NCBI GenBank assembly: GCA_021372945.1
Contig: JAJFTK010000019.1
Location: 24,698 to 88,697 of the forward strand
From: Planctomycetaceae bacterium
GTDB lineage: Bacteria > Planctomycetota > Phycisphaerae > Sedimentisphaerales > Anaerohalosphaeraceae
Length of the DNA: 64,000 nucleotides
Direction: 5' to 3'
In this document: positions 1 through 64,000 of the stretch, piece by piece
Numbering within the stretch: position 1 is the first letter of the stretch
Layout: each line of letters begins with the position of its first letter
Translations under genes and position numbers: made by a program
Notes under the pieces: model-generated
The model's database searches: none
Told to the model about the DNA's origin: nothing
The model's input: the letters and a program-made list of their open reading frames with translations, nothing else

Positions 1-1
1 G

Positions 2-1504
2 CAGTTCTCGGCGCATACCCGCAAGGGCCCGATCGTCAAAGGCATTGAACAGGCGGTCCTCACTGAAATCCCCAGCTATGTTCCCAACGAGCAGCCGACG
101 GTTCCGGGGCATGAAACGGTGGTGCGCATCGTGGCGGTGGGAAAGAACGTCAAACACGCCAAAGCCGGCGATCGCTGCCTCCTCCAGACGGATTACCGCT
201 GGCTGCCGACCAAGGGCTCCTGCGCGGCCTTTGGCTACAACTTCGAAGGCGCGCTTCAGCAATACGTGCTGATGGATGAACGCGTGGTCACGGCCCCGGA
301 CGGAAGATCGATGCTCATCCGGGCCGATGACGGTTTGTCCGCGGCGGCGATCGCGCTGGTGGAGCCATGGGCCTGCGTTGAAGACGCGTACGTGGTGAAG
401 GAACGGGTTCAGTTGAAGCCGGGCGGAAATCTCCTGCTTGCCGCTGACCCGCAGACTGCCGCAGAGACCGGCGGGCTGCAAGAACTTTTGCAGAAAGCCA
501 AACCGGCGAACATAACGGTCTGGGGCTCGCACATCAGCATTAAAGGGTCGGTTCATAAAGTCAATTCGATCAGCGAGCTGCCCGATGGGTCGTTTGATGA
601 TATTATTTATTGGGGAGGGGATGCCGCGACGCTGGAGGTATTGCTAAAGAAGATCGCCAATGCGGGTCTGATGATCATCGCGCAATGCGGCAAACGCTTT
701 GGGCGCCTGATCGACACGCCGGTTGGCCGCGTCCATTACGGCGGCATCCGCATCATCGGCACATCAGGAAATGACCCGGTCGCGGCGCTGGAACGGATAC
801 CGCGATCCGGCGAACTCAGAGCCGGCGACAAGGTCAATGTCATCGGCGCAGGCGGCCCCATGGGCGTTATGCATGTGATCCGCAATCTTTGCCAGGGCGT
901 CAAGGATGTGACCGTGTTTGCCGGCGACCTGGATGATGGCCGGTTGGCAAAACTCTCCGAGTTCGCGCAGCCCCTCTCGGAAAAAAATAAGGTCCAATAC
1001 GTACCCTACAACCCGTCAAAGAAACCGCTCAGCGAACATTCCGATTATACGGTAATCATGGCACCCGTGGTTAAACTGGTCGCCCAGGCGGTGCTGGACG
1101 CGGCCCACCGCGGCATCATCAATATCTTCGCCGGCATCGCCGCGACCGTCTCGGGGCCGATCGACTTTGACGCTTACTGCGGCAAACAGCTTTACTTCAT
1201 CGGCACCAGCGGCTCGACGCTGGACGACATGCTTGCCGTGCTCAAGAAAGTTCAATCGGGCAGCTTGGATACCAACATTTCAGTCGCGGCGGTCTGCGGC
1301 CTCAACGGTGCCATCGACGGCATCCGCGCGGTCGAACATCAAACGATCGCAGGCAAGATACTGGTCTACCCGGATTGCTCTTTGCCTCTGACCACGCTGG
1401 ATGCATTGAAGAAGCTTAGCCCGTCGGTTGCCTCCAGGCTTTCGGCCGGCATTTGGAGCAAACAGGCTGAAGACAGCCTTTTAGCTGAATTTGGAATGCA
1501 TTGA
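2..1504 (+). CDS. Zinc-type alcohol/sugar dehydrogenase (MDR family), 5' end missing
   Basis: The reading frame is open from base 2, so the gene begins before the window; about 500 residues are visible. Residues 36-38 (GHE) are the MDR-family zinc/core motif, and a dinucleotide-binding glycine motif (GAGGPMG) lies near residue 281, followed by an Asp-containing strand. Medium-chain dehydrogenases are usually 340-400 residues; this one is longer because a second, degenerate Rossmann-like stretch (about residues 130-240, with WGSH and YWGGD) precedes the intact one. Its stop lies 17 bases before the ATG of an aldolase-SDR fusion, so the two are probably co-transcribed and act in oxidation and cleavage of a sugar or polyol phosphate. 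An internal GTG at 119 is not the start, because the conserved GHE motif lies upstream of it. Family is secure; substrate is unknown. Confidence 0.8.
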   Translation, partial: QFSAHTRKGPIVKGIEQAVLTEIPSYVPNEQPTVPGHETVVRIVAVGKNVKHAKAGDRCLLQTDYRWLPTKGSCAAFGYNFEGALQQYVLMDERVVTAPDGRSMLIRADDGLSAAAIALVEPWACVEDAYVVKERVQLKPGGNLLLAADPQTAAETGGLQELLQKAKPANITVWGSHISIKGSVHKVNSISELPDGSFDDIIYWGGDAATLEVLLKKIANAGLMIIAQCGKRFGRLIDTPVGRVHYGGIRIIGTSGNDPVAALERIPRSGELRAGDKVNVIGAGGPMGVMHVIRNLCQGVKDVTVFAGDLDDGRLAKLSEFAQPLSEKNKVQYVPYNPSKKPLSEHSDYTVIMAPVVKLVAQAVLDAAHRGIINIFAGIAATVSGPIDFDAYCGKQLYFIGTSGSTLDDMLAVLKKVQSGSLDTNISVAAVCGLNGAIDGIRAVEHQTIAGKILVYPDCSLPLTTLDALKKLSPSVASRLSAGIWSKQAEDSLLAEFGMH

Positions 1505-1521
1505 ATATCAGGATTCTCACG

Positions 1522-3462
1522 ATGGAAACCGCTTTAAATGAATTGATTCGGATCTCCACCAGGGTCGGGCAGGATAAGACGCTGGTGCTGGGCAACTACG
1601 GCAATACGTCCGTCAAGACGGACGATGGAAAATACATGTTCATCAAGGCAAGCGGGGCTCGCCTTGACAGCATGAACAGTCAGCAGGGCTGGCGGCGATT
1701 GCGGGTGGAGTCGGTCGTTCAGCTTCTTGAGAGCCGCAAACTAAGATCCGCCTCCACGGTCGAACGTTCGCACCTGATCAACGCCGGACTGATCTGCGCG
1801 TGCGACGATGCGCACGACGCCGCCGTTATGCCTTCGATCGAATCGTTCTTTCATGCGATCCTGGGCCGGGTTGTCATCCATCTGCATCCGGAGTGCATCC
1901 TCGCCGTGGCGTGCGCCCGGAATGGCCAGGCCATCATGCAGAAGATCTTTGCCGATGAGAAGCTGCCGCCCTTGTGGATTCCCTACGCCGGGCTGGGTTA
2001 TACGTCCGCCATCAAGATCAAATCGCTTGTGAGCCGATATGAAAAAGAGCAGGGGCGAAAACCCGCCATCATGCTGATGGAAAACCACGGACTGATCGTC
2101 AATGCCGATAGCCCTGCTGCCGCCTTGCGTCTGGTCAGTAAGGCCGTGAACGCATGTCAGATCAAAAAACCCGCATCGGCAAAAGTGAAAAACGTTGAAA
2201 CAGATGTGCAGGCAATTCGCTCGACTCTGCTGAGCATTCGGTCGGCCATTTTCCAGGGCGAGGGACGATATGCCTGCATCAAATATTATAATGATGCCGG
2301 CATAACGGCGTTTACGGGACTCAAGAATGCCCGCGAGCTGTGCGCTCCGGGCGCGGTGACCCCGGACGAGGCCTGCCAATTGGCCGGTGCGCCGATGTGG
2401 ATCGAGCGCGTTGACACCGCTTCGATCAGGAGCGCCATCCAGCGGCGTATCGACAGAGGCCAGCCGGTTCCGGCCGGGTTCCTGGTGAAAGGGCAGGGGC
2501 TCTTCGCGGCCGCAGCGCCATGCAAAGCCGACGAGACCGCCGAGTTCTTCCGATGCTACATGCGCGTTCGTGCGACGACTGGGGCGATGGGCGGCCCCAA
2601 ATCGATTCCGAATAAGCTGCTGGCCGCTTATTGTGAGCCCAAACAGCAGATACATCGCGCAGGCGCTGTACTTTCAAATCGCCTGGCTGTCGTAACAGGC
2701 GCCGGTTCCGGGCTGGGCCGCAGCATCGCGGTCGGGCTGGCGCGTGCAGGCGCTTATATCGCGTTAGCCGATATTGACGCCCAAGCCGCCGCCGAAACGG
2801 CCGAGTTAATCAAGAATGAAATACCCGCATCCGCCACGCTTGTGCTGCACTGCAATGTAACGGATGAAGACAGCGTTCAAGCGGGCTTCGACAAGATCAT
2901 CGACAATTGGGGAGGATTGGATATCTGTGTCAACGCCGCGGGAATCGCGCCGGCTTACTCGCTCGTCGATCTGCCTGTCAATAAATGGCGCGCGGCGCTG
3001 GAGATCAATCTTACGGGTTATTTCCTGATGGCGCGTGCCGCCGCCAGGATCATGATCGCACAGAAGATGGGCGGGGCCATCATCAACATCAGTTCAAAAT
3101 CCGGCCTCGATGCCAGCAAGAACAATACCCCCTACAACGCCACCAAGGCAGGCGAGCTGCACATGGCCCGCGGCTGGGCCCTCGAGCTGGGATCGCACAA
3201 CATTCGCGTGAACTGCGTCTGCCCCGGCAACGTCTTCGAAGGATCCAAGATCTGGAATCCTGAGTATATCAAAGTTTGCGCCCAAAAATACGGGATTCGC
3301 CCCGAAGAGGTAATTCCCTTCTATGTCAGCAAGACCGCACTCAATCGTGAGATCAAAGGGCAGGATGTGGCTGATTCGGTTGTGTTCCTGGCTTCGGATC
3401 AGGCACGGCGCATCACGGGACAGGTCCTCGTTCCGGATGCGGGACAGGTGTTTGTCAGGTAG
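1522..3462 (+). CDS. Class II aldolase / short-chain dehydrogenase fusion (rhamnulose-1-phosphate aldolase type)
   Basis: Two catalytic domains in one chain of 646 residues. The N-terminal half (about 1-230) is a class II aldolase/adducin domain with zinc-ligand histidines in HLHPE (H120, H122) and in ENHG (H189). The C-terminal part (about 385-646) is a classical SDR with the TGAGSGLG cofactor motif near 392 and the YxxxK catalytic pair (Y538, K542), preceded by the ISS serine. Fusions of this kind are annotated as bifunctional rhamnulose-1-phosphate aldolase/lactaldehyde dehydrogenase. They would split a deoxy-ketose phosphate to DHAP plus lactaldehyde and oxidise or reduce the aldehyde. 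I chose ATG 1522, which has AGGA upstream; a TTG at 1501 overlapping the previous stop is possible. The GH78 rhamnosidase further along the window makes rhamnose a plausible substrate, but fucose is equally possible. Confidence 0.85.
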   Translation: METALNELIRISTRVGQDKTLVLGNYGNTSVKTDDGKYMFIKASGARLDSMNSQQGWRRLRVESVVQLLESRKLRSASTVERSHLINAGLICACDDAHDAAVMPSIESFFHAILGRVVIHLHPECILAVACARNGQAIMQKIFADEKLPPLWIPYAGLGYTSAIKIKSLVSRYEKEQGRKPAIMLMENHGLIVNADSPAAALRLVSKAVNACQIKKPASAKVKNVETDVQAIRSTLLSIRSAIFQGEGRYACIKYYNDAGITAFTGLKNARELCAPGAVTPDEACQLAGAPMWIERVDTASIRSAIQRRIDRGQPVPAGFLVKGQGLFAAAAPCKADETAEFFRCYMRVRATTGAMGGPKSIPNKLLAAYCEPKQQIHRAGAVLSNRLAVVTGAGSGLGRSIAVGLARAGAYIALADIDAQAAAETAELIKNEIPASATLVLHCNVTDEDSVQAGFDKIIDNWGGLDICVNAAGIAPAYSLVDLPVNKWRAALEINLTGYFLMARAAARIMIAQKMGGAIINISSKSGLDASKNNTPYNATKAGELHMARGWALELGSHNIRVNCVCPGNVFEGSKIWNPEYIKVCAQKYGIRPEEVIPFYVSKTALNREIKGQDVADSVVFLASDQARRITGQVLVPDAGQVFVR

Positions 3463-3495
3463 CCGCTTTACCGCTGCATTGAAAACGCCAGGAGG

Positions 3496-5130
3496 CTAAG
3501 TGCCGGCAAAGAGTTCATCGATGATCTTATCCGGCTCGGGCGCGGTTCCCTGCTTCCACGCCTTGACCGGTTTGCCGTCGAGCAATGCAATCACATACGG
3601 GCTCATGACCTGCCAATCCTGCTGATCGGTCAGCTTCCCCTTAATGCAGAGCGTGTCCTGCGGGACAGGTCCGTTATCTGAATACGGCGGTATCGCCAGC
3701 AAGGCGATCTTAAACGCCTCATTGCCCTGTTCGGCCATCTGCTTGCAGTAATCGCTATATTGCGGCACGACCTCGGCGCAGATCGGACAATCATAATGAT
3801 ACATCATGATTACCGTTAATCCCTCGGCGATCTTCGCGCGTACGTCCTCTTCCACCACGTACTTGAGCCACTCCCATTCGCCGGAGGCCTGGCCGCCGGA
3901 ATTGCCGTTTGGAACATTCGGATCCGAGGGAGTATTTGGATCAGATGAAGCATTGAGATCGGAAGCGGCTTGTGAGCCGCCGGACGTTTCACGAACAGCG
4001 TATCCAGCGGATGTATTCATTGCGGACTGTACATTCGGATCCGGCGTACTTTCGGGGCTCGGCTCGGGCGATGTTGGTTCCGGAACAGCCTGCTGCCCAG
4101 CGGAATCGGATGAACCGGCTGCCGCCATTTGCATTGCCATATCTCGCACTACTTCTCCGCCGGAACGCTGGGACGGCATCGCGTCGGCTCTGCCGCTTGA
4201 GCCTCGCACCAGGGCAGCTACAGGCGTAGCCGTGACGTTGGGGTCGCCGGACGCGCGGGGAGCGAGCATCCCGTCGCTTATCCAATCGATCTCAATGCCC
4301 TTGCTCAGTACGGAGATCTTCTGATGATCCGGATCGAGCGGAACGATCACGATCTTCTGCGGGTCGGAGGCGTTGATGAGAAAGTTCTGTTTGCCATCCA
4401 CTTGAACCGTGTACAATTCGGTCTGGCCTGCCGGCTCGATCTTCAGCCGGCCGATCGTTAAGTCGTCAGTCTTTTCCTGCGGCTGTTCGCTGCCCTGCTC
4501 AATCTGCGCAGGAGCCTCCGGCGTTTGCTCCTGCGGTTTGGCCTTAGGCCCCTGCTGCTTGCGGAGATACTCTTGAAGCGCCTTCTTGGCGGATTCATCC
4601 GGCTGCACCTGCTGCGGTTTGAGGCAATTCGGCCGGAAGCTGACTAAAACTGGTGTCGAAAGAACCATGAGTCCAATGGTAGGCGCCGCCACCGCAAGCA
4701 GATAAAAGACATGGGGCCATGGCGGCGGCAGCAGTTTCAGACCTTTCGGGCGGAAGATCGCCAACAGCAAAAAAAATGGAATATCAACGGCCAGCAGTGT
4801 GATCCACGGGTTGACATGGATCTGGCCGAAGCAGCCGCAGGATTCGGCGCCGGTGATCACTTTGAAGACGGTCACGAAAACAAAACCGAGGTAGGCCAGC
4901 GTCCCGGCGATCCAGGCGGCCTTGCGGAACAAGCCGCTGACCATCCAGACGCCCAGGGCAAACTCCAGCGGGATCTGGATGAGCAGAAACTCGTAGGATT
5001 CCCAAAAACCGTACTTATTATCGGGCCATGAGGGAACGCAGATCGTCAGCATCTCCTGAAATTTCAGTATTGAGGCGGCCATCAGAAGCAATCCGGCGAT
5101 GGTCATTACAACCACGTTGATTTTGCGCAT
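3496..5130 (-). CDS. MauE/DoxX-like membrane protein fused to a thioredoxin-like domain
   Basis: A 544-residue inner-membrane protein. Residues 1-165 form four to five hydrophobic segments of the MauE/DoxX type, including the CGCFG motif (C98, C100) typical of MauE-like redox-associated proteins. A long hydrophilic linker (about 170-410), rich in Gln, Pro, Glu, Ser and repeated DPN units, follows. The C-terminus (about 420-544) is a thioredoxin-like domain with a CPIC active site (C448, C451). Inference: it relays electrons from the membrane to a periplasmic or extracytoplasmic thiol protein, that is, disulfide reduction or isomerisation. It is transcribed away from its neighbours and shows no operon partner; an AAAGAGG ribosome site precedes ATG 5130. 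The domain order is clear; the partner is unknown. Confidence 0.75.
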   Translation of the reverse strand: MRKINVVVMTIAGLLLMAASILKFQEMLTICVPSWPDNKYGFWESYEFLLIQIPLEFALGVWMVSGLFRKAAWIAGTLAYLGFVFVTVFKVITGAESCGCFGQIHVNPWITLLAVDIPFFLLLAIFRPKGLKLLPPPWPHVFYLLAVAAPTIGLMVLSTPVLVSFRPNCLKPQQVQPDESAKKALQEYLRKQQGPKAKPQEQTPEAPAQIEQGSEQPQEKTDDLTIGRLKIEPAGQTELYTVQVDGKQNFLINASDPQKIVIVPLDPDHQKISVLSKGIEIDWISDGMLAPRASGDPNVTATPVAALVRGSSGRADAMPSQRSGGEVVRDMAMQMAAAGSSDSAGQQAVPEPTSPEPSPESTPDPNVQSAMNTSAGYAVRETSGGSQAASDLNASSDPNTPSDPNVPNGNSGGQASGEWEWLKYVVEEDVRAKIAEGLTVIMMYHYDCPICAEVVPQYSDYCKQMAEQGNEAFKIALLAIPPYSDNGPVPQDTLCIKGKLTDQQDWQVMSPYVIALLDGKPVKAWKQGTAPEPDKIIDELFAGT

Positions 5131-5173
5131 TTATAACCTCTTTTTACCTGAATCCTAGCCCGTTTTCAGCCTG

Positions 5174-5182
5174 ATTATACCA
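5174..5182 (-). promoter_or_regulatory. Extended -10 promoter of the MauE-thioredoxin gene
   Basis: Read on the minus strand this is TGGTATAAT, a perfect TGn extended -10 element, about 45 bases upstream of the start codon at 5130. No good -35 hexamer is seen, as is usual for extended -10 promoters. Confidence 0.5.
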
Positions 5183-5321
5183 ATAGACGCCTTAAACCGC
5201 CAGTTTCATTCAGCATTTCAGACAATCGACGGATTTTCAATTTAGGCGCTCGAATTCTAGCAAGAAAACCATACAATAGCTAAATCACTTGCGAGAAACC
5301 GAGAATGGTATGGAGTTGGGA

Positions 5322-7001
5322 ATGTTAGAAGCTATTTTCCAAAACATCATAGACTCAATAATTAGAGTTCAGAACTCACATAAAGGTTCATCCGATGAAA
5401 AGGCTATGCTTTCGTGTGATTGGGAATTCATTTTCAGGGATTTTCAAGGCTGGCTAGTTCTGCATTGTTCGACAGTAAAACAATTGGGTGGATACTGGAT
5501 TTATCCGATGCTCCACCCTGAAACTGATGTTGATTCTTTGAAAAAACAGTTGCCAAATTTCAGTTTTTGGCCTCCCGCGACAGCATACAGCCATGTTATG
5601 AATAATGAAGACCATTGGATCGAACCCTATTGGGGAACATGCGGGAATTTTACGGATTCCGAGATACCGTTGTTTTTTGGATATCCGAAAGGAAAAGAAA
5701 GTTATTACGAGTTCAACCAACTGATTACCCATGTGCTCGATTTGCACAAATCTGCAAACAATAATTCCTATTGCAGGATCGATGACCAAGGTGATGAAAT
5801 TGAAAAGATAAAGGTCATTAACCATAGTGAGGTTAATCTGATATTAATCAGAAGGAAAACCTTAGATAAATTGCTTTATCTTGGCAAATGGGTTTTGGTT
5901 CGATACTGTAATTTTAGCCCGTATAAAATAGAGCATCCTGCATTCAAGAATTGTTTGCATTCACAATTTGAATCAGAGAGCTATGACGCTAAATACGAAA
6001 TCAGAAAGTGTGATGACGAATACATAGAATTTCGGGGCGGCCAGATTGAAAGACCGTATACCCCCAGAGAAGATCTACTGTCTTGGGGAGTTGATGACGA
6101 GGAAGCTATAGAGAAAGAATACGCTGAATTTATTGTTTGGGATTGGAAAAACAAGACTGTGCTCAAAAGATACTCCATCAATCCTGCAAATTTTGCGGAC
6201 TACTTCACCCAAAGCGATCTTCCTTTTGAAATAAGTCCGATTTTCTTTAAAGCTGAAGTTTTAGACAAATACAAGAATAATCCTGACAAATACGTTCTAT
6301 CTGAACGTGATATTTCCTGCAGAGGTGGTTGGCATCTGCAAACTTATGATATTAATGAGCATAATCAAGTCCATACTTATGCTGTGTATCTTGCACGCCT
6401 TCCTTATAAAGAACAACTCCATTGGTTACAATACAACGAAGAGCCTAAAGGGGGAATTTCCAAAAGGGCTTTTCAGACTGATTTTGAAGCTAAATGGCCG
6501 AATGAGAAATCCAAATTTGAACAACTCAAAGAATCACTTGAAGCACTTGCGACCTTAAGAGTCGGCAAAGAAAAACATGTCGTCTGGTCTCCTAAGGCTG
6601 GAAGTTGGGCGGCAGCCAGTAAGGGGCTTCATTATGTAAATTCGGAAAATCCGAATCAATGGCATGATTTTATAATAGCATTAAACAACACAGTAAATGA
6701 AGGCTTTCAAATCAAACCGCTAAAAATAATTGCGTCATCTTTCGGAAATACCAATGAAGAACTTGGGACTATTGGATTAATCAAGTTCATTTTAGCAGCT
6801 TCAGGCAATGAAGATAAAATTCCAACTACACATGGTGTTTTATGGGATCTACAAAAAAGAAGATCAGAAGGAAAAGCTCATGGTTCTTGGAATACTCCGA
6901 AAGGGTCTTTAATAAACGATTCCAATGAAAGATTGCTTGATGTCATTAATGCAGTAGAACGGCTAACAGAGGTATTTAGTTCGATAAGAATGCAAACATA
7001 A
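5322..7001 (+). CDS. Unknown protein, AT-rich gene of probable foreign origin
   Basis: I do not recognise a family. The product (about 559 residues) is soluble, with no signal peptide or membrane segment. It is rich in aromatic residues and Asn/Lys, with many W, Y and F in the first 300 residues, a charged middle with DDEEAIEKEY near residue 270, and a Lys/Glu helical stretch near 390. Codon use is strikingly AT-rich compared with every neighbour, and the stop is only 3 bases before the priA ATG. This suggests a recent insertion between a minus-strand gene and priA, and the position would suit a cargo or defence-type gene, though no motif proves that. Start: ATG 5322 has GGAG six bases upstream; ATG 5310 and TTG 5289 are in frame alternatives. 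Confidence 0.6.
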   Translation: MLEAIFQNIIDSIIRVQNSHKGSSDEKAMLSCDWEFIFRDFQGWLVLHCSTVKQLGGYWIYPMLHPETDVDSLKKQLPNFSFWPPATAYSHVMNNEDHWIEPYWGTCGNFTDSEIPLFFGYPKGKESYYEFNQLITHVLDLHKSANNNSYCRIDDQGDEIEKIKVINHSEVNLILIRRKTLDKLLYLGKWVLVRYCNFSPYKIEHPAFKNCLHSQFESESYDAKYEIRKCDDEYIEFRGGQIERPYTPREDLLSWGVDDEEAIEKEYAEFIVWDWKNKTVLKRYSINPANFADYFTQSDLPFEISPIFFKAEVLDKYKNNPDKYVLSERDISCRGGWHLQTYDINEHNQVHTYAVYLARLPYKEQLHWLQYNEEPKGGISKRAFQTDFEAKWPNEKSKFEQLKESLEALATLRVGKEKHVVWSPKAGSWAAASKGLHYVNSENPNQWHDFIIALNNTVNEGFQIKPLKIIASSFGNTNEELGTIGLIKFILAASGNEDKIPTTHGVLWDLQKRRSEGKAHGSWNTPKGSLINDSNERLLDVINAVERLTEVFSSIRMQT

Positions 7002-7004
7002 AAA

Positions 7005-9407
7005 ATGAAATCAAGAACTCCTAAGAGAGACTGCGGCACGTTATTTGGAACGGAAGCAGACGAATCACGGAACGTGAGCGGGCGGGTGGTGCGCGTGGCG
7101 ATGGATACGGGGGCGGATACGCTGTTTGATTATGTTCTGCCGGAGTATCTGGGCCAGGTTTTGCCGGGGCAGCGGGTGCAGGTGCCGTTCGGCAAGACGA
7201 ACAAGCTGCATGATGCCTTCGTTGTGAGAATCATCGAGGATGCGGACGAGGCTGCGCAATGCCGTAAATTCAAGCTGAAGAGCATCAAAGCTGTTATCGA
7301 CCAACAGCCGCTGCTCAATGAGCAGTTGATGCAACTTGCGCAATGGATCAGCCAGTATTATGTCTGCCCGCTCGGCCAGGTCCTTTCGGCGATGGTTCCC
7401 GCTGCGGTCAAACAGGACAGCGGCATGAAGAAGCAGGCGATGGTCTACCTCAATCGTGGCACGGGCGTTTCGCCCGTACAATTACATGGCCGGGACGGCC
7501 ATGCCACCGGGGTCTCCAGTGCAAAACAAAAGGCGATCGTTGAGATCTTGCAGAAGGCGAACGCCACTGACATCGATTCGGCGATGGACAAGAAGAAACT
7601 GCTGGAACTGGCCGACTGCACGGAGGCGCCGCTCAAGCAGCTTCATCGCAAGCAATTGGTCAACATCGCACAGAAAGAGATTCTCCGCGCCCTGCCGGTT
7701 ATTCCGCAGGGGTTAAGCATGGAATCGAAGATGTTCGAACTGAATGGCGATCAGAAGAACGCATTGTCTTTTGTCTCGGAGCAGGTCACAAGCGGAGGTT
7801 TCGGCGTTTCGCTACTGTACGGCGTGACCGACAGCGGCAAGACAGAGGTTTATATCCGCGCAATTCAAGCCTGTATTGACGCGGGCAGACAGGCTATCAT
7901 CCTGCTGCCGGAAATCGCGCTGACGGCGCAGACGGTGCAGCGGTTCAGCAGCCGGTTTGAAGACCTGACGGTCCTTCATTCAAGACTCTCCGGTCCGCAG
8001 CGAAACGCTCAGTGGCAGAAAATCCGAAGCGGTCGGTCCAATGTCGTGATCGGCGCCAGGTCGGCCGTGTTTGCGCCGCTGGACCGCATCGGGCTGATCA
8101 TTGTCGATGAAGAGCACGAGCCCAGCTATAAGCAGGATACGGTCCCGCGCTATCACGGCCGGGATGTCGCGATCAAGCGGGCACAGCTTGCCAGTGCGCA
8201 CTGCCTGCTTGGGTCGGCAACGCCTTCGCTTGAGAGTTTCCATAACTGCCAGAGCAAGAAGCACTACACGCTTTTGGAACTGCCCAAGAGAGTGATGAAT
8301 CTGCCGATGCCGCAAATGAAACTGGTGGATCTCAAGACCGCGTTCGCCAAGGACGAGCAGCGAGGGATGCAATTGATCAGCCCGGCGCTGGCCGAGCAGC
8401 TTCGCCAAGTGCTGGCCAGGCAGGAGCAGGCAATTCTGCTCTTGAACAGGCGAGGGTACAGCAACTTTATTTACTGCCCTTCCTGCCGACACAGTCTCAC
8501 GTGCCGCAATTGCGACGCCACACTGACTTTCCACAAGAGACCATCGCCGCAGCGGCACGCAGAGAATATTTTTGGCCGACATAAATCCGGCGGTTACGCG
8601 ATCTGCCACTATTGTTTGTCGAAGACCCTGGTCCCGGAGCGGTGTCCGTTGTGCGGCAGCGGAATGATCATGATCGGGTTGGGCTCTCAGCGTCTCGAAG
8701 AGGAACTGGTTGCCAGATTCCCCGAGGCCAGAATCCGCCGGATCGATAGTGATTCGATGGAAGGCGAGGATTATTATGCGCTGCTCAACGATTTTACCTC
8801 GCGAAAGGTCGACATTCTCGCGGGCACGCAGATATTGGCCAAGGGCCTGCATTTTCCAAACGTCACGCTTGTAGGGATTATCAACGCCGACACCGCGCTG
8901 GTTTTGTCCGATTTTCGTGCCAATGAGCGAACATTTCAAATCATCAACCAGGTCGCCGGACGTGCCGGACGAAGCGAAAAGAGCGGCGTTGTCCTCGTCC
9001 AATCGTTTTTCGCCGGTCAGTCGGCCATAGAATATGCCCTAAAAAACGACTATAAGGCCTTTGCGGAACACGAGTTAAAACATCGCCAAAGCTGCGGATT
9101 GCCTCCTTTTGGCCGGATAGCGGTGATTTCCATGCGTGATATCAAATTCGACAGACTTTCAACTGCCGTGAATCTGCTCAAAGCGCGGGTCGAGGGTGTG
9201 ATCGCATCGGAACAACTGAAGATTGTGACCAAAGGACCTCTTGAACCTGCTGTAAATCGGATTCAGCAGCAGCACAGACTGAATCTGATCCTGCAATCGT
9301 CCGCAGGTTCGCCGCTTCAGTGTGTTTTTGAAAAACTGAAGGCCTTGCCGCCTCTGCGTCCGGCGGTACAAACCGTGGTTGATATGGATCCGGTCGGCGT
9401 TTTATAA
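7005..9407 (+). CDS. priA: Primosomal protein N' (replication restart helicase PriA)
   Basis: PriA recognises abandoned replication forks and reloads the replisome. The 800-residue product shows the N-terminal DNA-binding domain (about 25-110), a winged-helix segment, a Walker A motif read as GVTDSGKT near residue 274 (most PriA have GVTGSGKT), a DEEH Walker B box near 367, and the paired zinc-binding cysteines starting with CPSC near 491 (CPSC, CRNC, CHYC, CPLC). The helicase C-terminal half ends with typical AGRAGR and PPFG motifs. About 17 residues near 151-168 are encoded by a palindromic repeat (see 7456-7507). Residues 1-23 do not look like PriA; GTG 7074 is a credible original start, and the ATG at 7005 may have been supplied by the inserted AT-rich gene upstream. 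Confidence 0.95.
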   Translation: MKSRTPKRDCGTLFGTEADESRNVSGRVVRVAMDTGADTLFDYVLPEYLGQVLPGQRVQVPFGKTNKLHDAFVVRIIEDADEAAQCRKFKLKSIKAVIDQQPLLNEQLMQLAQWISQYYVCPLGQVLSAMVPAAVKQDSGMKKQAMVYLNRGTGVSPVQLHGRDGHATGVSSAKQKAIVEILQKANATDIDSAMDKKKLLELADCTEAPLKQLHRKQLVNIAQKEILRALPVIPQGLSMESKMFELNGDQKNALSFVSEQVTSGGFGVSLLYGVTDSGKTEVYIRAIQACIDAGRQAIILLPEIALTAQTVQRFSSRFEDLTVLHSRLSGPQRNAQWQKIRSGRSNVVIGARSAVFAPLDRIGLIIVDEEHEPSYKQDTVPRYHGRDVAIKRAQLASAHCLLGSATPSLESFHNCQSKKHYTLLELPKRVMNLPMPQMKLVDLKTAFAKDEQRGMQLISPALAEQLRQVLARQEQAILLLNRRGYSNFIYCPSCRHSLTCRNCDATLTFHKRPSPQRHAENIFGRHKSGGYAICHYCLSKTLVPERCPLCGSGMIMIGLGSQRLEEELVARFPEARIRRIDSDSMEGEDYYALLNDFTSRKVDILAGTQILAKGLHFPNVTLVGIINADTALVLSDFRANERTFQIINQVAGRAGRSEKSGVVLVQSFFAGQSAIEYALKNDYKAFAEHELKHRQSCGLPPFGRIAVISMRDIKFDRLSTAVNLLKARVEGVIASEQLKIVTKGPLEPAVNRIQQQHRLNLILQSSAGSPLQCVFEKLKALPPLRPAVQTVVDMDPVGVL
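7456..7507. repeat. Palindromic repeat element inserted in frame within priA
   Basis: The 52 bases have terminal inverted repeats (GTGGCA at 7456-7461, TGCCAC at 7502-7507) around two perfect hairpins: ACGGGCG-TTT-CGCCCGT (7461-7477, 7-bp stem) and CATGGCCG-GGA-CGGCCATG (7485-7503, 8-bp stem). It is translated as the GTGVSPVQ...GRDGHATG string, which I have seen as a recurrent oddity in predicted proteins of planctomycetes and related genomes. It sits between the PriA N-terminal domains and the helicase core, where an extra loop could be tolerated. Confidence 0.75.
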
Positions 9408-9408
9408 C

Positions 9409-9437
9409 TTGCATTCGCTGAGCAAATAAGGTATATT
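9409..9437 (+). promoter_or_regulatory. Sigma-70-like promoter of tRNA-Pro
   Basis: TTGCAT (9409-9414), a 17-base spacer and TATATT (9432-9437) end 11 bases before the mature tRNA start, the expected distance. Confidence 0.6.
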
Positions 9438-9448
9438 TTTGGGTTTTC

Positions 9449-9523
9449 CGGAGAGTAGCTCAGCTTGGCTAGAGCGCTGCGTTCGGGACGCAGAGGTCGC
9501 AGGTTCAAATCCTGTCTCTCCGA
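9449..9523 (+). tRNA. tRNA-Pro (anticodon CGG)
   Basis: The sequence folds as a full cloverleaf. A 7-bp acceptor stem pairs 9449-9455 with 9516-9522, with the C1:G72 pair characteristic of bacterial tRNA-Pro, and A9523 is the discriminator. The D arm has GCTC/GAGC. The anticodon arm CTGCG-TTCGGGA-CGCAG has CGG at 9484-9486. The T arm has TTCAAAT. CCA is not encoded. It lies between priA and the flippase gene and has its own promoter. Confidence 0.95.
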
Positions 9524-9525
9524 AT

Positions 9526-11094
9526 ATGGATTCTCACGAAGTTGTCAAACCGGACAACATGCCAGAAACGCAAGTAAAAGCCACAAAAGAAGAACCTGAT
9601 CTCTACAGGCTCTCTATCAAAAGTGGTTATTGGGTCATTGCCACGCAGGCATCCTCTCAGATGCTTGGATTCATCAAGACATTTCTTACCGCCTGGTTAT
9701 TTCTGCTGGAGGATCTCGGGATCGTCGGGGCAGCTTTGTTGTTGCTCGATGTCTTGAATACCTTCACGCAAACAGGGTTTGAAACTGCCCTGATACAGAA
9801 AAAGGGTGAGATTCGAGACTACCTGGACACCGCCTGGACTGCCGGAGTTCTCAAGGGAATTGGGCTCTTTGTGATCATGTATGTTTCTGCGCCATGGATC
9901 GCTCAATTGCGCGTTCCCGCGGATAAGGTTACGCTGGCCATCGCCGTATTTCGAACGATGGCCGTTTGTTTTCTGCTGCAGGGATTTCGGAACATCGGCG
10001 CGATCTACTTCAACAAAGATTTTCAGTTCCACAAGATATTCATTCTGTCGGTTGGATCCACGCTGGCCGAAGTCATCGTGTTGGTTATCCTGGCTCTGAC
10101 GCTTAGAACGATTTGGTCTGTCGTTATCGCCAGAGTCGTCTGTGTAACTCTTAGCACCGCCGGCTCCTATCTGCTTTCAGAGGTGCGTCCGCGGCTGCAT
10201 TTCGCCGTCTCCAAGGCGCGAGAATTATGGAAATATGGCCGGTGGATCTTCGGCCAGAATGTCCTTGGATATCTGCTGGAGACGGGAGATGATTTCTTTG
10301 TGTGGTTCTATCTGGGCGTTTCACCATTGGCGGTCTATCAATACGCCTATCGTTTCGCCAATGCGCCTTTTATGTGGATCAACAGTCTTTACCTCCAGGT
10401 GCTCTTTCCTGCTTATTCCAAGGTGCAGGATGATATGGCTCGATTGCGGGCGGCCTATTTTAAGGTGGTGCGAATTTCTGCAGCGATTGCAGTGCCGCTT
10501 TCGCTTCTGGTATTCAGTCTCGGTCCTGATTTTGTGCGCCTATTCCTGCCGGAACGTCTGCACCCTATGATCCCTGTTCTTCAGATCCTGGCATTCAAAG
10601 GGCTACTCAAATCACTCGGCTCGACGCGCGTTCCCTTCTTCCAGGCTGTTGGCAAACCTCAAATCCTGTTATTTTTAATGTGGCTCCGAGTGAGCATCCT
10701 CTGTGCGACGATCTATTTTTTAACACGAACGTGGGGAATTGTCGGTACCGCGGTTTCGGTGACGCTTGTTAATGTCCTGGCTGATCCGATAGCTCTTTTT
10801 ATTATGTCTAATAGATATAAGATCGGCATTCTCGATACGATCAAACAATCCCTGTTGCCATTTGCCGCCGGCGTACTGATGGTTGCGTCCCTGCTCGGGG
10901 CAAAGTATTTGCTGGGGCGGGATTTCGGATATGTTACTTTTTTTGCATTATCGACGGCCGGTGCTGTGATCTACCTGATCGGGTTGATCGGATTGGACCG
11001 ATTGAAAAGCTGCGGCTACTCTGAATTATTGCTGGAACAGTTCGATCTTTTAAAGGGGGTGGTGTTGAAAGCCAAACGAGCCGGAGTGAGTTGA
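9526..11094 (+). CDS. Wzx-type oligosaccharide flippase
   Basis: A polytopic membrane protein of 522 residues with about 12-14 hydrophobic segments, matching the polysaccharide-export (MATE-like, PST/Wzx) family that flips undecaprenyl-linked oligosaccharides across the inner membrane. A cytosolic N-terminal tail of about 25 residues precedes the first segment. An open frame continues upstream to 9439, but those 29 codons read straight through tRNA-Pro and are spurious; ATG 9526, or ATG 9559, is the start. It opens the surface-polysaccharide cluster and is followed 54 bases later by the next gene on the same strand. Family assignment is good; the exact glycan is unknown. Confidence 0.85.
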   Translation: MDSHEVVKPDNMPETQVKATKEEPDLYRLSIKSGYWVIATQASSQMLGFIKTFLTAWLFLLEDLGIVGAALLLLDVLNTFTQTGFETALIQKKGEIRDYLDTAWTAGVLKGIGLFVIMYVSAPWIAQLRVPADKVTLAIAVFRTMAVCFLLQGFRNIGAIYFNKDFQFHKIFILSVGSTLAEVIVLVILALTLRTIWSVVIARVVCVTLSTAGSYLLSEVRPRLHFAVSKARELWKYGRWIFGQNVLGYLLETGDDFFVWFYLGVSPLAVYQYAYRFANAPFMWINSLYLQVLFPAYSKVQDDMARLRAAYFKVVRISAAIAVPLSLLVFSLGPDFVRLFLPERLHPMIPVLQILAFKGLLKSLGSTRVPFFQAVGKPQILLFLMWLRVSILCATIYFLTRTWGIVGTAVSVTLVNVLADPIALFIMSNRYKIGILDTIKQSLLPFAAGVLMVASLLGAKYLLGRDFGYVTFFALSTAGAVIYLIGLIGLDRLKSCGYSELLLEQFDLLKGVVLKAKRAGVS

Positions 11095-11148
11095 AGCTGA
11101 GATATTCTCTTGCAGGATAAAGGACACATTTCGTTATCCCAGGTGATT

Positions 11149-13008
11149 ATGGAGATCCGTCGCGGCGGCTTGCCGGCATGCTATTCGGATGAGAATATCA
11201 CGCGCTACGAGTACGGACAACATTTCTCAAATTCCCGGGTCGATGGTTTTATTGACTATCTGCATGAGTATCAAGTATTCCGCTTTGATCTGAGAATTCG
11301 CACAAACGACGATCCGATTGTCCTTTCGGTGGAGAAGGCTTGCGACGTGTGCCAGGAGGAGCATCTTTTATTTTTGGAGAATAAGAAAATCCTTCTGTGG
11401 CTGCCGCCCGTATTCAAATCGGTTCTCAACGATAACGGGCGTATTAAACATATTCAGGAGCGACCGTATTCCGCATATATGCGTGAGGATGTGTGCTTTC
11501 TATCGATCCCGTTGGACTCTGCGGGTGCACTGACCATCTCCTTCTGCATGTTTTTTGCGAATGCAGAGGATTACTATAGACAGATCGCCGATGCCGCAGC
11601 GATAGAAAAACGACAGGTCACCCGGGCGCGATGGTTCTATTATTCCGGCTGCCGGGATTTCTGGAAATACCTGCTAAACGGCCGATTTTATAATCCTCGG
11701 CCCGATTTTCCATTTGAATCGCAACTGCTGGCCAATATACTTTACTTCTATTTTCATTATCTAAATAGTCAGACTAAAAAGAGTCTTTATGCATACCTTC
11801 GTGATTACACGGCCTATTTGACACTTTTGAGCCTGCCGGCGGACGGCCGCTGGCGCCATGGCATTTGGCAGGCGGATGACAGTCATTATATTCATTGGAC
11901 CGCAGGCGCAAATGTCTTGATGGATTTTTACCGTCTGTCCGGGCGTAAGATCTTTTTGGAAAAGAGCAGACAGATATTGGATCTTTCGATCCAGCATGCC
12001 GATTCGTGCGTCGATCACACGCGATGGTTTCTTCATGACAGTCTTGAAATGCCCGAACGTTGCGGCACTGTGCCTTACGACAAGACGATTCAGTCGCGAC
12101 TGCTTGGAAAAGCCCTTACCAATACGCTGGCGCTGAATACGCATATTGCAACGCTGCTGTCGCTGAAGCAGTTGCATAATTTGACCGGCGACAGCCAATA
12201 CAAAACAGCCTATCTGCAGGGACTTGAAATGGTGGAGCGACTGCTGCAACAGCAGCCGGCAAATCCGCTCTACTCTATCGTTTACGGCTTTAGGGATCTA
12301 CTGACAAGGCTCTGTGTCGGTCGCAAAAAGATTCGATGCAAGACCATTATCTATCACTATGATGAAATTCTGAAAAGATATATCCTGCCCGCACTCAAAC
12401 GCAAATACCCAAGACTGGTAATGCCGAATGGATTTATCGAACGAGATCTGACCTTTAGCTTCTATAACCAGTTTTATCACCTGCTGAATATGGAGCAGCT
12501 GCTGATGCTCTATAAAGTCGAGCCGTCAGAGTGGCTCAGGCGGATCCTTGTAAAGGCTGTTCAATATACCGTACGGTCAAAAATGGCTTTATACCTTGCG
12601 CAGTCTGATGAACTGGCCCTGACGTTCCTGGGTGTCCTGCTGCAATACGGAACAAGTATTGATGACGGCTTTTTAAAAATGCTTGAACACTATACACTTG
12701 ATTTCGTGAACAAGGGATATTCTCTGCCCTCTAAGATCCTGGCCTCCCCTCTGATTTCTGATATAAATGCTGTTGGAACATCCAATGGCAGCATTTTAAC
12801 TCTGGTCGGTGATAAGCCCGCACTCAGCACCGTTGGGATTGTATTGAATTGTTCTTCGGGAACCGAGGCTTTTAAGTTAGAATCAAGCAATGCTGATTTG
12901 TATTGTCTTGAGGATTGGAAAGGAAATCGCTTTTCTACCGACAACGCGATCAGTATTCCAGGACTGACAAGTTTTAGAATACGTCTGAAAAATGAGTTGA
13001 AGCAATGA
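11149..13008 (+). CDS. Unknown protein of a polysaccharide locus, possible (alpha/alpha) toroid
   Basis: A 619-residue cytosolic protein without signal peptide. The N-terminal third (about 1-170) looks beta-rich. The remainder is helical with repeated aromatic-rich segments such as HYIHWTAGANVLMDFYRLSG and QYKTAYLQGLEMVERLL, spaced as in six-hairpin toroid enzymes of the glucuronyl C5-epimerase or GH88-like kind. That similarity is an impression from the pattern, not a motif match. It overlaps the next gene by 4 bases (ATGA), so it is translationally coupled to an alkaline-phosphatase-superfamily protein. ATG 11149 is preceded by AGGTGA; TTG 11110 is an in-frame alternative. A role in modifying or polymerising the exported glycan is inferred from context only. 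Confidence 0.6.
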   Translation: MEIRRGGLPACYSDENITRYEYGQHFSNSRVDGFIDYLHEYQVFRFDLRIRTNDDPIVLSVEKACDVCQEEHLLFLENKKILLWLPPVFKSVLNDNGRIKHIQERPYSAYMREDVCFLSIPLDSAGALTISFCMFFANAEDYYRQIADAAAIEKRQVTRARWFYYSGCRDFWKYLLNGRFYNPRPDFPFESQLLANILYFYFHYLNSQTKKSLYAYLRDYTAYLTLLSLPADGRWRHGIWQADDSHYIHWTAGANVLMDFYRLSGRKIFLEKSRQILDLSIQHADSCVDHTRWFLHDSLEMPERCGTVPYDKTIQSRLLGKALTNTLALNTHIATLLSLKQLHNLTGDSQYKTAYLQGLEMVERLLQQQPANPLYSIVYGFRDLLTRLCVGRKKIRCKTIIYHYDEILKRYILPALKRKYPRLVMPNGFIERDLTFSFYNQFYHLLNMEQLLMLYKVEPSEWLRRILVKAVQYTVRSKMALYLAQSDELALTFLGVLLQYGTSIDDGFLKMLEHYTLDFVNKGYSLPSKILASPLISDINAVGTSNGSILTLVGDKPALSTVGIVLNCSSGTEAFKLESSNADLYCLEDWKGNRFSTDNAISIPGLTSFRIRLKNELKQ

Positions 13009-13952
13009 CTGTCGTAAATGAACAATGGGATTACCTGATTCTCCTGGATGCGTGTCGCTACGATTACTTCGAAGCAGCCTGGAGAGACTATTTTTCACAG
13101 GGCCGACTGGAATGCCGTACCTCGGTGGGTACTTGCACGAACGAATGGCGGGATAAGACGTTTCCGGGTTTCTACGAGGACATCGTTTATATCACCGCCA
13201 ATCCGCAGATCTGCGCCGGCTCGCCCGTATTCGGTTATACCGCGGGGGATCACTTTGGCTTTATCCATGAAATCTGGCGCCAAGATTGGGACGAAACCCA
13301 TGGCACCGTTCTTCCGGAGGTGGTCAGCCGCAGAGCGCTGGAGATCATTCCACAGTATTCCGAAAAAAGATTTATCATTCATTATTTGCAGCCGCATGCT
13401 CCTTACATCAAGGCGCCTTATGGAGCGAATTTAAGATCGCTGAAGGAATTCACGGACTTTCTCGAGAATCCGATGAACCAAACCGCCGGACGGCGTTTTC
13501 GGCAGACGTTACTGCGCCGGCTGCTTCCCTACTGTCGAAACAAGCGCCTTTTCACCAATCACCCGGAATGGGTTCTTCGCAAATGGCTTGGCATCCCTCC
13601 AAAGGGTCCGATGGAGATTGCATGGCGGCAGCTCGGAGTTGATGGCCTGCGGCAAGCTTACAACGAAAACCTCAGGTTGGCGCTGGAACAGGTGCGAACA
13701 CTCGTCGGTCAGTTGACCGGGACCATCGTGATTACCTCCGATCATGGCGAGCTTCTGGGAGAGGATGGGCAATTCGCACATCCGCAAGGATCGGATCATC
13801 CAGCGATTACCCAGGTTCCATGGCTGGTCATCGAGAAAGCGAAAAGTGCGCCTGCCGCTGAGCCGACCTCGCCGGCCCAGAACGTCAGGACCGAATCAGC
13901 GAATGACGAGGAAATCATTAAACGGCTTCGTGCGCTTGGTTATCACGACTGA
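13005..13952 (+). CDS. Sulfatase-like / alkaline-phosphatase-superfamily protein
   Basis: A 315-residue protein with metal-ligand motifs of the alkaline phosphatase superfamily: an early Asp in LILLDACR (D15) and the SDHGELLGE motif (D246, H247), plus HYLQPHAPY in the middle. There is no CxPxR or SxPxR sulfatase box, so a formylglycine sulfatase is unlikely; a phosphotransferase or phosphodiesterase acting on the glycan is more plausible. There is no signal peptide. It overlaps the preceding gene by 4 bases and lies 23 bases before asparagine synthase, in the same operon. Family secure, substrate unknown. Confidence 0.7.
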   Translation: MTVVNEQWDYLILLDACRYDYFEAAWRDYFSQGRLECRTSVGTCTNEWRDKTFPGFYEDIVYITANPQICAGSPVFGYTAGDHFGFIHEIWRQDWDETHGTVLPEVVSRRALEIIPQYSEKRFIIHYLQPHAPYIKAPYGANLRSLKEFTDFLENPMNQTAGRRFRQTLLRRLLPYCRNKRLFTNHPEWVLRKWLGIPPKGPMEIAWRQLGVDGLRQAYNENLRLALEQVRTLVGQLTGTIVITSDHGELLGEDGQFAHPQGSDHPAITQVPWLVIEKAKSAPAAEPTSPAQNVRTESANDEEIIKRLRALGYHD

Positions 13953-13975
13953 CCGCTTGCAGGGAAGATAATCGT

Positions 13976-15976
13976 ATGTGCGGTATCACAGGATATTTCA
14001 GCAAAGACAGGGCGTGGACGGATCTATCGGCGCTCTATAAAGCGACCAGTCTGCTTTCGCATCGAGGCCCTGACGATGAAGGCTACGCGGCCTTCAATGT
14101 CCAGACCCGAACGAGCATCTCATACTGCGGTCCTGACTCTCCGGCGAGCCTGAAGGCCGGTATGCCGAATATCGTCGAAACGAGGGCGTTCGAGCACCAT
14201 CTGGCGTTCGGTTTTCGACGATTCTCGGTGGTCGATCTGTCAGAAAAAGGACATCAGCCGTTCTGGAGCGCCGATCGAAACGTCTGCCTTCTGTTTAATG
14301 GCGAGATTTACAACCATGTCGAGATCCGCCGTGAATTGGAGAAGCTCGGCCGCAGCTTCGGGACAACCTGCGATACAGAGGTCCTGTTGGTGGGTTATCA
14401 GCAATGGGGCATGGAGATCCTCAAACGCTGCAATGGACCGATCGCCATGGTGCTGTATGATAAGTTGAAGAATAGACTGTTTATGGCCCGCGACCGCGTC
14501 GGCAAGGCGCCGCTCTATTTTACCGTCCGCGGCGGGATCCTGTATTGGGGATCGGAGATCAAATCCATCTTTTCAATGGCCGGCCAATCCGCTTTTTCGA
14601 TCAATGAGCAGGCGGTTTATGATTATCTGAATTACGGCTGGCGAGACCTTGGCAATACAACCTTCTGGAACGAAGTCCAGACGCTGCCGGCAGCCTCGTG
14701 GACGCAAATCGATCTTTCATCAACGCCTTCGCTTAATGGTATTCAGAGCAATCTTCAACGTTACTGGGCGTTTCCGCAGGAGCGACTTGAAACACGCGAT
14801 ATTCCATTCTCCGAGGCGGCTGAGCAATTCAGGGACCTGTTTGTTGATGCGGTACGGATTCGCGCTCGAGCTGACGCCAAAGTCGTTTTTTCTCTAAGCG
14901 GCGGCTTGGATTCCAGCTCGATCGTCGCCGCTGCGGCCAATATCGTGCCGGGCCGCTTTCAAACTTATTCGATCAAATTTCCCGGTCAGCCGTATGATGA
15001 AGAAATCTTCGCACGCACCGTTTATGAACGCTATCCGGATAAAATAGATTACCAGATATACACTCCGCAAAGCAGCGATTTTTGGCGCGTTGCAGATGAT
15101 TTTGTCTGGCTGGCGGAAGAGCCGTTCCACTGGCCCGACATTGAACAGTTTCAGGCTTACCTGCGGCAAGCCCGTGCCGACGGATGCAAGGTGGTCCTGG
15201 TCGGCGGCGGCGGAGACGAGCTTCTGGCCGGCTACGACGATTATTTTTTCCCATTTTTACTGCACTTGAGGCAAAAAAATGCCCTTTTGCCGCTGGCAAC
15301 CAGCCTATTCTCAAAACGCCGATTATGGCCGAGATACTGCATCCGCAAACGGTTTAAGATCCTCAACGCGTTCATCCATGGCGACCAAGATTTCCTGCGC
15401 CCCTATTTTGCCGCCTCCTTTTTAAATCGCAGCGGGAAGGAGGCTGCAAACCCTTACCTCCATAAGGAGATCCTCGCAAACGCGGCCCAGCGCGATGCGC
15501 GGTCGCCGTTGCCCGATTTCAGTACCCTGGCGACCGATTACATGGGCGACCACCTGATGAATTATTGGATGAGAAACACAGAAAAAGCACATTTCGGCGT
15601 GCCGATCGAATCACGGCGTCCTTACCTGGACTATCGATTGATCGATTTTGTTTTCACACTGCCGCCGGAATACATTATTCATCAGGGCTGGACGAAGTAT
15701 ATTCTTCGCAAATCGATGAACCAATGGCTGCCGAAAAAAGTAGCCTGGCGACGAGTAAAGCAAGGCATGCCTTTCAATACGGAAGCGTGGTTCTCGCACG
15801 CCAAACCCGTGATCGAGTCTCATTTGAAGACGGTGCAGGACAACCCATTCTTAAATGTCAAACAAATCGTGCAGGATTATGATCAGCTTTTCCGGAAAGA
15901 CCCCTATTTCCTCTGGAGAGCGGTCAGCCTGGGATTGTGGTGGAAACGGGTAGTTCTGCAAAGGCCGCTTGCGTAA
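13976..15976 (+). CDS. asnB: Asparagine synthase (glutamine-hydrolysing)
   Basis: A 666-residue amidotransferase. The product begins MCGITGYF, so removal of Met exposes the catalytic Cys of the class II glutaminase domain (about 1-220, with LSHRGPDDEG and LLFNGEIYNH). The synthetase domain has the pyrophosphate loop SGGLDSS at 308-314 and GGGGDELLAGYDDYF further on. It would transfer glutamine nitrogen to a carboxylate via an adenylate. AsnB homologues inside O-antigen or capsule clusters are thought to amidate uronic acids or other carboxylates rather than make free Asn, and this genomic position suggests the same. ATG 13976 has GGGAAG upstream. Ends 4 bases from the convergent next gene. 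Confidence 0.9.
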   Translation: MCGITGYFSKDRAWTDLSALYKATSLLSHRGPDDEGYAAFNVQTRTSISYCGPDSPASLKAGMPNIVETRAFEHHLAFGFRRFSVVDLSEKGHQPFWSADRNVCLLFNGEIYNHVEIRRELEKLGRSFGTTCDTEVLLVGYQQWGMEILKRCNGPIAMVLYDKLKNRLFMARDRVGKAPLYFTVRGGILYWGSEIKSIFSMAGQSAFSINEQAVYDYLNYGWRDLGNTTFWNEVQTLPAASWTQIDLSSTPSLNGIQSNLQRYWAFPQERLETRDIPFSEAAEQFRDLFVDAVRIRARADAKVVFSLSGGLDSSSIVAAAANIVPGRFQTYSIKFPGQPYDEEIFARTVYERYPDKIDYQIYTPQSSDFWRVADDFVWLAEEPFHWPDIEQFQAYLRQARADGCKVVLVGGGGDELLAGYDDYFFPFLLHLRQKNALLPLATSLFSKRRLWPRYCIRKRFKILNAFIHGDQDFLRPYFAASFLNRSGKEAANPYLHKEILANAAQRDARSPLPDFSTLATDYMGDHLMNYWMRNTEKAHFGVPIESRRPYLDYRLIDFVFTLPPEYIIHQGWTKYILRKSMNQWLPKKVAWRRVKQGMPFNTEAWFSHAKPVIESHLKTVQDNPFLNVKQIVQDYDQLFRKDPYFLWRAVSLGLWWKRVVLQRPLA

Positions 15977-15980
15977 CGGC

Positions 15981-17588
15981 TCAAAGGTAACCCAGATCGG
16001 CCAATCGCTTTTCGACTTCTGTTTGATCGGTTTCCGAGTAGGTTGTTGCTTGTCTTTGCGGCAAGATCCCTTTTGCATAGTGGATGTCCGGCGGATTTCT
16101 AAAAAGGTCGCCGCGTACCTTTCCATCGATATGATCGGGAATAGCCACACCCATATACGCCAGCAAGGTCGGCGACATATCGATAATGTCCGCTTCGAGC
16201 CGATCCGCCGGGATCACCGATTCGCCATGCATCAGAAACATCCCATCTTGCTCGTGCGTGCCCGATTGCTTTCCATTGACGATGCCGGATTTAACTACGG
16301 CAGGGTCCTCGGGACTGATGCGGGCTTCGACACCAGGCAGGAATCGGATAATATAATCGGGCGCTGAGGCATCTGAAACAACGCCCGCGCAAAACTCGGC
16401 TATCGGCTGGATCTGAGCGATCAATGGTTCAAGGGAGTTTGGCCCGTAAGCGTTCATTAATTGACTGATCAGAAGAGCGGCTCGCTCGCCCTGCTTTTTA
16501 TCCAAAACGTAAAGCAGCCCGGCCATGCCGCCGAGACAAAACGCGAACGAGTGCTCCATGTCGATGGTTTCGCGGATGTGCCGAACAACGGTTTCGCTGT
16601 AGAGTGCGGATTTCTTCTCGCGGCCGGACGAGGCAGCCCGCAGACGACTTGCCGTGAGACCGTAAAGACGAGCCAACCATTTTGCGGGTGGAAACGCGGC
16701 CTTGATTTTTTCCTTGAGTAAAACAGAGGCCGGCCCTTGGTCAAGATTCAACGACAAAAACCCGTTCTGCCGCAGCCAACTGTTGATCCCAATTTCGGCG
16801 CGTTTGGCGCAAAAGCCATGATCTGAAACCAGCACGGTCAAGACCGAAGGCCCCGCGGCATTGGTCAACGCAGCGATCACCGCGTCTATGCGCGCGTAAA
16901 ACGTTGCGGCCTGGTTATGCGCTTCATCGGAGAATCCGGCGGCTTCAGGATCGAGGGCCCACCAGTAACGATGCTGAAAAACGTCTGTGCTTTGTATCTG
17001 CACACAAAAAAGATCCCAATCCGTCTGCCGCATGATCTCCAGCGCCAGACGGCAACGGGCCTCCTCCGTATCGGCGGCCTGTTTGGCGCCGGCCAAAAGA
17101 GTCGCCTGATGTTCGTTGTTGACAATCAGGTAATCGGGATTTTTTCGAATATACTTCTCGAACAACTCCGGCGGATGAACCGTCTGTGCCGACAACTGCG
17201 GGCAGGTCAAACCCGGAATGATGATCCCATTGACATCAGGCGGCGGACTGGTCAGCGGCATGTTGATGCTGACAATCCGCTTGCCTGCGGCGCTCAAAAG
17301 TTCCCAAATCGTCGGAACCGCGATCTCGGACGAGCTATTCAGCTTGATTTGACGCGAATCGGAATTGTAGCGGTGAAAGGCTAAGATCCCGGTCTTCGAG
17401 GGCAGGCAACCGGTCTGAAAACTAGACCAGGCGGGACTTGTTTCAAAGGGAACCACACTGTTGAGCGTGCCAGAGCCGCCCTCCTTGCGCAATCGACCCA
17501 GCGTCGGCATATGCCCACGATCAATGAGTTTTTTTGCGAATCTCCAGCTAAAACCGTCCGCACCGATGATCAATATGCGATTTCTCAT
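15981..17588 (-). CDS. Type I phosphodiesterase-like alkaline-phosphatase-superfamily protein
   Basis: A 535-residue enzyme-like protein. It starts with ILIIGADGFSW (first metal Asp), has the nucleophile region SPAWSSFQTG near residue 60, followed by PSKTGILAF, and a SDHGF metal motif near 260, a layout typical of type I phosphodiesterase/nucleotide pyrophosphatase-like proteins. No signal peptide. ATG 17588 is preceded by AAGGAAAG; TTG 17606 is an in-frame alternative. It is transcribed against the flanking polysaccharide genes, and its upstream region faces the promoter of the GT4 gene, so the two form a divergent pair. Possibly it removes or adds phospho-substituents on the same glycan as the 13005-13952 protein; this is inference. 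Confidence 0.75.
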   Translation of the reverse strand: MRNRILIIGADGFSWRFAKKLIDRGHMPTLGRLRKEGGSGTLNSVVPFETSPAWSSFQTGCLPSKTGILAFHRYNSDSRQIKLNSSSEIAVPTIWELLSAAGKRIVSINMPLTSPPPDVNGIIIPGLTCPQLSAQTVHPPELFEKYIRKNPDYLIVNNEHQATLLAGAKQAADTEEARCRLALEIMRQTDWDLFCVQIQSTDVFQHRYWWALDPEAAGFSDEAHNQAATFYARIDAVIAALTNAAGPSVLTVLVSDHGFCAKRAEIGINSWLRQNGFLSLNLDQGPASVLLKEKIKAAFPPAKWLARLYGLTASRLRAASSGREKKSALYSETVVRHIRETIDMEHSFAFCLGGMAGLLYVLDKKQGERAALLISQLMNAYGPNSLEPLIAQIQPIAEFCAGVVSDASAPDYIIRFLPGVEARISPEDPAVVKSGIVNGKQSGTHEQDGMFLMHGESVIPADRLEADIIDMSPTLLAYMGVAIPDHIDGKVRGDLFRNPPDIHYAKGILPQRQATTYSETDQTEVEKRLADLGYL

Positions 17589-17616
17589 CTTTCCTTGCTC
17601 GAACAAATTATTGAGA

Positions 17617-17646
17617 TTGACTCATGCCTCTAACTGCCATTATATT
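17617..17646 (+). promoter_or_regulatory. Sigma-70-like promoter of the GT4 gene
   Basis: TTGACT (17617-17622), an 18-base spacer and TATATT (17641-17646), 35 bases before ATG 17682. Confidence 0.6.
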
Positions 17647-17681
17647 GCAAATTCGAATAAAATACATTATGTAGAGCCAAT

Positions 17682-18902
17682 ATGAAAATTTATTTTATTT
17701 TAGGTGAGTTTCCCTCCCTTTCCGAAAGCTTCGTTGTCCAGCAGATCACAGGATTGATCGACCTTGGCCAGGATGTTTCTATAATTGCGTTTTCGAAACC
17801 GGGACAAGCACAGACCCAAAAAGAAGTCATCCAATACGGCCTTCTTAAGAAAACAAGTTACGCAATACTTCCGAAGAGCAAATGGTCGCTTCGTTTGAGC
17901 GGCATGTATTGGCTATTGAGTTCTTTTCTGCATTCTCCGGTCAGGGCTATATCGCTGATAAGGTTATTTCAGAAAGCCGGACAATTCTCCTATACCGCGA
18001 TTTATTTGCTGCGATGGTGCCTGAAAAAGAAGCCTGAAATCCTGCATGCGCATTTCGGGCCGAACGCGATCCCGCTGATGTGGCTCAAGAAAAGCGGTTT
18101 ACGAACGCCGCTTGTCACTTCGTTTCATGGCTACGACGTCACTGTTTACGTTCAGGAACATGGCCGCGATGTTTACCGCGAGGTCTTTGAATGGACCGAT
18201 CTAGTGACCTATAATAGTGAGGCGACCCGAAATAAATTGCTGGGATTGGGCTGCGCGGCGAAGAAGATGGCTAAATTGCCAATGGCGATCAGAGTCGAGA
18301 ACATTCCTTTTAAATCGAGATATTATACTCCGCCGGCAAAGGTTCGCCTCCTGAGCGTTGGAAGATTGGTTGAAATGAAGGGACGACAGTACGCCATAGA
18401 AGCTATTGCAAAGCTCAATTCCAAGTACGCTATTCAATACGATATTGTCGGTGATGGCCCGCTCCATGGCGACCTGCAAACCCTGATCTCTCGATTGGGG
18501 CTGGAAGAAACGGTAACGCTTTGGGGATGGGTCAGCACGGACCAGCTAGCCGAATTTTACGAAAATGCGCATTTGTTCATCCATCCCAGTATAACATCAT
18601 CCGATGGAAACCAGGAGGGGCAAGGCGTCGTGCTGCTGGAGGCTCAGGCACACGGGCTGCCCGTAATCGCAACGCAGCACAGCGCTTTTCCCGAAAGCCT
18701 CAGGGACAACGTAACTGGATTCCTCGTTCCGGAAAGGGACGCTGCGGCCTTGGCCGAAAAGATCGAGTATCTGATTTTGAACAGTCACCTCTGGCCGGAA
18801 ATTGGCAAGCAGGGACGCCGCTTCGCCAAAGAGCATTTTGACGCAAAGACCCTAAACCGAGAACTGTTGGCCCTTTATGAGTCGATTACCAAGAGACAGT
18901 AG
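17682..18902 (+). CDS. Glycosyltransferase family 4 (GT-B fold)
   Basis: A 406-residue GT-B glycosyltransferase. The N-terminal half contains HAHFGPNAI and SFHGYDV, the C-terminal half VRLLSVGRLVEMKG, the sugar-nucleotide loop YDIVGDGPL, HPSITSSDGNQEGQG and the EAQAHGLPVIATQHS motif that binds the nucleotide-sugar. This is the usual layout of retaining GT4 enzymes (the amsK/wcaL-like colanic acid and amylovoran group looks closest by eye). It would add a sugar to the lipid-linked repeat on the cytosolic face of the membrane. Composition is more AT-rich than the upstream genes. Its own promoter is seen at 17617-17646. Confidence 0.85.
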   Translation: MKIYFILGEFPSLSESFVVQQITGLIDLGQDVSIIAFSKPGQAQTQKEVIQYGLLKKTSYAILPKSKWSLRLSGMYWLLSSFLHSPVRAISLIRLFQKAGQFSYTAIYLLRWCLKKKPEILHAHFGPNAIPLMWLKKSGLRTPLVTSFHGYDVTVYVQEHGRDVYREVFEWTDLVTYNSEATRNKLLGLGCAAKKMAKLPMAIRVENIPFKSRYYTPPAKVRLLSVGRLVEMKGRQYAIEAIAKLNSKYAIQYDIVGDGPLHGDLQTLISRLGLEETVTLWGWVSTDQLAEFYENAHLFIHPSITSSDGNQEGQGVVLLEAQAHGLPVIATQHSAFPESLRDNVTGFLVPERDAAALAEKIEYLILNSHLWPEIGKQGRRFAKEHFDAKTLNRELLALYESITKRQ

Positions 18903-18963
18903 TTGAATCAGGTGCAGGCTCAGCATCGAACAATTCTTGTGAAATGCGATTGAGGGTATAAAA

Positions 18964-18994
18964 AAGAGGCCCCTTTACTGCAAAGGGGCCTCTT
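18964..18994 (-). terminator. Rho-independent terminator of the prepilin gene
   Basis: A perfect 13-bp stem (18964-18976 with 18982-18994) around a 5-base loop lies 25 bases beyond the prepilin stop. On the minus strand it is followed by a run of six T, and on the plus strand by no T run, so it works mainly leftward. It probably also limits read-through from the convergent GT4 gene. Confidence 0.85.
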
Positions 18995-19018
18995 ATCCTT
19001 GCTGATTACAAAATGATC

Positions 19019-20008
19019 TTACTGCGTGAAGCCGGGCTTGCCGTCGTTGACCAAGTAGCTGTCATCACTGGTAACCGGCTGGTAAGTAGTATTAGTACCC
19101 AGGTTAAAACCCGGAGCGGTAAGCTGATTGGCCGCGCCGCAGCGAATCGCGTCTTCGGCCGCGTTGCCATAGACACGAGGCGTATAGATGTTGTCATTCT
19201 TAACGCCAACATCACTTGTAGTCTCATAAGCGGTATGGCCATCGGCAAACATGACATTCTGCCCTTCACGTCCATGTGTGAAAGCATTGGCCCACTTAAC
19301 GGACTTGTCGGACTTGTTAACCGTCGAGTTCGTGACGAAATAGAGCCCCATACGCCCAATGCCATCCTGCCAATTCACGTCGTTCAGATTGGTCGCACCG
19401 GCATATTGTATCTTCTTATCAAAATAAGGACTTCTGTCGGCCATTAAGGCAAACGCGGCCGAATGGGTGCCATCAGCCACATAACGGCTCTTGTTCCCCG
19501 TCGGTCCATAGGGCTGATGATACGCATAGCTGACGTGATCCTCAGGATAGCCCGAGCCTAGGCATAGCTGCTCATTACCGAAGTCCCACAATTGAACAAT
19601 ATCCAGCGGGTTGGGCGTAGCGCTGTTTTTGCCGTCATAGGGAGTCTGATCACTGGATGGACAGACAAAGGATTTGGGGCTGACATCCGCTTCACGGACC
19701 AGCAGGTACAGGCTGGCGCCTACGGTAATAGGGCCGCCGGTCGCCCAGACCTTGGCGAGGTTCTGAAATCCAGGCGTCACTCTTTCCCAGGGATGGTCAA
19801 CACCGCCGCCCTGGACTGCGTACTCGTCGTCGTAATCATTGGCATAGACGACCTGTGCGTTGCCGAGGCCCTTCAGGTTGGTACCACAGACAACGCGCTG
19901 GGCGATCTTTTTGACCTTGCTCAAGGCAGGCATCAAGATCGACAGCAACATGGCTATGATCGCAATAACGACCAATAGCTCAATTAGTGTAAAACCTCTC
20001 TTTTTCAT
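19019..20008 (-). CDS. Type II secretion / type IV pseudopilin-like protein with H-X9-DG-like motif
   Basis: A 329-residue protein with a textbook prepilin start: MKKRG, cleavage before FTLIELLVVIAIIA, with E at +5 of the mature form and one hydrophobic helix, then an extracellular domain with several Cys (VCGTNLKG, FVCPSSDQ). Near the C-terminus is NVMFADGH preceded by H ten residues before the DG, a near match to the H-X9-DG domain found in large prepilin families of planctomycetes, verrucomicrobia and relatives. These families are often present in many copies and their function is unsettled. AAAGGGG stands 6-7 bases before ATG. Single gene, flanked by a terminator, in reverse orientation inside a glycan locus. 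Confidence 0.9.
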   Translation of the reverse strand: MKKRGFTLIELLVVIAIIAMLLSILMPALSKVKKIAQRVVCGTNLKGLGNAQVVYANDYDDEYAVQGGGVDHPWERVTPGFQNLAKVWATGGPITVGASLYLLVREADVSPKSFVCPSSDQTPYDGKNSATPNPLDIVQLWDFGNEQLCLGSGYPEDHVSYAYHQPYGPTGNKSRYVADGTHSAAFALMADRSPYFDKKIQYAGATNLNDVNWQDGIGRMGLYFVTNSTVNKSDKSVKWANAFTHGREGQNVMFADGHTAYETTSDVGVKNDNIYTPRVYGNAAEDAIRCGAANQLTAPGFNLGTNTTYQPVTSDDSYLVNDGKPGFTQ

Positions 20009-20576
20009 CTAAATTCCCCTTTCTGGCAAGATTTACATAACCTCCGGCAGAGCCGAGACAAATAAGTGCTGTTTTCGCCCCAACGCAGGGCCTTTTCACT
20101 ATAAATCTTGCCGGACAAAAGTTTTTTGACCGGAGGCGATCAACTTTAGCCTATGGCGATGCAACGACACTGTTTGAAAAAGAAAGGTGAAAAACCGGCA
20201 GGACTCACAGAAAAAACATTCTTGAATATAATAATGGCTGCAAATATTAATTTTTACTGCTCGTGAATCCTATCCGTCTTCTCATCCCATTTTCACTCTG
20301 CAATTTATCAAAGTTCAGTCTAAGTGTCAAGGCTAAAATTAACGCTGACAAAATAAAATTTGCGTATGACTTAAGGCACAATGGACAAAAGTATCCCATA
20401 ATCTCCTTGACACTCAACCCTGATATGATTTATAATTTCAGCACGTGAGTTTGCGCTATTTCTATTTAACCTATGACACTGAATAAACTTATGACGATGC
20501 TTAAATAAGATCGCATGTAGTGGATGTTATAAGTATAGATTCTGTGCCAATAGAGACAGTCGCCCTTTAAGACATC
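20009..20576. other. Gene-free interval between prepilin gene and GT39 gene
   Basis: About 570 AT-rich bases between divergent genes. Apart from the inverted repeat near the prepilin start I see no RNA gene, no convincing open frame (a 61-codon frame at 20263-20448 lacks a ribosome site and any recognisable sequence) and no clear promoter pair. Confidence 0.5.
20025..20112 (-). repeat. Inverted repeat spanning the prepilin 5' leader
   Basis: GGCAAGATTTA at 20025-20035 is exactly complementary to TAAATCTTGCC at 20102-20112. In the leader RNA of the prepilin gene the arms would pair and enclose about 66 bases that contain smaller GC-rich hairpins, with the ribosome site just outside the 3' arm. 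This may be a structured leader; it does not match a riboswitch class that I know. Confidence 0.4.
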
Positions 20577-22154
20577 ATGATCAATAAATTCGAGAGCAAA
20601 AACTTGAGAACAAAAGGGCTTTTGTTGGCTTCTTTTGTATTCCTGCTTGCAATAAGCTGGTTGATTTATGATTTTTGGGGGCACAAAGTGATCCAGGCCG
20701 CATACGACGGCAAAAGCCTCACAATTCTCAATAACCTTATAAAGTACCAAGACACCAAGCCTGTTGAGCATTATTTTTCCGTAGGCGACAATCTGTTTAG
20801 AAAAATTGCAATCGCTAGTCCTCTTTGTTTGCTGCTTATCTTTCTATTGGAGGAAGGCATAATATGGGTGAGTAGGAGGCAACCGATTGACTTCTCTGTT
20901 TCTCATGTCCGGCTTATTTTCTATGCAGCTTTATTTCTCAGACTTTTTTGTATTCTTTTTGCATTCAAATTGTTTCTCGTGGGCGATGAAGAATACTATT
21001 GGTCACTGACGAAAAACCTTTTCGCGGGTCATTTCGAACTGACCATTGTACGGCCGCCGCTCTGGGGTTACGTGCTTGGCATTCCGAATTTGATTAGCAG
21101 CAATCCGCTTGCTTCCCGGATTTTCAATTCTTTGCTGGGCTCAATCGCTCCGGTTCTGGTTTACTTCCTGGGGACATTATGTTTTAGTAAAAAGACAGGG
21201 CTTGTTGCAGGACTTTTATTCGCCTTTTACCCCGAGCACATCGGCTTTTCCCATTATTTATGGTCAGAGGTCTTGTTCGGGATATTTGCGTTATTGAGCT
21301 TTATCTTCTTTTTCTATTGGCTCAAATATCGCAGCAAGAAAGCTTTTTATTTCTGTTTTGCCGTTTTGTCTCTAAGTCTTTTAACAAAGGAGTTTACGGT
21401 TATCTTCTTCGCTGCGTTTATTTTGATCCTATTCCTTAAACGAGAAAGCGTTAAGTCATTTTTATACCAAACCTTGGCAAGTTCAGCTGTCTTTCTCTTG
21501 CCGGTTGCGCTCTACTCCCTTGCAGCTTCCTTGAGCACAAACCAGATCGTGCTCTTGAACTTGTCCCCGGTCTCGAATTTTCGTTATGCTGCCGGTTTGG
21601 ATTCTAAGTTTCAGTGCCCGCAAGGCCAGGAACGGCAGGCGTTTGCGGCCGAGTTCTGGGATTATTTCATGAGCCTCAGCCTGCGAGAAAGAATTCGTTT
21701 CACAAAATCCCAGTTCTACAATCTCTGGACGCCAAATTCATTTCCTATTACTCGTCTGGCTACCAAGCCCATTCCCGATGCATGGAGCTGGAGCTATGGT
21801 TTTACTAATCCGCATTTAAATGTAATAATAGCCTTCATTGCAGGTTATTACATTATTATCGTTTTATTAGGGCTCGCGGGTTTTTGCCTGTCTGATTTCG
21901 AGCTTTTTTCCCTTTGTTCATTGCTGTGCTTGTCTCTATTGTCCGCCGGCTCGGTTATTTGCTTTTTCCGTTCGAGATTCAGGTTGCCCTTCTTCTTTAT
22001 CTTTATTCTTTTTGCAGCTGAATTCGTTGTAAATTACCGGCAATGTGCCGCAAACCTGAAAAACCCTATTCGGTCATTTCTCCTGACAGCATTTTGCATT
22101 TTATTCGTATTAATCTTGATTGACAAAATACCCTTGTTGGGTCAGTTGGGTTAA
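20577..22154 (+). CDS. GT39/ArnT-like membrane glycosyltransferase
   Basis: A 525-residue polytopic membrane protein with roughly a dozen transmembrane segments. The first extracytoplasmic loop holds acidic residues in LVGDEEYYWSL near residue 140 and is followed by RPPLWGY, the arrangement of GT39/GT83-type enzymes (PMT_2 family), which use polyprenyl-phosphate sugars on the outer face of the membrane. No clear ribosome site precedes ATG 20577. The gene is AT-rich, like the GT4 gene before the prepilin. Followed 37 bases later by a dolichol-phosphate-mannose-synthase-like GT2, which could supply its lipid-linked sugar donor. Confidence 0.8.
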   Translation: MINKFESKNLRTKGLLLASFVFLLAISWLIYDFWGHKVIQAAYDGKSLTILNNLIKYQDTKPVEHYFSVGDNLFRKIAIASPLCLLLIFLLEEGIIWVSRRQPIDFSVSHVRLIFYAALFLRLFCILFAFKLFLVGDEEYYWSLTKNLFAGHFELTIVRPPLWGYVLGIPNLISSNPLASRIFNSLLGSIAPVLVYFLGTLCFSKKTGLVAGLLFAFYPEHIGFSHYLWSEVLFGIFALLSFIFFFYWLKYRSKKAFYFCFAVLSLSLLTKEFTVIFFAAFILILFLKRESVKSFLYQTLASSAVFLLPVALYSLAASLSTNQIVLLNLSPVSNFRYAAGLDSKFQCPQGQERQAFAAEFWDYFMSLSLRERIRFTKSQFYNLWTPNSFPITRLATKPIPDAWSWSYGFTNPHLNVIIAFIAGYYIIIVLLGLAGFCLSDFELFSLCSLLCLSLLSAGSVICFFRSRFRLPFFFIFILFAAEFVVNYRQCAANLKNPIRSFLLTAFCILFVLILIDKIPLLGQLG

Positions 22155-22191
22155 CGCAGCCTGATAGCACGGCGCGCAAGAATGGCTGATT

Positions 22192-22938
22192 ATGCTTGAA
22201 GAAAAAAAGATTGTCGTAGTGATGCCGGCGTATAATGCGGCCAGGACGCTGCAAAAAACCTATGATGATATCGTCCGGCAGAATATTGTGGACCATATCA
22301 TCATTGTGGATGACGCCAGTCATGATAATACGGCCGATATTGCCGCCGGACTGCCGAAAGCGATCGTTCACGTGCATCCGGAGAATCGGGGCTATGGATC
22401 CAATCAGAAGACCTGTTACCGTCTTGCCCTTGAAACCGATGCCGATATCATTGCGATGGTGCATCCTGACTATCAATATGACCCGCGCGTTCTTACGCCG
22501 GCGGTCCATTTCATTACAAAAGATATCTGCGATATCATCTTGGGGTCTCGGATAAGGACGCGTAAAGAAACCCTCAAAGGCGGGATGCCGCTATACAAGT
22601 ACCTTGCCAATCGGTTCCTGACGGCCGTTGAAAACACCGGGTTCGGCCAGAACGTAGGCGACTTCCATTCCGGGTTCCGGGTTTACAGTCGTAAAGTGCT
22701 TGAAAGCATCGCTTACGAGCAGAACTCGGACGATTTTATCTTTGACACGGAGTTTCTTGCACAGGCGATCTACAGGGGGTTCCGAGTGGGCGATGTGCCG
22801 ATCCCGACCAAGTATGAAAAGGATTCTTCGTCGATCAACTTTCGGCGCAGCTTAAAATACGGTTTCCAATGCGTTTGGATCGTCTGCAAGTACTTACTGC
22901 AGAGGTCCGGATTGTTTATGTTCAAGATCTTCCAATGA
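22192..22938 (+). CDS. Glycosyltransferase family 2 (DPM1/polyprenyl-phosphate sugar synthase-like)
   Basis: A 248-residue GT-A enzyme. It has the N-terminal VVVMPAYNAARTL, the nucleotide motif IIVDDASHD, the DxD-like MVHPDYQYD, and GDFHSGFRVYSRK with IFDTEFLAQA, matching GT2 enzymes that transfer a sugar from a nucleotide to a polyprenyl phosphate. No C-terminal membrane helices are visible. It is between the GT39 enzyme and a methyltransferase (21 bases to the next ATG), so a lipid-linked sugar donor for the GT39 enzyme is a sensible reading. Confidence 0.85.
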   Translation: MLEEKKIVVVMPAYNAARTLQKTYDDIVRQNIVDHIIIVDDASHDNTADIAAGLPKAIVHVHPENRGYGSNQKTCYRLALETDADIIAMVHPDYQYDPRVLTPAVHFITKDICDIILGSRIRTRKETLKGGMPLYKYLANRFLTAVENTGFGQNVGDFHSGFRVYSRKVLESIAYEQNSDDFIFDTEFLAQAIYRGFRVGDVPIPTKYEKDSSSINFRRSLKYGFQCVWIVCKYLLQRSGLFMFKIFQ

Positions 22939-22959
22939 CCGATGAATCGATCGTGACGT

Positions 22960-23706
22960 ATGGCCAACTTTAGACCGCTGAAAAATTACATTTTGTATTG
23001 CCTCGAGCATCTTTGCGCCGCGTATCCGCTGGAGGGGCCCTTTCTTGACGCGGGCTGCGGCCAGGGCGATGTCTCGGAATACCTGGCGCAAAAAGGGTTT
23101 AAAGGCAAGGCGATCGATGTGTCCGAGCAAGCGTTCGCTGCCGCCCGGCGGCGATTCGAACAGAGCAACCTGGTAGTCGTCGAACAGAAGGATCTCTTTA
23201 GTGAGTCGGGGGCTTATTCTCTAGTTCTCCTGTTCGATGTGCTGGAACATATTGAAGACGATGCCGCCGTTCTGCAAAAGGTGTGTTCTCTGTTAAATCC
23301 ATCGGGGCACCTGGTGTTGACGCTGCCCAGCAATCCCAGGGAGTGGCGATGGGACGACGATTATTACGGACATGTAAGGCGCTATACGCCGGAAGAGATC
23401 GGGCGGAAATTGGAAAGCAGCGGGCTTGAACCTATCGCGGCGTGGGATTTTACGTTCCCGGTCTTCTGGCTGATGCGCCGGCTGTACACGCGATTTCGCA
23501 GCAATCCGCTCCGGCAGGACCAGGATAATGCGCAAAAGACCCGAATGAGCGCATGCCGGAATGCCTGGGACATGCCGCTTTCAACGACGCTTTCAAAGGA
23601 TTCTTTTTTGTGGCGCATGGTTTACGCGATCTCGTTTAAGTACTTTCGACAAAAGGTCCATCGCGGGCACGAGATGATCATCCTGGCCAGAAAACGGAAC
23701 CTCTGA
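22960..23706 (+). CDS. Class I SAM-dependent methyltransferase
   Basis: A 248-residue methyltransferase with motif I FLDAGCGQGDVSEYL (about residues 24-38), an acidic residue ending the second strand (KAIDVSE) and motif post-II LLFDVLEHIEDD, characteristic of the Methyltransf_11/23-type fold. WDDDYYGHVRRYTPEEI is typical of the sugar- or lipid-linked methyltransferases found in glycan clusters. Probably methylates a sugar or a lipid carrier intermediate; target unknown. Same strand and close to the preceding GT2 gene. Confidence 0.85.
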   Translation: MANFRPLKNYILYCLEHLCAAYPLEGPFLDAGCGQGDVSEYLAQKGFKGKAIDVSEQAFAAARRRFEQSNLVVVEQKDLFSESGAYSLVLLFDVLEHIEDDAAVLQKVCSLLNPSGHLVLTLPSNPREWRWDDDYYGHVRRYTPEEIGRKLESSGLEPIAAWDFTFPVFWLMRRLYTRFRSNPLRQDQDNAQKTRMSACRNAWDMPLSTTLSKDSFLWRMVYAISFKYFRQKVHRGHEMIILARKRNL

Positions 23707-23822
23707 GCATCGCACCATTTCAACGCAAAAATATCCGCGGCAAACTTGCAAATTCTCGATTTTCGAATAAGATGCAAACCGAAGTTTTTACTTTTTTATC
23801 CCGTTCAAACCAGTGAGGCTTA

Positions 23823-25238
23823 ATGGATATCGCACAGGCAGCAAAAGAACTGAAAAAAATACACCAGGAGCATGTTCTGCGATGGTACGAGGATGTTTCG
23901 GAACCGCAGCAGCGGCAATTGCTTGGGCAAATCGGTGAACTCAGCTTCAGCAAGATCCCGCAGTGGGTCCAACAGTATGTCAAAGGGCCCGGCGCGATCC
24001 AATTGCCTGAATCGTTCGAACCGGCGCCCGCCTACCCGGCACAGCCGGGGCCGCGGCAGGCGAAAAAATATGCAGAAGCGGTCGAATTAGGCCAGAATCT
24101 CATCCGCAGCGGCGAGGTAGCCGGATTTGTCGTCGCCGGGGGGCAGGGAACACGGCTGGGTTTCGATGGGCCCAAGGGGAATTTCCCAATCTCGCCGGTT
24201 CGCAAGAAGACGCTGTTCCAGATCTTCGCCGAGACTCTCCTGGCGGCTTCAAGAAAATACGGCGCCAGGATCCCGTTCTATATCATGACCAGCCCGCTTA
24301 ACTATCAAGCGACGGTGGAGATCTTCGAAAACGCAGGCTGCTACGGGATGGACAAGGCGGATATCGTGATCTTCCAACAGGGTACGCTGCCGAATTTCGG
24401 TTTTGACGGGCGGATCCTGATGGCGGATAAAGGGCGAATCGCGACCAGCCCCGATGGGCACGGCGGCAGCTTAAAGGCGCTGTACGTGTCCGGAGCGGTT
24501 GAAGATATGCGTCGGCGCCGAGTCGAGTATCTCAGCTACTGGCAAGTTGATAATCCGCTGGTCAAACTGATCGATCCGCTGTTCATCGGCCTGCACGCGC
24601 TCGATAGGGCGGAGATGAGTTCCAAGGCGCTCAAGAAAGCGGGGCCGCTTGAGAAGGTCGGCAATTTTTGCCTGGTGAACGGCAAGATAACCGTCATCGA
24701 GTACAGCGATCTGCCGGATGCGGCGGCGATGCGGAAGAACGCGGACGGCTCGCTGGCCATTGACATGGGTTCGATCGGAATCCACCTGATCAACAGGAGT
24801 TTCATCGAGCGGCTCAACGCCGGCGGCGATTTCCTGCTGCCGCTGCATAAGGCGGTCAAGAAGATCCCCTGCCTTGACGAACAGGGTAAAGCAGTCCATC
24901 CTGATACGCCCAATGGCGTAAAGCTCGAGACCTTCGTGTTCGATGCGCTGCCGCTGGCGAGCAACTCCATCATCCTTGAAACATTGCGTCAGGAAGAATT
25001 CTCGCCCGTTAAAAACGCCGCGGGCGCAGACAGCGCTGAGGTAACACACCGCATGATGATCGAACGCGCGGCCGGCTGGCTGGAGGCTGCGGGACTTTCG
25101 GTTCCGCGCACAGCCGACGGCACGGTTGACTGCGCACTTGAAATTGCGCCCGATTTCGCGCTGAGCCCGGAAGAAATTTCGGCCCGGAAAGACAAAATTC
25201 CGCCAATAAAGCCCGGCGGGAAGGTCTATTTGGGATAG
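23823..25238 (+). CDS. UDP-sugar pyrophosphorylase, eukaryotic UAP1-like type
   Basis: A 471-residue nucleotidyltransferase. The uridine-binding loop GGQGTRLGFDGPKG starts near residue 107. The segment around PIYIM-like IPFYIMTSPL and QGTLPNF, the DGHGG motif (substrate Gly-rich loop) and SYWQVDNPL follow, all hallmarks of the UDP-GlcNAc/UDP-GalNAc pyrophosphorylase (UDPGP type 1) family known from eukaryotes and scattered in bacteria, rather than the bacterial GlmU or GalU types. It would make UDP-GlcNAc or UDP-glucose from the sugar-1-phosphate, supplying donors for the glycosyltransferases nearby. It stands 116 bases after the methyltransferase and may have its own promoter. Confidence 0.9.
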   Translation: MDIAQAAKELKKIHQEHVLRWYEDVSEPQQRQLLGQIGELSFSKIPQWVQQYVKGPGAIQLPESFEPAPAYPAQPGPRQAKKYAEAVELGQNLIRSGEVAGFVVAGGQGTRLGFDGPKGNFPISPVRKKTLFQIFAETLLAASRKYGARIPFYIMTSPLNYQATVEIFENAGCYGMDKADIVIFQQGTLPNFGFDGRILMADKGRIATSPDGHGGSLKALYVSGAVEDMRRRRVEYLSYWQVDNPLVKLIDPLFIGLHALDRAEMSSKALKKAGPLEKVGNFCLVNGKITVIEYSDLPDAAAMRKNADGSLAIDMGSIGIHLINRSFIERLNAGGDFLLPLHKAVKKIPCLDEQGKAVHPDTPNGVKLETFVFDALPLASNSIILETLRQEEFSPVKNAAGADSAEVTHRMMIERAAGWLEAAGLSVPRTADGTVDCALEIAPDFALSPEEISARKDKIPPIKPGGKVYLG

Positions 25239-25304
25239 ACTGAGGCCCCGCTGCGGTACGGCCCTCTTTTAAATTACGCAGGGAGGATACTCACAATTGG
25301 AAAA

Positions 25305-26441
25305 ATGATCCTGACATTTGATGTTGCGGTCAGCAACACAGAACTGTTCAGAGAATTGGGTGAAGCCGTCAGAAATCACCTGATCGGCTTTGGATATGAT
25401 AGTCGCGTGGTTTTGGCACCGCAGGAAATCCAGCGGTGCCCTGATGCCCTGCTGTTCATCTGCAACTCCGAGCTCCTGGAATTATTCGAACCCACGCTGC
25501 ACCAATGCCAGCGCAGACCTGTCACGTTCTGGTGGTACCTCGAGCCGCTGCCGCCGGACAACCTGCCGCCGGAAGCTGCCAACATCGCTCGTCGCCTCGC
25601 CGGATGTTCATGGCCGCAAATTATTACCGATCCTTTTCCGTTCACCGGATGTTTGTTTGGTAAACGTCAGAGGGGAGCAAAACCAAAACGCAACAACCTG
25701 ACCACTCTTTGCCAAAAGATACTCTCTTGTCAGCTCAAGCGGAACTTGCGGAAAATGGGTTATGACTGCACCAGTCTGAGCCACCTGGACCTTTATAAAA
25801 CGACGTGCCGCCTGGAACAGATTCCGGCAGTCTGTAAACAAGCCGCAGTTGATTTTGCTTTTAGCAGTACGATCTCTCGCTGCGGCGCGCTGCGCAAAGC
25901 GGGTGTCGATGCTCATTTTGTGCCGGTCGGTTTCGATCCGCTGTATGGCGAGAATCGCAATATACGGCGGGACATTGATGTTGTGTTCCTCGGGCATATC
26001 CGTTCTAGAAATGATCGGCGCGATGCGATCGTACGCCTGGTTCAAAAAGAGCTTGGGCTGCGAGGCTATCGCATGGAAGTGCTCACACAGGACTATTATG
26101 GGAGCAAACGCAACGACGTGATCAATCGCAGCAAAATACTGCTTCACGTTGTAAGAATGCCATGGGAACTGCCGGGAATGAGACTTCTAATCGGCGCAGG
26201 CGGCGGCGCATTGAATGTGACGACCGGGTTCTCCGGAAATGCCGCCCCTTATGTTGAAGGCCGGCATTTCATCGACTCTTCGCCTTCAAATCTGGTAAAC
26301 ACGTTGTTGTACTATCTGCAAAATGAGACACAGCGGCGAGCCATTGCTGATCAGACCTATGAATATGTAAAAAGCGAGATTTCGCTGGGTAAATCGATTC
26401 TACGGATACTGGAGCATTATCATGCACATTCAACTGTTTGA
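25305..26441 (+). CDS. CgeB-like GT-B glycosyltransferase
   Basis: A 378-residue protein with the features of the CgeB/DUF3880-Glyco_trans_1_2 group. The N-terminal half has few marked motifs (FWWYLEPLPP). The C-terminal half has VPVGFDPLYG, DVVFLGHIRSRNDR, NRSKILLHVV and GGGALNVTTGFSG, the pattern of the donor-binding half of such GT-B proteins, where the last segment handles the nucleotide sugar. It overlaps the next gene by 20 bases, indicating tight coupling with the DegT aminotransferase. GGGAGG is found 28 bases before ATG 25305, too far to be certain. A role in assembling the same glycan is inferred. Confidence 0.7.
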   Translation: MILTFDVAVSNTELFRELGEAVRNHLIGFGYDSRVVLAPQEIQRCPDALLFICNSELLELFEPTLHQCQRRPVTFWWYLEPLPPDNLPPEAANIARRLAGCSWPQIITDPFPFTGCLFGKRQRGAKPKRNNLTTLCQKILSCQLKRNLRKMGYDCTSLSHLDLYKTTCRLEQIPAVCKQAAVDFAFSSTISRCGALRKAGVDAHFVPVGFDPLYGENRNIRRDIDVVFLGHIRSRNDRRDAIVRLVQKELGLRGYRMEVLTQDYYGSKRNDVINRSKILLHVVRMPWELPGMRLLIGAGGGALNVTTGFSGNAAPYVEGRHFIDSSPSNLVNTLLYYLQNETQRRAIADQTYEYVKSEISLGKSILRILEHYHAHSTV

Positions 26442-27525
26442 CCCGGTCATCTGTGAGGAGGCCATTCGGGACGTCAGTAGAGTACTTCGTTCTGGCTGGC
26501 TTGGCACCGGACCGAAAACCAAGGCGTTTGAAGAGCAATTTGCCGCTTACATAGGCATGCCTTATTGTGTCGGGGTCAATTCCTGCACTGCCGCTCTGCA
26601 TTTGGGACTGCAGCTTCTGAATTTGCCGGCCGATACGGAGGTGATTTCGACACCGATCACTTTCGTTTCGACGAACCATGCCATTCTGTATAATCGCTGC
26701 AAACCCGTATTTGCAGATATCCAGCCGGAGACGGGCAATTTAGATATCGAATCCGTGCGCCGCCGCATCACAGAGCGAACCGGAGCGATCATGATCATGC
26801 ATTTCGGCGGATATCCCTGCGACCTGGACGAGTTTTACGAGCTGTCTGGCCAAACCGGTATCCCCATCATCGAAGATTGCGCCCATGCCTGCGGAGCATC
26901 TTATAAAGGACGGCACATTGGCAGTCACGGCAACATTCACGCCTTCTCCTTCCATGCGGTGAAGAATTTGCCCATGGGAGACGGCGGGGCTTTAACGATC
27001 CGCTCCGAGGAATATTATCAGCGACTTGGGAGACTTCGCTGGCTCGGCATCAATCGAGACACTTTCAAGCGAACCTCCCACAACAGCTACAAATGGCAAT
27101 ATGATGTCAGCGAGGTCGGATATAAATACCAGCTCAATGACATCCATGCGGCTATTGGACTGGCCCAATTGGCGCAGCTTGACGCGAACAACGCGCGCCG
27201 GGCCGCTATTGCGGCGCGTTACGAGAGGGCATTATCGAATGTCCCCGGACTAAAGCTCTTGAAATATAAAAATGATCGCGTCAGCAGCCGTCACCTGTTC
27301 TGCATCCAGGTCCAACACCGCGACGATCTGATCAGCAAACTGGACGAAAACCATATCAGCACCGGTGTTCATTATCTGCGCAATGATCATTTTTCGATGT
27401 ACCAGAAACAGGAGCTGCCCTGTGCGGAGCAATTCTGGCAAACCGTCATGTCCCTGCCGATGCATCTGCGGCTCACGGACGAGGACGTTGATTATATCGC
27501 CGATACGGTACGAAAGGGATGGTGA
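26422..27525 (+). CDS. DegT/DnrJ/EryC1-type sugar aminotransferase
   Basis: A 367-residue PLP enzyme. The PLP lysine is K181 in FHAVKNLPMGDGG; upstream is the phosphate/PLP region GVNSCTAALHLGL and the aspartate in IIEDCAHACGA. C-terminal LNDIHAAIGLAQL is also typical. These enzymes put an amino group from glutamate on a nucleotide-linked keto-sugar. With the PglD-like acyltransferase that follows, overlapping by one base, it forms a module making an N-acylated amino-deoxy sugar, as in bacillosamine-type or O-antigen sugars. The matching 4,6-dehydratase is not in this window. Confidence 0.92.
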   Translation: MHIQLFDPVICEEAIRDVSRVLRSGWLGTGPKTKAFEEQFAAYIGMPYCVGVNSCTAALHLGLQLLNLPADTEVISTPITFVSTNHAILYNRCKPVFADIQPETGNLDIESVRRRITERTGAIMIMHFGGYPCDLDEFYELSGQTGIPIIEDCAHACGASYKGRHIGSHGNIHAFSFHAVKNLPMGDGGALTIRSEEYYQRLGRLRWLGINRDTFKRTSHNSYKWQYDVSEVGYKYQLNDIHAAIGLAQLAQLDANNARRAAIAARYERALSNVPGLKLLKYKNDRVSSRHLFCIQVQHRDDLISKLDENHISTGVHYLRNDHFSMYQKQELPCAEQFWQTVMSLPMHLRLTDEDVDYIADTVRKGW

Positions 27526-28169
27526 TGAGCAAACGACGATTGCTGATCCTGGGAAATCGAACGCTGGCCAGCGCTATTGCCGACCAGGCGGCAGACGATC
27601 CGACGGTCGAGATAACTGCGTTCGTTGAAAACATGGATCGACAGAGATGCACCGAACAGCTCGATGGTCTTCCTATCTTGTGGATCGACGATATTGCCGA
27701 AATGGCGCGGACTCATAGCGCGGTCTGCGCCTTGGCAACTACATTTCGGAGCCGGTTTGTCGAGCAGGCCCATGTCCTGGGAATGCCGTTCGCCACGCTT
27801 GTGCATCCGACCGCCTGTATCTCCTCCAGGAGCACCCTGGGACAGGGCACGATCGTCAGCCCCGGCGTTGTCATCAGCGTGCATACGAAGATCGGGCAGC
27901 ATGTAATCATCAATCGCGGCGTTCTCATCGGGCACCACACCACAGTGGACGATTACGCGACGATTCAGCCCGGAGCCAATATCGCAGGGTTATGCTCCAT
28001 CGGGCACAGTACCTATGTCGGCATGGGCGCGATTATCCTGGATCATCTGAAGATAGGAGCACATTCGATCGTCGCAGCCGGAGCAGTGGTGACTTCAGAC
28101 GTACCGGACCATGTTCAAGTAATGGGCGTACCGGCGCGTATTGTGAAGGAAAATGTTGACGGCAAATAG
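27525..28169 (+). CDS. PglD/NeuD-type sugar O/N-acyltransferase
   Basis: A 214-residue left-handed beta-helix acyltransferase. The N-terminal 70 residues form a small Rossmann-like substrate domain (RLLILGNRTLAS). From about residue 85 come hexapeptide repeats of the IGxxxxI type (TLGQGTIVSPGVVI, IGQHVIINRGVLIG, IGHSTYVGMGAII), ending with the usual GVPARIV. Members acetylate nucleotide-linked amino sugars such as UDP-4-amino-sugars. ATG 27525 has AAGGGA at a good distance and overlaps the stop of the DegT gene; ATG 27519 is possible. Last gene of the polysaccharide cluster. Confidence 0.9.
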   Translation: MSKRRLLILGNRTLASAIADQAADDPTVEITAFVENMDRQRCTEQLDGLPILWIDDIAEMARTHSAVCALATTFRSRFVEQAHVLGMPFATLVHPTACISSRSTLGQGTIVSPGVVISVHTKIGQHVIINRGVLIGHHTTVDDYATIQPGANIAGLCSIGHSTYVGMGAIILDHLKIGAHSIVAAGAVVTSDVPDHVQVMGVPARIVKENVDGK

Positions 28170-28216
28170 TAGTGACCACAGCAGTCTTTGTGTTGCCGGA
28201 CATATCGAACAATCTT

Positions 28217-29059
28217 TCAAACACCCAGCAGCGGCCTGGCTTCCTGCGGCGTATATGGACGCTTTCCCATCGAGGCAGAAATCTTGATCAGCCTTTCAAC
28301 AAGCCGGCGATTGGTCGCCAGCAGGGTTCGATCGTCATCATACCAGATGTTATCCTCAAGCCCCACGCGTACACCGCCTCCAAAGGCAATGGAAATGGTG
28401 TTCATCTGAAGCTGCGGAATGCCTACAGCGCCGACGGACCAGATGGATTGAGGCGGCAGTTCGTTGATCATCAGACCGAGGTGCAGAAGGTCCGCCTGCG
28501 CGCATGCAATATTCCCCAAAATCAAATTAAAATAATAGGGCGGCTCGATCAGCCTCTTCTTGATGAGATAACGTGCGTAATTCAACATCCCAAGATCAAA
28601 CGCTTCCAGTTCCGGCCGTATATGTTTTTCCTTCATTTTAGCGGGCAGCAACTGAATCATCTCGGGACTATTCACACTGGCCTGCTGATTGAAGTTTAGG
28701 GAACTAAGCGTCAGACTTGCAAAATCGGGCTTGGATCCTCCCTCCAGATCCAACACCTCCGAACGTTTCTCAAATTCGTTAAAGTTTCTGCCGCTGGTGG
28801 ACACGCAAATGATCAGATCCTTGTTGTGTTTACGAATCCCGCCTATGATTTCCTTGTAGATTTGTTTCTTATAGGTCGGCTGCTTGGTTTGAAGATCACG
28901 GGCATGGAGATGCACCATCGTAGTTCCCAACTCGGCCGCTTCGAGAACTTGTTCAATAATCTCCGGCGGATCCACCGGGACATGCGGGGTCATTTCCTTT
29001 GTCGGAATCATGCCCGTAGGGGTGAAATTGAGGACAAAGCGATCTTTGCATTTCTCCAT
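28217..29059 (-). CDS. Beta-keto acid cleavage enzyme (BKACE, DUF849)
   Basis: A 280-residue TIM-barrel enzyme of the BKACE family, which condenses a beta-keto acid with acetyl-CoA and splits it to acetoacetate and an acyl-CoA. The zinc motif HLHARD places H50 and H52, and the C-terminal GGGVRVGLEDN with the preceding acidic/Gly residues is conserved in the family. The lysine-catabolism member is 3-keto-5-aminohexanoate cleavage enzyme (Kce), but the family has many substrates and nothing next to it decides between them. It is alone, convergent with the acyltransferase gene (47-base gap), and not obviously part of a pathway here. Confidence 0.88.
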   Translation of the reverse strand: MEKCKDRFVLNFTPTGMIPTKEMTPHVPVDPPEIIEQVLEAAELGTTMVHLHARDLQTKQPTYKKQIYKEIIGGIRKHNKDLIICVSTSGRNFNEFEKRSEVLDLEGGSKPDFASLTLSSLNFNQQASVNSPEMIQLLPAKMKEKHIRPELEAFDLGMLNYARYLIKKRLIEPPYYFNLILGNIACAQADLLHLGLMINELPPQSIWSVGAVGIPQLQMNTISIAFGGGVRVGLEDNIWYDDDRTLLATNRRLVERLIKISASMGKRPYTPQEARPLLGV

Positions 29060-29257
29060 ATAACACTCCGTTGACGCCGTTTATCTGCCGGTACTGAAAG
29101 ACACGTACTGAGGCATTTTTACACGAACGGGATTATTTTGTCAATTACAGATAAAGCAGCTTCATCGAGCGGTTCAGTGCCGAAAGTGATTTCCTGCTGC
29201 CGCCGGCGAGTATTTTCATAATTCCTGAAACGCTTTGTTCTTACGCGCGAAATTAAA

Positions 29258-29289
29258 AAGGCCCCGCAAGCTTGAACTTACAGGGCCTT
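29258..29289 (-). terminator. Rho-independent terminator closing the pectin operon
   Basis: Read leftward, AAGGCCC ... GGGCCTT closes the stem, with further pairing inside (GTAAG / CTTGC) and a TTTTTAA tail. It lies 63 bases beyond the first pectate lyase stop (29353), the only strong leftward terminator I see downstream of the operon that begins at 40836. The remaining sequence between 29060 and 29352 holds no gene. Confidence 0.85.
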
Positions 29290-29352
29290 CCCCCTTAATT
29301 CATTATTTCATTAGGCGCAGCAGGAATCCGGCGCCAATAGGTTTCTCAAAAA

Positions 29353-31560
29353 TCATTTTTCCTGTCGCGGATCGGTATTATTGAGGTACTCTTCCAGGTT
29401 GGTGTAACCGTCTTTGTCAAGATCGGCCGCACCATCCGCCGGATCGGCGGAATCAAATCCGTATTGGGTCTCCCATGCATTTGGCATGCCATCGCCATCC
29501 GTATCCCAGTCGGCCGCGCGATGGATCTCGGGATAATCTTCCCAGCCTCCGACATCCGCCTGCGAATCAGGCAATCCGGCAAAACCCGATTTACTGCCCG
29601 TGCAGGACGTTTTTCCGCCACGCACTTCCTGAATCACACGTTTATCATGGTCATCGAGCGCCGGCAGATTGCAGCCAACGTCGGCCAGTACATTCTCAAA
29701 GGCCTCTTTGGCGGCATGCGTATGGACATAGGGCTCAAAGAAAAGCTGAGCAACCATGACGGGAGCCGGCTGGCTGCCCTGAACCTTGACGCCCTTGAAC
29801 GGGCCAGCCGGCCCTTCCGGCCCGGCTACGCCTTCCAGGATATTGCCTTCGACATAATACTGCTGCGGACCAAAGGCGGGGTTTTCAAACTGCGGGTTAA
29901 GATACGTCATCTTTTGCGATGCCGGGCCGGGCTTGTAGTAATTGCCGACAAAATTGACCTGCCTGGCGCCGCCATCCGTGGTGCGATTCCTCCAGTTATA
30001 GACCACATTGTTGCGGATATCCAGCCGTCCTGCGTGCCGGTTGGCCTGATCGACCCCGCCGGCCAGGGACCAGTTGCGCCCGGAGTTGTGCGCCAGCAGG
30101 TTATGGTGAAAGCTGCCGATATCGCCGCTGATCGATCCTGCGTAGCCGTGCGCCGTTCCCTCGCTGTAGTGCGAATGGCCTGCCACATTGAGCGCTTCGG
30201 CGATCAAATTGCGTTGGAAGGTGATATTCTTAGCGCCGCGCGAACTGAACGCCTCGTCGATAGTCCATGAAATCGAACAATGGTCAATGATGCAATGATC
30301 GCTGCCGGCCAGGCCCATCCCATCCATCGTCACACCCGCCAAATCGCCCAGCCGCAGCCGAACATATCGAACGATCGTATCGCGAGCACCCATGCCGCCG
30401 AACGTATAATTGCGGATGCAGATGCCTTTGCCGGGCGCCGTCTGTCCGGCGATCGTCAAAAACTCGTTGCCCTGTCCGAAGCCGAGTTTGGATTTCAAGG
30501 TGATAAGCCCGGATACATCGAAGACGATGGTGCGCGGTCCCGCAGCTTCGACCGCCTCACGCAGGGAACCGGGGCCGGAATCGTTCAGATTCGTGACATG
30601 CAAGACGCGTCCGCCGCGACCGCCCAGAGCGAAACGGCCATACCCTTGGGCCGCTGGAAACGCAAGATGGTGAACACGAAAACGCCAGACATCGCCGCGC
30701 GTGACATTGCCCTGGGCATCCATCGAATCGACACGCCAGGCATAGTGCAAAAGCGAATTGTTGGGCTCGATCGAAGCCGCATAAGAATAATCGGTCACGG
30801 AAGCGGTTTCCTTTGCAGCCGCCAGTTTACGTACGGCACTCAAAGCATCATTATCGGATGTTACATACACGCGGTGGCTGACCGCCGACTTTGCCGGCGT
30901 CCAGCTCAGTATTACTTTTCCGCTGTCGCCATCCGCATGGCGTTCGAAGTCCGCCGGCGCAGGCTTGAGCGCCTTTCTGCTCGGATCCGAAACATCGAAC
31001 GCAAAACCGTTGAGCACCACGCTGCTGCCTTCGGTCGCGGCGATGCGAACGATCACCGATTCGCCCCGTTTGGTCTCGAACGCAAGGAAAGAAGTTCCAA
31101 TTTCATCATTATGGCCGGCCTTTGCGGACGGTTTAACTCCTTCAACCCGGCGATCGCCTATAACAACCGCATAGGTTCCGCCGGAGCCCTGAAAGGTGTG
31201 GTGATAGCCGACAAACGTATGCGGTCCTTCAGAAAGTCCATCCAGTTGAACTTCCAGAATCGCCGGTGTCCCGCCGGTAACGACGGCTCCATCGGCGCCG
31301 ATAGTAAGGCCGTCAACGAGGAGCGATTTGTTGCCGGCCAGGCCCAGTGAGCCGCCTTCGCCGGCGCGTAACGTGACCGTCACGCCATCAAAGGATCGGC
31401 TCATTGCATCAGCCGAAGGCTGCCAGTTTTCCCAGCCGATGGTACGCATGTCGGCGCGGGCATCGGCGTTGATATCCACACGCAAGGGCAGCTCATTGGC
31501 CCGGGCCGCCATCCACAAGGAGATCGTTGTTATCGCCAGAAACCGCAGCGCGTTTGTCAT
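29353..31560 (-). CDS. Secreted pectate lyase (PL1-like) with calcium-binding tail
   Basis: A 735-residue exported protein. A signal peptide (about 1-22) is followed by a beta-sandwich-like region to about residue 170, which could bind carbohydrate, and a fibronectin-type-III-like segment (about 200-295). A PL1-type beta-helix starts at GYGRFALGGRGG with VTNLNDSGPGSLREAV and the repeats AGQTAPGKGI, GSDHCIIDHCSISW and RNVVYNW. The last 45 residues contain DTDGDGMPN and DLDKDGYTN, calcium-binding loops as in thrombospondin-3 or dockerin-like tails. It would cleave polygalacturonate outside the cell. AAAGGAT precedes ATG. Last gene of the operon; 34 bases after the paralogue at 31595-33145. Confidence 0.88.
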   Translation of the reverse strand: MTNALRFLAITTISLWMAARANELPLRVDINADARADMRTIGWENWQPSADAMSRSFDGVTVTLRAGEGGSLGLAGNKSLLVDGLTIGADGAVVTGGTPAILEVQLDGLSEGPHTFVGYHHTFQGSGGTYAVVIGDRRVEGVKPSAKAGHNDEIGTSFLAFETKRGESVIVRIAATEGSSVVLNGFAFDVSDPSRKALKPAPADFERHADGDSGKVILSWTPAKSAVSHRVYVTSDNDALSAVRKLAAAKETASVTDYSYAASIEPNNSLLHYAWRVDSMDAQGNVTRGDVWRFRVHHLAFPAAQGYGRFALGGRGGRVLHVTNLNDSGPGSLREAVEAAGPRTIVFDVSGLITLKSKLGFGQGNEFLTIAGQTAPGKGICIRNYTFGGMGARDTIVRYVRLRLGDLAGVTMDGMGLAGSDHCIIDHCSISWTIDEAFSSRGAKNITFQRNLIAEALNVAGHSHYSEGTAHGYAGSISGDIGSFHHNLLAHNSGRNWSLAGGVDQANRHAGRLDIRNNVVYNWRNRTTDGGARQVNFVGNYYKPGPASQKMTYLNPQFENPAFGPQQYYVEGNILEGVAGPEGPAGPFKGVKVQGSQPAPVMVAQLFFEPYVHTHAAKEAFENVLADVGCNLPALDDHDKRVIQEVRGGKTSCTGSKSGFAGLPDSQADVGGWEDYPEIHRAADWDTDGDGMPNAWETQYGFDSADPADGAADLDKDGYTNLEEYLNNTDPRQEK

Positions 31561-31594
31561 CGCAATCCTTTCTTTTCTGCTGATCAGTATGCGG

Positions 31595-33145
31595 TCAACT
31601 GATCGTATCTACATTGTTGCCAAAGTTGGTGTAATCCACATTTTGGCCGGGGTTGGTTCCATTGAGAAACTCTTCAATATTGGTATAACCGTCCTGGTCG
31701 GCGTCCCGGCTCGCATCGGCGGCAGAGGCAGGATCCAAACCATACTGGCTTTCCCACTTGTCGGGCATGCCGTCCTGGTCTGTGTCAGCCGGGACCTGGT
31801 CGGGCGAAAAGGTGTATTGCGGATAGCCGCCGACCTGGTTGGGGTCGCTGATGATACCGTTGCCCGTAGTCACCTGGCCGGTGCGCACCATCTCGATAAC
31901 CCGCTTGTCCACCGCGTCTCGGCGCGGAAGCGTCGCCCCGGACTTGTCCAGCACCTGGTTGAAAGCCTGCATCGCCGTTTGCTGATTGACCGGCCACCCT
32001 TCAAACGGGGTATAGACCCGGGCCATCTCGACCGTGCCGTCGCCCTCCTGCAGTTTCATGCCCTTCCAATTGTCGGCGGTGACTTCCGGGAAGCCTTCGA
32101 CAATGTTGCCTGCCGCGTACCACTTGCCGGGTCGTGTCGCCGTCTTTGGGTACCAGTTGCCTTCCTTGAAGGCGCCCTTCGGCGAGTTCTGGCTGCGTTG
32201 TTCAATGCGGGCGATGGTGCTCAGCATGTTGGCGTTGGTCGCCGGGCCGGGCTTATAGTAGTTGTTGATCACGTTGACCAGCGACGTCTCATCGCCGCCG
32301 TCCATCGTGCGGTGCGCCCAGTTAAAGATCACGTTGTTGCGGTAATCGAACTCGCCGCTCATGCCGATCGAGGGATTGCGGCCCGTATTGCAGGCGAACA
32401 GGTTATGATGGAACGTCGCATCCTGCCCGCCCCAGGTGCCGCCGAACTCGTGGCCCGGCTTCATGCCCTCGCTCGAGATGCAATACTGGATCGTGAGGTT
32501 GCTGACGGGGTTCTTGACAGCGACCATCTTTCCGCTAACCGGATCCTGCCGCTGCTCCATGAACCGATAGAGCGACAGGTTCTCGTCACGCCCCCAACTG
32601 GTGCTGCAGTGATCGACGATGACCTGACCGCGAGGATTGCCGCCGATATTGTCCGAACCCTGGCCGCCGGAAATGATCCCGCGGCGCACACGCAGATGAC
32701 GCAGAATCACATTCTGCGTGTTGATATCCAGGGAGCCGCCGGCGATGCAGATGCCGTCGCCCGGCGCGGACTGGCCGGCGATCGTGATGTCGGGGTTATT
32801 GATGCTCAGATTTGAATCGAGTTGAATGATGCCTGCCGCCCGAAATACCACGATACGGGCGCCTCGCTCGTCAATGGCGGCACGCAGGCTGCCCGGGCCG
32901 CTGTTGTTAAGGTTCGTTACGGCGATCACCTTGCCGCCGCGTCCGCCGGTGGCGAACATGCCGCCGCCCCAGGCGCCGGGAAACGCGGGAATGCCAAGCG
33001 GCATCACAAACGGCATGGGCGGGGCCATGGCGGGTTCAGGTTCCACGATCTTGGCCGAGGAATCCGCAAAACTCAGGGCCGCGGCCAGACACAGACCGAT
33101 CAATGCAACTTTGACAGACGATTTCAGCGTGCCATCTCTTTTCAT
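31595..33145 (-). CDS. Secreted pectate lyase (PL1-like), paralogue
   Basis: A 516-residue exported protein of the same family as the gene downstream, without the N-terminal accessory domains. A signal peptide (KVALIGLCLAAALSFADS) is followed by a short Pro/Met-rich stretch and the beta-helix start GGRGGKVIAVTNLNNSGPGS, IAGQSAPGDGICI, VDHCSTSWG. The tail has DTDQDGMPD and DADQDGYTN calcium loops near the C-terminus. The open frame extends upstream to 33367 but the extra residues overlap the neighbouring gene and precede the signal peptide; ATG 33145 with GGAG eight bases upstream is the start. Gap to the sialidase-like gene upstream is 40 bases, so co-transcription is likely. Confidence 0.9.
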   Translation of the reverse strand: MKRDGTLKSSVKVALIGLCLAAALSFADSSAKIVEPEPAMAPPMPFVMPLGIPAFPGAWGGGMFATGGRGGKVIAVTNLNNSGPGSLRAAIDERGARIVVFRAAGIIQLDSNLSINNPDITIAGQSAPGDGICIAGGSLDINTQNVILRHLRVRRGIISGGQGSDNIGGNPRGQVIVDHCSTSWGRDENLSLYRFMEQRQDPVSGKMVAVKNPVSNLTIQYCISSEGMKPGHEFGGTWGGQDATFHHNLFACNTGRNPSIGMSGEFDYRNNVIFNWAHRTMDGGDETSLVNVINNYYKPGPATNANMLSTIARIEQRSQNSPKGAFKEGNWYPKTATRPGKWYAAGNIVEGFPEVTADNWKGMKLQEGDGTVEMARVYTPFEGWPVNQQTAMQAFNQVLDKSGATLPRRDAVDKRVIEMVRTGQVTTGNGIISDPNQVGGYPQYTFSPDQVPADTDQDGMPDKWESQYGLDPASAADASRDADQDGYTNIEEFLNGTNPGQNVDYTNFGNNVDTIS

Positions 33146-33185
33146 TTTTGACTCCGGATTAGGACCTGCAAGGAATTCCATTTCG

Positions 33186-34448
33186 TTATTCTTTTTTGGT
33201 ATCGGCATCGGACGCTTTTTGACAAGCCGCAAACGCGGCCAGCGAGACAGGGCCTTCGGCAGGCCAGCGGCCATCGGGCATGGGTACGCTCTCCAGGCGG
33301 GCAGGATCCAACACGACGTGCTTGATGCGTTGGCGGTGCCACGTATAGACGATATGCACCAGCCCATCGCGCGACTGGATCACGGCCGGATAGGAAAACT
33401 GTTTGCCGGGTGCGTCGGTATAGTCGAGCATGAGGGCCGCGTCCCAGCGAGCGCCGTCGCGGCTCAGGGCCGCGTTCAGTATGCCGCGTCCCTTGTCGCC
33501 CATCCCGGCTTGCGTACGCGTGGAGTGGTTATATACCAGCAATTGCCGTCCATCGCGGAGTGTGACGCCGTCCAAGCCGGAATTGTTATTTGGCAGTGAG
33601 GAACGTTCCAGTTCGGACCACGTGAGACCGCCGTCGCTCGACCAGCTCTGAGCGATAGAACCGTGCTCGCTTCGCGTTCGGCAGAGCATCTGGATGCGCC
33701 CGTCCGAATAGGTCAGCAGCGCAGGCTGAATAGCGCCAATCCTCGCCCCGGACTCGAGCGGGCCGATCAATTGCCAGGTCTTGCCTTCGTCCATGCTGCG
33801 TTCCAGGTGGACGCGCCATCCGTCGTTCTCTGTGCTTGAGCCCGACAGGATGATTCCTTCCGCGGTCTGGATCGGCTTGTTTTTGACCGGACCGATGAGC
33901 CCATCACCCAACCGGCGCGCTTCGCTCCAGGTGCAGCCGCCGTCATTGGATGTTTTGATCATGCCCCACCATTGACTGGGGCTGGGACCCACTTTGTAAA
34001 ACAGCATGATATTACCGCCGCGAGCTTGGAAGAGCACGGGGTTCCAGGTCGGCAGCCGTTGGCCGGCGGACTGTACGCCGTCGGCGACGCTTACGGGCGA
34101 TGTCCATTTGCCGCCGACCGCCTTACGCGAAAGCCGGATCTCGACATCCGGATCACGTTCGGCGGTGCCGCCGAAGAACGCGCACAGCAGATCGCCCGTC
34201 GGAAGTTCCAGAATCGTCGAGGCATGACACGATGGAAACGAAGCGGTTTCGTAAATAAACTCCTCCATCACCAAACCGGGCCGGGGCTGCGGTTGGGACA
34301 CTGCCGGCGAGGCCAAGAGGGCTAAGACGATAAAAGTAAGACAATGTGCCGGAACAAAAGATCGGCGACCTTCAGCGACTCGTTCTCTCCGGTGATGACG
34401 TAATCGTTCACTCAAAGTTCGCTCTCGCTCGCGTGGAGACAAACGCAC
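33186..34448 (-). CDS. Secreted sialidase-fold (BNR repeat) glycosidase-like protein
   Basis: Up to 420 residues. An N-terminal export signal (LTFIVLALLASPAVS) leads to a six-bladed propeller with at least three Asp boxes (SNDGGCTW, SMDEGKTW, SSDGGLTW) and FFGGTAERDPDVEIRLSR near the N-terminus. The family covers sialidases (GH33) and many BNR enzymes of other specificity. In the pectin-rich context the target may be an acidic ulosonic sugar of rhamnogalacturonan II (Dha or Kdo), as described for a Bacteroides GH33, instead of sialic acid; this is inference. Start is uncertain: GTG 34448 overlaps the kinase gene by 41 bases, while TTG 34415 would overlap it by 8. Confidence 0.72.
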   Translation of the reverse strand: MRLSPRERERTLSERLRHHRRERVAEGRRSFVPAHCLTFIVLALLASPAVSQPQPRPGLVMEEFIYETASFPSCHASTILELPTGDLLCAFFGGTAERDPDVEIRLSRKAVGGKWTSPVSVADGVQSAGQRLPTWNPVLFQARGGNIMLFYKVGPSPSQWWGMIKTSNDGGCTWSEARRLGDGLIGPVKNKPIQTAEGIILSGSSTENDGWRVHLERSMDEGKTWQLIGPLESGARIGAIQPALLTYSDGRIQMLCRTRSEHGSIAQSWSSDGGLTWSELERSSLPNNNSGLDGVTLRDGRQLLVYNHSTRTQAGMGDKGRGILNAALSRDGARWDAALMLDYTDAPGKQFSYPAVIQSRDGLVHIVYTWHRQRIKHVVLDPARLESVPMPDGRWPAEGPVSLAAFAACQKASDADTKKE

Positions 34449-35979
34449 TTGGCTTTTGCAGTATTTTCGGAGTCTTACCGGGCGCGGTCAGCCGCTGAAT
34501 TTCTCTCCGCCAGCCCTCGTAATTTGTCTGAATATCCTGAAGATTCCTGCCGATGGCCGAGTATCTGACCTCGTCCAAGGCATTTTTGGGCAACTGGTCC
34601 AAGCCTTTGAAAATGCCCGCCTGCAATCCGGCCAGGCAGGCAGCGCCATAAGCGGACACTTCCGAGAAGCCCATATTAATGATCTCTCGCTGCAGCAGAT
34701 CCGCCATGAACTGCATGATGAAACTGTTCTTGCTGATGCCTCCATCGGCATGCAGCCGTTTCAGGGGGATCTCGCTGCAATCCTCCATCACGGCGATCAC
34801 ATCCTTGATCTGAAAAGGAATGGATTCCAATGCCGCTCTTACGACGTGGCTCTTATCGCAGCCCAGGGTCAGCCCCGCGATGACCGCCCTTGCATCCATG
34901 TTCCAATGGGGAGCCCCCAGCCCGCTGAACGCCGGAACCAGGTACACGCCGCCGTTGTTCGGAACGCAGCAGGCGATCGCCTCACATTCGTCGGCATTCT
35001 TAAATAGTCCAAGATTGTCCCTGAGCCAATTGATCGTTGAGCCGCAGGACACGATGATCCCTTCCAGCGCATAATCCACACGATCGGCCGTGCTCCAGCA
35101 AATTGTGCTCATCATTCCATTGGCCGCAGGGACCCGCTTGCCTCCGGTGTTCAGCAGGATTGAGCATCCCGTACCCAGGGTCGCCTTGGCCGTTCCCGGC
35201 GCAAAACAGCCTTCTCCAAACGCGGCCGCGTGCGAATCCCCGATCATGGCACCAATACGGATCGGACGCGGCAGCAAGCCTGCGAAATCCGAACTGCCAA
35301 ACTCAGAAGAAGATGCTCGCACCTGGGGCAATCGAAGTCCGGAAAGCTGAAACTGCTCCAGCAGGTAGTCGTCCCAGGTCAAATGATCCAGATTAAAAAA
35401 CAGCGTGCGGCACGCATTGGTATAGTCGGTGCAATAACTTTGACCTGCGGTCAGCTTATAAAGCAGCCAGGTGTCGATCGTTCCGAAAAACACATCTCCT
35501 TCTTCAATCGCCGCCCTGAGCCTGCGATCCTGTTCATAGAGCCAGATCAATTTCGTGGCTGAAAAATACGGATCGGCGATCAACCCCGTGCGCCATTTGA
35601 TCTGCTGCTCGAGAGCGGAGTTCTGAAGTCGGCTGCAGATATCCACAGACCGCTTGCACTGCCAGACGATGGCCGGACCGAGAGGGGTGCCGGAGGCATC
35701 CCACAGGCAGAATGTCTCCCTCTGGTTGGATATCCCGCAAACCGAAATTTGGCTTAAATCGGGTGATCGCTTTTCTTGAAACTCATTCAGACACGCCTTG
35801 ACCGCACACAGAACATTCCGATAGATCTCCAGAGGATCTTGTTCGACAAAACCGGGGCGGGGATAATGGGAGGCCAGGGGCTCAGTCCCCATGGCGGCGA
35901 TACGGCCTTGCGTATCAAATACGACAGCCTTGGTGGCGCTGGTGCCCTGATCAATGGCTAAAATATAGTTGTTCTTCAC
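34408..35979 (-). CDS. FGGY-family carbohydrate kinase (glycerol kinase/pentulokinase-like)
   Basis: A 523-residue kinase of the actin-like ATPase fold. The N-terminus has the phosphate-1 loop IDQGTSATKAVVFD. GISNQRETF with PLGPAIVWQCKRS resembles glycerol and pentulose kinases. The FGGY signature 2 region is DGGISKNSFIMQFMADLL. It transfers the gamma phosphate of ATP to a polyol or ketose. It overlaps the transketolase subunit upstream by 4 bases and is in an operon with a sugar isomerase, so its substrate is probably the ketose made by that isomerase (a pentulose or apulose, for example), with transketolase as the next step. Overall similarity by eye is closest to glycerol kinase, so that alternative stays open. 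Confidence 0.85.
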   Translation of the reverse strand: MKNNYILAIDQGTSATKAVVFDTQGRIAAMGTEPLASHYPRPGFVEQDPLEIYRNVLCAVKACLNEFQEKRSPDLSQISVCGISNQRETFCLWDASGTPLGPAIVWQCKRSVDICSRLQNSALEQQIKWRTGLIADPYFSATKLIWLYEQDRRLRAAIEEGDVFFGTIDTWLLYKLTAGQSYCTDYTNACRTLFFNLDHLTWDDYLLEQFQLSGLRLPQVRASSSEFGSSDFAGLLPRPIRIGAMIGDSHAAAFGEGCFAPGTAKATLGTGCSILLNTGGKRVPAANGMMSTICWSTADRVDYALEGIIVSCGSTINWLRDNLGLFKNADECEAIACCVPNNGGVYLVPAFSGLGAPHWNMDARAVIAGLTLGCDKSHVVRAALESIPFQIKDVIAVMEDCSEIPLKRLHADGGISKNSFIMQFMADLLQREIINMGFSEVSAYGAACLAGLQAGIFKGLDQLPKNALDEVRYSAIGRNLQDIQTNYEGWRREIQRLTAPGKTPKILQKPSAFVSTRARANFE

Positions 35980-36941
35980 GATCGTTTCCTATTGAGCATC
36001 GACTTGGCGGTGCGGGCCAGACCTTCCGGCGAAATGCCATAGTATGCCATGATTTCAAGCTGCGTTCCCGTTACCGTTTCTTCATCGGGAAAACCCACGA
36101 TCTTAAAAGGCACAGAGATCCCGGCTTGCAGGAGCACAGAGGCACATGCCTCGCCCAGGCCGCCGGCGCAACTATGTTCTTCCACTGTCACAACGGCCTT
36201 GCAGTCCCGCGCTGCCTGCAGAACAGCCTGGTCATCCAACGGCTTGATCGTATGCATGCTGAGCACGCGGGCCGTGATGCCTTCACGTTCCAGCGCCTGA
36301 GCAGCCATGAGGGCATGAATGACGGTTTCACCTGTCGCGATAAAGGCAATACCGCATCCATCGCGCACGAGCAGGGCTTGGCCGACCAGGAATCGGGCGC
36401 CTGGTTTGTGCAGGTCCGGCATGGCTCGCTTGCCGAAACGAATGAAGACGGGATGGCTCATCGCGGCGGCCGCCTTCACGGATTCGGCCGTTTCGAAATT
36501 ATCCGCCGGGACGATAATCGTGCAATTGTGGATCGCCCGCATGACGGCCAGGTCGTGCAGGGAGTGGTGCGTCGAACCCAACGCACCGTAACTGACGCCC
36601 GAACTGATCGCGATCAGCTTGACGGGGCGATCGGAATAGCAGATGTCATTCTTGATCTGCTCCAGCGCCCGAGCCGTCAAAAAGCTTCCGGGCGATACCG
36701 CAAAGACGATCTTGCCGGCGGAGGCCAGGCCCGCCGCCACGCCAACCAGGTTTTGTTCGGCAATTCCCACTTCAACGATCTGCTCGGGAAGCGCCTTGGC
36801 AAAATTAGCCAGTTTGGCCGAGCCGCGCGAATCGCTCGTAACGGCCAGCACGTTTTTATCCGCTTTGGCAAGTTCCAGCAGCGTTTCCGAAAACACATCC
36901 AGGTTAGCCCTGCCCGTCTGAACCGCAGAATCCGCGCTCAT
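35976..36941 (-). CDS. Transketolase, C-terminal (pyrimidine-binding) subunit
   Basis: A 321-residue protein corresponding to the pyrimidine-binding and C-terminal halves of transketolase. It has VEVGIAEQN at about 57-65, where the Glu (E62) activates thiamine diphosphate, then a region with SSGVSYGALGSTHHS. It works as a heteromer with the N-terminal subunit next door, with which it overlaps by 4 bases (36938-36941), and overlaps the kinase by 4 bases too. Split transketolases are common in sugar operons; here the partner genes point to a ketose phosphate from the pectin-derived sugar. Confidence 0.92.
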   Translation of the reverse strand: MSADSAVQTGRANLDVFSETLLELAKADKNVLAVTSDSRGSAKLANFAKALPEQIVEVGIAEQNLVGVAAGLASAGKIVFAVSPGSFLTARALEQIKNDICYSDRPVKLIAISSGVSYGALGSTHHSLHDLAVMRAIHNCTIIVPADNFETAESVKAAAAMSHPVFIRFGKRAMPDLHKPGARFLVGQALLVRDGCGIAFIATGETVIHALMAAQALEREGITARVLSMHTIKPLDDQAVLQAARDCKAVVTVEEHSCAGGLGEACASVLLQAGISVPFKIVGFPDEETVTGTQLEIMAYYGISPEGLARTAKSMLNRKRS

Positions 36942-37768
36942 ACAAGCACCTCCTGCAGGCGAGACTTGAGCTGCGAAATGGCCAGCGTGAATTGTTCATC
37001 CGTGGGCACGCCGTGGTGCCATTTGGCGATATTCTCCATGAACTGCACGCCCTTGCCCTTGACGGTATTAGCGATCACCATGCTGGGCTTGCCCTGCGTA
37101 AACGGCGTCGAACACAAGACACTCTTAAGCGCGGTCACATCATGGCCATCCACGCTGCGTACCGACCAGCCGAAGGCGGTAAATTTATCGTACAAGCTTT
37201 CCAATGCACAGATATCTTCCGTGCGCCCGCTTATCTGCAACTGGTTGCGGTCGACAATCGCCGTTAAATTATCGAGCCGATAATGCGCGGCGGTCAGCAT
37301 CGATTCCCAATTGGAGCCTTCGGCCAATTCGCCGTCGCCCAATAATGTGAAAACGCCGTAACTTCGGCCGTCCATCTTGCCCGCTAACGCCGCTCCCACG
37401 CTGAATGCCAGGCCGTGTCCCAGGGCGCCTGTGTTCTGCTCGATCCCCTTGATCTTTCGCGTGGGATGACCCACATAGGGCGACTTGAACCGGCAAAGCG
37501 TCTCCAGGTCCGACTCCGGGAAAAACCCCCTGTCGGCCAGAACGACATACAAAGCCTCGACCGAGTGCCCCTTGCTCTGCACGTAGCGGTCGCGGTCGGG
37601 ATCGTCGGCAGTCTGCGGCGAGATATTCAAAATGCGATTATAAAGAACGTTTAAGATATCCACACAGGACAGGCTTCCGCCCGTGTGACCGGCGTTGGCT
37701 TTCTTGATATACCCAAGCAGCCGGATCCGGTACTCGATAGACTTCATTATTAAAGCGGTGTCGGTCAT
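36938..37768 (-). CDS. Transketolase, N-terminal (thiamine diphosphate-binding) subunit
   Basis: A 276-residue protein holding the diphosphate-binding half of transketolase. It has AGHTGGSLS, the SKGHSVEALY segment, and GDGELAEGSNWES followed by Asn/Gln (VDRNQLQ), which is the GDGx(n)N metal/ThDP motif. I place the start at ATG 37768, 17 bases after the stop of the apiosidase-like gene; GTG 37789 overlaps that stop. It forms the enzyme with the next gene, with which it overlaps by 4 bases. A second such pair is found at 59096-60870. Confidence 0.92.
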   Translation of the reverse strand: MTDTALIMKSIEYRIRLLGYIKKANAGHTGGSLSCVDILNVLYNRILNISPQTADDPDRDRYVQSKGHSVEALYVVLADRGFFPESDLETLCRFKSPYVGHPTRKIKGIEQNTGALGHGLAFSVGAALAGKMDGRSYGVFTLLGDGELAEGSNWESMLTAAHYRLDNLTAIVDRNQLQISGRTEDICALESLYDKFTAFGWSVRSVDGHDVTALKSVLCSTPFTQGKPSMVIANTVKGKGVQFMENIAKWHHGVPTDEQFTLAISQLKSRLQEVLV

Positions 37769-37785
37769 TGTATAATCCCAAAATA

Positions 37786-39396
37786 TCACTCTGCGATCCG
37801 CCGGATCCGCAAGGCGATATAAGGTTTGCCGGGCAGCGGCACGCGGCGTCCATCCTTGTCGGCAAAAGCATAATCGTCGCGTTTCTTCGTTTCAAACACG
37901 CCCTTAACCGGAGTGATCGTCATATCCCAGGTGTCGATCACCTCGACGCTGAATTTCATGCCATCCTTGATCTGTGCTTTATGGAGTTCAAATGGCCATT
38001 CCGTGAGACTCTGGCGTCCAAAGTATGCCAGATAGTACTCGCCTCGTTTACCGGCAAAGGGATAATCTTGCCATTTGTCGATGGGCTCCAGTCCCTCGGC
38101 GGGGCCTTCCTCCATGATCTTCCGCAAAAAGGCAATCCGCGCTGGACTGTTCCCGTGCAGCACTCCCCCTTTGGACCACCAGATCACATCACTGGGGTCC
38201 AGATACGTCTCGCCGTGGCCCACATACGTTCCGGCGATCGTTCCCTCCCAAAAGCGCAGGACCATCTCCTGATCGCTGATGTTGCCCCATCGCTGCGGGA
38301 TGTTGCCTTCGTATTTGACTTCATCGAACACGATCGGCTTAAGATAAACATCGCGATATAGAACCGCACGGCCGTAATCTTCAACGGCCGAACCATTCTG
38401 AATGCTGGCGTGCGTCACCCACGGCTGCGTATGGTTGTACAGGAGCGTACCATTGTGGATGGAACGCAAGCGTCCATAAGGGTCTTCGCTCTGCACGATC
38501 TGGAAGAAGCGGTCCCAGTCCGCCGGCGTTTTCTCTTTCATAAAATCGTATTCATTGGCAAGTGACCACCACACGTTGCGAAACGTCGCAAACCGCGCGA
38601 TCACATACCGCAAGTAACGATCGTCATTGGCCGCACTCATGCGATCAAAGCCCCAATGCCCCTTGTCATAGGGATGAAAGAGAATCACGTCCGCCTCGAT
38701 TCCAAGCTCGCCGAGCTGCTGAATGCGTCTTTCGAAATGTCGGAAGAACTCGGGATTCAACCGCGTAAAATCCCACGATGACGGCGGCGTTCCTTCAAAG
38801 GGATAAAGTTGGGGCTCGTTTTTATTATAAGTATATGATTTTGGAAAAACGCAGAAGCGAATCTTGTTGAACGGCGATTGAGAGAGAGTTTTTAATGTCT
38901 GCTCTTGAAGTTTTTCATCCTGGTGCGTCCAGGCATAGCATGTTGTCCCGATCGGGCGATACGGCGTACCGTCGGCATAAGCGAAATGGAACGTATGCGC
39001 AACCTTAACAGGCCCATGATTGCTCTTGGCCGGTGCGACAGCCGTCAATGAGCCGGTTCTTCCCGATAGCGCCAAACAGTTCGACTTGGTTTCATACGTC
39101 CACTGTCCCTGCGTCTGAGGACTAAAACGGACGCGATAGATGCCGTTGCCGTCGTAAAAGCCCCTGACCGGTACGCTTTGATCGTTTTGCGTAAACACCG
39201 CCGTAAACTCAACGTCAACGAAAGGATTGCCGCCAGCAGGCCCTTCAAAGGCTTGTTCGAAAATGCCCCACTGTTCGACGTTGGCGATCTCGGCCGGCGC
39301 AGAAAACCCAACGGCGCAAAGCGTAAGGACGACAAACCGCAATCCGGCGACTGAACGGGCTGTGGAATTGCGGGTTTGTTTCAACATGCAAATCAT
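37786..39396 (-). CDS. Secreted apiosidase-like glycosidase (DUF5060 / DUF4038 / DUF5605)
   Basis: A 536-residue exported enzyme-like protein. After a signal peptide (LRFVVLTLCAVGFSAPAE) come a beta-sandwich starting EQWGIFEQAFEGPAGGNPF (DUF5060-type, to about 125), a TIM barrel (about 145-440) and a C-terminal beta-domain (DUF5605-type). The barrel holds two clan-A-like glutamates: SLANEYDFM (acid/base candidate) and IVFDEVKYEG (nucleophile candidate). The DUF4038 barrel family includes GH140 apiosidase from Bacteroides, which acts on rhamnogalacturonan II. It lies between the isomerase and the transketolase genes, so release of a sugar and its catabolism are joined in one operon. The paralogue is at 42043-43611. 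Exact substrate is not provable from sequence. Confidence 0.8.
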   Translation of the reverse strand: MICMLKQTRNSTARSVAGLRFVVLTLCAVGFSAPAEIANVEQWGIFEQAFEGPAGGNPFVDVEFTAVFTQNDQSVPVRGFYDGNGIYRVRFSPQTQGQWTYETKSNCLALSGRTGSLTAVAPAKSNHGPVKVAHTFHFAYADGTPYRPIGTTCYAWTHQDEKLQEQTLKTLSQSPFNKIRFCVFPKSYTYNKNEPQLYPFEGTPPSSWDFTRLNPEFFRHFERRIQQLGELGIEADVILFHPYDKGHWGFDRMSAANDDRYLRYVIARFATFRNVWWSLANEYDFMKEKTPADWDRFFQIVQSEDPYGRLRSIHNGTLLYNHTQPWVTHASIQNGSAVEDYGRAVLYRDVYLKPIVFDEVKYEGNIPQRWGNISDQEMVLRFWEGTIAGTYVGHGETYLDPSDVIWWSKGGVLHGNSPARIAFLRKIMEEGPAEGLEPIDKWQDYPFAGKRGEYYLAYFGRQSLTEWPFELHKAQIKDGMKFSVEVIDTWDMTITPVKGVFETKKRDDYAFADKDGRRVPLPGKPYIALRIRRIAE

Positions 39397-39411
39397 CTGA
39401 TCTGTCAGCGT

Positions 39412-40836
39412 CTATTTATGGTAATAAAGTTTCCAGCCCAGGTACTTTGTAATCGCTTCATTCAGCACCTCGGCACATTGCCCCCGCGTCATGGCGACAT
39501 GATGCTCAAAGCCGTTTCGGCAGACATGGCCAAGCAGTTGCCTCAGGTCATTCACCTGGCAGACGGCGATGCCACCGTCCATCCCAAAGGCGTCGTCTGT
39601 AAATTCTCCCTGTCCCAGGTACGACTTAATTGCGCCTTGCGTGTCATCCGTGGACACTCTAAAGAAGGTCATGGGTCCGGCGGCAACCTTGCCTTTAATC
39701 ACGCCAAAACACTTATCGCGATCGATCACGGTTCCCAGAACATCCAGCTTTGAAATCTCCACTTCATTTCCCATGAAACTCTTTGGATAATTGCTGCAAT
39801 GCGTACAGACACACTTATTCGTGTGCTTTCCGAAATTGTTGTTCCAATCCAGCAGCGCCGGAACCGTGCCCCCCGCCAGCAGCAGCGCATACATCGAGAT
39901 GGCTCCAGTCACGTCGGTTTCGCAAGCGCTGGGCAGGTAACGCTCGCCCATCATCGACATCGGCAGGCAGGTTGCGCATCCATAGTTGTTTTCGATGGAG
40001 TCCCAGCATTGAACAGCGCTGGCGTCCAGCTCATACTCGTCCATCAATTTGTCAAAAACGACCGACAGTTTAGCCTGCCGCAGCATGCTGGCGGCGGAAA
40101 TATCCTTGGGGATTCGGCCGTATGCTCTGATCTGCGCCAGTTTATCTTTCACGGCCTCCTCATGGTCCTGCACCGATTGGGCCCGGGCAATGATCTCGGA
40201 CAAGTCCAATGGAACAACCGTAATGCCCGATGCCTGGAGCAGTTTTTCACTGAATCGAACGGTTTGGAACTTTGCCGGCCGTGTGCCGAACGCTCCGATC
40301 CTTGCGTTTTTGAGTCCCTTGACGGTGCGGCACAGGGCGGCAAAATTCTCAACATCCTGCGCAAACACTTTGCTGTCGATATCACAGGTGTGCTCGGTCG
40401 TATCAGAAAACGGGATGCCATACTGGTAGAGGTTATTGCAGACGGAAATCTTGCCGCAGAAGGCGTCTCGCCTGCTTTTTACATCAAGCTTATCCATCTC
40501 GTCATTGCATGCCTGCACGAGCACCGGCACGCCGAGCCTGGCCATATCCAGCGTTGCCGCGACTCCCTGCTCATCGCCGAAATTCGGCAAGATAACGATC
40601 ACTCCGTCGATGTGATCGCGGTTCTTCTTGAACAGTTCGACGCAGATTTTTATGTCGGCCCTGGTCTCGATCGCTCCGGCGGCGGTGGCATTCGCATCCG
40701 GTATAACATAGCCCAATCCCAGCCGGTCCAGCAGCGCGGTTATTTTTTTTCGTTCCGCCGACGCCAGTTTCGCATTAAAAATATTTCGTGTTCCAATGAT
40801 CAGCCCAAAGGTAATTTTCTTTTGTATAATTCTCAT
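39412..40836 (-). CDS. L-fucose/L-arabinose isomerase-fold sugar isomerase
   Basis: A 474-residue enzyme with the overall layout of the FucI/AraA superfamily. The N-terminal half is Rossmann-like (IIGTRNIFNAK, VVILPNFGDEQG). The central domain has VQCWDSIENNYGCATC. The C-terminal barrel contains TDVTGAISMYALLLAGG and an HH pair (GFEHHVAMTRG), which in this family helps bind the metal or substrate. It is also Cys-rich (CVCTHCSNYP). It would convert an aldose to the ketose that the FGGY kinase phosphorylates. It is the first gene of the leftward operon and faces the divergent AraC regulator. Specificity cannot be read from sequence; a fucose isomerase proper is about 590 residues. Confidence 0.82.
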   Translation of the reverse strand: MRIIQKKITFGLIIGTRNIFNAKLASAERKKITALLDRLGLGYVIPDANATAAGAIETRADIKICVELFKKNRDHIDGVIVILPNFGDEQGVAATLDMARLGVPVLVQACNDEMDKLDVKSRRDAFCGKISVCNNLYQYGIPFSDTTEHTCDIDSKVFAQDVENFAALCRTVKGLKNARIGAFGTRPAKFQTVRFSEKLLQASGITVVPLDLSEIIARAQSVQDHEEAVKDKLAQIRAYGRIPKDISAASMLRQAKLSVVFDKLMDEYELDASAVQCWDSIENNYGCATCLPMSMMGERYLPSACETDVTGAISMYALLLAGGTVPALLDWNNNFGKHTNKCVCTHCSNYPKSFMGNEVEISKLDVLGTVIDRDKCFGVIKGKVAAGPMTFFRVSTDDTQGAIKSYLGQGEFTDDAFGMDGGIAVCQVNDLRQLLGHVCRNGFEHHVAMTRGQCAEVLNEAITKYLGWKLYYHK

Positions 40837-40923
40837 ATTCAGCCTTTAACGAACGCTGCGTCCAACGAGCAATTGCTGCGGAACTGTTAAAAGCGGCAAC
40901 CGCAGCAAGACGCCGCTTAACGA

Positions 40924-41013
40924 TTAACTGCATTTTTGGCGAACCTCCAGCCGCGAGAATCTGTTCACCATTACCATAATCTCGATTAGTGCAAACCGCT
41001 TCTTTTTTGCCAT
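40924..41013 (-). pseudogene. Possible remnant of a pseudopilin N-terminus
   Basis: A 29-codon frame begins MAKKKRFALIEIMVMV, close to the start of prepilins (KKRGFTLIELLVVI), with the Glu at +5 kept but Arg instead of Gly at -1. The hydrophobic helix then breaks and a stop follows. The 290-base interval 40837-41128 otherwise holds the promoter of the AraC gene and presumably that of the isomerase operon. Confidence 0.3.
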
Positions 41014-41090
41014 TTCCAGATACTGGCAGGTGATCCATTTCCGGCGGCTTTGAACTTTTATCATACAAAAAAGAAATAAAGAACTCCTCC

Positions 41091-41119
41091 TTGATTCCCA
41101 AATAAACTTGCCATATACT
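41091..41119 (+). promoter_or_regulatory. Sigma-70-like promoter of the AraC regulator
   Basis: TTGATT (41091-41096), a 17-base spacer and TATACT (41114-41119), close to consensus. The -10 ends only 9 bases before the GTG at 41129, so the transcript would be leaderless or nearly so if that start is used. Confidence 0.6.
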
Positions 41120-41128
41120 TAGATCTCG

Positions 41129-42001
41129 GTGGAACATTTTAACCATAAAAGAGAGGAATTTACCCCTTACGGGTTTACTTGCGAGCGCTGGGAACCCATG
41201 CTGATGAACCGGCCGGACAAGCACGCCGAAATCGAACTCAATTTTTTCAGCCGCGGCAAGCTCACTTATCTTTTTTGGGGTGAACGGGTCACCGTGGAAG
41301 GCGGAAAACTGGCGCTTTTTTGGGCCGCTACGCCGCATCAGATTGTGGACTTTGAAGGCCTCGATTCGTACTTTGTTGTCACGCTGCCGCTGCCGTGGGT
41401 GCTCAATTGGGATCTGCCCGAATCCTTTACAACGCCTATTCTCAACGGCCGCCTGATCCAGGAGGTCGAGGCATTAGGTCCGTACGATGAACACCTGTTT
41501 GAACATTGGCACAGAGATATTAATCAGAATTCGACAGCAATTCATGAAATGGTGCTGCTGGAAGTAAGAGCACGCCTGGCGCGGCTTTCGCGGAATTTAG
41601 AGCAAAACAAGGCTGCCGCTGCCGGGGCGTCCTCCGCCCACACGGCAAGGTCGGTTGGATCGCGCGACTATAGCAAGATCGAAAGCATGGCCAGGTTCAT
41701 CGCCCAGAACTATAGTGACCAGATCTGCCTGTCCGATATAGCCAGCGCGGTCGGATTGCACCCGGACTACGCCGCGTACGCTTTTAAGAAAACCTTTGGA
41801 GTTACCTTAAACAATTTCGTGATCCAGCATCGTGTCCAGCACGCCCAACGTTTGCTGGTGATATCAAGTAAAAAGATCCTGGAGATCGCGTTCGACTCGG
41901 GATTCAATTCATTGAGCAGATTCAACACGTCATTCAAGCTGCTTTGCCACTGCACGCCCCGGGAGTATCGAAACTCTCACAGGCTTTCGAGCAGTTCGTG
42001 A
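41129..42001 (+). CDS. AraC-family transcriptional regulator
   Basis: A 290-residue regulator. A cupin-like sensor domain (about 20-100: IELNFFSRGKLTYLFWGERV, ATPHQIVDF) is followed by a helical linker and a two-helix-turn-helix AraC domain (about 185-280: LSDIASAVGLHPDYAAYAFKK; EIAFDSGFNSLSRFNTSFK; CTPREYR). It resembles MelR/RhaR-type sugar-responsive activators. It stands alone between two long leftward operons, divergent from one and convergent with the other, and is the only visible regulator, so it probably controls the pectin genes on both sides. Start: GTG 41129 gives an almost leaderless message; ATG 41198 is an alternative without a good ribosome site. Confidence 0.9.
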   Translation: MEHFNHKREEFTPYGFTCERWEPMLMNRPDKHAEIELNFFSRGKLTYLFWGERVTVEGGKLALFWAATPHQIVDFEGLDSYFVVTLPLPWVLNWDLPESFTTPILNGRLIQEVEALGPYDEHLFEHWHRDINQNSTAIHEMVLLEVRARLARLSRNLEQNKAAAAGASSAHTARSVGSRDYSKIESMARFIAQNYSDQICLSDIASAVGLHPDYAAYAFKKTFGVTLNNFVIQHRVQHAQRLLVISSKKILEIAFDSGFNSLSRFNTSFKLLCHCTPREYRNSHRLSSSS

Positions 42002-42042
42002 CCGCCGACGCTTCGATAACGACCGTTTGACGACTGATTTAT

Positions 42043-43611
42043 CTAGTCGCTAAGTTGCAGACGCAATGCCATATAGGGCCTTTGCGGCAGTGTTATTTTG
42101 GAGCCGTCCTTATCCGCGAACGTGTACGCATTCAACTGCTTTATTTCAAACACTTTTTCGACCGGTTCAATTTGCATGTTCCATGTATCGATCAGTTCCG
42201 CCTTGAAACGCATCCCCTCCTTCAGATTCTTCTTCGGCAGGCGAAACTCCCACGCATCGATCGGTTCGCGGCCAAGATAGATCAAATAGTACTTCGGCGC
42301 CTGGCCGCCAATATTGTTTTCAAAATGCTGATCGATCGGGTCGATCCCCTCCTGCGGTCCGGATTCTAGAATCTTTCGCAGAAACGCGATCCGCGCGGGG
42401 CTTTGCCCCTGCAGCCTGCCGCCGATGGAGATCCACGTCGGGTCTTCCGAGGGGCCAAAACAATCACCGTGGGTGGCATAGGCCCCGCCGATATAAGCGG
42501 ACCAAAACCGAAACACCATCTCTTCGCCCGAGATGTTGCCCCAGCGTCTTTCGATATTGCCCTCATAATTGATCTCATCATGGATGATGGGCTTCTGGTA
42601 CATATCCCGCAGCATCGGAGAAATACCCAGGCATCGCACGGCCATGTAGTATTGCAGACTGACATGCGTGACCCAGGGTTTGTTGTAATCGTAAATGCGG
42701 TCGGCATTGTGGATCGACCGCAGATGGGCGTATGGGTCGCGCTGCTGCACGATTTGAAAGAGGCGGTCCCAGTCGGCGTCCGTCAAATGCTTCATGAAGC
42801 TGTTCTCATTGGCCAGGCTCCACCAGACGTTGCGATAAGCGCCGAAGCGGGCGATCACATAGCGCAGATACCGCTCATTCGTCGCCGCGTCCATCCGGTC
42901 AAATCCCCACTTGCCGTCATCGTAAGGATGGAAGATGATCAGATCCGCTTCCACACCCAGGTCACGGACCTGCGCTACGCACCATTCAAGCTGCCGAAAG
43001 TATGCCGGATCGAACCGCGAAAAATCCCAGTTATCTTTTGAGCTGCCGACGAATGGAAAGCGTTCCAGTTTGCCCGGCCCGGTCACGTAATGTTCCTTGT
43101 ACGGAGGGATCAGCAGAAAGCGGGCCTTGTTAAAAGGCGACTGCTTGAGCGTCTCAAGCGTCTGTTTCTTTAAGCTCTCTGTTTGAAACGGCCACTCGTA
43201 AATGGTTGTGCCGAAAGGAAAGTACGGCGTGCCATCGGCGTAGGCAAAATGGTATTGGTTACGCACCCGCACCGGTCCGCGGCTGCCCGCCTTTGGCGCC
43301 GTGCAGATAAACTGTCCCTCTTTGCCGCTGAGTTCCGGGCGGCTGCTTTTTGTTTTGTAGGTCCACGTGCCCTGCGCGTCCGGCATGAAGCGGATCTTGA
43401 ACACGCCATCGCCGTCGTAGAAACCCTCCGGCTCAAATTGCCTGCCGGCGTTTTCAAAGACCGCGCTGAATTCAATACCAATGAACGGATTGCCTGCCGC
43501 CGGCCCTTGCAGCGTCAGTTCAAAGATGCCCCATTGTTCCACGTTGTTGGGCTCTGCCGCATACAGGCAGCCTGCCAGCGTGATCCACAGCAATATGCTT
43601 GCTTTCCTCAT
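42043..43611 (-). CDS. Secreted apiosidase-like glycosidase, paralogue (DUF5060 / DUF4038 / DUF5605)
   Basis: A 522-residue exported protein, collinear with the one at 37786-39396. Signal peptide (ILLWITLAGCLYAAEP), beta-sandwich starting EQWGIFELTLQGPAAGNPF, TIM barrel with SLANENSFM and IIHDEINYEG (candidate acid/base and nucleophile Glu), and DUF5605-like tail (AYTFADKDGS). ATG 43611 has AAAGGA upstream; the frame is open back to 43683 but the extra residues are not signal-like. It ends the permease-GH78-GH2-GH127 operon. Two such genes on either side of the regulator suggest different linkages of the same sugar or a duplication with specialisation. Confidence 0.8.
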   Translation of the reverse strand: MRKASILLWITLAGCLYAAEPNNVEQWGIFELTLQGPAAGNPFIGIEFSAVFENAGRQFEPEGFYDGDGVFKIRFMPDAQGTWTYKTKSSRPELSGKEGQFICTAPKAGSRGPVRVRNQYHFAYADGTPYFPFGTTIYEWPFQTESLKKQTLETLKQSPFNKARFLLIPPYKEHYVTGPGKLERFPFVGSSKDNWDFSRFDPAYFRQLEWCVAQVRDLGVEADLIIFHPYDDGKWGFDRMDAATNERYLRYVIARFGAYRNVWWSLANENSFMKHLTDADWDRLFQIVQQRDPYAHLRSIHNADRIYDYNKPWVTHVSLQYYMAVRCLGISPMLRDMYQKPIIHDEINYEGNIERRWGNISGEEMVFRFWSAYIGGAYATHGDCFGPSEDPTWISIGGRLQGQSPARIAFLRKILESGPQEGIDPIDQHFENNIGGQAPKYYLIYLGREPIDAWEFRLPKKNLKEGMRFKAELIDTWNMQIEPVEKVFEIKQLNAYTFADKDGSKITLPQRPYMALRLQLSD

Positions 43612-43660
43612 TGTGCTTTCCTTTAGGAGTATCCAGTTCTTATCGAGTTCCACTGCGCCT

Positions 43661-51721
<8,061 letters not shown>

Positions 51722-51741
51722 GTTTGATACCGCCGGATGGC

Positions 51742-51927
51742 TTATAAATCGTCTTTTCTGACCCAGAAGATGGCGCTGCCAAACCACATCAGCATCCCTG
51801 CCGTCATCAGATGCAGATAGATTTGCTTGGACAATACCCCGCCAAAAAACAGGAACGCCGGGACGACGGACAACACCAGGCCTGCAAAAGAAATAGCTTT
51901 CAACGTATTTCTTGCTTGTGAGGTCAT
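51742..51927 (-). CDS. Small two-helix membrane protein
   Basis: A 61-residue protein with two hydrophobic segments (about 12-28 and 36-56) and a charged C-terminal tail (VRKDDL). It starts within the ATGA overlap of the permease stop, so it is co-translated with the NCS1 transporter and may be its accessory subunit. I do not recognise a family; a short membrane partner coupled to a transporter is an inference. Confidence 0.6.
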   Translation of the reverse strand: MTSQARNTLKAISFAGLVLSVVPAFLFFGGVLSKQIYLHLMTAGMLMWFGSAIFWVRKDDL

Positions 51928-53450
51928 TTTGATTGCTCCCGGGCGATTGGATTAAACCATTGTTGGATCAAGCTGCACACCGTATATAGAACTACCGCGA
52001 TCAGCCAGGCAGGTAAGACCTGCAGAAACAGATCCGCTTTGTAGTTGGCAAGAAACGACGGCAGTCCGCTGTTGATCCATGCCATGGATGCATACTGGTC
52101 CTTGGCATACAGAAGAAAACAAATCCCGAACGAACCGAACCATCCCACCGCCGCGGGCCAACTGAGCAGCAGCCCCCGCCGCTGGGCATAGTTGCGGGCA
52201 AGACCCAGCCGCGGGAAGAGCCAAAAATCGATAAAGATAAACGCCCCCAGCGGCATGAAGAACAGACCGTAATAGGCGACGATGCGATCCAGGTAATGCA
52301 GGACGGCGGGAATACACGCCGTAACGACCATTAAGATACCCGCCACGAGCGTCATCACCCAGCGGCTCCAATTGGGAGTAGCAATCTGAAACGCCAGTCC
52401 CGCTCGGTACAGCGTGGGATTGGCGGTGGTCCAGCCGGCCAGCAGCACGCAGACAATACCGGCAAAACCGGCTCCAAACATCGCGATGTTTCCGGGCGTT
52501 GGGTTGGGGTCGGCCACGCCTGCGGCGGTCTGCGTGTAAACAAACGCCGCGCACAGGATCCCGGAGCAAATCCAGGCAACATAGTGTCCCAGGAACATTC
52601 CAAACGCCGAGCAAACGCCCATCTGCCATTTTCTGGCGTATCGAAAGATCGTCACGTCCCCCATGCCCATGTGCTGGGCAATATTACACAGCCAGGCCAG
52701 TCCCGCGCAATGCCAGAAGCCATAGTGCATCTGGCCCGCTCGGGGGATCCCCGTCCAGATCTTCTCATTGGCGATCTGCCAGAAATTATCCAGCCCCGTT
52801 ACGCCCAGAGAGGGCAGCGAGGCAACCGCACCGGCCACGAACACGAATGGCATCCACGGCCCTACGACCTTGGCAAAATGAGCCATCCTTTCGAAGCCCA
52901 ATACGGCGATTACACCGATAACCGTTCCGACGCCGACGGCAATCACGATCCAGGGGATACTGGGCACGGTCTGCCCGACGGCATAGTTGGGGCTGTCAAT
53001 ACCCATCGGTAAAGTGACCGCCGTTGTGGAAACATTGACCATGGAGCCGGCCATGAGGCACAAGATCAATGCAAATAAACCAGAGTACAGCACTGTCAAA
53101 TAAGGCCCGGCGATCTTGCGGATCTGCCAGTAGATCGTCAATCGCTCTTTCACGGCGATCGGCGCACACATAAACGTCCAGCTCAGCACGGCCAGCAGGT
53201 TGCCCACGGCCAGCCCCCCAAAGACATCCGCCGCCGTCACGCCATGCATCACCAATAGTGTCCCGATGACGAATTCCGTGCCGGCGATGTGCTCGCCCAG
53301 AAACATCGCAATAAAGGTACGCCATCCGTACAGCTTGCTTTCGTTTACGGGTTCACGGTCATATTCGTAGAGCTTATCGAGCCGTTCGACCAGTGTTAAC
53401 CCGGCTCCTGCATTCCTCTCTAGCACCGCTGATTCGGTTTTCGTACTCAT
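51924..53450 (-). CDS. NCS1-type (purine-cytosine permease-like) transporter
   Basis: A 508-residue transporter with about 12 transmembrane segments and the N-terminal pattern FLGEHIAGTEFVIGTLL, typical of the nucleobase:cation symporter-1 family, with AGLAWLCNIAQHMGMGD and AGWTTANPTLYRAGLA further on. The family normally moves nucleobases, vitamins or hydantoins. Its place at the head of a GH78-GH2-GH127 operon, with AGGGAGG right before ATG 53450, suggests that this branch may carry a sugar or other plant-derived product; that is inference. The frame is open up to 53468, but the ribosome site favours 53450. Confidence 0.85.
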   Translation of the reverse strand: MSTKTESAVLERNAGAGLTLVERLDKLYEYDREPVNESKLYGWRTFIAMFLGEHIAGTEFVIGTLLVMHGVTAADVFGGLAVGNLLAVLSWTFMCAPIAVKERLTIYWQIRKIAGPYLTVLYSGLFALILCLMAGSMVNVSTTAVTLPMGIDSPNYAVGQTVPSIPWIVIAVGVGTVIGVIAVLGFERMAHFAKVVGPWMPFVFVAGAVASLPSLGVTGLDNFWQIANEKIWTGIPRAGQMHYGFWHCAGLAWLCNIAQHMGMGDVTIFRYARKWQMGVCSAFGMFLGHYVAWICSGILCAAFVYTQTAAGVADPNPTPGNIAMFGAGFAGIVCVLLAGWTTANPTLYRAGLAFQIATPNWSRWVMTLVAGILMVVTACIPAVLHYLDRIVAYYGLFFMPLGAFIFIDFWLFPRLGLARNYAQRRGLLLSWPAAVGWFGSFGICFLLYAKDQYASMAWINSGLPSFLANYKADLFLQVLPAWLIAVVLYTVCSLIQQWFNPIAREQSK

Positions 53451-53546
53451 AAACCTCCCTGCATGCATGCGGATTGGGATTATGCCGTTTTCATAATCCA
53501 GTTTGGAGCATTTGTCAATACAAGTTCATAGCCCCTGAAACGGCCC

Positions 53547-53568
53547 ATTGGGGGCGGATTCCCCCAAT
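53547..53568. repeat. Perfect intergenic inverted repeat, possible operator
   Basis: ATTGGGGG (53547-53554) and CCCCCAAT (53561-53568) form an 8-bp perfect stem around a 6-base loop, about 100 bases upstream of the permease start and downstream of the URO-D gene. No T run follows, so a regulator site or a weak terminator is possible. Nothing else is seen in the 200-base gap 53451-53650. Confidence 0.35.
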
Positions 53569-53650
53569 ACGCCCGCGCAACATAGGGAATTAGGATATAT
53601 CAATAAAACGAAAGATTCTACCCGAATACCAAGAACAACCTGCCATATCC

Positions 53651-54745
53651 TTAGGTTCCTGGAACATTATGCCTATGCCGGCGAAGCTCGGCGACTGTTT
53701 CAAAGATCGCGGTGATCTTTGAATCTTCGACATCGGCATCCATGTTAATGCAGCAGATGCCCGTGCGGTAAGGATCGCCGGAATCGGCAGCCAGTTTGCA
53801 GATCGTGTCGTGGATCTGGCGCTGCGTTTGCTGCAAGATCTCCACGGGGGACAGCCGCAGATTCAAGAACGTATTGGGAAGATGCTGCCGCAGTTTTTTC
53901 ACGTTGCTGCCCCAGCCGACATCCAGAAAATCCAAATGCGGCAATTCGGCGTAACATTGGGCAAAACGGTCCGCATCGGGCCCGCAGTGATGGATGCCGT
54001 ACGGTCTTACCCGCCGGCTCCAGTCCGCATCGATCGGCATCAGGTATTTTCGGTAATCCTCCGCGGAGATCATGGTGTGGCTGCACTCTGAGTGCAGAAA
54101 GACCGGACGGGAAAGATGAGCCACAGTGCGATTGACGGAGATACTGCTCGTTGCCGTCTGGCTCTGAATACTCATAGTAAAACGTTCAATGACGGTTTGC
54201 AGCTTTTTGAAAAAGTCCCTGACCTGGTCGGGTTTGTCAAACATATCTACAAAGGTCGTCTGACCATGAAGGTCCAGCGCAAGGTTCAATACCCCGCCCC
54301 AGTTGACATCGCCAACCACGCAGCCATGCCTTTTCTTTAAGCACTCAACCAATTCGGCGAAACGCTTATATGCCTGACTTGAAAATGCCGCATCAACATC
54401 CAACTCAAGCGTATCTCGGCTGGCAGGAATCACTTGCGGCGGAGCATCTTCCTTGTAGTCCACCCGGCATCCGAGCATCTCGGAGACCAGAAACCCGGCC
54501 GCCAGATGCACCGCGCCAACCTGCGGCAAGGCAGTGTCTTTGTCCTTGCCCAAACCAAATCGGCCCCAACGGTCATATAGCACCTGCTCCATCTTCTGTT
54601 CGCATTCGACCCGCCGGATGGGATGATAGAAGAAACTCTCATCAAAGCTCATTCCGGCGTGCTTGTGCCACCAGGATGGCGCCAAGACGATCTCAACAGG
54701 ATATGCCAGATCCTCCTGCTGATGCGAATTCGGTTGACGACTCAT
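53651..54745 (-). CDS. Uroporphyrinogen decarboxylase-family protein, methyltransferase-like
   Basis: A 364-residue TIM-barrel protein of the URO-D superfamily, but not a genuine HemE. It has an HHCG motif (IHHCGPDADRF) plus Cys residues near the C-terminus (TGICCINMD), the HxC...C zinc-type arrangement of MtaA/CmuA-like corrinoid-linked methyltransferases. No corrinoid protein is encoded nearby. The start is decided by the promoter at 54795-54822: a start at 54796 would lie inside it, while ATG 54745 has AGGGGA upstream. It is divergent to a second URO-D-family gene. Methyl-group transfer from plant methoxyl compounds is a possible role, unproven. Confidence 0.75.
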   Translation of the reverse strand: MSRQPNSHQQEDLAYPVEIVLAPSWWHKHAGMSFDESFFYHPIRRVECEQKMEQVLYDRWGRFGLGKDKDTALPQVGAVHLAAGFLVSEMLGCRVDYKEDAPPQVIPASRDTLELDVDAAFSSQAYKRFAELVECLKKRHGCVVGDVNWGGVLNLALDLHGQTTFVDMFDKPDQVRDFFKKLQTVIERFTMSIQSQTATSSISVNRTVAHLSRPVFLHSECSHTMISAEDYRKYLMPIDADWSRRVRPYGIHHCGPDADRFAQCYAELPHLDFLDVGWGSNVKKLRQHLPNTFLNLRLSPVEILQQTQRQIHDTICKLAADSGDPYRTGICCINMDADVEDSKITAIFETVAELRRHRHNVPGT

Positions 54746-54794
54746 TTGACGATCCCCTCTGATTGGCAATGTCTTTCTAAATGGCCTGACAACC

Positions 54795-54822
54795 AATATA
54801 CAATTTCATTGCCGACTGTCAA
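54795..54822 (-). promoter_or_regulatory. Sigma-70-like promoter of the leftward URO-D gene
   Basis: On the minus strand, consensus TTGACA (54817-54822), 16-base spacer, TATATT (54795-54800), with ATG at 54745. Confidence 0.7.
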
Positions 54823-54841
54823 TTCTTAAGGAATGAAGCTG

Positions 54842-54869
54842 TTGAAAAATCGATATTTTTATATACAAT
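54842..54869 (+). promoter_or_regulatory. Sigma-70-like promoter of the rightward URO-D gene
   Basis: TTGAAA (54842-54847), 16-base spacer, TACAAT (54864-54869); 32 bases before ATG 54902. With the opposing promoter at 54795-54822 it forms a back-to-back pair whose -35 elements are 19 bases apart, a suitable site for one shared regulator. Confidence 0.65.
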
Positions 54870-54901
54870 TATACCGGCTTTCGTATTCTGGATATTAGAA
54901 A

Positions 54902-56029
54902 ATGAAACGAACATTTAGTACGGAACTTGCGGATTCACAGGCGACACAAATTGAGCCTGTTCCCCCAGAGCAATTTGACTTCGACGCCTACCAGGCCTAT
55001 GAGGCCGGCCTCTTGCCTCGATGCAAAGCCTTTTGGAACAGCACCGCCGGAGTAATGGTTTATCGTCGGATGCGGGTGGCAGAGGTATTTTCGTATGGCT
55101 GTCGAGACATGAAAGCATCCTTAGCGATGCAGCTTGGGGCATTGCAGAAAAGCATGCTGTTCGCGGCGGATGTTCCCAACTTCCTGGAACCATGGTACGG
55201 CATTGGCACGGTCGCGTCTGCATTCGGGGTTGATTACGTTTGGCACCCGGGGCAGGCTCCGGCGGCTGCACCCAGGTTTAGAAGCGTTCAAGAAGCCCTG
55301 GAGGCGCCATCCATACCCGTGCAAGACACGCCGATCGGGCAATTCACGCTCCAGACCATAGACTACTTTGTGGAGCGCACGCAAGGCCGCATCCCAATTT
55401 CATTGTGCGATGTTCAATCCCCGCTTAATGTGGCCGCTCAGATCGTTGATATGAGCGCATTTTTCACGGGGCTGTATGATTGCCCGGAGCTGGTCGTTGA
55501 ACTTCTGGATCGCATCGCTGAACGGTTGGTTGAATTTACACAGGAACAGATCAAACGCATTGGAGAGCGGCTCGTTTGGCCGGGGCATGGATTCGCATCG
55601 TCTCGTGTATTTGGCGGCTTTGGGATGAGCGATGACAATGCGATCATGTTGTCCGCCGAGCAATATCAGCAGTTTGCCGCCTGCGCCATGGTCAAATCGG
55701 CGGCCGACTTTGGCGGTCCGGTCTTTCACTCCTGCGGCAACTGGTCACGCTTGGCGCCGGCGATCAGACGGATTCCGGGCCTGCGCATGGTCGATGGAGC
55801 CTTTGGCAGCCAAACCGATCCATCGCCCAATGATGCCGAAGCATTTCCAAACGTGTTTTCCAACACGGGCATCGCCGTTAACGCGCGGATCGTGGGGGAT
55901 TCCTCTGAAGTGATCGAACAGGTGCGCAAGCTCTGGAAACCAGGGATGAAGCTGATCGTCGTAACCTATTGCCAAACACCCGAAGACCAGCAACGCGCCT
56001 ATAAGGCAATCCGCGAGATCTGCCGCTAA
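54902..56029 (+). CDS. Uroporphyrinogen decarboxylase-family protein, second copy
   Basis: A 375-residue URO-D-fold protein distinct in sequence from its divergent neighbour but with the matching HSCG motif (FHSCGNWSRL) and a Cys near the end (VVTYCQTPED), again as in MtaA/CmuA-like proteins. It has the strand pattern VMVYRRMRVAEVF, PISLCDVQSPLN and GGFGMSDDN. No strong ribosome site is seen before ATG 54902. Ends 12 bases before the stop of the convergent aminotransferase gene. The pair is probably co-regulated from the shared promoter region. Confidence 0.75.
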   Translation: MKRTFSTELADSQATQIEPVPPEQFDFDAYQAYEAGLLPRCKAFWNSTAGVMVYRRMRVAEVFSYGCRDMKASLAMQLGALQKSMLFAADVPNFLEPWYGIGTVASAFGVDYVWHPGQAPAAAPRFRSVQEALEAPSIPVQDTPIGQFTLQTIDYFVERTQGRIPISLCDVQSPLNVAAQIVDMSAFFTGLYDCPELVVELLDRIAERLVEFTQEQIKRIGERLVWPGHGFASSRVFGGFGMSDDNAIMLSAEQYQQFAACAMVKSAADFGGPVFHSCGNWSRLAPAIRRIPGLRMVDGAFGSQTDPSPNDAEAFPNVFSNTGIAVNARIVGDSSEVIEQVRKLWKPGMKLIVVTYCQTPEDQQRAYKAIREICR

Positions 56030-56041
56030 ATGCGATTATAC

Positions 56042-57283
56042 CTATCGCTTCAGAAAAGTTCCCATTCGCTGCATGGCTTGCGGAATCTTTTCGAGGTTGT
56101 GCACGAGCGGGCCATACGAAAGCCGCACCGCATGCTTGAGTGTTTCACCAAACCCCCACCCGGGGACCACGATCACGCCAGTGTTTTCCAGAATTTGCCG
56201 GGTGAACGCCGAGCTTTCCACATCCGTTCGCACAACCGTATAGAGACCGCCCTGCGGAACCAGGCACGGCATTTTTAAAAAGGTCTCGATGGCCTCAATA
56301 GTTTGTTCGGCCGCTGCCTTATAAAGACCCGCGGTTTGGCGCATATAAGGTCTGATACTGTCAGCGGCCATACCGGCTGCGATGTAGTCTGTTAACGCCA
56401 TTTGATGGAGCGTGTCCGGACAGAGAATGCTCGAGCCCTGGACGGCCTCCAGCGCCTCCACGATCTGAACAGGCGCCTCCACCCAGCCAAGTCTTCGGCC
56501 CAGGCCGCGGCACCACTTCGAATTGGAATGAATGGAAAGGAAGTTCTCCGTGGGCCCCCATGAAAAATACTCCGGCGGCGTATCGGCCCAGACCAGTGCC
56601 TTATAGGCAAAGTCAATGACCAGAAAGCCGCCGACGTCTCGCGCGGCTTCCAGCGCGGCCGTTACAAAAGCGGTCGAGGGGACCTGCGATGTCGGATTGT
56701 CCGGCGCACACAGCAGAGTTACCTTCGATTTCTCGCGGCGAATACATGCGGCGAACTGGTCTTTTTTCTCTTCGGCCGCATAGCGCCATTCTTCTGTATC
56801 CAGCACGCCAAAACGCGCGATCTTTACACCTTCTTGAGAGGCGGCTTGCGAAGGATAGTTGCAGTAAGCCGGGTCAGGCAGAAGGATCGTGTCGCCGGGG
56901 TCCAGCAGGATGTGCATCAGGTTAAAGGTCAATTGCGTTGAATTGCACCCAATCGCGATATTCTCAGGGCCAAGCTGCATTGATGGGCCATAAAGATGCT
57001 TCTCGAAATCCGCCAGGGCCCGGCGGCATTCCGGCATCCCGATCGTGGGCGGGTAGGCGCCGCTGCTGTGAAACCGCGCCGGGTCATGAATAATATCCGC
57101 GTACGCCTGGCGCAGTTCATCGGGAGCCTCATGGTTGACCCACCCTCCCGAAAAGGAGATCACCTCATTCGGGTCAAGCCCCGCTTGCCTGAAGAACTGC
57201 GGGTTGGCCAGGTCCATGATCTCGCGAACCGGTGACTTGGACTTTTTAAATTGTGTAACTTTCCCGGATAAGGAGGGCTTCAT
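56042..57283 (-). CDS. Class I/II aminotransferase (2-aminoadipate/LysN-like)
   Basis: A 413-residue PLP enzyme of fold type I. It has SSGAYPPTIGMPECRRAL, the asparagine-loop region CAPDNPTSQVPST, and the PLP lysine in HSNSKWCRGLGRRLGW, typical of class I/II aminotransferases related to 2-aminoadipate transaminase. Substrate is unknown. It overlaps the BASS transporter stop by 4 bases and is the last gene of the operon that begins at 60870. AGGAAAG lies just before ATG. Confidence 0.88.
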   Translation of the reverse strand: MKPSLSGKVTQFKKSKSPVREIMDLANPQFFRQAGLDPNEVISFSGGWVNHEAPDELRQAYADIIHDPARFHSSGAYPPTIGMPECRRALADFEKHLYGPSMQLGPENIAIGCNSTQLTFNLMHILLDPGDTILLPDPAYCNYPSQAASQEGVKIARFGVLDTEEWRYAAEEKKDQFAACIRREKSKVTLLCAPDNPTSQVPSTAFVTAALEAARDVGGFLVIDFAYKALVWADTPPEYFSWGPTENFLSIHSNSKWCRGLGRRLGWVEAPVQIVEALEAVQGSSILCPDTLHQMALTDYIAAGMAADSIRPYMRQTAGLYKAAAEQTIEAIETFLKMPCLVPQGGLYTVVRTDVESSAFTRQILENTGVIVVPGWGFGETLKHAVRLSYGPLVHNLEKIPQAMQRMGTFLKR

Positions 57284-58422
57284 CTTCTTTCCTCACAAAC
57301 CATCGCTTCAACCCCATGCAGGCCCTGGCCCGTACCGGTCTTTCCACCTTTGTGTTTGCGCCAGTAGTTGGCAAGGATCGATCCCGATACATTCATCCAC
57401 GGGCTGAAAATCGCCGCGGCCAATCCCACGGTAGCCAGCTTGCCCATGGTCCCCGCGATGCCGGAGGCCATGCCGCCATTCTGAAGACCGACCTCGATGG
57501 CAACCGTACGGCACGAGTCTCGATCTAATCGGAAAAGGCGGGCGGCCCAATAGCCTAAAATGTAACCGAACGTATTGTGCAATGCGGCGGCCATAAACAG
57601 CAATGCCCCGATCTTAAGCAGATGGTCGCGTCCGGCAGCCGTGGTGACGGCGGTAAAGTAAATGATCCCCGCCATTGAGAGGATCGGCATGATTCGGTGC
57701 AGGCGCTGCCAGCGCTCTTTTCGGATCGCGTTGTAGATAAAGGCCGCGACGATCGGCAGCAGCACCATGAAAATGATATCTTTCATCATCGCGAAAAACT
57801 CCACCTCCACCATCCGGCCCGCCAAGAGCTTCATCCACATGGGCGTGAGCACGGGGGCCACCAGTTGGGCCAGCGCCGTCAAGGTGACAGACAGGGCCAG
57901 GTTAGCGCCGGCGATATAGACCATGACATTGGAGGCAAGTCCGCTGGAGCATGCGCCAATGAGAATGATCCCCGCGCCGATCTCATCATCAAAGCCCAGC
58001 ATCCTGGCAAGCGTAAAGCCGACCAGCGGCATGATCGTGAACTGGGCAGCGATGCCGATAAGGACCGCTTTGGGCATGCGCACGACACCCATGAAGTCCT
58101 TCACGTTCATCTGCGCGCCCATGCCGAACATCACCAGTTGAATAACCGCCATGATCAGGTGCCGGTCGCGCAGATCCGCGTTTCCGATATTGAGAAATCG
58201 CTGCGGGAAACACATGGCCGCAACCACAGCCGCGACGATGCAGACGGTAAATCGATATCCTTTCAACGCCGTGCCCGACAGGCCAATTGCCAGGAGAATG
58301 GGACAGGCGGCGGCCAGCATACGAGCCGCGGCGGGTTCTTTGTATAGGGCTCCAAAAAACAGTACGCCGAGAAAGCAAACTGCGGATAATCCTAAAGCAA
58401 TTCGATAGACTGGCTTCATCAT
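57280..58422 (-). CDS. Bile acid:sodium symporter (BASS) family transporter
   Basis: A 380-residue membrane protein with about 10 hydrophobic segments and the BASS patterns LVMFGMGAQMNVKDF, FTIMPLVGFTLA and GACSSGLASNVMVYIAGANLALSV, where a polar discontinuous helix forms the sodium and substrate site, and AIEVGLQNGGMASGIA near the end. Bacterial members take up organic acids and other anions. In an operon with a split transketolase, a racemase-like enzyme and an aminotransferase, it may move an organic acid substrate or product. ATG 58422 has AGGGA upstream; a start at 58452 would overlap the previous gene. Confidence 0.88.
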   Translation of the reverse strand: MMKPVYRIALGLSAVCFLGVLFFGALYKEPAAARMLAAACPILLAIGLSGTALKGYRFTVCIVAAVVAAMCFPQRFLNIGNADLRDRHLIMAVIQLVMFGMGAQMNVKDFMGVVRMPKAVLIGIAAQFTIMPLVGFTLARMLGFDDEIGAGIILIGACSSGLASNVMVYIAGANLALSVTLTALAQLVAPVLTPMWMKLLAGRMVEVEFFAMMKDIIFMVLLPIVAAFIYNAIRKERWQRLHRIMPILSMAGIIYFTAVTTAAGRDHLLKIGALLFMAAALHNTFGYILGYWAARLFRLDRDSCRTVAIEVGLQNGGMASGIAGTMGKLATVGLAAAIFSPWMNVSGSILANYWRKHKGGKTGTGQGLHGVEAMVCEERR

Positions 58423-58448
58423 CGATCCCTGCTTTACTGTGCAGCAGC

Positions 58449-59099
58449 TCATTTCAACATCGGAACCACATGCTCGATCGCCAATCGCGGGCTGGCCAGC
58501 ACCGGTATTGTGACTTTGCCCGCCGGCAGAGCGCTCACGACGCGCGCCATCGAGGCCTGAGCCAGAACGATAACGTCCACCCGGCCCGCGAGTTCAAGGA
58601 TGCCGCCGCTTACGATCTTGTCATGCGCGCTTGTATCGCCTGCCATGAGCGCCTCAAATGCTCCTTCACACATTTTCGCCGTCACCTCGATATTGGCCGA
58701 GTGCCTCCGGATGAGTTCGACCGTAGGATCAAGAGTGCTTGGCAGCGTCGCGATCACACCGATTCGCTTGCCGATCTCAATCGCTTTCCTCGCCATGGGC
58801 TCATCTACGCGTATTACCGGTGTTTCAACTAGCTCTCGTCCCATTTCTGTTGCCTTACCTATCGACGAACAGGTCACCAGGATCGCGTCGGTCCCCACCT
58901 GGTCGGCGGAGAAGATATGGTTCACCACCCGCCGAGCGGTTCGTTTGGCCAGGTACCCGTCTTTTATAATGTCCTTGAGCAGGCTTTCATCGACCATGTG
59001 CACCGCTTCGACATCCGGCAGCAGTTGGCGGCAAAGCTCACTGAATACCCCAACCATAACAGGCGATGTGTGGATCAAGGTCAAGCGTTTTTTCTTCAT
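58449..59099 (-). CDS. Asp/Glu/hydantoin racemase-family protein
   Basis: A 216-residue protein of the Asp/Glu racemase fold. The N-terminal motif ILVTCSSIG has the first catalytic Cys, while the second catalytic position, usually Cys in racemases, appears replaced (VIVLAQASM). This suggests a one-Cys branch such as an arylmalonate decarboxylase- or maleate isomerase-like enzyme, not an amino-acid racemase. The frame is open up to 59240 but ATG 59099 overlaps the transketolase stop by 4 bases in the same ATGA manner as the other operon junctions. Confidence 0.75.
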   Translation of the reverse strand: MKKKRLTLIHTSPVMVGVFSELCRQLLPDVEAVHMVDESLLKDIIKDGYLAKRTARRVVNHIFSADQVGTDAILVTCSSIGKATEMGRELVETPVIRVDEPMARKAIEIGKRIGVIATLPSTLDPTVELIRRHSANIEVTAKMCEGAFEALMAGDTSAHDKIVSGGILELAGRVDVIVLAQASMARVVSALPAGKVTIPVLASPRLAIEHVVPMLK

Positions 59100-60046
59100 A
59101 AGTTCTTTCTCTTGAGTGAGGATTTGGCGGCCGCGACAATATCCGTAAGGCCGATATGATAATAGTCCAGCAGAGCCTCCGGCTTGCCGGAACGAGGGTA
59201 AACATCCTGCAAACCCACCCGCTTGATTGGGACAGGACATTCCTCAACGCTCAATTCGGCAATCGCGCTGCCCAGGCCGCCGATGACATTGTGATCTTCA
59301 ATGGTTACGGCCGCGCCGGTTTGAGCCAACAAGCTGGCAATCCCATCGCGGTCGAGCGGCTTGAGCGTATGAACATCCGCCACCGTCGCGCGGATGCCTT
59401 CTTTGCTTAGTATTTCAGCGGCCCGCAGCACACGATTGATAACAAAGCCGTTTGTGAACAGCGTGACATCTTTGCCGTGTTGTGCCAGGATGCGGATCTT
59501 GCCCAACTCGAACGGCACATGTTCGCTATCGACAATCGGGTCTCGGCCGCTTCCGATACGCAGGTAGGCCGGCCCCTCAACACTGTAAATGGCTCGCGCG
59601 GCGCAGCGTACCTGTCCTTCATCGGCCGGAACCACGACCGTGATGCCCGGTATGGTGCGCACGATGCCCAGGTCTTCAAAGAACTGATGCGTCACGCCTT
59701 CGCGTTCACCTGCGCTGATGCCGCCGTTGGCGCCGACCAGCTTGACATTCAGGTTTGGGTAGGCTGCAAAGGTGCGCACCTGTTCACAGGCCCGCATGGT
59801 GATAAAGCCCGCGTAAGTCGCCACAAACGGAATCAGTCCACAACTGGCCAGCCCGGCGGCACACGCGACGGCGTTTTGTTCTGCAATGCCGACGTCAATA
59901 AAACGGTCCGGGTATTTTCGCGCGAAATCCTTGCCCTTGACGACCAGCACTGAATCTGCGCACACCAGCACCGCCTTGGAATCCTGCTGGACAAGCTCAG
60001 TGATCGTTTCAATAAACGCAATGCGCGTATTCCCCATGACAGTCAT
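59096..60046 (-). CDS. Transketolase C-terminal subunit, second copy
   Basis: A 316-residue split transketolase subunit with VGIAEQNAVACAAG (activating Glu near residue 56) and GISAGEREGVTHQFFEDLG. It is collinear with the subunit at 35976-36941 but clearly diverged, so the two pairs are not a recent duplication. ATG 60046 overlaps the N-terminal subunit by 4 bases (60043-60046). It acts as a heteromer with that protein. Its own operon has no sugar kinase or isomerase. Confidence 0.9.
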   Translation of the reverse strand: MTVMGNTRIAFIETITELVQQDSKAVLVCADSVLVVKGKDFARKYPDRFIDVGIAEQNAVACAAGLASCGLIPFVATYAGFITMRACEQVRTFAAYPNLNVKLVGANGGISAGEREGVTHQFFEDLGIVRTIPGITVVVPADEGQVRCAARAIYSVEGPAYLRIGSGRDPIVDSEHVPFELGKIRILAQHGKDVTLFTNGFVINRVLRAAEILSKEGIRATVADVHTLKPLDRDGIASLLAQTGAAVTIEDHNVIGGLGSAIAELSVEECPVPIKRVGLQDVYPRSGKPEALLDYYHIGLTDIVAAAKSSLKRKNL

Positions 60047-60870
60047 GAGCAGGCCCCTCCCAGAATGCTCATGGCCTGTTGATATTCTTGGGCCGTCGGC
60101 ACGCGCTTGTGCCAGCTATTATCACCTTCCATAAAGGGAACGCCTTTGCCCTTAATGGTATGGGCCACAATTACCGAGGGCCGATCCGTGCAGGCCTTGG
60201 CTTTTTCGATCGCCGCGAGGATCTGGCCAAAGTCGTGACCATCGATCTCCTGGCAGTGCCAGCCAAACGCCTCCCACTTGGGCAGGATCGGATACAGGCC
60301 GCTGACCTCCTGCACGGGGCCGCCGCTCTGAATGCCGTTGTTGTCCACCAGCACGATCAGCCGACCCGCTTTGTACTTGCAGGCCGCCATCGCCGCCTCC
60401 CAGACTATGCCTTCTTCGATTTCACCGTCGCCTGTGATCACATAGGTGAAATAATCATGCCCCGTGAGCCGCCCGGCCAGGACCATCCCAAGCCCGATTG
60501 AAACACCGTTGCCCAGCGAACCCGAGGTGCTGTCAATCCCCGGCGTCTTGTTCATGTCGGGATGACCCTGCAGATGCGATTCCAAGCTGCGAAGGCTCGG
60601 CAGTTTATCGGGTGAGAAATATCCCCTGCGTGCCAGGGCCGCATAGAGGCACGGACAGGCGTGTCCCTTGGACAAGATAAAACGGTCTCGATCGGCTTTC
60701 TTCGGAGCGTTTGGATCCATGTTCATAACATCAAAATACAAGGCCGTGACCAGGTCCGCTGCCGACAGCGATGCCCCCGGGTGACCGTCGCCGGCCTTGT
60801 GAATCATCGTGACGATATCGATCCGAATTTGCCGGGCGTGCTCCTCAAGCTGTCTAATTCTCTCTTGCAT
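60043..60870 (-). CDS. Transketolase N-terminal subunit, second copy
   Basis: A 275-residue thiamine diphosphate-binding subunit with KAGDGHPGASLSAADL, SKGHACPCLY and ITGDGEIEEGIVWEAA followed by VDNNGIQSGG, the GDG...N metal motif. First gene of the 60870-56042 operon; all five genes touch or overlap except a 26-base gap before the BASS gene. CCGGAAC lies before ATG 60870. About 230 bases separate it from the divergent lipoprotein gene and should hold both promoters; I see no unambiguous pair. Confidence 0.9.
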   Translation of the reverse strand: MQERIRQLEEHARQIRIDIVTMIHKAGDGHPGASLSAADLVTALYFDVMNMDPNAPKKADRDRFILSKGHACPCLYAALARRGYFSPDKLPSLRSLESHLQGHPDMNKTPGIDSTSGSLGNGVSIGLGMVLAGRLTGHDYFTYVITGDGEIEEGIVWEAAMAACKYKAGRLIVLVDNNGIQSGGPVQEVSGLYPILPKWEAFGWHCQEIDGHDFGQILAAIEKAKACTDRPSVIVAHTIKGKGVPFMEGDNSWHKRVPTAQEYQQAMSILGGACS

Positions 60871-61103
60871 AGTTCCGGCAAACCCCTTGTTTTCGTCTCA
60901 TCTGCTCTTGAACAATACCCGCTGAAATCCAACCCTAAATGTACCTTATATTTGATAAAAATGAAAGATTCTCCCTATATTTCAGCAAAAACTTCTTGTA
61001 TCCTGAGCATTGCAGTTTTACTCGGGAGAACCAGTAGTGGATACACGATGACCCGTTTAAACGCCTTAAACGAAACGACGAACTTTATTGCAGGGAGGAT
61101 AAA

Positions 61104-63758
61104 ATGAAGATTGTCATCACAATTCTGGCGGCATCTCTTGCTTTGTCTGCCTGCACAGGCGAGCGGGATATCGAATCTAACCAGGTGCGGACTTCGCTGG
61201 ACTTGGCGATAGAGGCCTCCGGCGACGGCCCTCGTCTGGCGTACGCCGCCGGCCGCCTGATGGAAAGCCTCGATGAGTTTGGGCCGGCGCGGATTATTCT
61301 CAGCAGCGGCAAGTCCGGCGACCGTTCGCCGGAAGGTTTCCATCTGTATCGGGATGCTGAAGGCGTCTACCGCATCGAAGGCTTCGGTGATTCCGGCGTA
61401 CTTTACGGCGCGATGGCATTGATCGACAGGGTAAAAGAAAACGGCGGTTGGCCCAAAACGTTGGATGTTACCGAAACGCCCGCCTTCCGTCTGCGAGGTC
61501 CGTGTATCGGCATGCAGCTCACATCGATCCTGCCGGGCCGCGGCACCTATGAATACCCATACACGCCCGAGAACTTCCCCTTCTTCTACGACAAGGACCA
61601 ATGGATAGAGTTCCTGGACTTCCTTGCGAATAACCGCATGAACACGCTCTACCTGTGGAACGGTCATCCCTTTGCTTCGCTGGTGAAGCTGGATGAATAT
61701 CCGTATGCATTGGAGGTCTCGGAAGAGGTCTATCAGCGCAATGTCGAGATGTATCGTTTCCTGACGGAAGAAGCGGACAAACGCGGCATTTGGGTCATCC
61801 AGATGTTTTACAACATCTTCGTCTCCAAGTCGTTCGCCGAACATCATCACATCGAAACTCAGCACGCCACGCCAACGGAACTGGTGGCAGATTATAATCG
61901 CAAGTCCATCACCAAGTTCATCGAGACGTATCCCAACGTAGGGCTGCTGGTCTGCCTGGGCGAGGCCCTGAAGGGACAGGAAAACCAGGAAGCCTGGATG
62001 AATGAAACGATCATCCCCGCGGTCAAGCAGGCGATGGCCTCTTTGGGCACGCGCGCTGAGCCCCCTATCGTCGTGCGGGCCCATTCGGTCGGCAATGTCA
62101 AACAGATGGTCGAATCCGCGTTGAAGCAGTATACGAATCTCTACACGATGGCCAAGTACAATGGCGAATCGCTGACCACGTTTGAGCCGCGAGGCCAGTG
62201 GCAGCAGGTGCATCTGGACATGAGCCGCCTGGGTTCGGCGCACGTGGTCAACGTGCATCTGCTCTCGAACCTGGAGCCGTTTCGCTACGGCAGCCAGGAC
62301 TTTATTCGCCGCAGTGTGCTGGCCTGCCGCGATCGACTAGGGGCCCAGGGCGTGCACCTGTATCCGCTGGCCTACTGGGATTGGCCCAATACGCCGGACA
62401 AGGTCAATCCGTATCTCAAGCAGTACAAGCGCGACTGGATCTGGTTTGAAGCGTGGGGCCGCTACCTGTGGCAGGCCGACCGCGACCTCGAGCAGGATCA
62501 CCGGTATTGGGTTGGGCGGCTGACAGAAATGTACGGCAGCGCCGAGGCCGCCGAACAGATACTCACGGCCTACAATGAATCGGGGTTCTGCGCCCCGATG
62601 CTGCTGCGGCGGCTGGGGATCACCGAGGGTAATCGCCAGACGTTCTCGCTGGGCATGTTCCTGGACCAACTGGTCAATCCCGGACCCTACGGACCGGTCA
62701 GCGGGCTTTGGGAATGGCATGCCCCGGCCGGCGAACGGCTGGAGGAATATGCACGGAAGGAATGGATGCACCAGCCGCACAGCGGCGAAACGCCTGTCAC
62801 GGTGATCGAAGAAGCGGCACAGCACGCGCACGTAGCGGTGCAGGCCATTGACGAAGCCGCCGGCTCGGTGACCGCCAATAAGGAAGAGTTCGAGCGGCTC
62901 CGCAACGATATCCATTGCATCGACCTGTTAACAAGGTCGTATGCCGAAAAGGTGCGGGCGGCCATCCTGGTACTGGATTACGGCTACAGCGGCCAACGCC
63001 AAAGCATGCAGCAGGCTCAAGACCACCTTGCGCAGAGTCTCGAGTTTTACCGCCAACTGGCCGAGCGTACGCGCGACACCTACCGTTATTCCAACACGCT
63101 GCAAACGGGTCACCGCCGGATCCCGATTCGCGGCATGAAGGACGACACGCCCTACTACCATCATTGGCAGCAGATGCTGCCGCTCTATGAGAAGGAATTG
63201 GAGGACTTTAAGGTTCGCGTGGCAAACCTTGAAGATAAGGCACCCCAGCGCAGTCAACCCGGCCCCCGGCTCAAGGCCGCAGCGCTTGAACTGCTAAGCA
63301 CGGACTGTGAGACCTATGAAGTGAAGATTGGGGCCAAGCCTTTTACGGATCGCGATTATAGCATCCTGCAGATGGCCGAGGAACTCGAAGGCCTGACGGG
63401 CATTCGCATCTCGCACGAGGCAGGCAAGGCGGGCACGCTTAAGCCCTTGCGGCTCAAGACCGAAGTGCCCGTGCAGATCCTGATCGGCTACTTCGACGAG
63501 GACCGCAGCATCTGGGCCAAGCCGCCGAACCTGGATATCGATAGCGCCGCCGCCAAGTACGGCGGCATCGAGAGCACGATGCAGAATGCGATGCAGCTCG
63601 AATCGTGCCCAAAAGTGAATGTTCACGTATTCAGCTACCCCACTGGGGAGATCACCTTCGATCCGCGAAGCCCCGGCAGCTACCTGTTCCTGGGTGTGAT
63701 CCCCACCGACACGAAAGTGACCTCCCGCGACGCCGGCATCTCCCCCGGCCGCATGTAA
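61104..63758 (+). CDS. Large glycosidase-like lipoprotein (GH67/GH115-type N-terminal domain)
   Basis: An 884-residue lipoprotein: signal and lipobox LALSAC with Cys 17. Residues about 30-110 look like the N-terminal domain shared by GH20, GH67 and GH115 enzymes (EGFHLYRDAEGVYRIEGFGD, then SGVLYGAMALIDRV). A TIM-barrel-like region follows with NRMNTLYLWNGHPF and VGLLVCLGEALKG. The C-terminal third is long and helical and has PRSPGSYLFLGVIP at the end. I cannot fix the family; alpha-glucuronidase-like or hexosaminidase-like enzymes fit best. GGGAGG lies at good distance before ATG 61104. It stands next to the second transketolase operon and the IS, in its own transcription unit. Confidence 0.65.
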   Translation: MKIVITILAASLALSACTGERDIESNQVRTSLDLAIEASGDGPRLAYAAGRLMESLDEFGPARIILSSGKSGDRSPEGFHLYRDAEGVYRIEGFGDSGVLYGAMALIDRVKENGGWPKTLDVTETPAFRLRGPCIGMQLTSILPGRGTYEYPYTPENFPFFYDKDQWIEFLDFLANNRMNTLYLWNGHPFASLVKLDEYPYALEVSEEVYQRNVEMYRFLTEEADKRGIWVIQMFYNIFVSKSFAEHHHIETQHATPTELVADYNRKSITKFIETYPNVGLLVCLGEALKGQENQEAWMNETIIPAVKQAMASLGTRAEPPIVVRAHSVGNVKQMVESALKQYTNLYTMAKYNGESLTTFEPRGQWQQVHLDMSRLGSAHVVNVHLLSNLEPFRYGSQDFIRRSVLACRDRLGAQGVHLYPLAYWDWPNTPDKVNPYLKQYKRDWIWFEAWGRYLWQADRDLEQDHRYWVGRLTEMYGSAEAAEQILTAYNESGFCAPMLLRRLGITEGNRQTFSLGMFLDQLVNPGPYGPVSGLWEWHAPAGERLEEYARKEWMHQPHSGETPVTVIEEAAQHAHVAVQAIDEAAGSVTANKEEFERLRNDIHCIDLLTRSYAEKVRAAILVLDYGYSGQRQSMQQAQDHLAQSLEFYRQLAERTRDTYRYSNTLQTGHRRIPIRGMKDDTPYYHHWQQMLPLYEKELEDFKVRVANLEDKAPQRSQPGPRLKAAALELLSTDCETYEVKIGAKPFTDRDYSILQMAEELEGLTGIRISHEAGKAGTLKPLRLKTEVPVQILIGYFDEDRSIWAKPPNLDIDSAAAKYGGIESTMQNAMQLESCPKVNVHVFSYPTGEITFDPRSPGSYLFLGVIPTDTKVTSRDAGISPGRM

Positions 63759-63796
63759 GGGCTTACCACCAATCAACAAGAATGAACTCTAAGGGT

Positions 63797-63817
63797 TTTC
63801 TACATGCGTTGTAGAAA
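63797..63817. repeat. Small inverted repeat after the lipoprotein gene
   Basis: TTTCTACA (63797-63804) and TGTAGAAA (63810-63817) form a stem of 8 bp with a 5-base loop, 40 bases after the stop. No T run follows, so it is at best a weak terminator. Confidence 0.35.
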
Positions 63818-63912
63818 GGCTAATCCTGAAGGGATGGAAGATAGCAGCCGGGGGGTGTGAGAGGCTGTGTCGTAATGGGGGCTTTTAATATTAAGGATAG
63901 ATGATATACTGA

Positions 63913-63930
63913 CTTGCATCCAGATGCAAG
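63913..63930 (+). promoter_or_regulatory. Hairpin overlapping the transposase ribosome site
   Basis: CTTGCAT (63913-63919) and ATGCAAG (63924-63930) form a 7-bp hairpin whose 3' arm ends in the first bases of the AAGGAGG ribosome site, so folding could limit transposase translation, as in several IS elements. Confidence 0.4.
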
Positions 63931-63938
63931 GAGGCTTT

Positions 63939-64000
63939 ATGGCGTATCGACAAGGGAATCGAGATCAACAGACATTGTTACCGGCCAGCATTGAAGAGTA
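63939..64000 (+). CDS. Transposase, IS1182 family, N-terminal part only
   Basis: Only the first 20 codons are visible, reading MAYRQGNRDQQTLLPASIEE. This matches the start of IS1182-family transposases, which begin with a QG(N/D)R-x-Q and LLP-x-SIE(D/E) pattern before the DDE domain. AAGGAGG stands 5 bases before ATG 63939. It continues outside the window. Confidence 0.75.
   Translation, partial: MAYRQGNRDQQTLLPASIEE

Follow-up and report, generated by a model that had tools for sequence, protein, structure and literature searches.

A predicted rhamnogalacturonan II utilization locus in a Phycisphaerae planctomycete that may couple release and catabolism of D-apiose

Introduction

D-apiose degradation I (PWY-8089) involves ApsI, AplK, AptA and AptB of Pectobacterium, and there is an Escherichia coli variant in which AplK is the kinase and two oxidoreductases replace ApsI; strains with the E. 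coli apiose cluster grew on D-apiose (PMC13001218). The rhamnogalacturonan II (RG-II) system of Bacteroides thetaiotaomicron includes the apiosidase BT1012 and the rhamnosidase BT1001 (PMC7939467). Here, we analyze a 64,000-nucleotide stretch of planctomycete DNA (the window), in which positions 29353-63758 are likely to represent an RG-II utilization locus of a Phycisphaerae planctomycete that releases D-apiose and burns it non-oxidatively via an isomerase, an AplK-type kinase and an AptAB-type transketolase. AplK is reportedly an apulose kinase, and we take BT1003 and BT0997 of B. thetaiotaomicron to be GH127 and GH138, respectively.

Results

All genes named in an earlier note on this DNA coincide with open reading frames, and the layout proposed there, an AraC-family gene between two leftward gene runs, was borne out by the reading frames and Pfam matches (Table 1), including the expected domains in the GH127, GH2 and GH78 proteins. 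The locus extends at least to the end of a GH138-type gene that was absent from that note and adjoins the contig end. The terminator predicted after the lyase pair folds at -26.5 kcal/mol, with 0 of 200 shuffles as good; a scan for short-loop terminators listed none on the minus strand.

Table 1. Features of the locus, in window coordinates
Feature	Coordinates	Strand	Evidence
Iso, D-apiose isomerase candidate, ApsI-like	39412..40836	-	Pfam PF02952 Fucose_iso_C
Api1, exported apiosidase candidate, 4N0R family	37786..39396	-	DUF5060-PF13204-DUF5605; hydrophobic N-terminus
TKn, putative apulose-4-phosphate transketolase N-subunit, AptA-like	36938..37789	-	Pfam; E. coli AptA 45% identity; tree
TKc, putative apulose-4-phosphate transketolase C-subunit, AptB-like	35976..36941	-	Pfam; E. 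coli AptB 40% identity; tree
Kin, apulose kinase candidate, AplK-like, glycerol kinase family	34408..35979	-	FGGY; NCBIfam; trees; pocket residues
BNR, sialidase-fold protein, hydrophobic N-terminus	33186..34448	-	BNR_2 PF13088, 284 bits
PelB, PelZ-like lyase candidate	31595..33367	-	Pfam/NCBIfam; true start probably inside ORF
PelA, PelZ-like lyase candidate	29353..31560	-	NCBIfam
Intrinsic terminator 3' of PelA	29246..29302	-	Folding vs shuffles, z -4.34
AraC-family regulator, divergent from Iso	41129..42001	+	Pfam
Api2, second apiosidase candidate, probable lipoprotein	42043..43683	-	Start probably 43611; lipobox LAGC
GH127, predicted aceric acid hydrolase	43661..45667	-	NF049879; PDB 5mqo
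GH2, LacZ-type beta-galactosidase, probable lipoprotein	45660..48977	-	Pfam; NF052611 1026.2 bits, cut-off 999
GH78 alpha-L-rhamnosidase without hydrophobic N-terminus	48974..51787	-	Pfam domain; N-terminus inspection
61-aa membrane protein	51742..51927	-	ORF
Permease, candidate importer of Rha-Api or apiose	51924..53468	-	Gene neighbourhood
GH138-type alpha-galacturonidase	61104..63758	+	75% to L032 protein; NF049878
TKn2-TKc2, Asp/Glu-racemase-family protein and SBF symporter	57280-60870		Second split-transketolase cluster

The kinase had been noted as an FGGY kinase, which holds for Pfam but is to be refined, given that Kin is GlpK-like to NCBIfam, passing NF000756 (GlpK; 535.3 bits, cut-off 498) and falling under the cut-off of TIGR01311 (527.6 bits, cut-off 590.35). 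It scores 437 bits against E. coli GlpK chains and is 36% identical to E. coli AplK, to which the GlpK of Thermus and Enterococcus score 348 and 339 bits, and the window kinase 325. The phylogeny proposed in the note as a check nevertheless separated Kin from GlpK: in a 34-row tree, 28 module kinases including E. coli AplK were split from six GlpK at 100/99 and in 100% of the bootstrap trees; in a 73-row tree, GlpK formed one group at 95/99, and the module kinases were on a single side in 16% of the bootstrap trees. Residues R83, E84, W103 and D245 are kept in all 62 module kinases, and the equivalents of Gln246 and Phe270, glycerol pocket residues of GlpK, are both serine in 62 of 62, compared with Q and F in all six GlpK; in Kin, the pair is Ser249 and Ser273. 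The two serines might make room for apulose, which amounts to a glycerol-like core with a glycoloyl group. The genome contains no further match to Kin at E≤1e-30. A housekeeping glycerol kinase was rejected on the combination of position outside the six-GlpK group, the Ser/Ser pocket and the lack of a second genomic match; the comparisons support assignment of Kin to the AplK group rather than GlpK, at moderate identity to E. coli AplK.

The missing second Kin match would also fit a reversed order of reactions, with the transketolase converting free apulose to xylulose 5-phosphate and dihydroxyacetone, and a GlpK-like kinase then acting on dihydroxyacetone, a compound that GlpK enzymes accept; the net result would be equal. 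We consider this order very improbable because a kinase with a three-carbon substrate is not expected to change both pocket residues in every one of the module kinases, and because AplK is the pathway kinase in PMC13001218 and reportedly acts on apulose.

The transketolase phylogeny, likewise proposed earlier as a check, placed TKn and TKc in a 31-row fork with E. coli AptAB (support 81/92), split at 100/100 from the second transketolase type of the window. Identity to the E. coli subunits is moderate, and the margin in bit score to AptA is small (226 for TKn vs 217 for TKn2). Participation of TKn2-TKc2 in the apiose route was rejected on the strength of the tree split. Across the phylum, TKn2 was detected in 16 and the isomerase in 21 of 199 genomes, with three in common (G000, G041 and G197), a weak link. 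An unlikely reading is that the locus holds two parallel split-transketolase routes, one for apiose, released by a non-GH140 apiosidase family, and the other, at 57280-60870, for aceric acid. By chemistry reasoned out within this analysis, with no outside source, the ketose of aceric acid would have the form of a beta-keto acid; a racemase-family protein resembling arylmalonate decarboxylase could remove its carboxyl group, leaving a 5-deoxypentulose for TKn2-TKc2 to split into xylulose 5-phosphate and lactaldehyde. The locus also hints at a place to look for an aceric acid pathway.

The description of Api1 and Api2 as apiosidase-like stands at the domain level: each consists of DUF5060, Apiosidase PF13204 (67 and 59.7 bits, curated cut-off 26.5) and DUF5605. 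They are the only PF13204 proteins of the genome, and neither is GH140-like. When a profile of 11 Api1/Api2 sequences was run against PDB, it retrieved 4n0r (E 2e-191) and two chance sucrose hydrolase sequences, whereas GH140 chains were absent from the matches even at E 10; we take 3kzs/5msy, 4qfu and 8t9w to be the GH140 structures. Profile-profile comparison with GH140 gave 98.2% probability at 20% identity, and Api1 has two glutamates, E282 and E359, that all 11 sequences share and that align opposite the GH140-type Asp and Glu. Membership in GH140 was rejected by sequence, and the two proteins were retained as distant homologues. Proteins of the 4N0R family stand beside the apiose module in four phyla, and locus L100 of Paludibacter encodes, 4.3 kb away from its isomerase, a protein with matches to 3kzs/5msy (E 6e-246) and to 8t9w 'Apiosidase' (E 2e-87). 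Judging from sequence, we infer apiosidase activity for Api1 and Api2; the 4N0R family, labeled 'putative glycoside hydrolase' in PDB without an assigned activity, is probably a second apiosidase family, which would give this structural-genomics orphan a testable role.

Fucose_iso_C is the sole Pfam domain of Iso, and its sole NCBIfam match is sulfoquinovose isomerase, at 93 bits vs the cut-off of 700. Iso is 45% identical to the isomerases of apiose-type operons of Klebsiella, Rahnella and Sodalis, whose kinase and transketolase share 70-79% identity with E. coli AplK/AptAB; E306, D330 and H346 are identical in all 81 aligned rows. Elsewhere, the isomerase family adjoins the type of sugar-binding protein found in the R. 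etli apiose operon: 15 of the 80 named isomerase loci encode one at least 55% like that of Klebsiella, and the R. etli protein (73.5%) belongs to an operon with an annotated OiaX. Both kinase and transketolase are missing, at the thresholds used, from 16 of the 67 named loci of at least 10 kb. Ten loci from the same phylum (L034-L043; isomerases 35-48%) yielded one 24% kinase and no transketolase match, so some members of the family may act on other sugars. Iso itself is predicted to be a D-apiose isomerase. That the cluster instead burns another isomerisable pectin sugar (L-fucose, L-arabinose or D-arabinose), with the apiosidase-like proteins being other glycosidases and Kin a glycerol or triose kinase, would agree with these unspecific matches of Iso, the GlpK model passed by Kin and the distance of Api1/Api2 from GH140. 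This reading is quite improbable given the grouping of kinase and transketolase with AplK/AptAB, the altered glycerol pocket, and the binding-protein and GH140-type neighbours of the isomerase in other phyla.

The proposal that RG-II is the source of apiose gained support. The GH127 protein passes the aceric acid hydrolase model (956.9 bits, cut-off 950; best PDB match at E 3e-217). The L032 relative of the GH138-type protein matches BPa0997 (6hzf; E 4e-228), which we take to be GH138; the window protein itself scores 1043.5 bits, under the equivalog cut-off of 1300, so that GH138 is to be read as family resemblance. Because of these two proteins, the target polymer is very likely RG-II. The GH138 type (4 of 288 phylum genomes) and the Api1 type (4 of 294) occur in the same four genomes, all within the 22 of 288 that have the isomerase. 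Small apiosides or apiogalacturonan are an extremely unlikely source: in their favour, the Listeria module is accompanied by a DUF4038 protein and a beta-glucoside PTS, and the window has lyase-like genes; against them stand the aceric acid hydrolase and GH138-type proteins of the window and the GH141-like, GH95 and GH138-type neighbours in the loci of relatives. The two 'pectate lyases' themselves are weak matches: PelB scores 23.4 bits against PF00544 (cut-off 24) and PelA has no match to this Pfam model, whereas both weakly match PelZ NF041900 (127.9 and 102.6 bits, far under the cut-off of 840). In L058, a 79.6% PelB relative adjoins AraC/Iso, and there is a 71% PelA relative. The BNR protein has only weak PDB matches (E 0.006).

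No signal peptide was seen in GH78, which suggests that Rha-Api is imported before cleavage. Under the proposed mechanism, exported Api1 and Api2 would cut apiose from galacturonate, perhaps one each for chain A and chain B, freeing Rha-alpha-1,3-Api for import by the adjacent permease; cytosolic GH78 would release rhamnose and apiose from it, the FucI-like isomerase would convert apiose to apulose, the kinase apulose to apulose 4-phosphate, and the two-subunit transketolase the latter to xylulose 5-phosphate and DHAP. The permease has no match in Pfam up to E 10 or NCBIfam up to E 1; it adjoins the kinase in G157, G261, G209 and L057.

The same four, along with L058, have AraC divergent from Iso. 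In two relatives, the same ten genes for release and catabolism form a single run behind a divergent AraC, predicted to be one operon. In G157, Api1 is on a separate contig. A single regulon is not evident in the window, where the sequences 5' of Iso and 5' of the permease have no 9-mer in common. Among six Iso-AraC intergenic regions, no 9-mer is present in at least four. A shared AraC operator was rejected, neither comparison having yielded a candidate. A TTGACA-type promoter 5' of the permease seems, by eye only, to have a conserved counterpart in G157; the promoter scan did not list it.

Discussion

The apiose pathway itself is known; what is new is the RG-II operon in Phycisphaerae, which appears to tie apiose release from RG-II and catabolism together in one operon in Planctomycetota. 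The coupling, which the earlier note took to be new for a planctomycete-like organism, is not peculiar to planctomycetes, since release-plus-catabolism gene sets are found also in Listeria, Monoglobus and Paludibacter. Open-licence literature contained nothing on RG-II apiose in Planctomycetes or on Listeria apiose catabolism, nor anything under 'apulose' or 'd-apiose catabolic'; absence there proves little. The locus suggests that automatic 'glycerol kinase' calls beside split transketolases denote apulose kinases, with the two pocket serines as a mark.

Compared with PWY-8089, the locus has an isomerase together with an AplK/AptAB-type kinase and split transketolase from the same tree groups, but no visible ribose-type ABC transporter, with a permease of no matched family instead, and has glycosidases in the same gene run. 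Enterobacterial operons have an annotated 'sugar-binding transcriptional regulator', and the locus an AraC. Kin resembles GlpK in overall sequence and differs in the serine pair and tree position. Api1 and Api2 share the profile match and domain architecture of the 4N0R family. In Listeria monocytogenes and Monoglobus pectinilyticus, clusters of isomerase, two transketolase subunits, 'glycerol kinase' and DUF4038/DUF5060 protein couple release to catabolism as in the window; their isomerases are 26% identical, the transporters are different, and no GH127 or GH138 is annotated in the stretches compared. With the B. thetaiotaomicron RG-II system, the window shares aceric acid hydrolase, GH138-type, rhamnosidase and apiosidase-like proteins; it differs in that the PF13204 pair is not GH140-like, the rhamnosidase is a GH78 without a signal peptide, and apiose catabolism is encoded in the same gene run.

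Organization and conservation of the probable apiose locus

The genes from which the earlier note assembled an apiose release-and-catabolism system are all present in the window (Table). The first leftward run comprises, in order, isomerase (Iso), apiosidase candidate Api1, split transketolase (TKn and TKc), FGGY kinase (Kin), sialidase-fold protein, and lyase candidates PelB and PelA; a strong hairpin terminator closes it, and AraC (+) diverges from Iso. The second consists of the permease (Perm), a 61-aa membrane protein, GH78, GH2, GH127 and Api2. The source genome is 3.58 Mb in 146 contigs (window on contig C145). Two genomes of the same family, G261 and G209, carry a single co-directional run, AraC< Iso> Api1> TKn> TKc> Kin> Perm> GH78> GH2> GH127> Api2, with proteins 64–85% identical to the window or G157 counterpart; locus L057 (Planctomycetota UR.bin58) has the same order through GH78, where the contig ends, and G157 has the run minus Api1, which lies on a separate contig. 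Because relatives carry the set as one run, the two operons of the window look like a rearranged single operon. Gene orders in relatives (L058, PelA< PelB< AraC< Iso> TKn> TKc> Kin) also make PelA and PelB part of the neighborhood. The gene of a beta-keto acid cleavage enzyme (BKACE) separates the pectin operon from genes for glycan synthesis.

Features of the probable apiose locus and its surroundings
Feature	Coordinates	Strand	Remark
BKACE	28217–29059		
Kin	34408–35979	-	
TKc	35976–36941	-	
TKn	36938–37789	-	
Api1	37786–39396	-	
Iso	39412–40836	-	
AraC	41129–42001	+	
Api2	42043–43683	-	
Permease	51924–53468	-	
Two uroporphyrinogen-decarboxylase-family proteins	53651–56029		adjoin permease operon
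Class I/II aminotransferase	56042–57283		
SBF symporter	57280–58452		
Asp/Glu-racemase-family protein	58449–59240		
Second split transketolase pair	59096–60046, 60043–60870		
GH138-type protein	61104–63758	+	75% to 891-aa G157 protein; NF049878 1043.5 bits, below cut-off 1300

The gene group from aminotransferase to second transketolase pair sits between the apiose operon and the GH138-type gene. In G209, the transketolase pair, racemase-family protein and symporter (69–82% identical) are directly beside Api2, and in L058 the same four (45–83%) are near PelA; a search of G157 with the N-terminal subunit of this second pair gave no match at E ≤ 1e-85, though GH127 is present there. The uroporphyrinogen-decarboxylase-family pair could be putative corrinoid-linked methyltransferases for O-methyl sugars of rhamnogalacturonan II (RG-II); Paludibacter locus L093 has such a pair (57% identity) near its isomerase module.

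The isomerase module: kinase and transketolase

A scan of named genomes found at least 586 encoded isomerase relatives, of which the best 80 loci were kept. Isomerase, kinase, TKn and TKc (the module) occur together in 49 of these 80; among the 67 loci of at least 10 kb, 48 have kinase, TKn and TKc and 16 none of the three.

That the kinase and transketolase of the window serve apiose catabolism, as first proposed, accords with the 35-row transketolase tree, where the window pair and E. coli AptAB share a fork of 31 rows (81/92, not starred), split from the second type at 100/100. In the 34-row kinase tree, AplK and the module kinases separate from six glycerol kinases (GlpK) at 100/99; in the 73-row tree GlpK stays one group (95/99), but the module kinases do not come out as a single group. 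The kinase set comprised ORFs of at least 400 aa with at least 40% identity to the references, after removal of four duplicate loci, and five remote FGGY rows served as the outgroup. Separation from GlpK is poorer by raw score than by tree (for AplK, 348 and 339 bits to two GlpK sequences versus 325 to the window kinase).

In an alignment with E. coli GlpK, the window kinase keeps NQRE, Trp and Asp, whereas GDQQ becomes GDSH and GTGCF becomes GTGCS; E. coli AplK has both altered motifs. Gln246 and Phe270 (GlpK numbering), which like other pocket residues we take to function in glycerol binding, are Ser in 62 of 62 module kinases (including L157 and L158, from clusters without an annotated isomerase) and in none of the six GlpK; Tyr135 is kept in just 32 of the 62. 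D-apulose is glycerol with the C2 hydrogen replaced by a glycoloyl group, and being bulkier there would fit the opened Ser/Ser pocket predicted from these substitutions. The window's own genome contains no second match to the kinase at E ≤ 1e-30.

L058 and L059 combine an isomerase (71–73%) and kinase of the window's clade with transketolases of the enterobacterial AptAB subtype, and the transketolase pair thus seems, judging from these affinities, to have been swapped inside the module. In L033 (G197), the 56% isomerase is accompanied by a Klebsiella-like binding protein (62%), a transketolase pair of the second type, a Beta_elim_lyase protein and a regulator of the GntR family.

A candidate second apiosidase family

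Api1 and Api2 share the domain order DUF5060-PF13204-DUF5605, and their searches match 4n0r. Their apiosidase-like character, noted earlier, holds for the PF13204 domain but not for direct similarity: no GH140 chain matched up to E 10. Profile-profile comparison with five PF13204 rows (GH140 type and kin) gave 98.2% probability (20% identity, 333 columns), placing Glu282 opposite an Asp and Glu359 opposite a Glu, presumably the catalytic residues of the GH140-type rows.

The Api1 type is rare: 4 of the 294 genomes from the phylum carry it, and each of them belongs to the window's family and also has the isomerase. It adjoins the isomerase in 6 of the best 80 loci (of at least 586 relatives) and in Monoglobus, spanning Planctomycetota, Pseudomonadota, Bacteroidota and Bacillota. 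PF13204 proteins occur in 25 of 49 isomerase genomes (drawing on 50 of the 80 kept loci); 10 of the 44 matches over cut-off lie inside isomerase loci versus 0.17 expected under random placement, a generous null because sugar genes cluster anyway, and by arithmetic all ten in-locus proteins coincide with genome-scan matches. Such proteins occur in 3 of 16 isomerase-bearing Rhodobacterales (order as titled), and the Api1 type in 1 of 292 genomes of G340's order, G340 itself (Fisher p 1e-4, setting a profile search against a protein search at E ≤ 1e-60, kinship uncorrected). Api1 and Api2 likely represent a second, candidate apiosidase family. In G055 (L034), 25 bases separate a 48% isomerase from a PF13204 protein that also has DUF5060 and Collagen_bind_2 domains; neither kinase nor transketolase is nearby.

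Other phyla provide further links to apiose. The binding protein of the Klebsiella operon matches 5ibq (E 3e-134), a structure that we take to contain apiose, and 4ry0 (E 8e-134), RHE_PF00037 of R. etli, whose gene (73.5%) shares its operon with one annotated as OiaX (3-oxo-isoapionate-4-phosphate decarboxylase). Binding proteins at least 55% like that of Klebsiella occur in 15 of the best 80 loci (of at least 586 relatives); that of E. coli SE15 is only 44% like it. Paludibacter L100 encodes, at a distance of 4.3 kb from its isomerase, a protein that matches 3kzs/5msy (E 6e-246; 5msy presumably being BT1012, GH140) and 8t9w ‘Apiosidase’ (E 2e-87). In clusters of Listeria and Monoglobus, DUF4038 and DUF5060 proteins accompany the module; the Listeria cluster (L055:5296–13086), with the order isomerase-TK-TK-kinase-PTS-DUF4038 and a glycerol kinase annotation on its kinase, looks like an operon for the use of apiosides.

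RG-II as the probable polymer

GH127 scores 956.9 against the 950 cut-off of the NCBIfam aceric acid hydrolase model, passed by G000 only among 288 phylum genomes; four of these, the same as for the Api1 type, exceed 930 bits (next best, 743). An 891-aa neighbor of AraC in G157 matches BPa0997 (6hzf, E 4e-228), which we take to be GH138; this type occurs in 4 of 288 phylum genomes (E ≤ 1e-60), again the same four. A GH141-like gene and GH95 genes lie near relatives' loci; the own genome's GH141-like gene is on a contig other than the window's. GH78 lacks a hydrophobic N-terminus (judged by hydropathy window, not a signal-peptide program) in the window, G157, G261, G209 and L057, and the permease is adjacent.

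RG-II chains A and B are both attached via apiose linked to Rha, as stated in PMC12282258; BT1012 cuts Api-GalA and BT1001 cuts Rha-Api as the final step, according to PMC7939467. Two apiosidase-like proteins and GH78 beside a permease would fit this order, with Rha-Api cleavage shifted into the cell, where GH78 would split Rha-Api after the apiosidase-like cuts.

Comparison with known apiose pathways

PMC13001218 names aplK, aptA and aptB in E. coli SE15, reports growth of cluster-carrying strains on D-apiose, and describes apsI in the Pectobacterium cluster and two oxidoreductases in its place in Escherichia. Clusters L157 (Caballeronia), L158 (Agrobacterium) and L197 (E. coli SE15) contain AplK/AptAB-type genes, a transporter and SDR dehydrogenases, with no isomerase annotated. 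Enterobacterial plasmid operons with the window's isomerase family are 70–72% (kinase), 78–79% (TKn) and 73–77% (TKc) identical to the SE15 cluster; the window's proteins are 36%, 45% and 40% identical, respectively. What is newest here is the kinase signature and the likely second family of apiosidases, with activities predicted from sequence. The non-oxidative D-apiose pathway is known and widespread, and the RG-II operon with this pathway in Phycisphaerae is a new variant.
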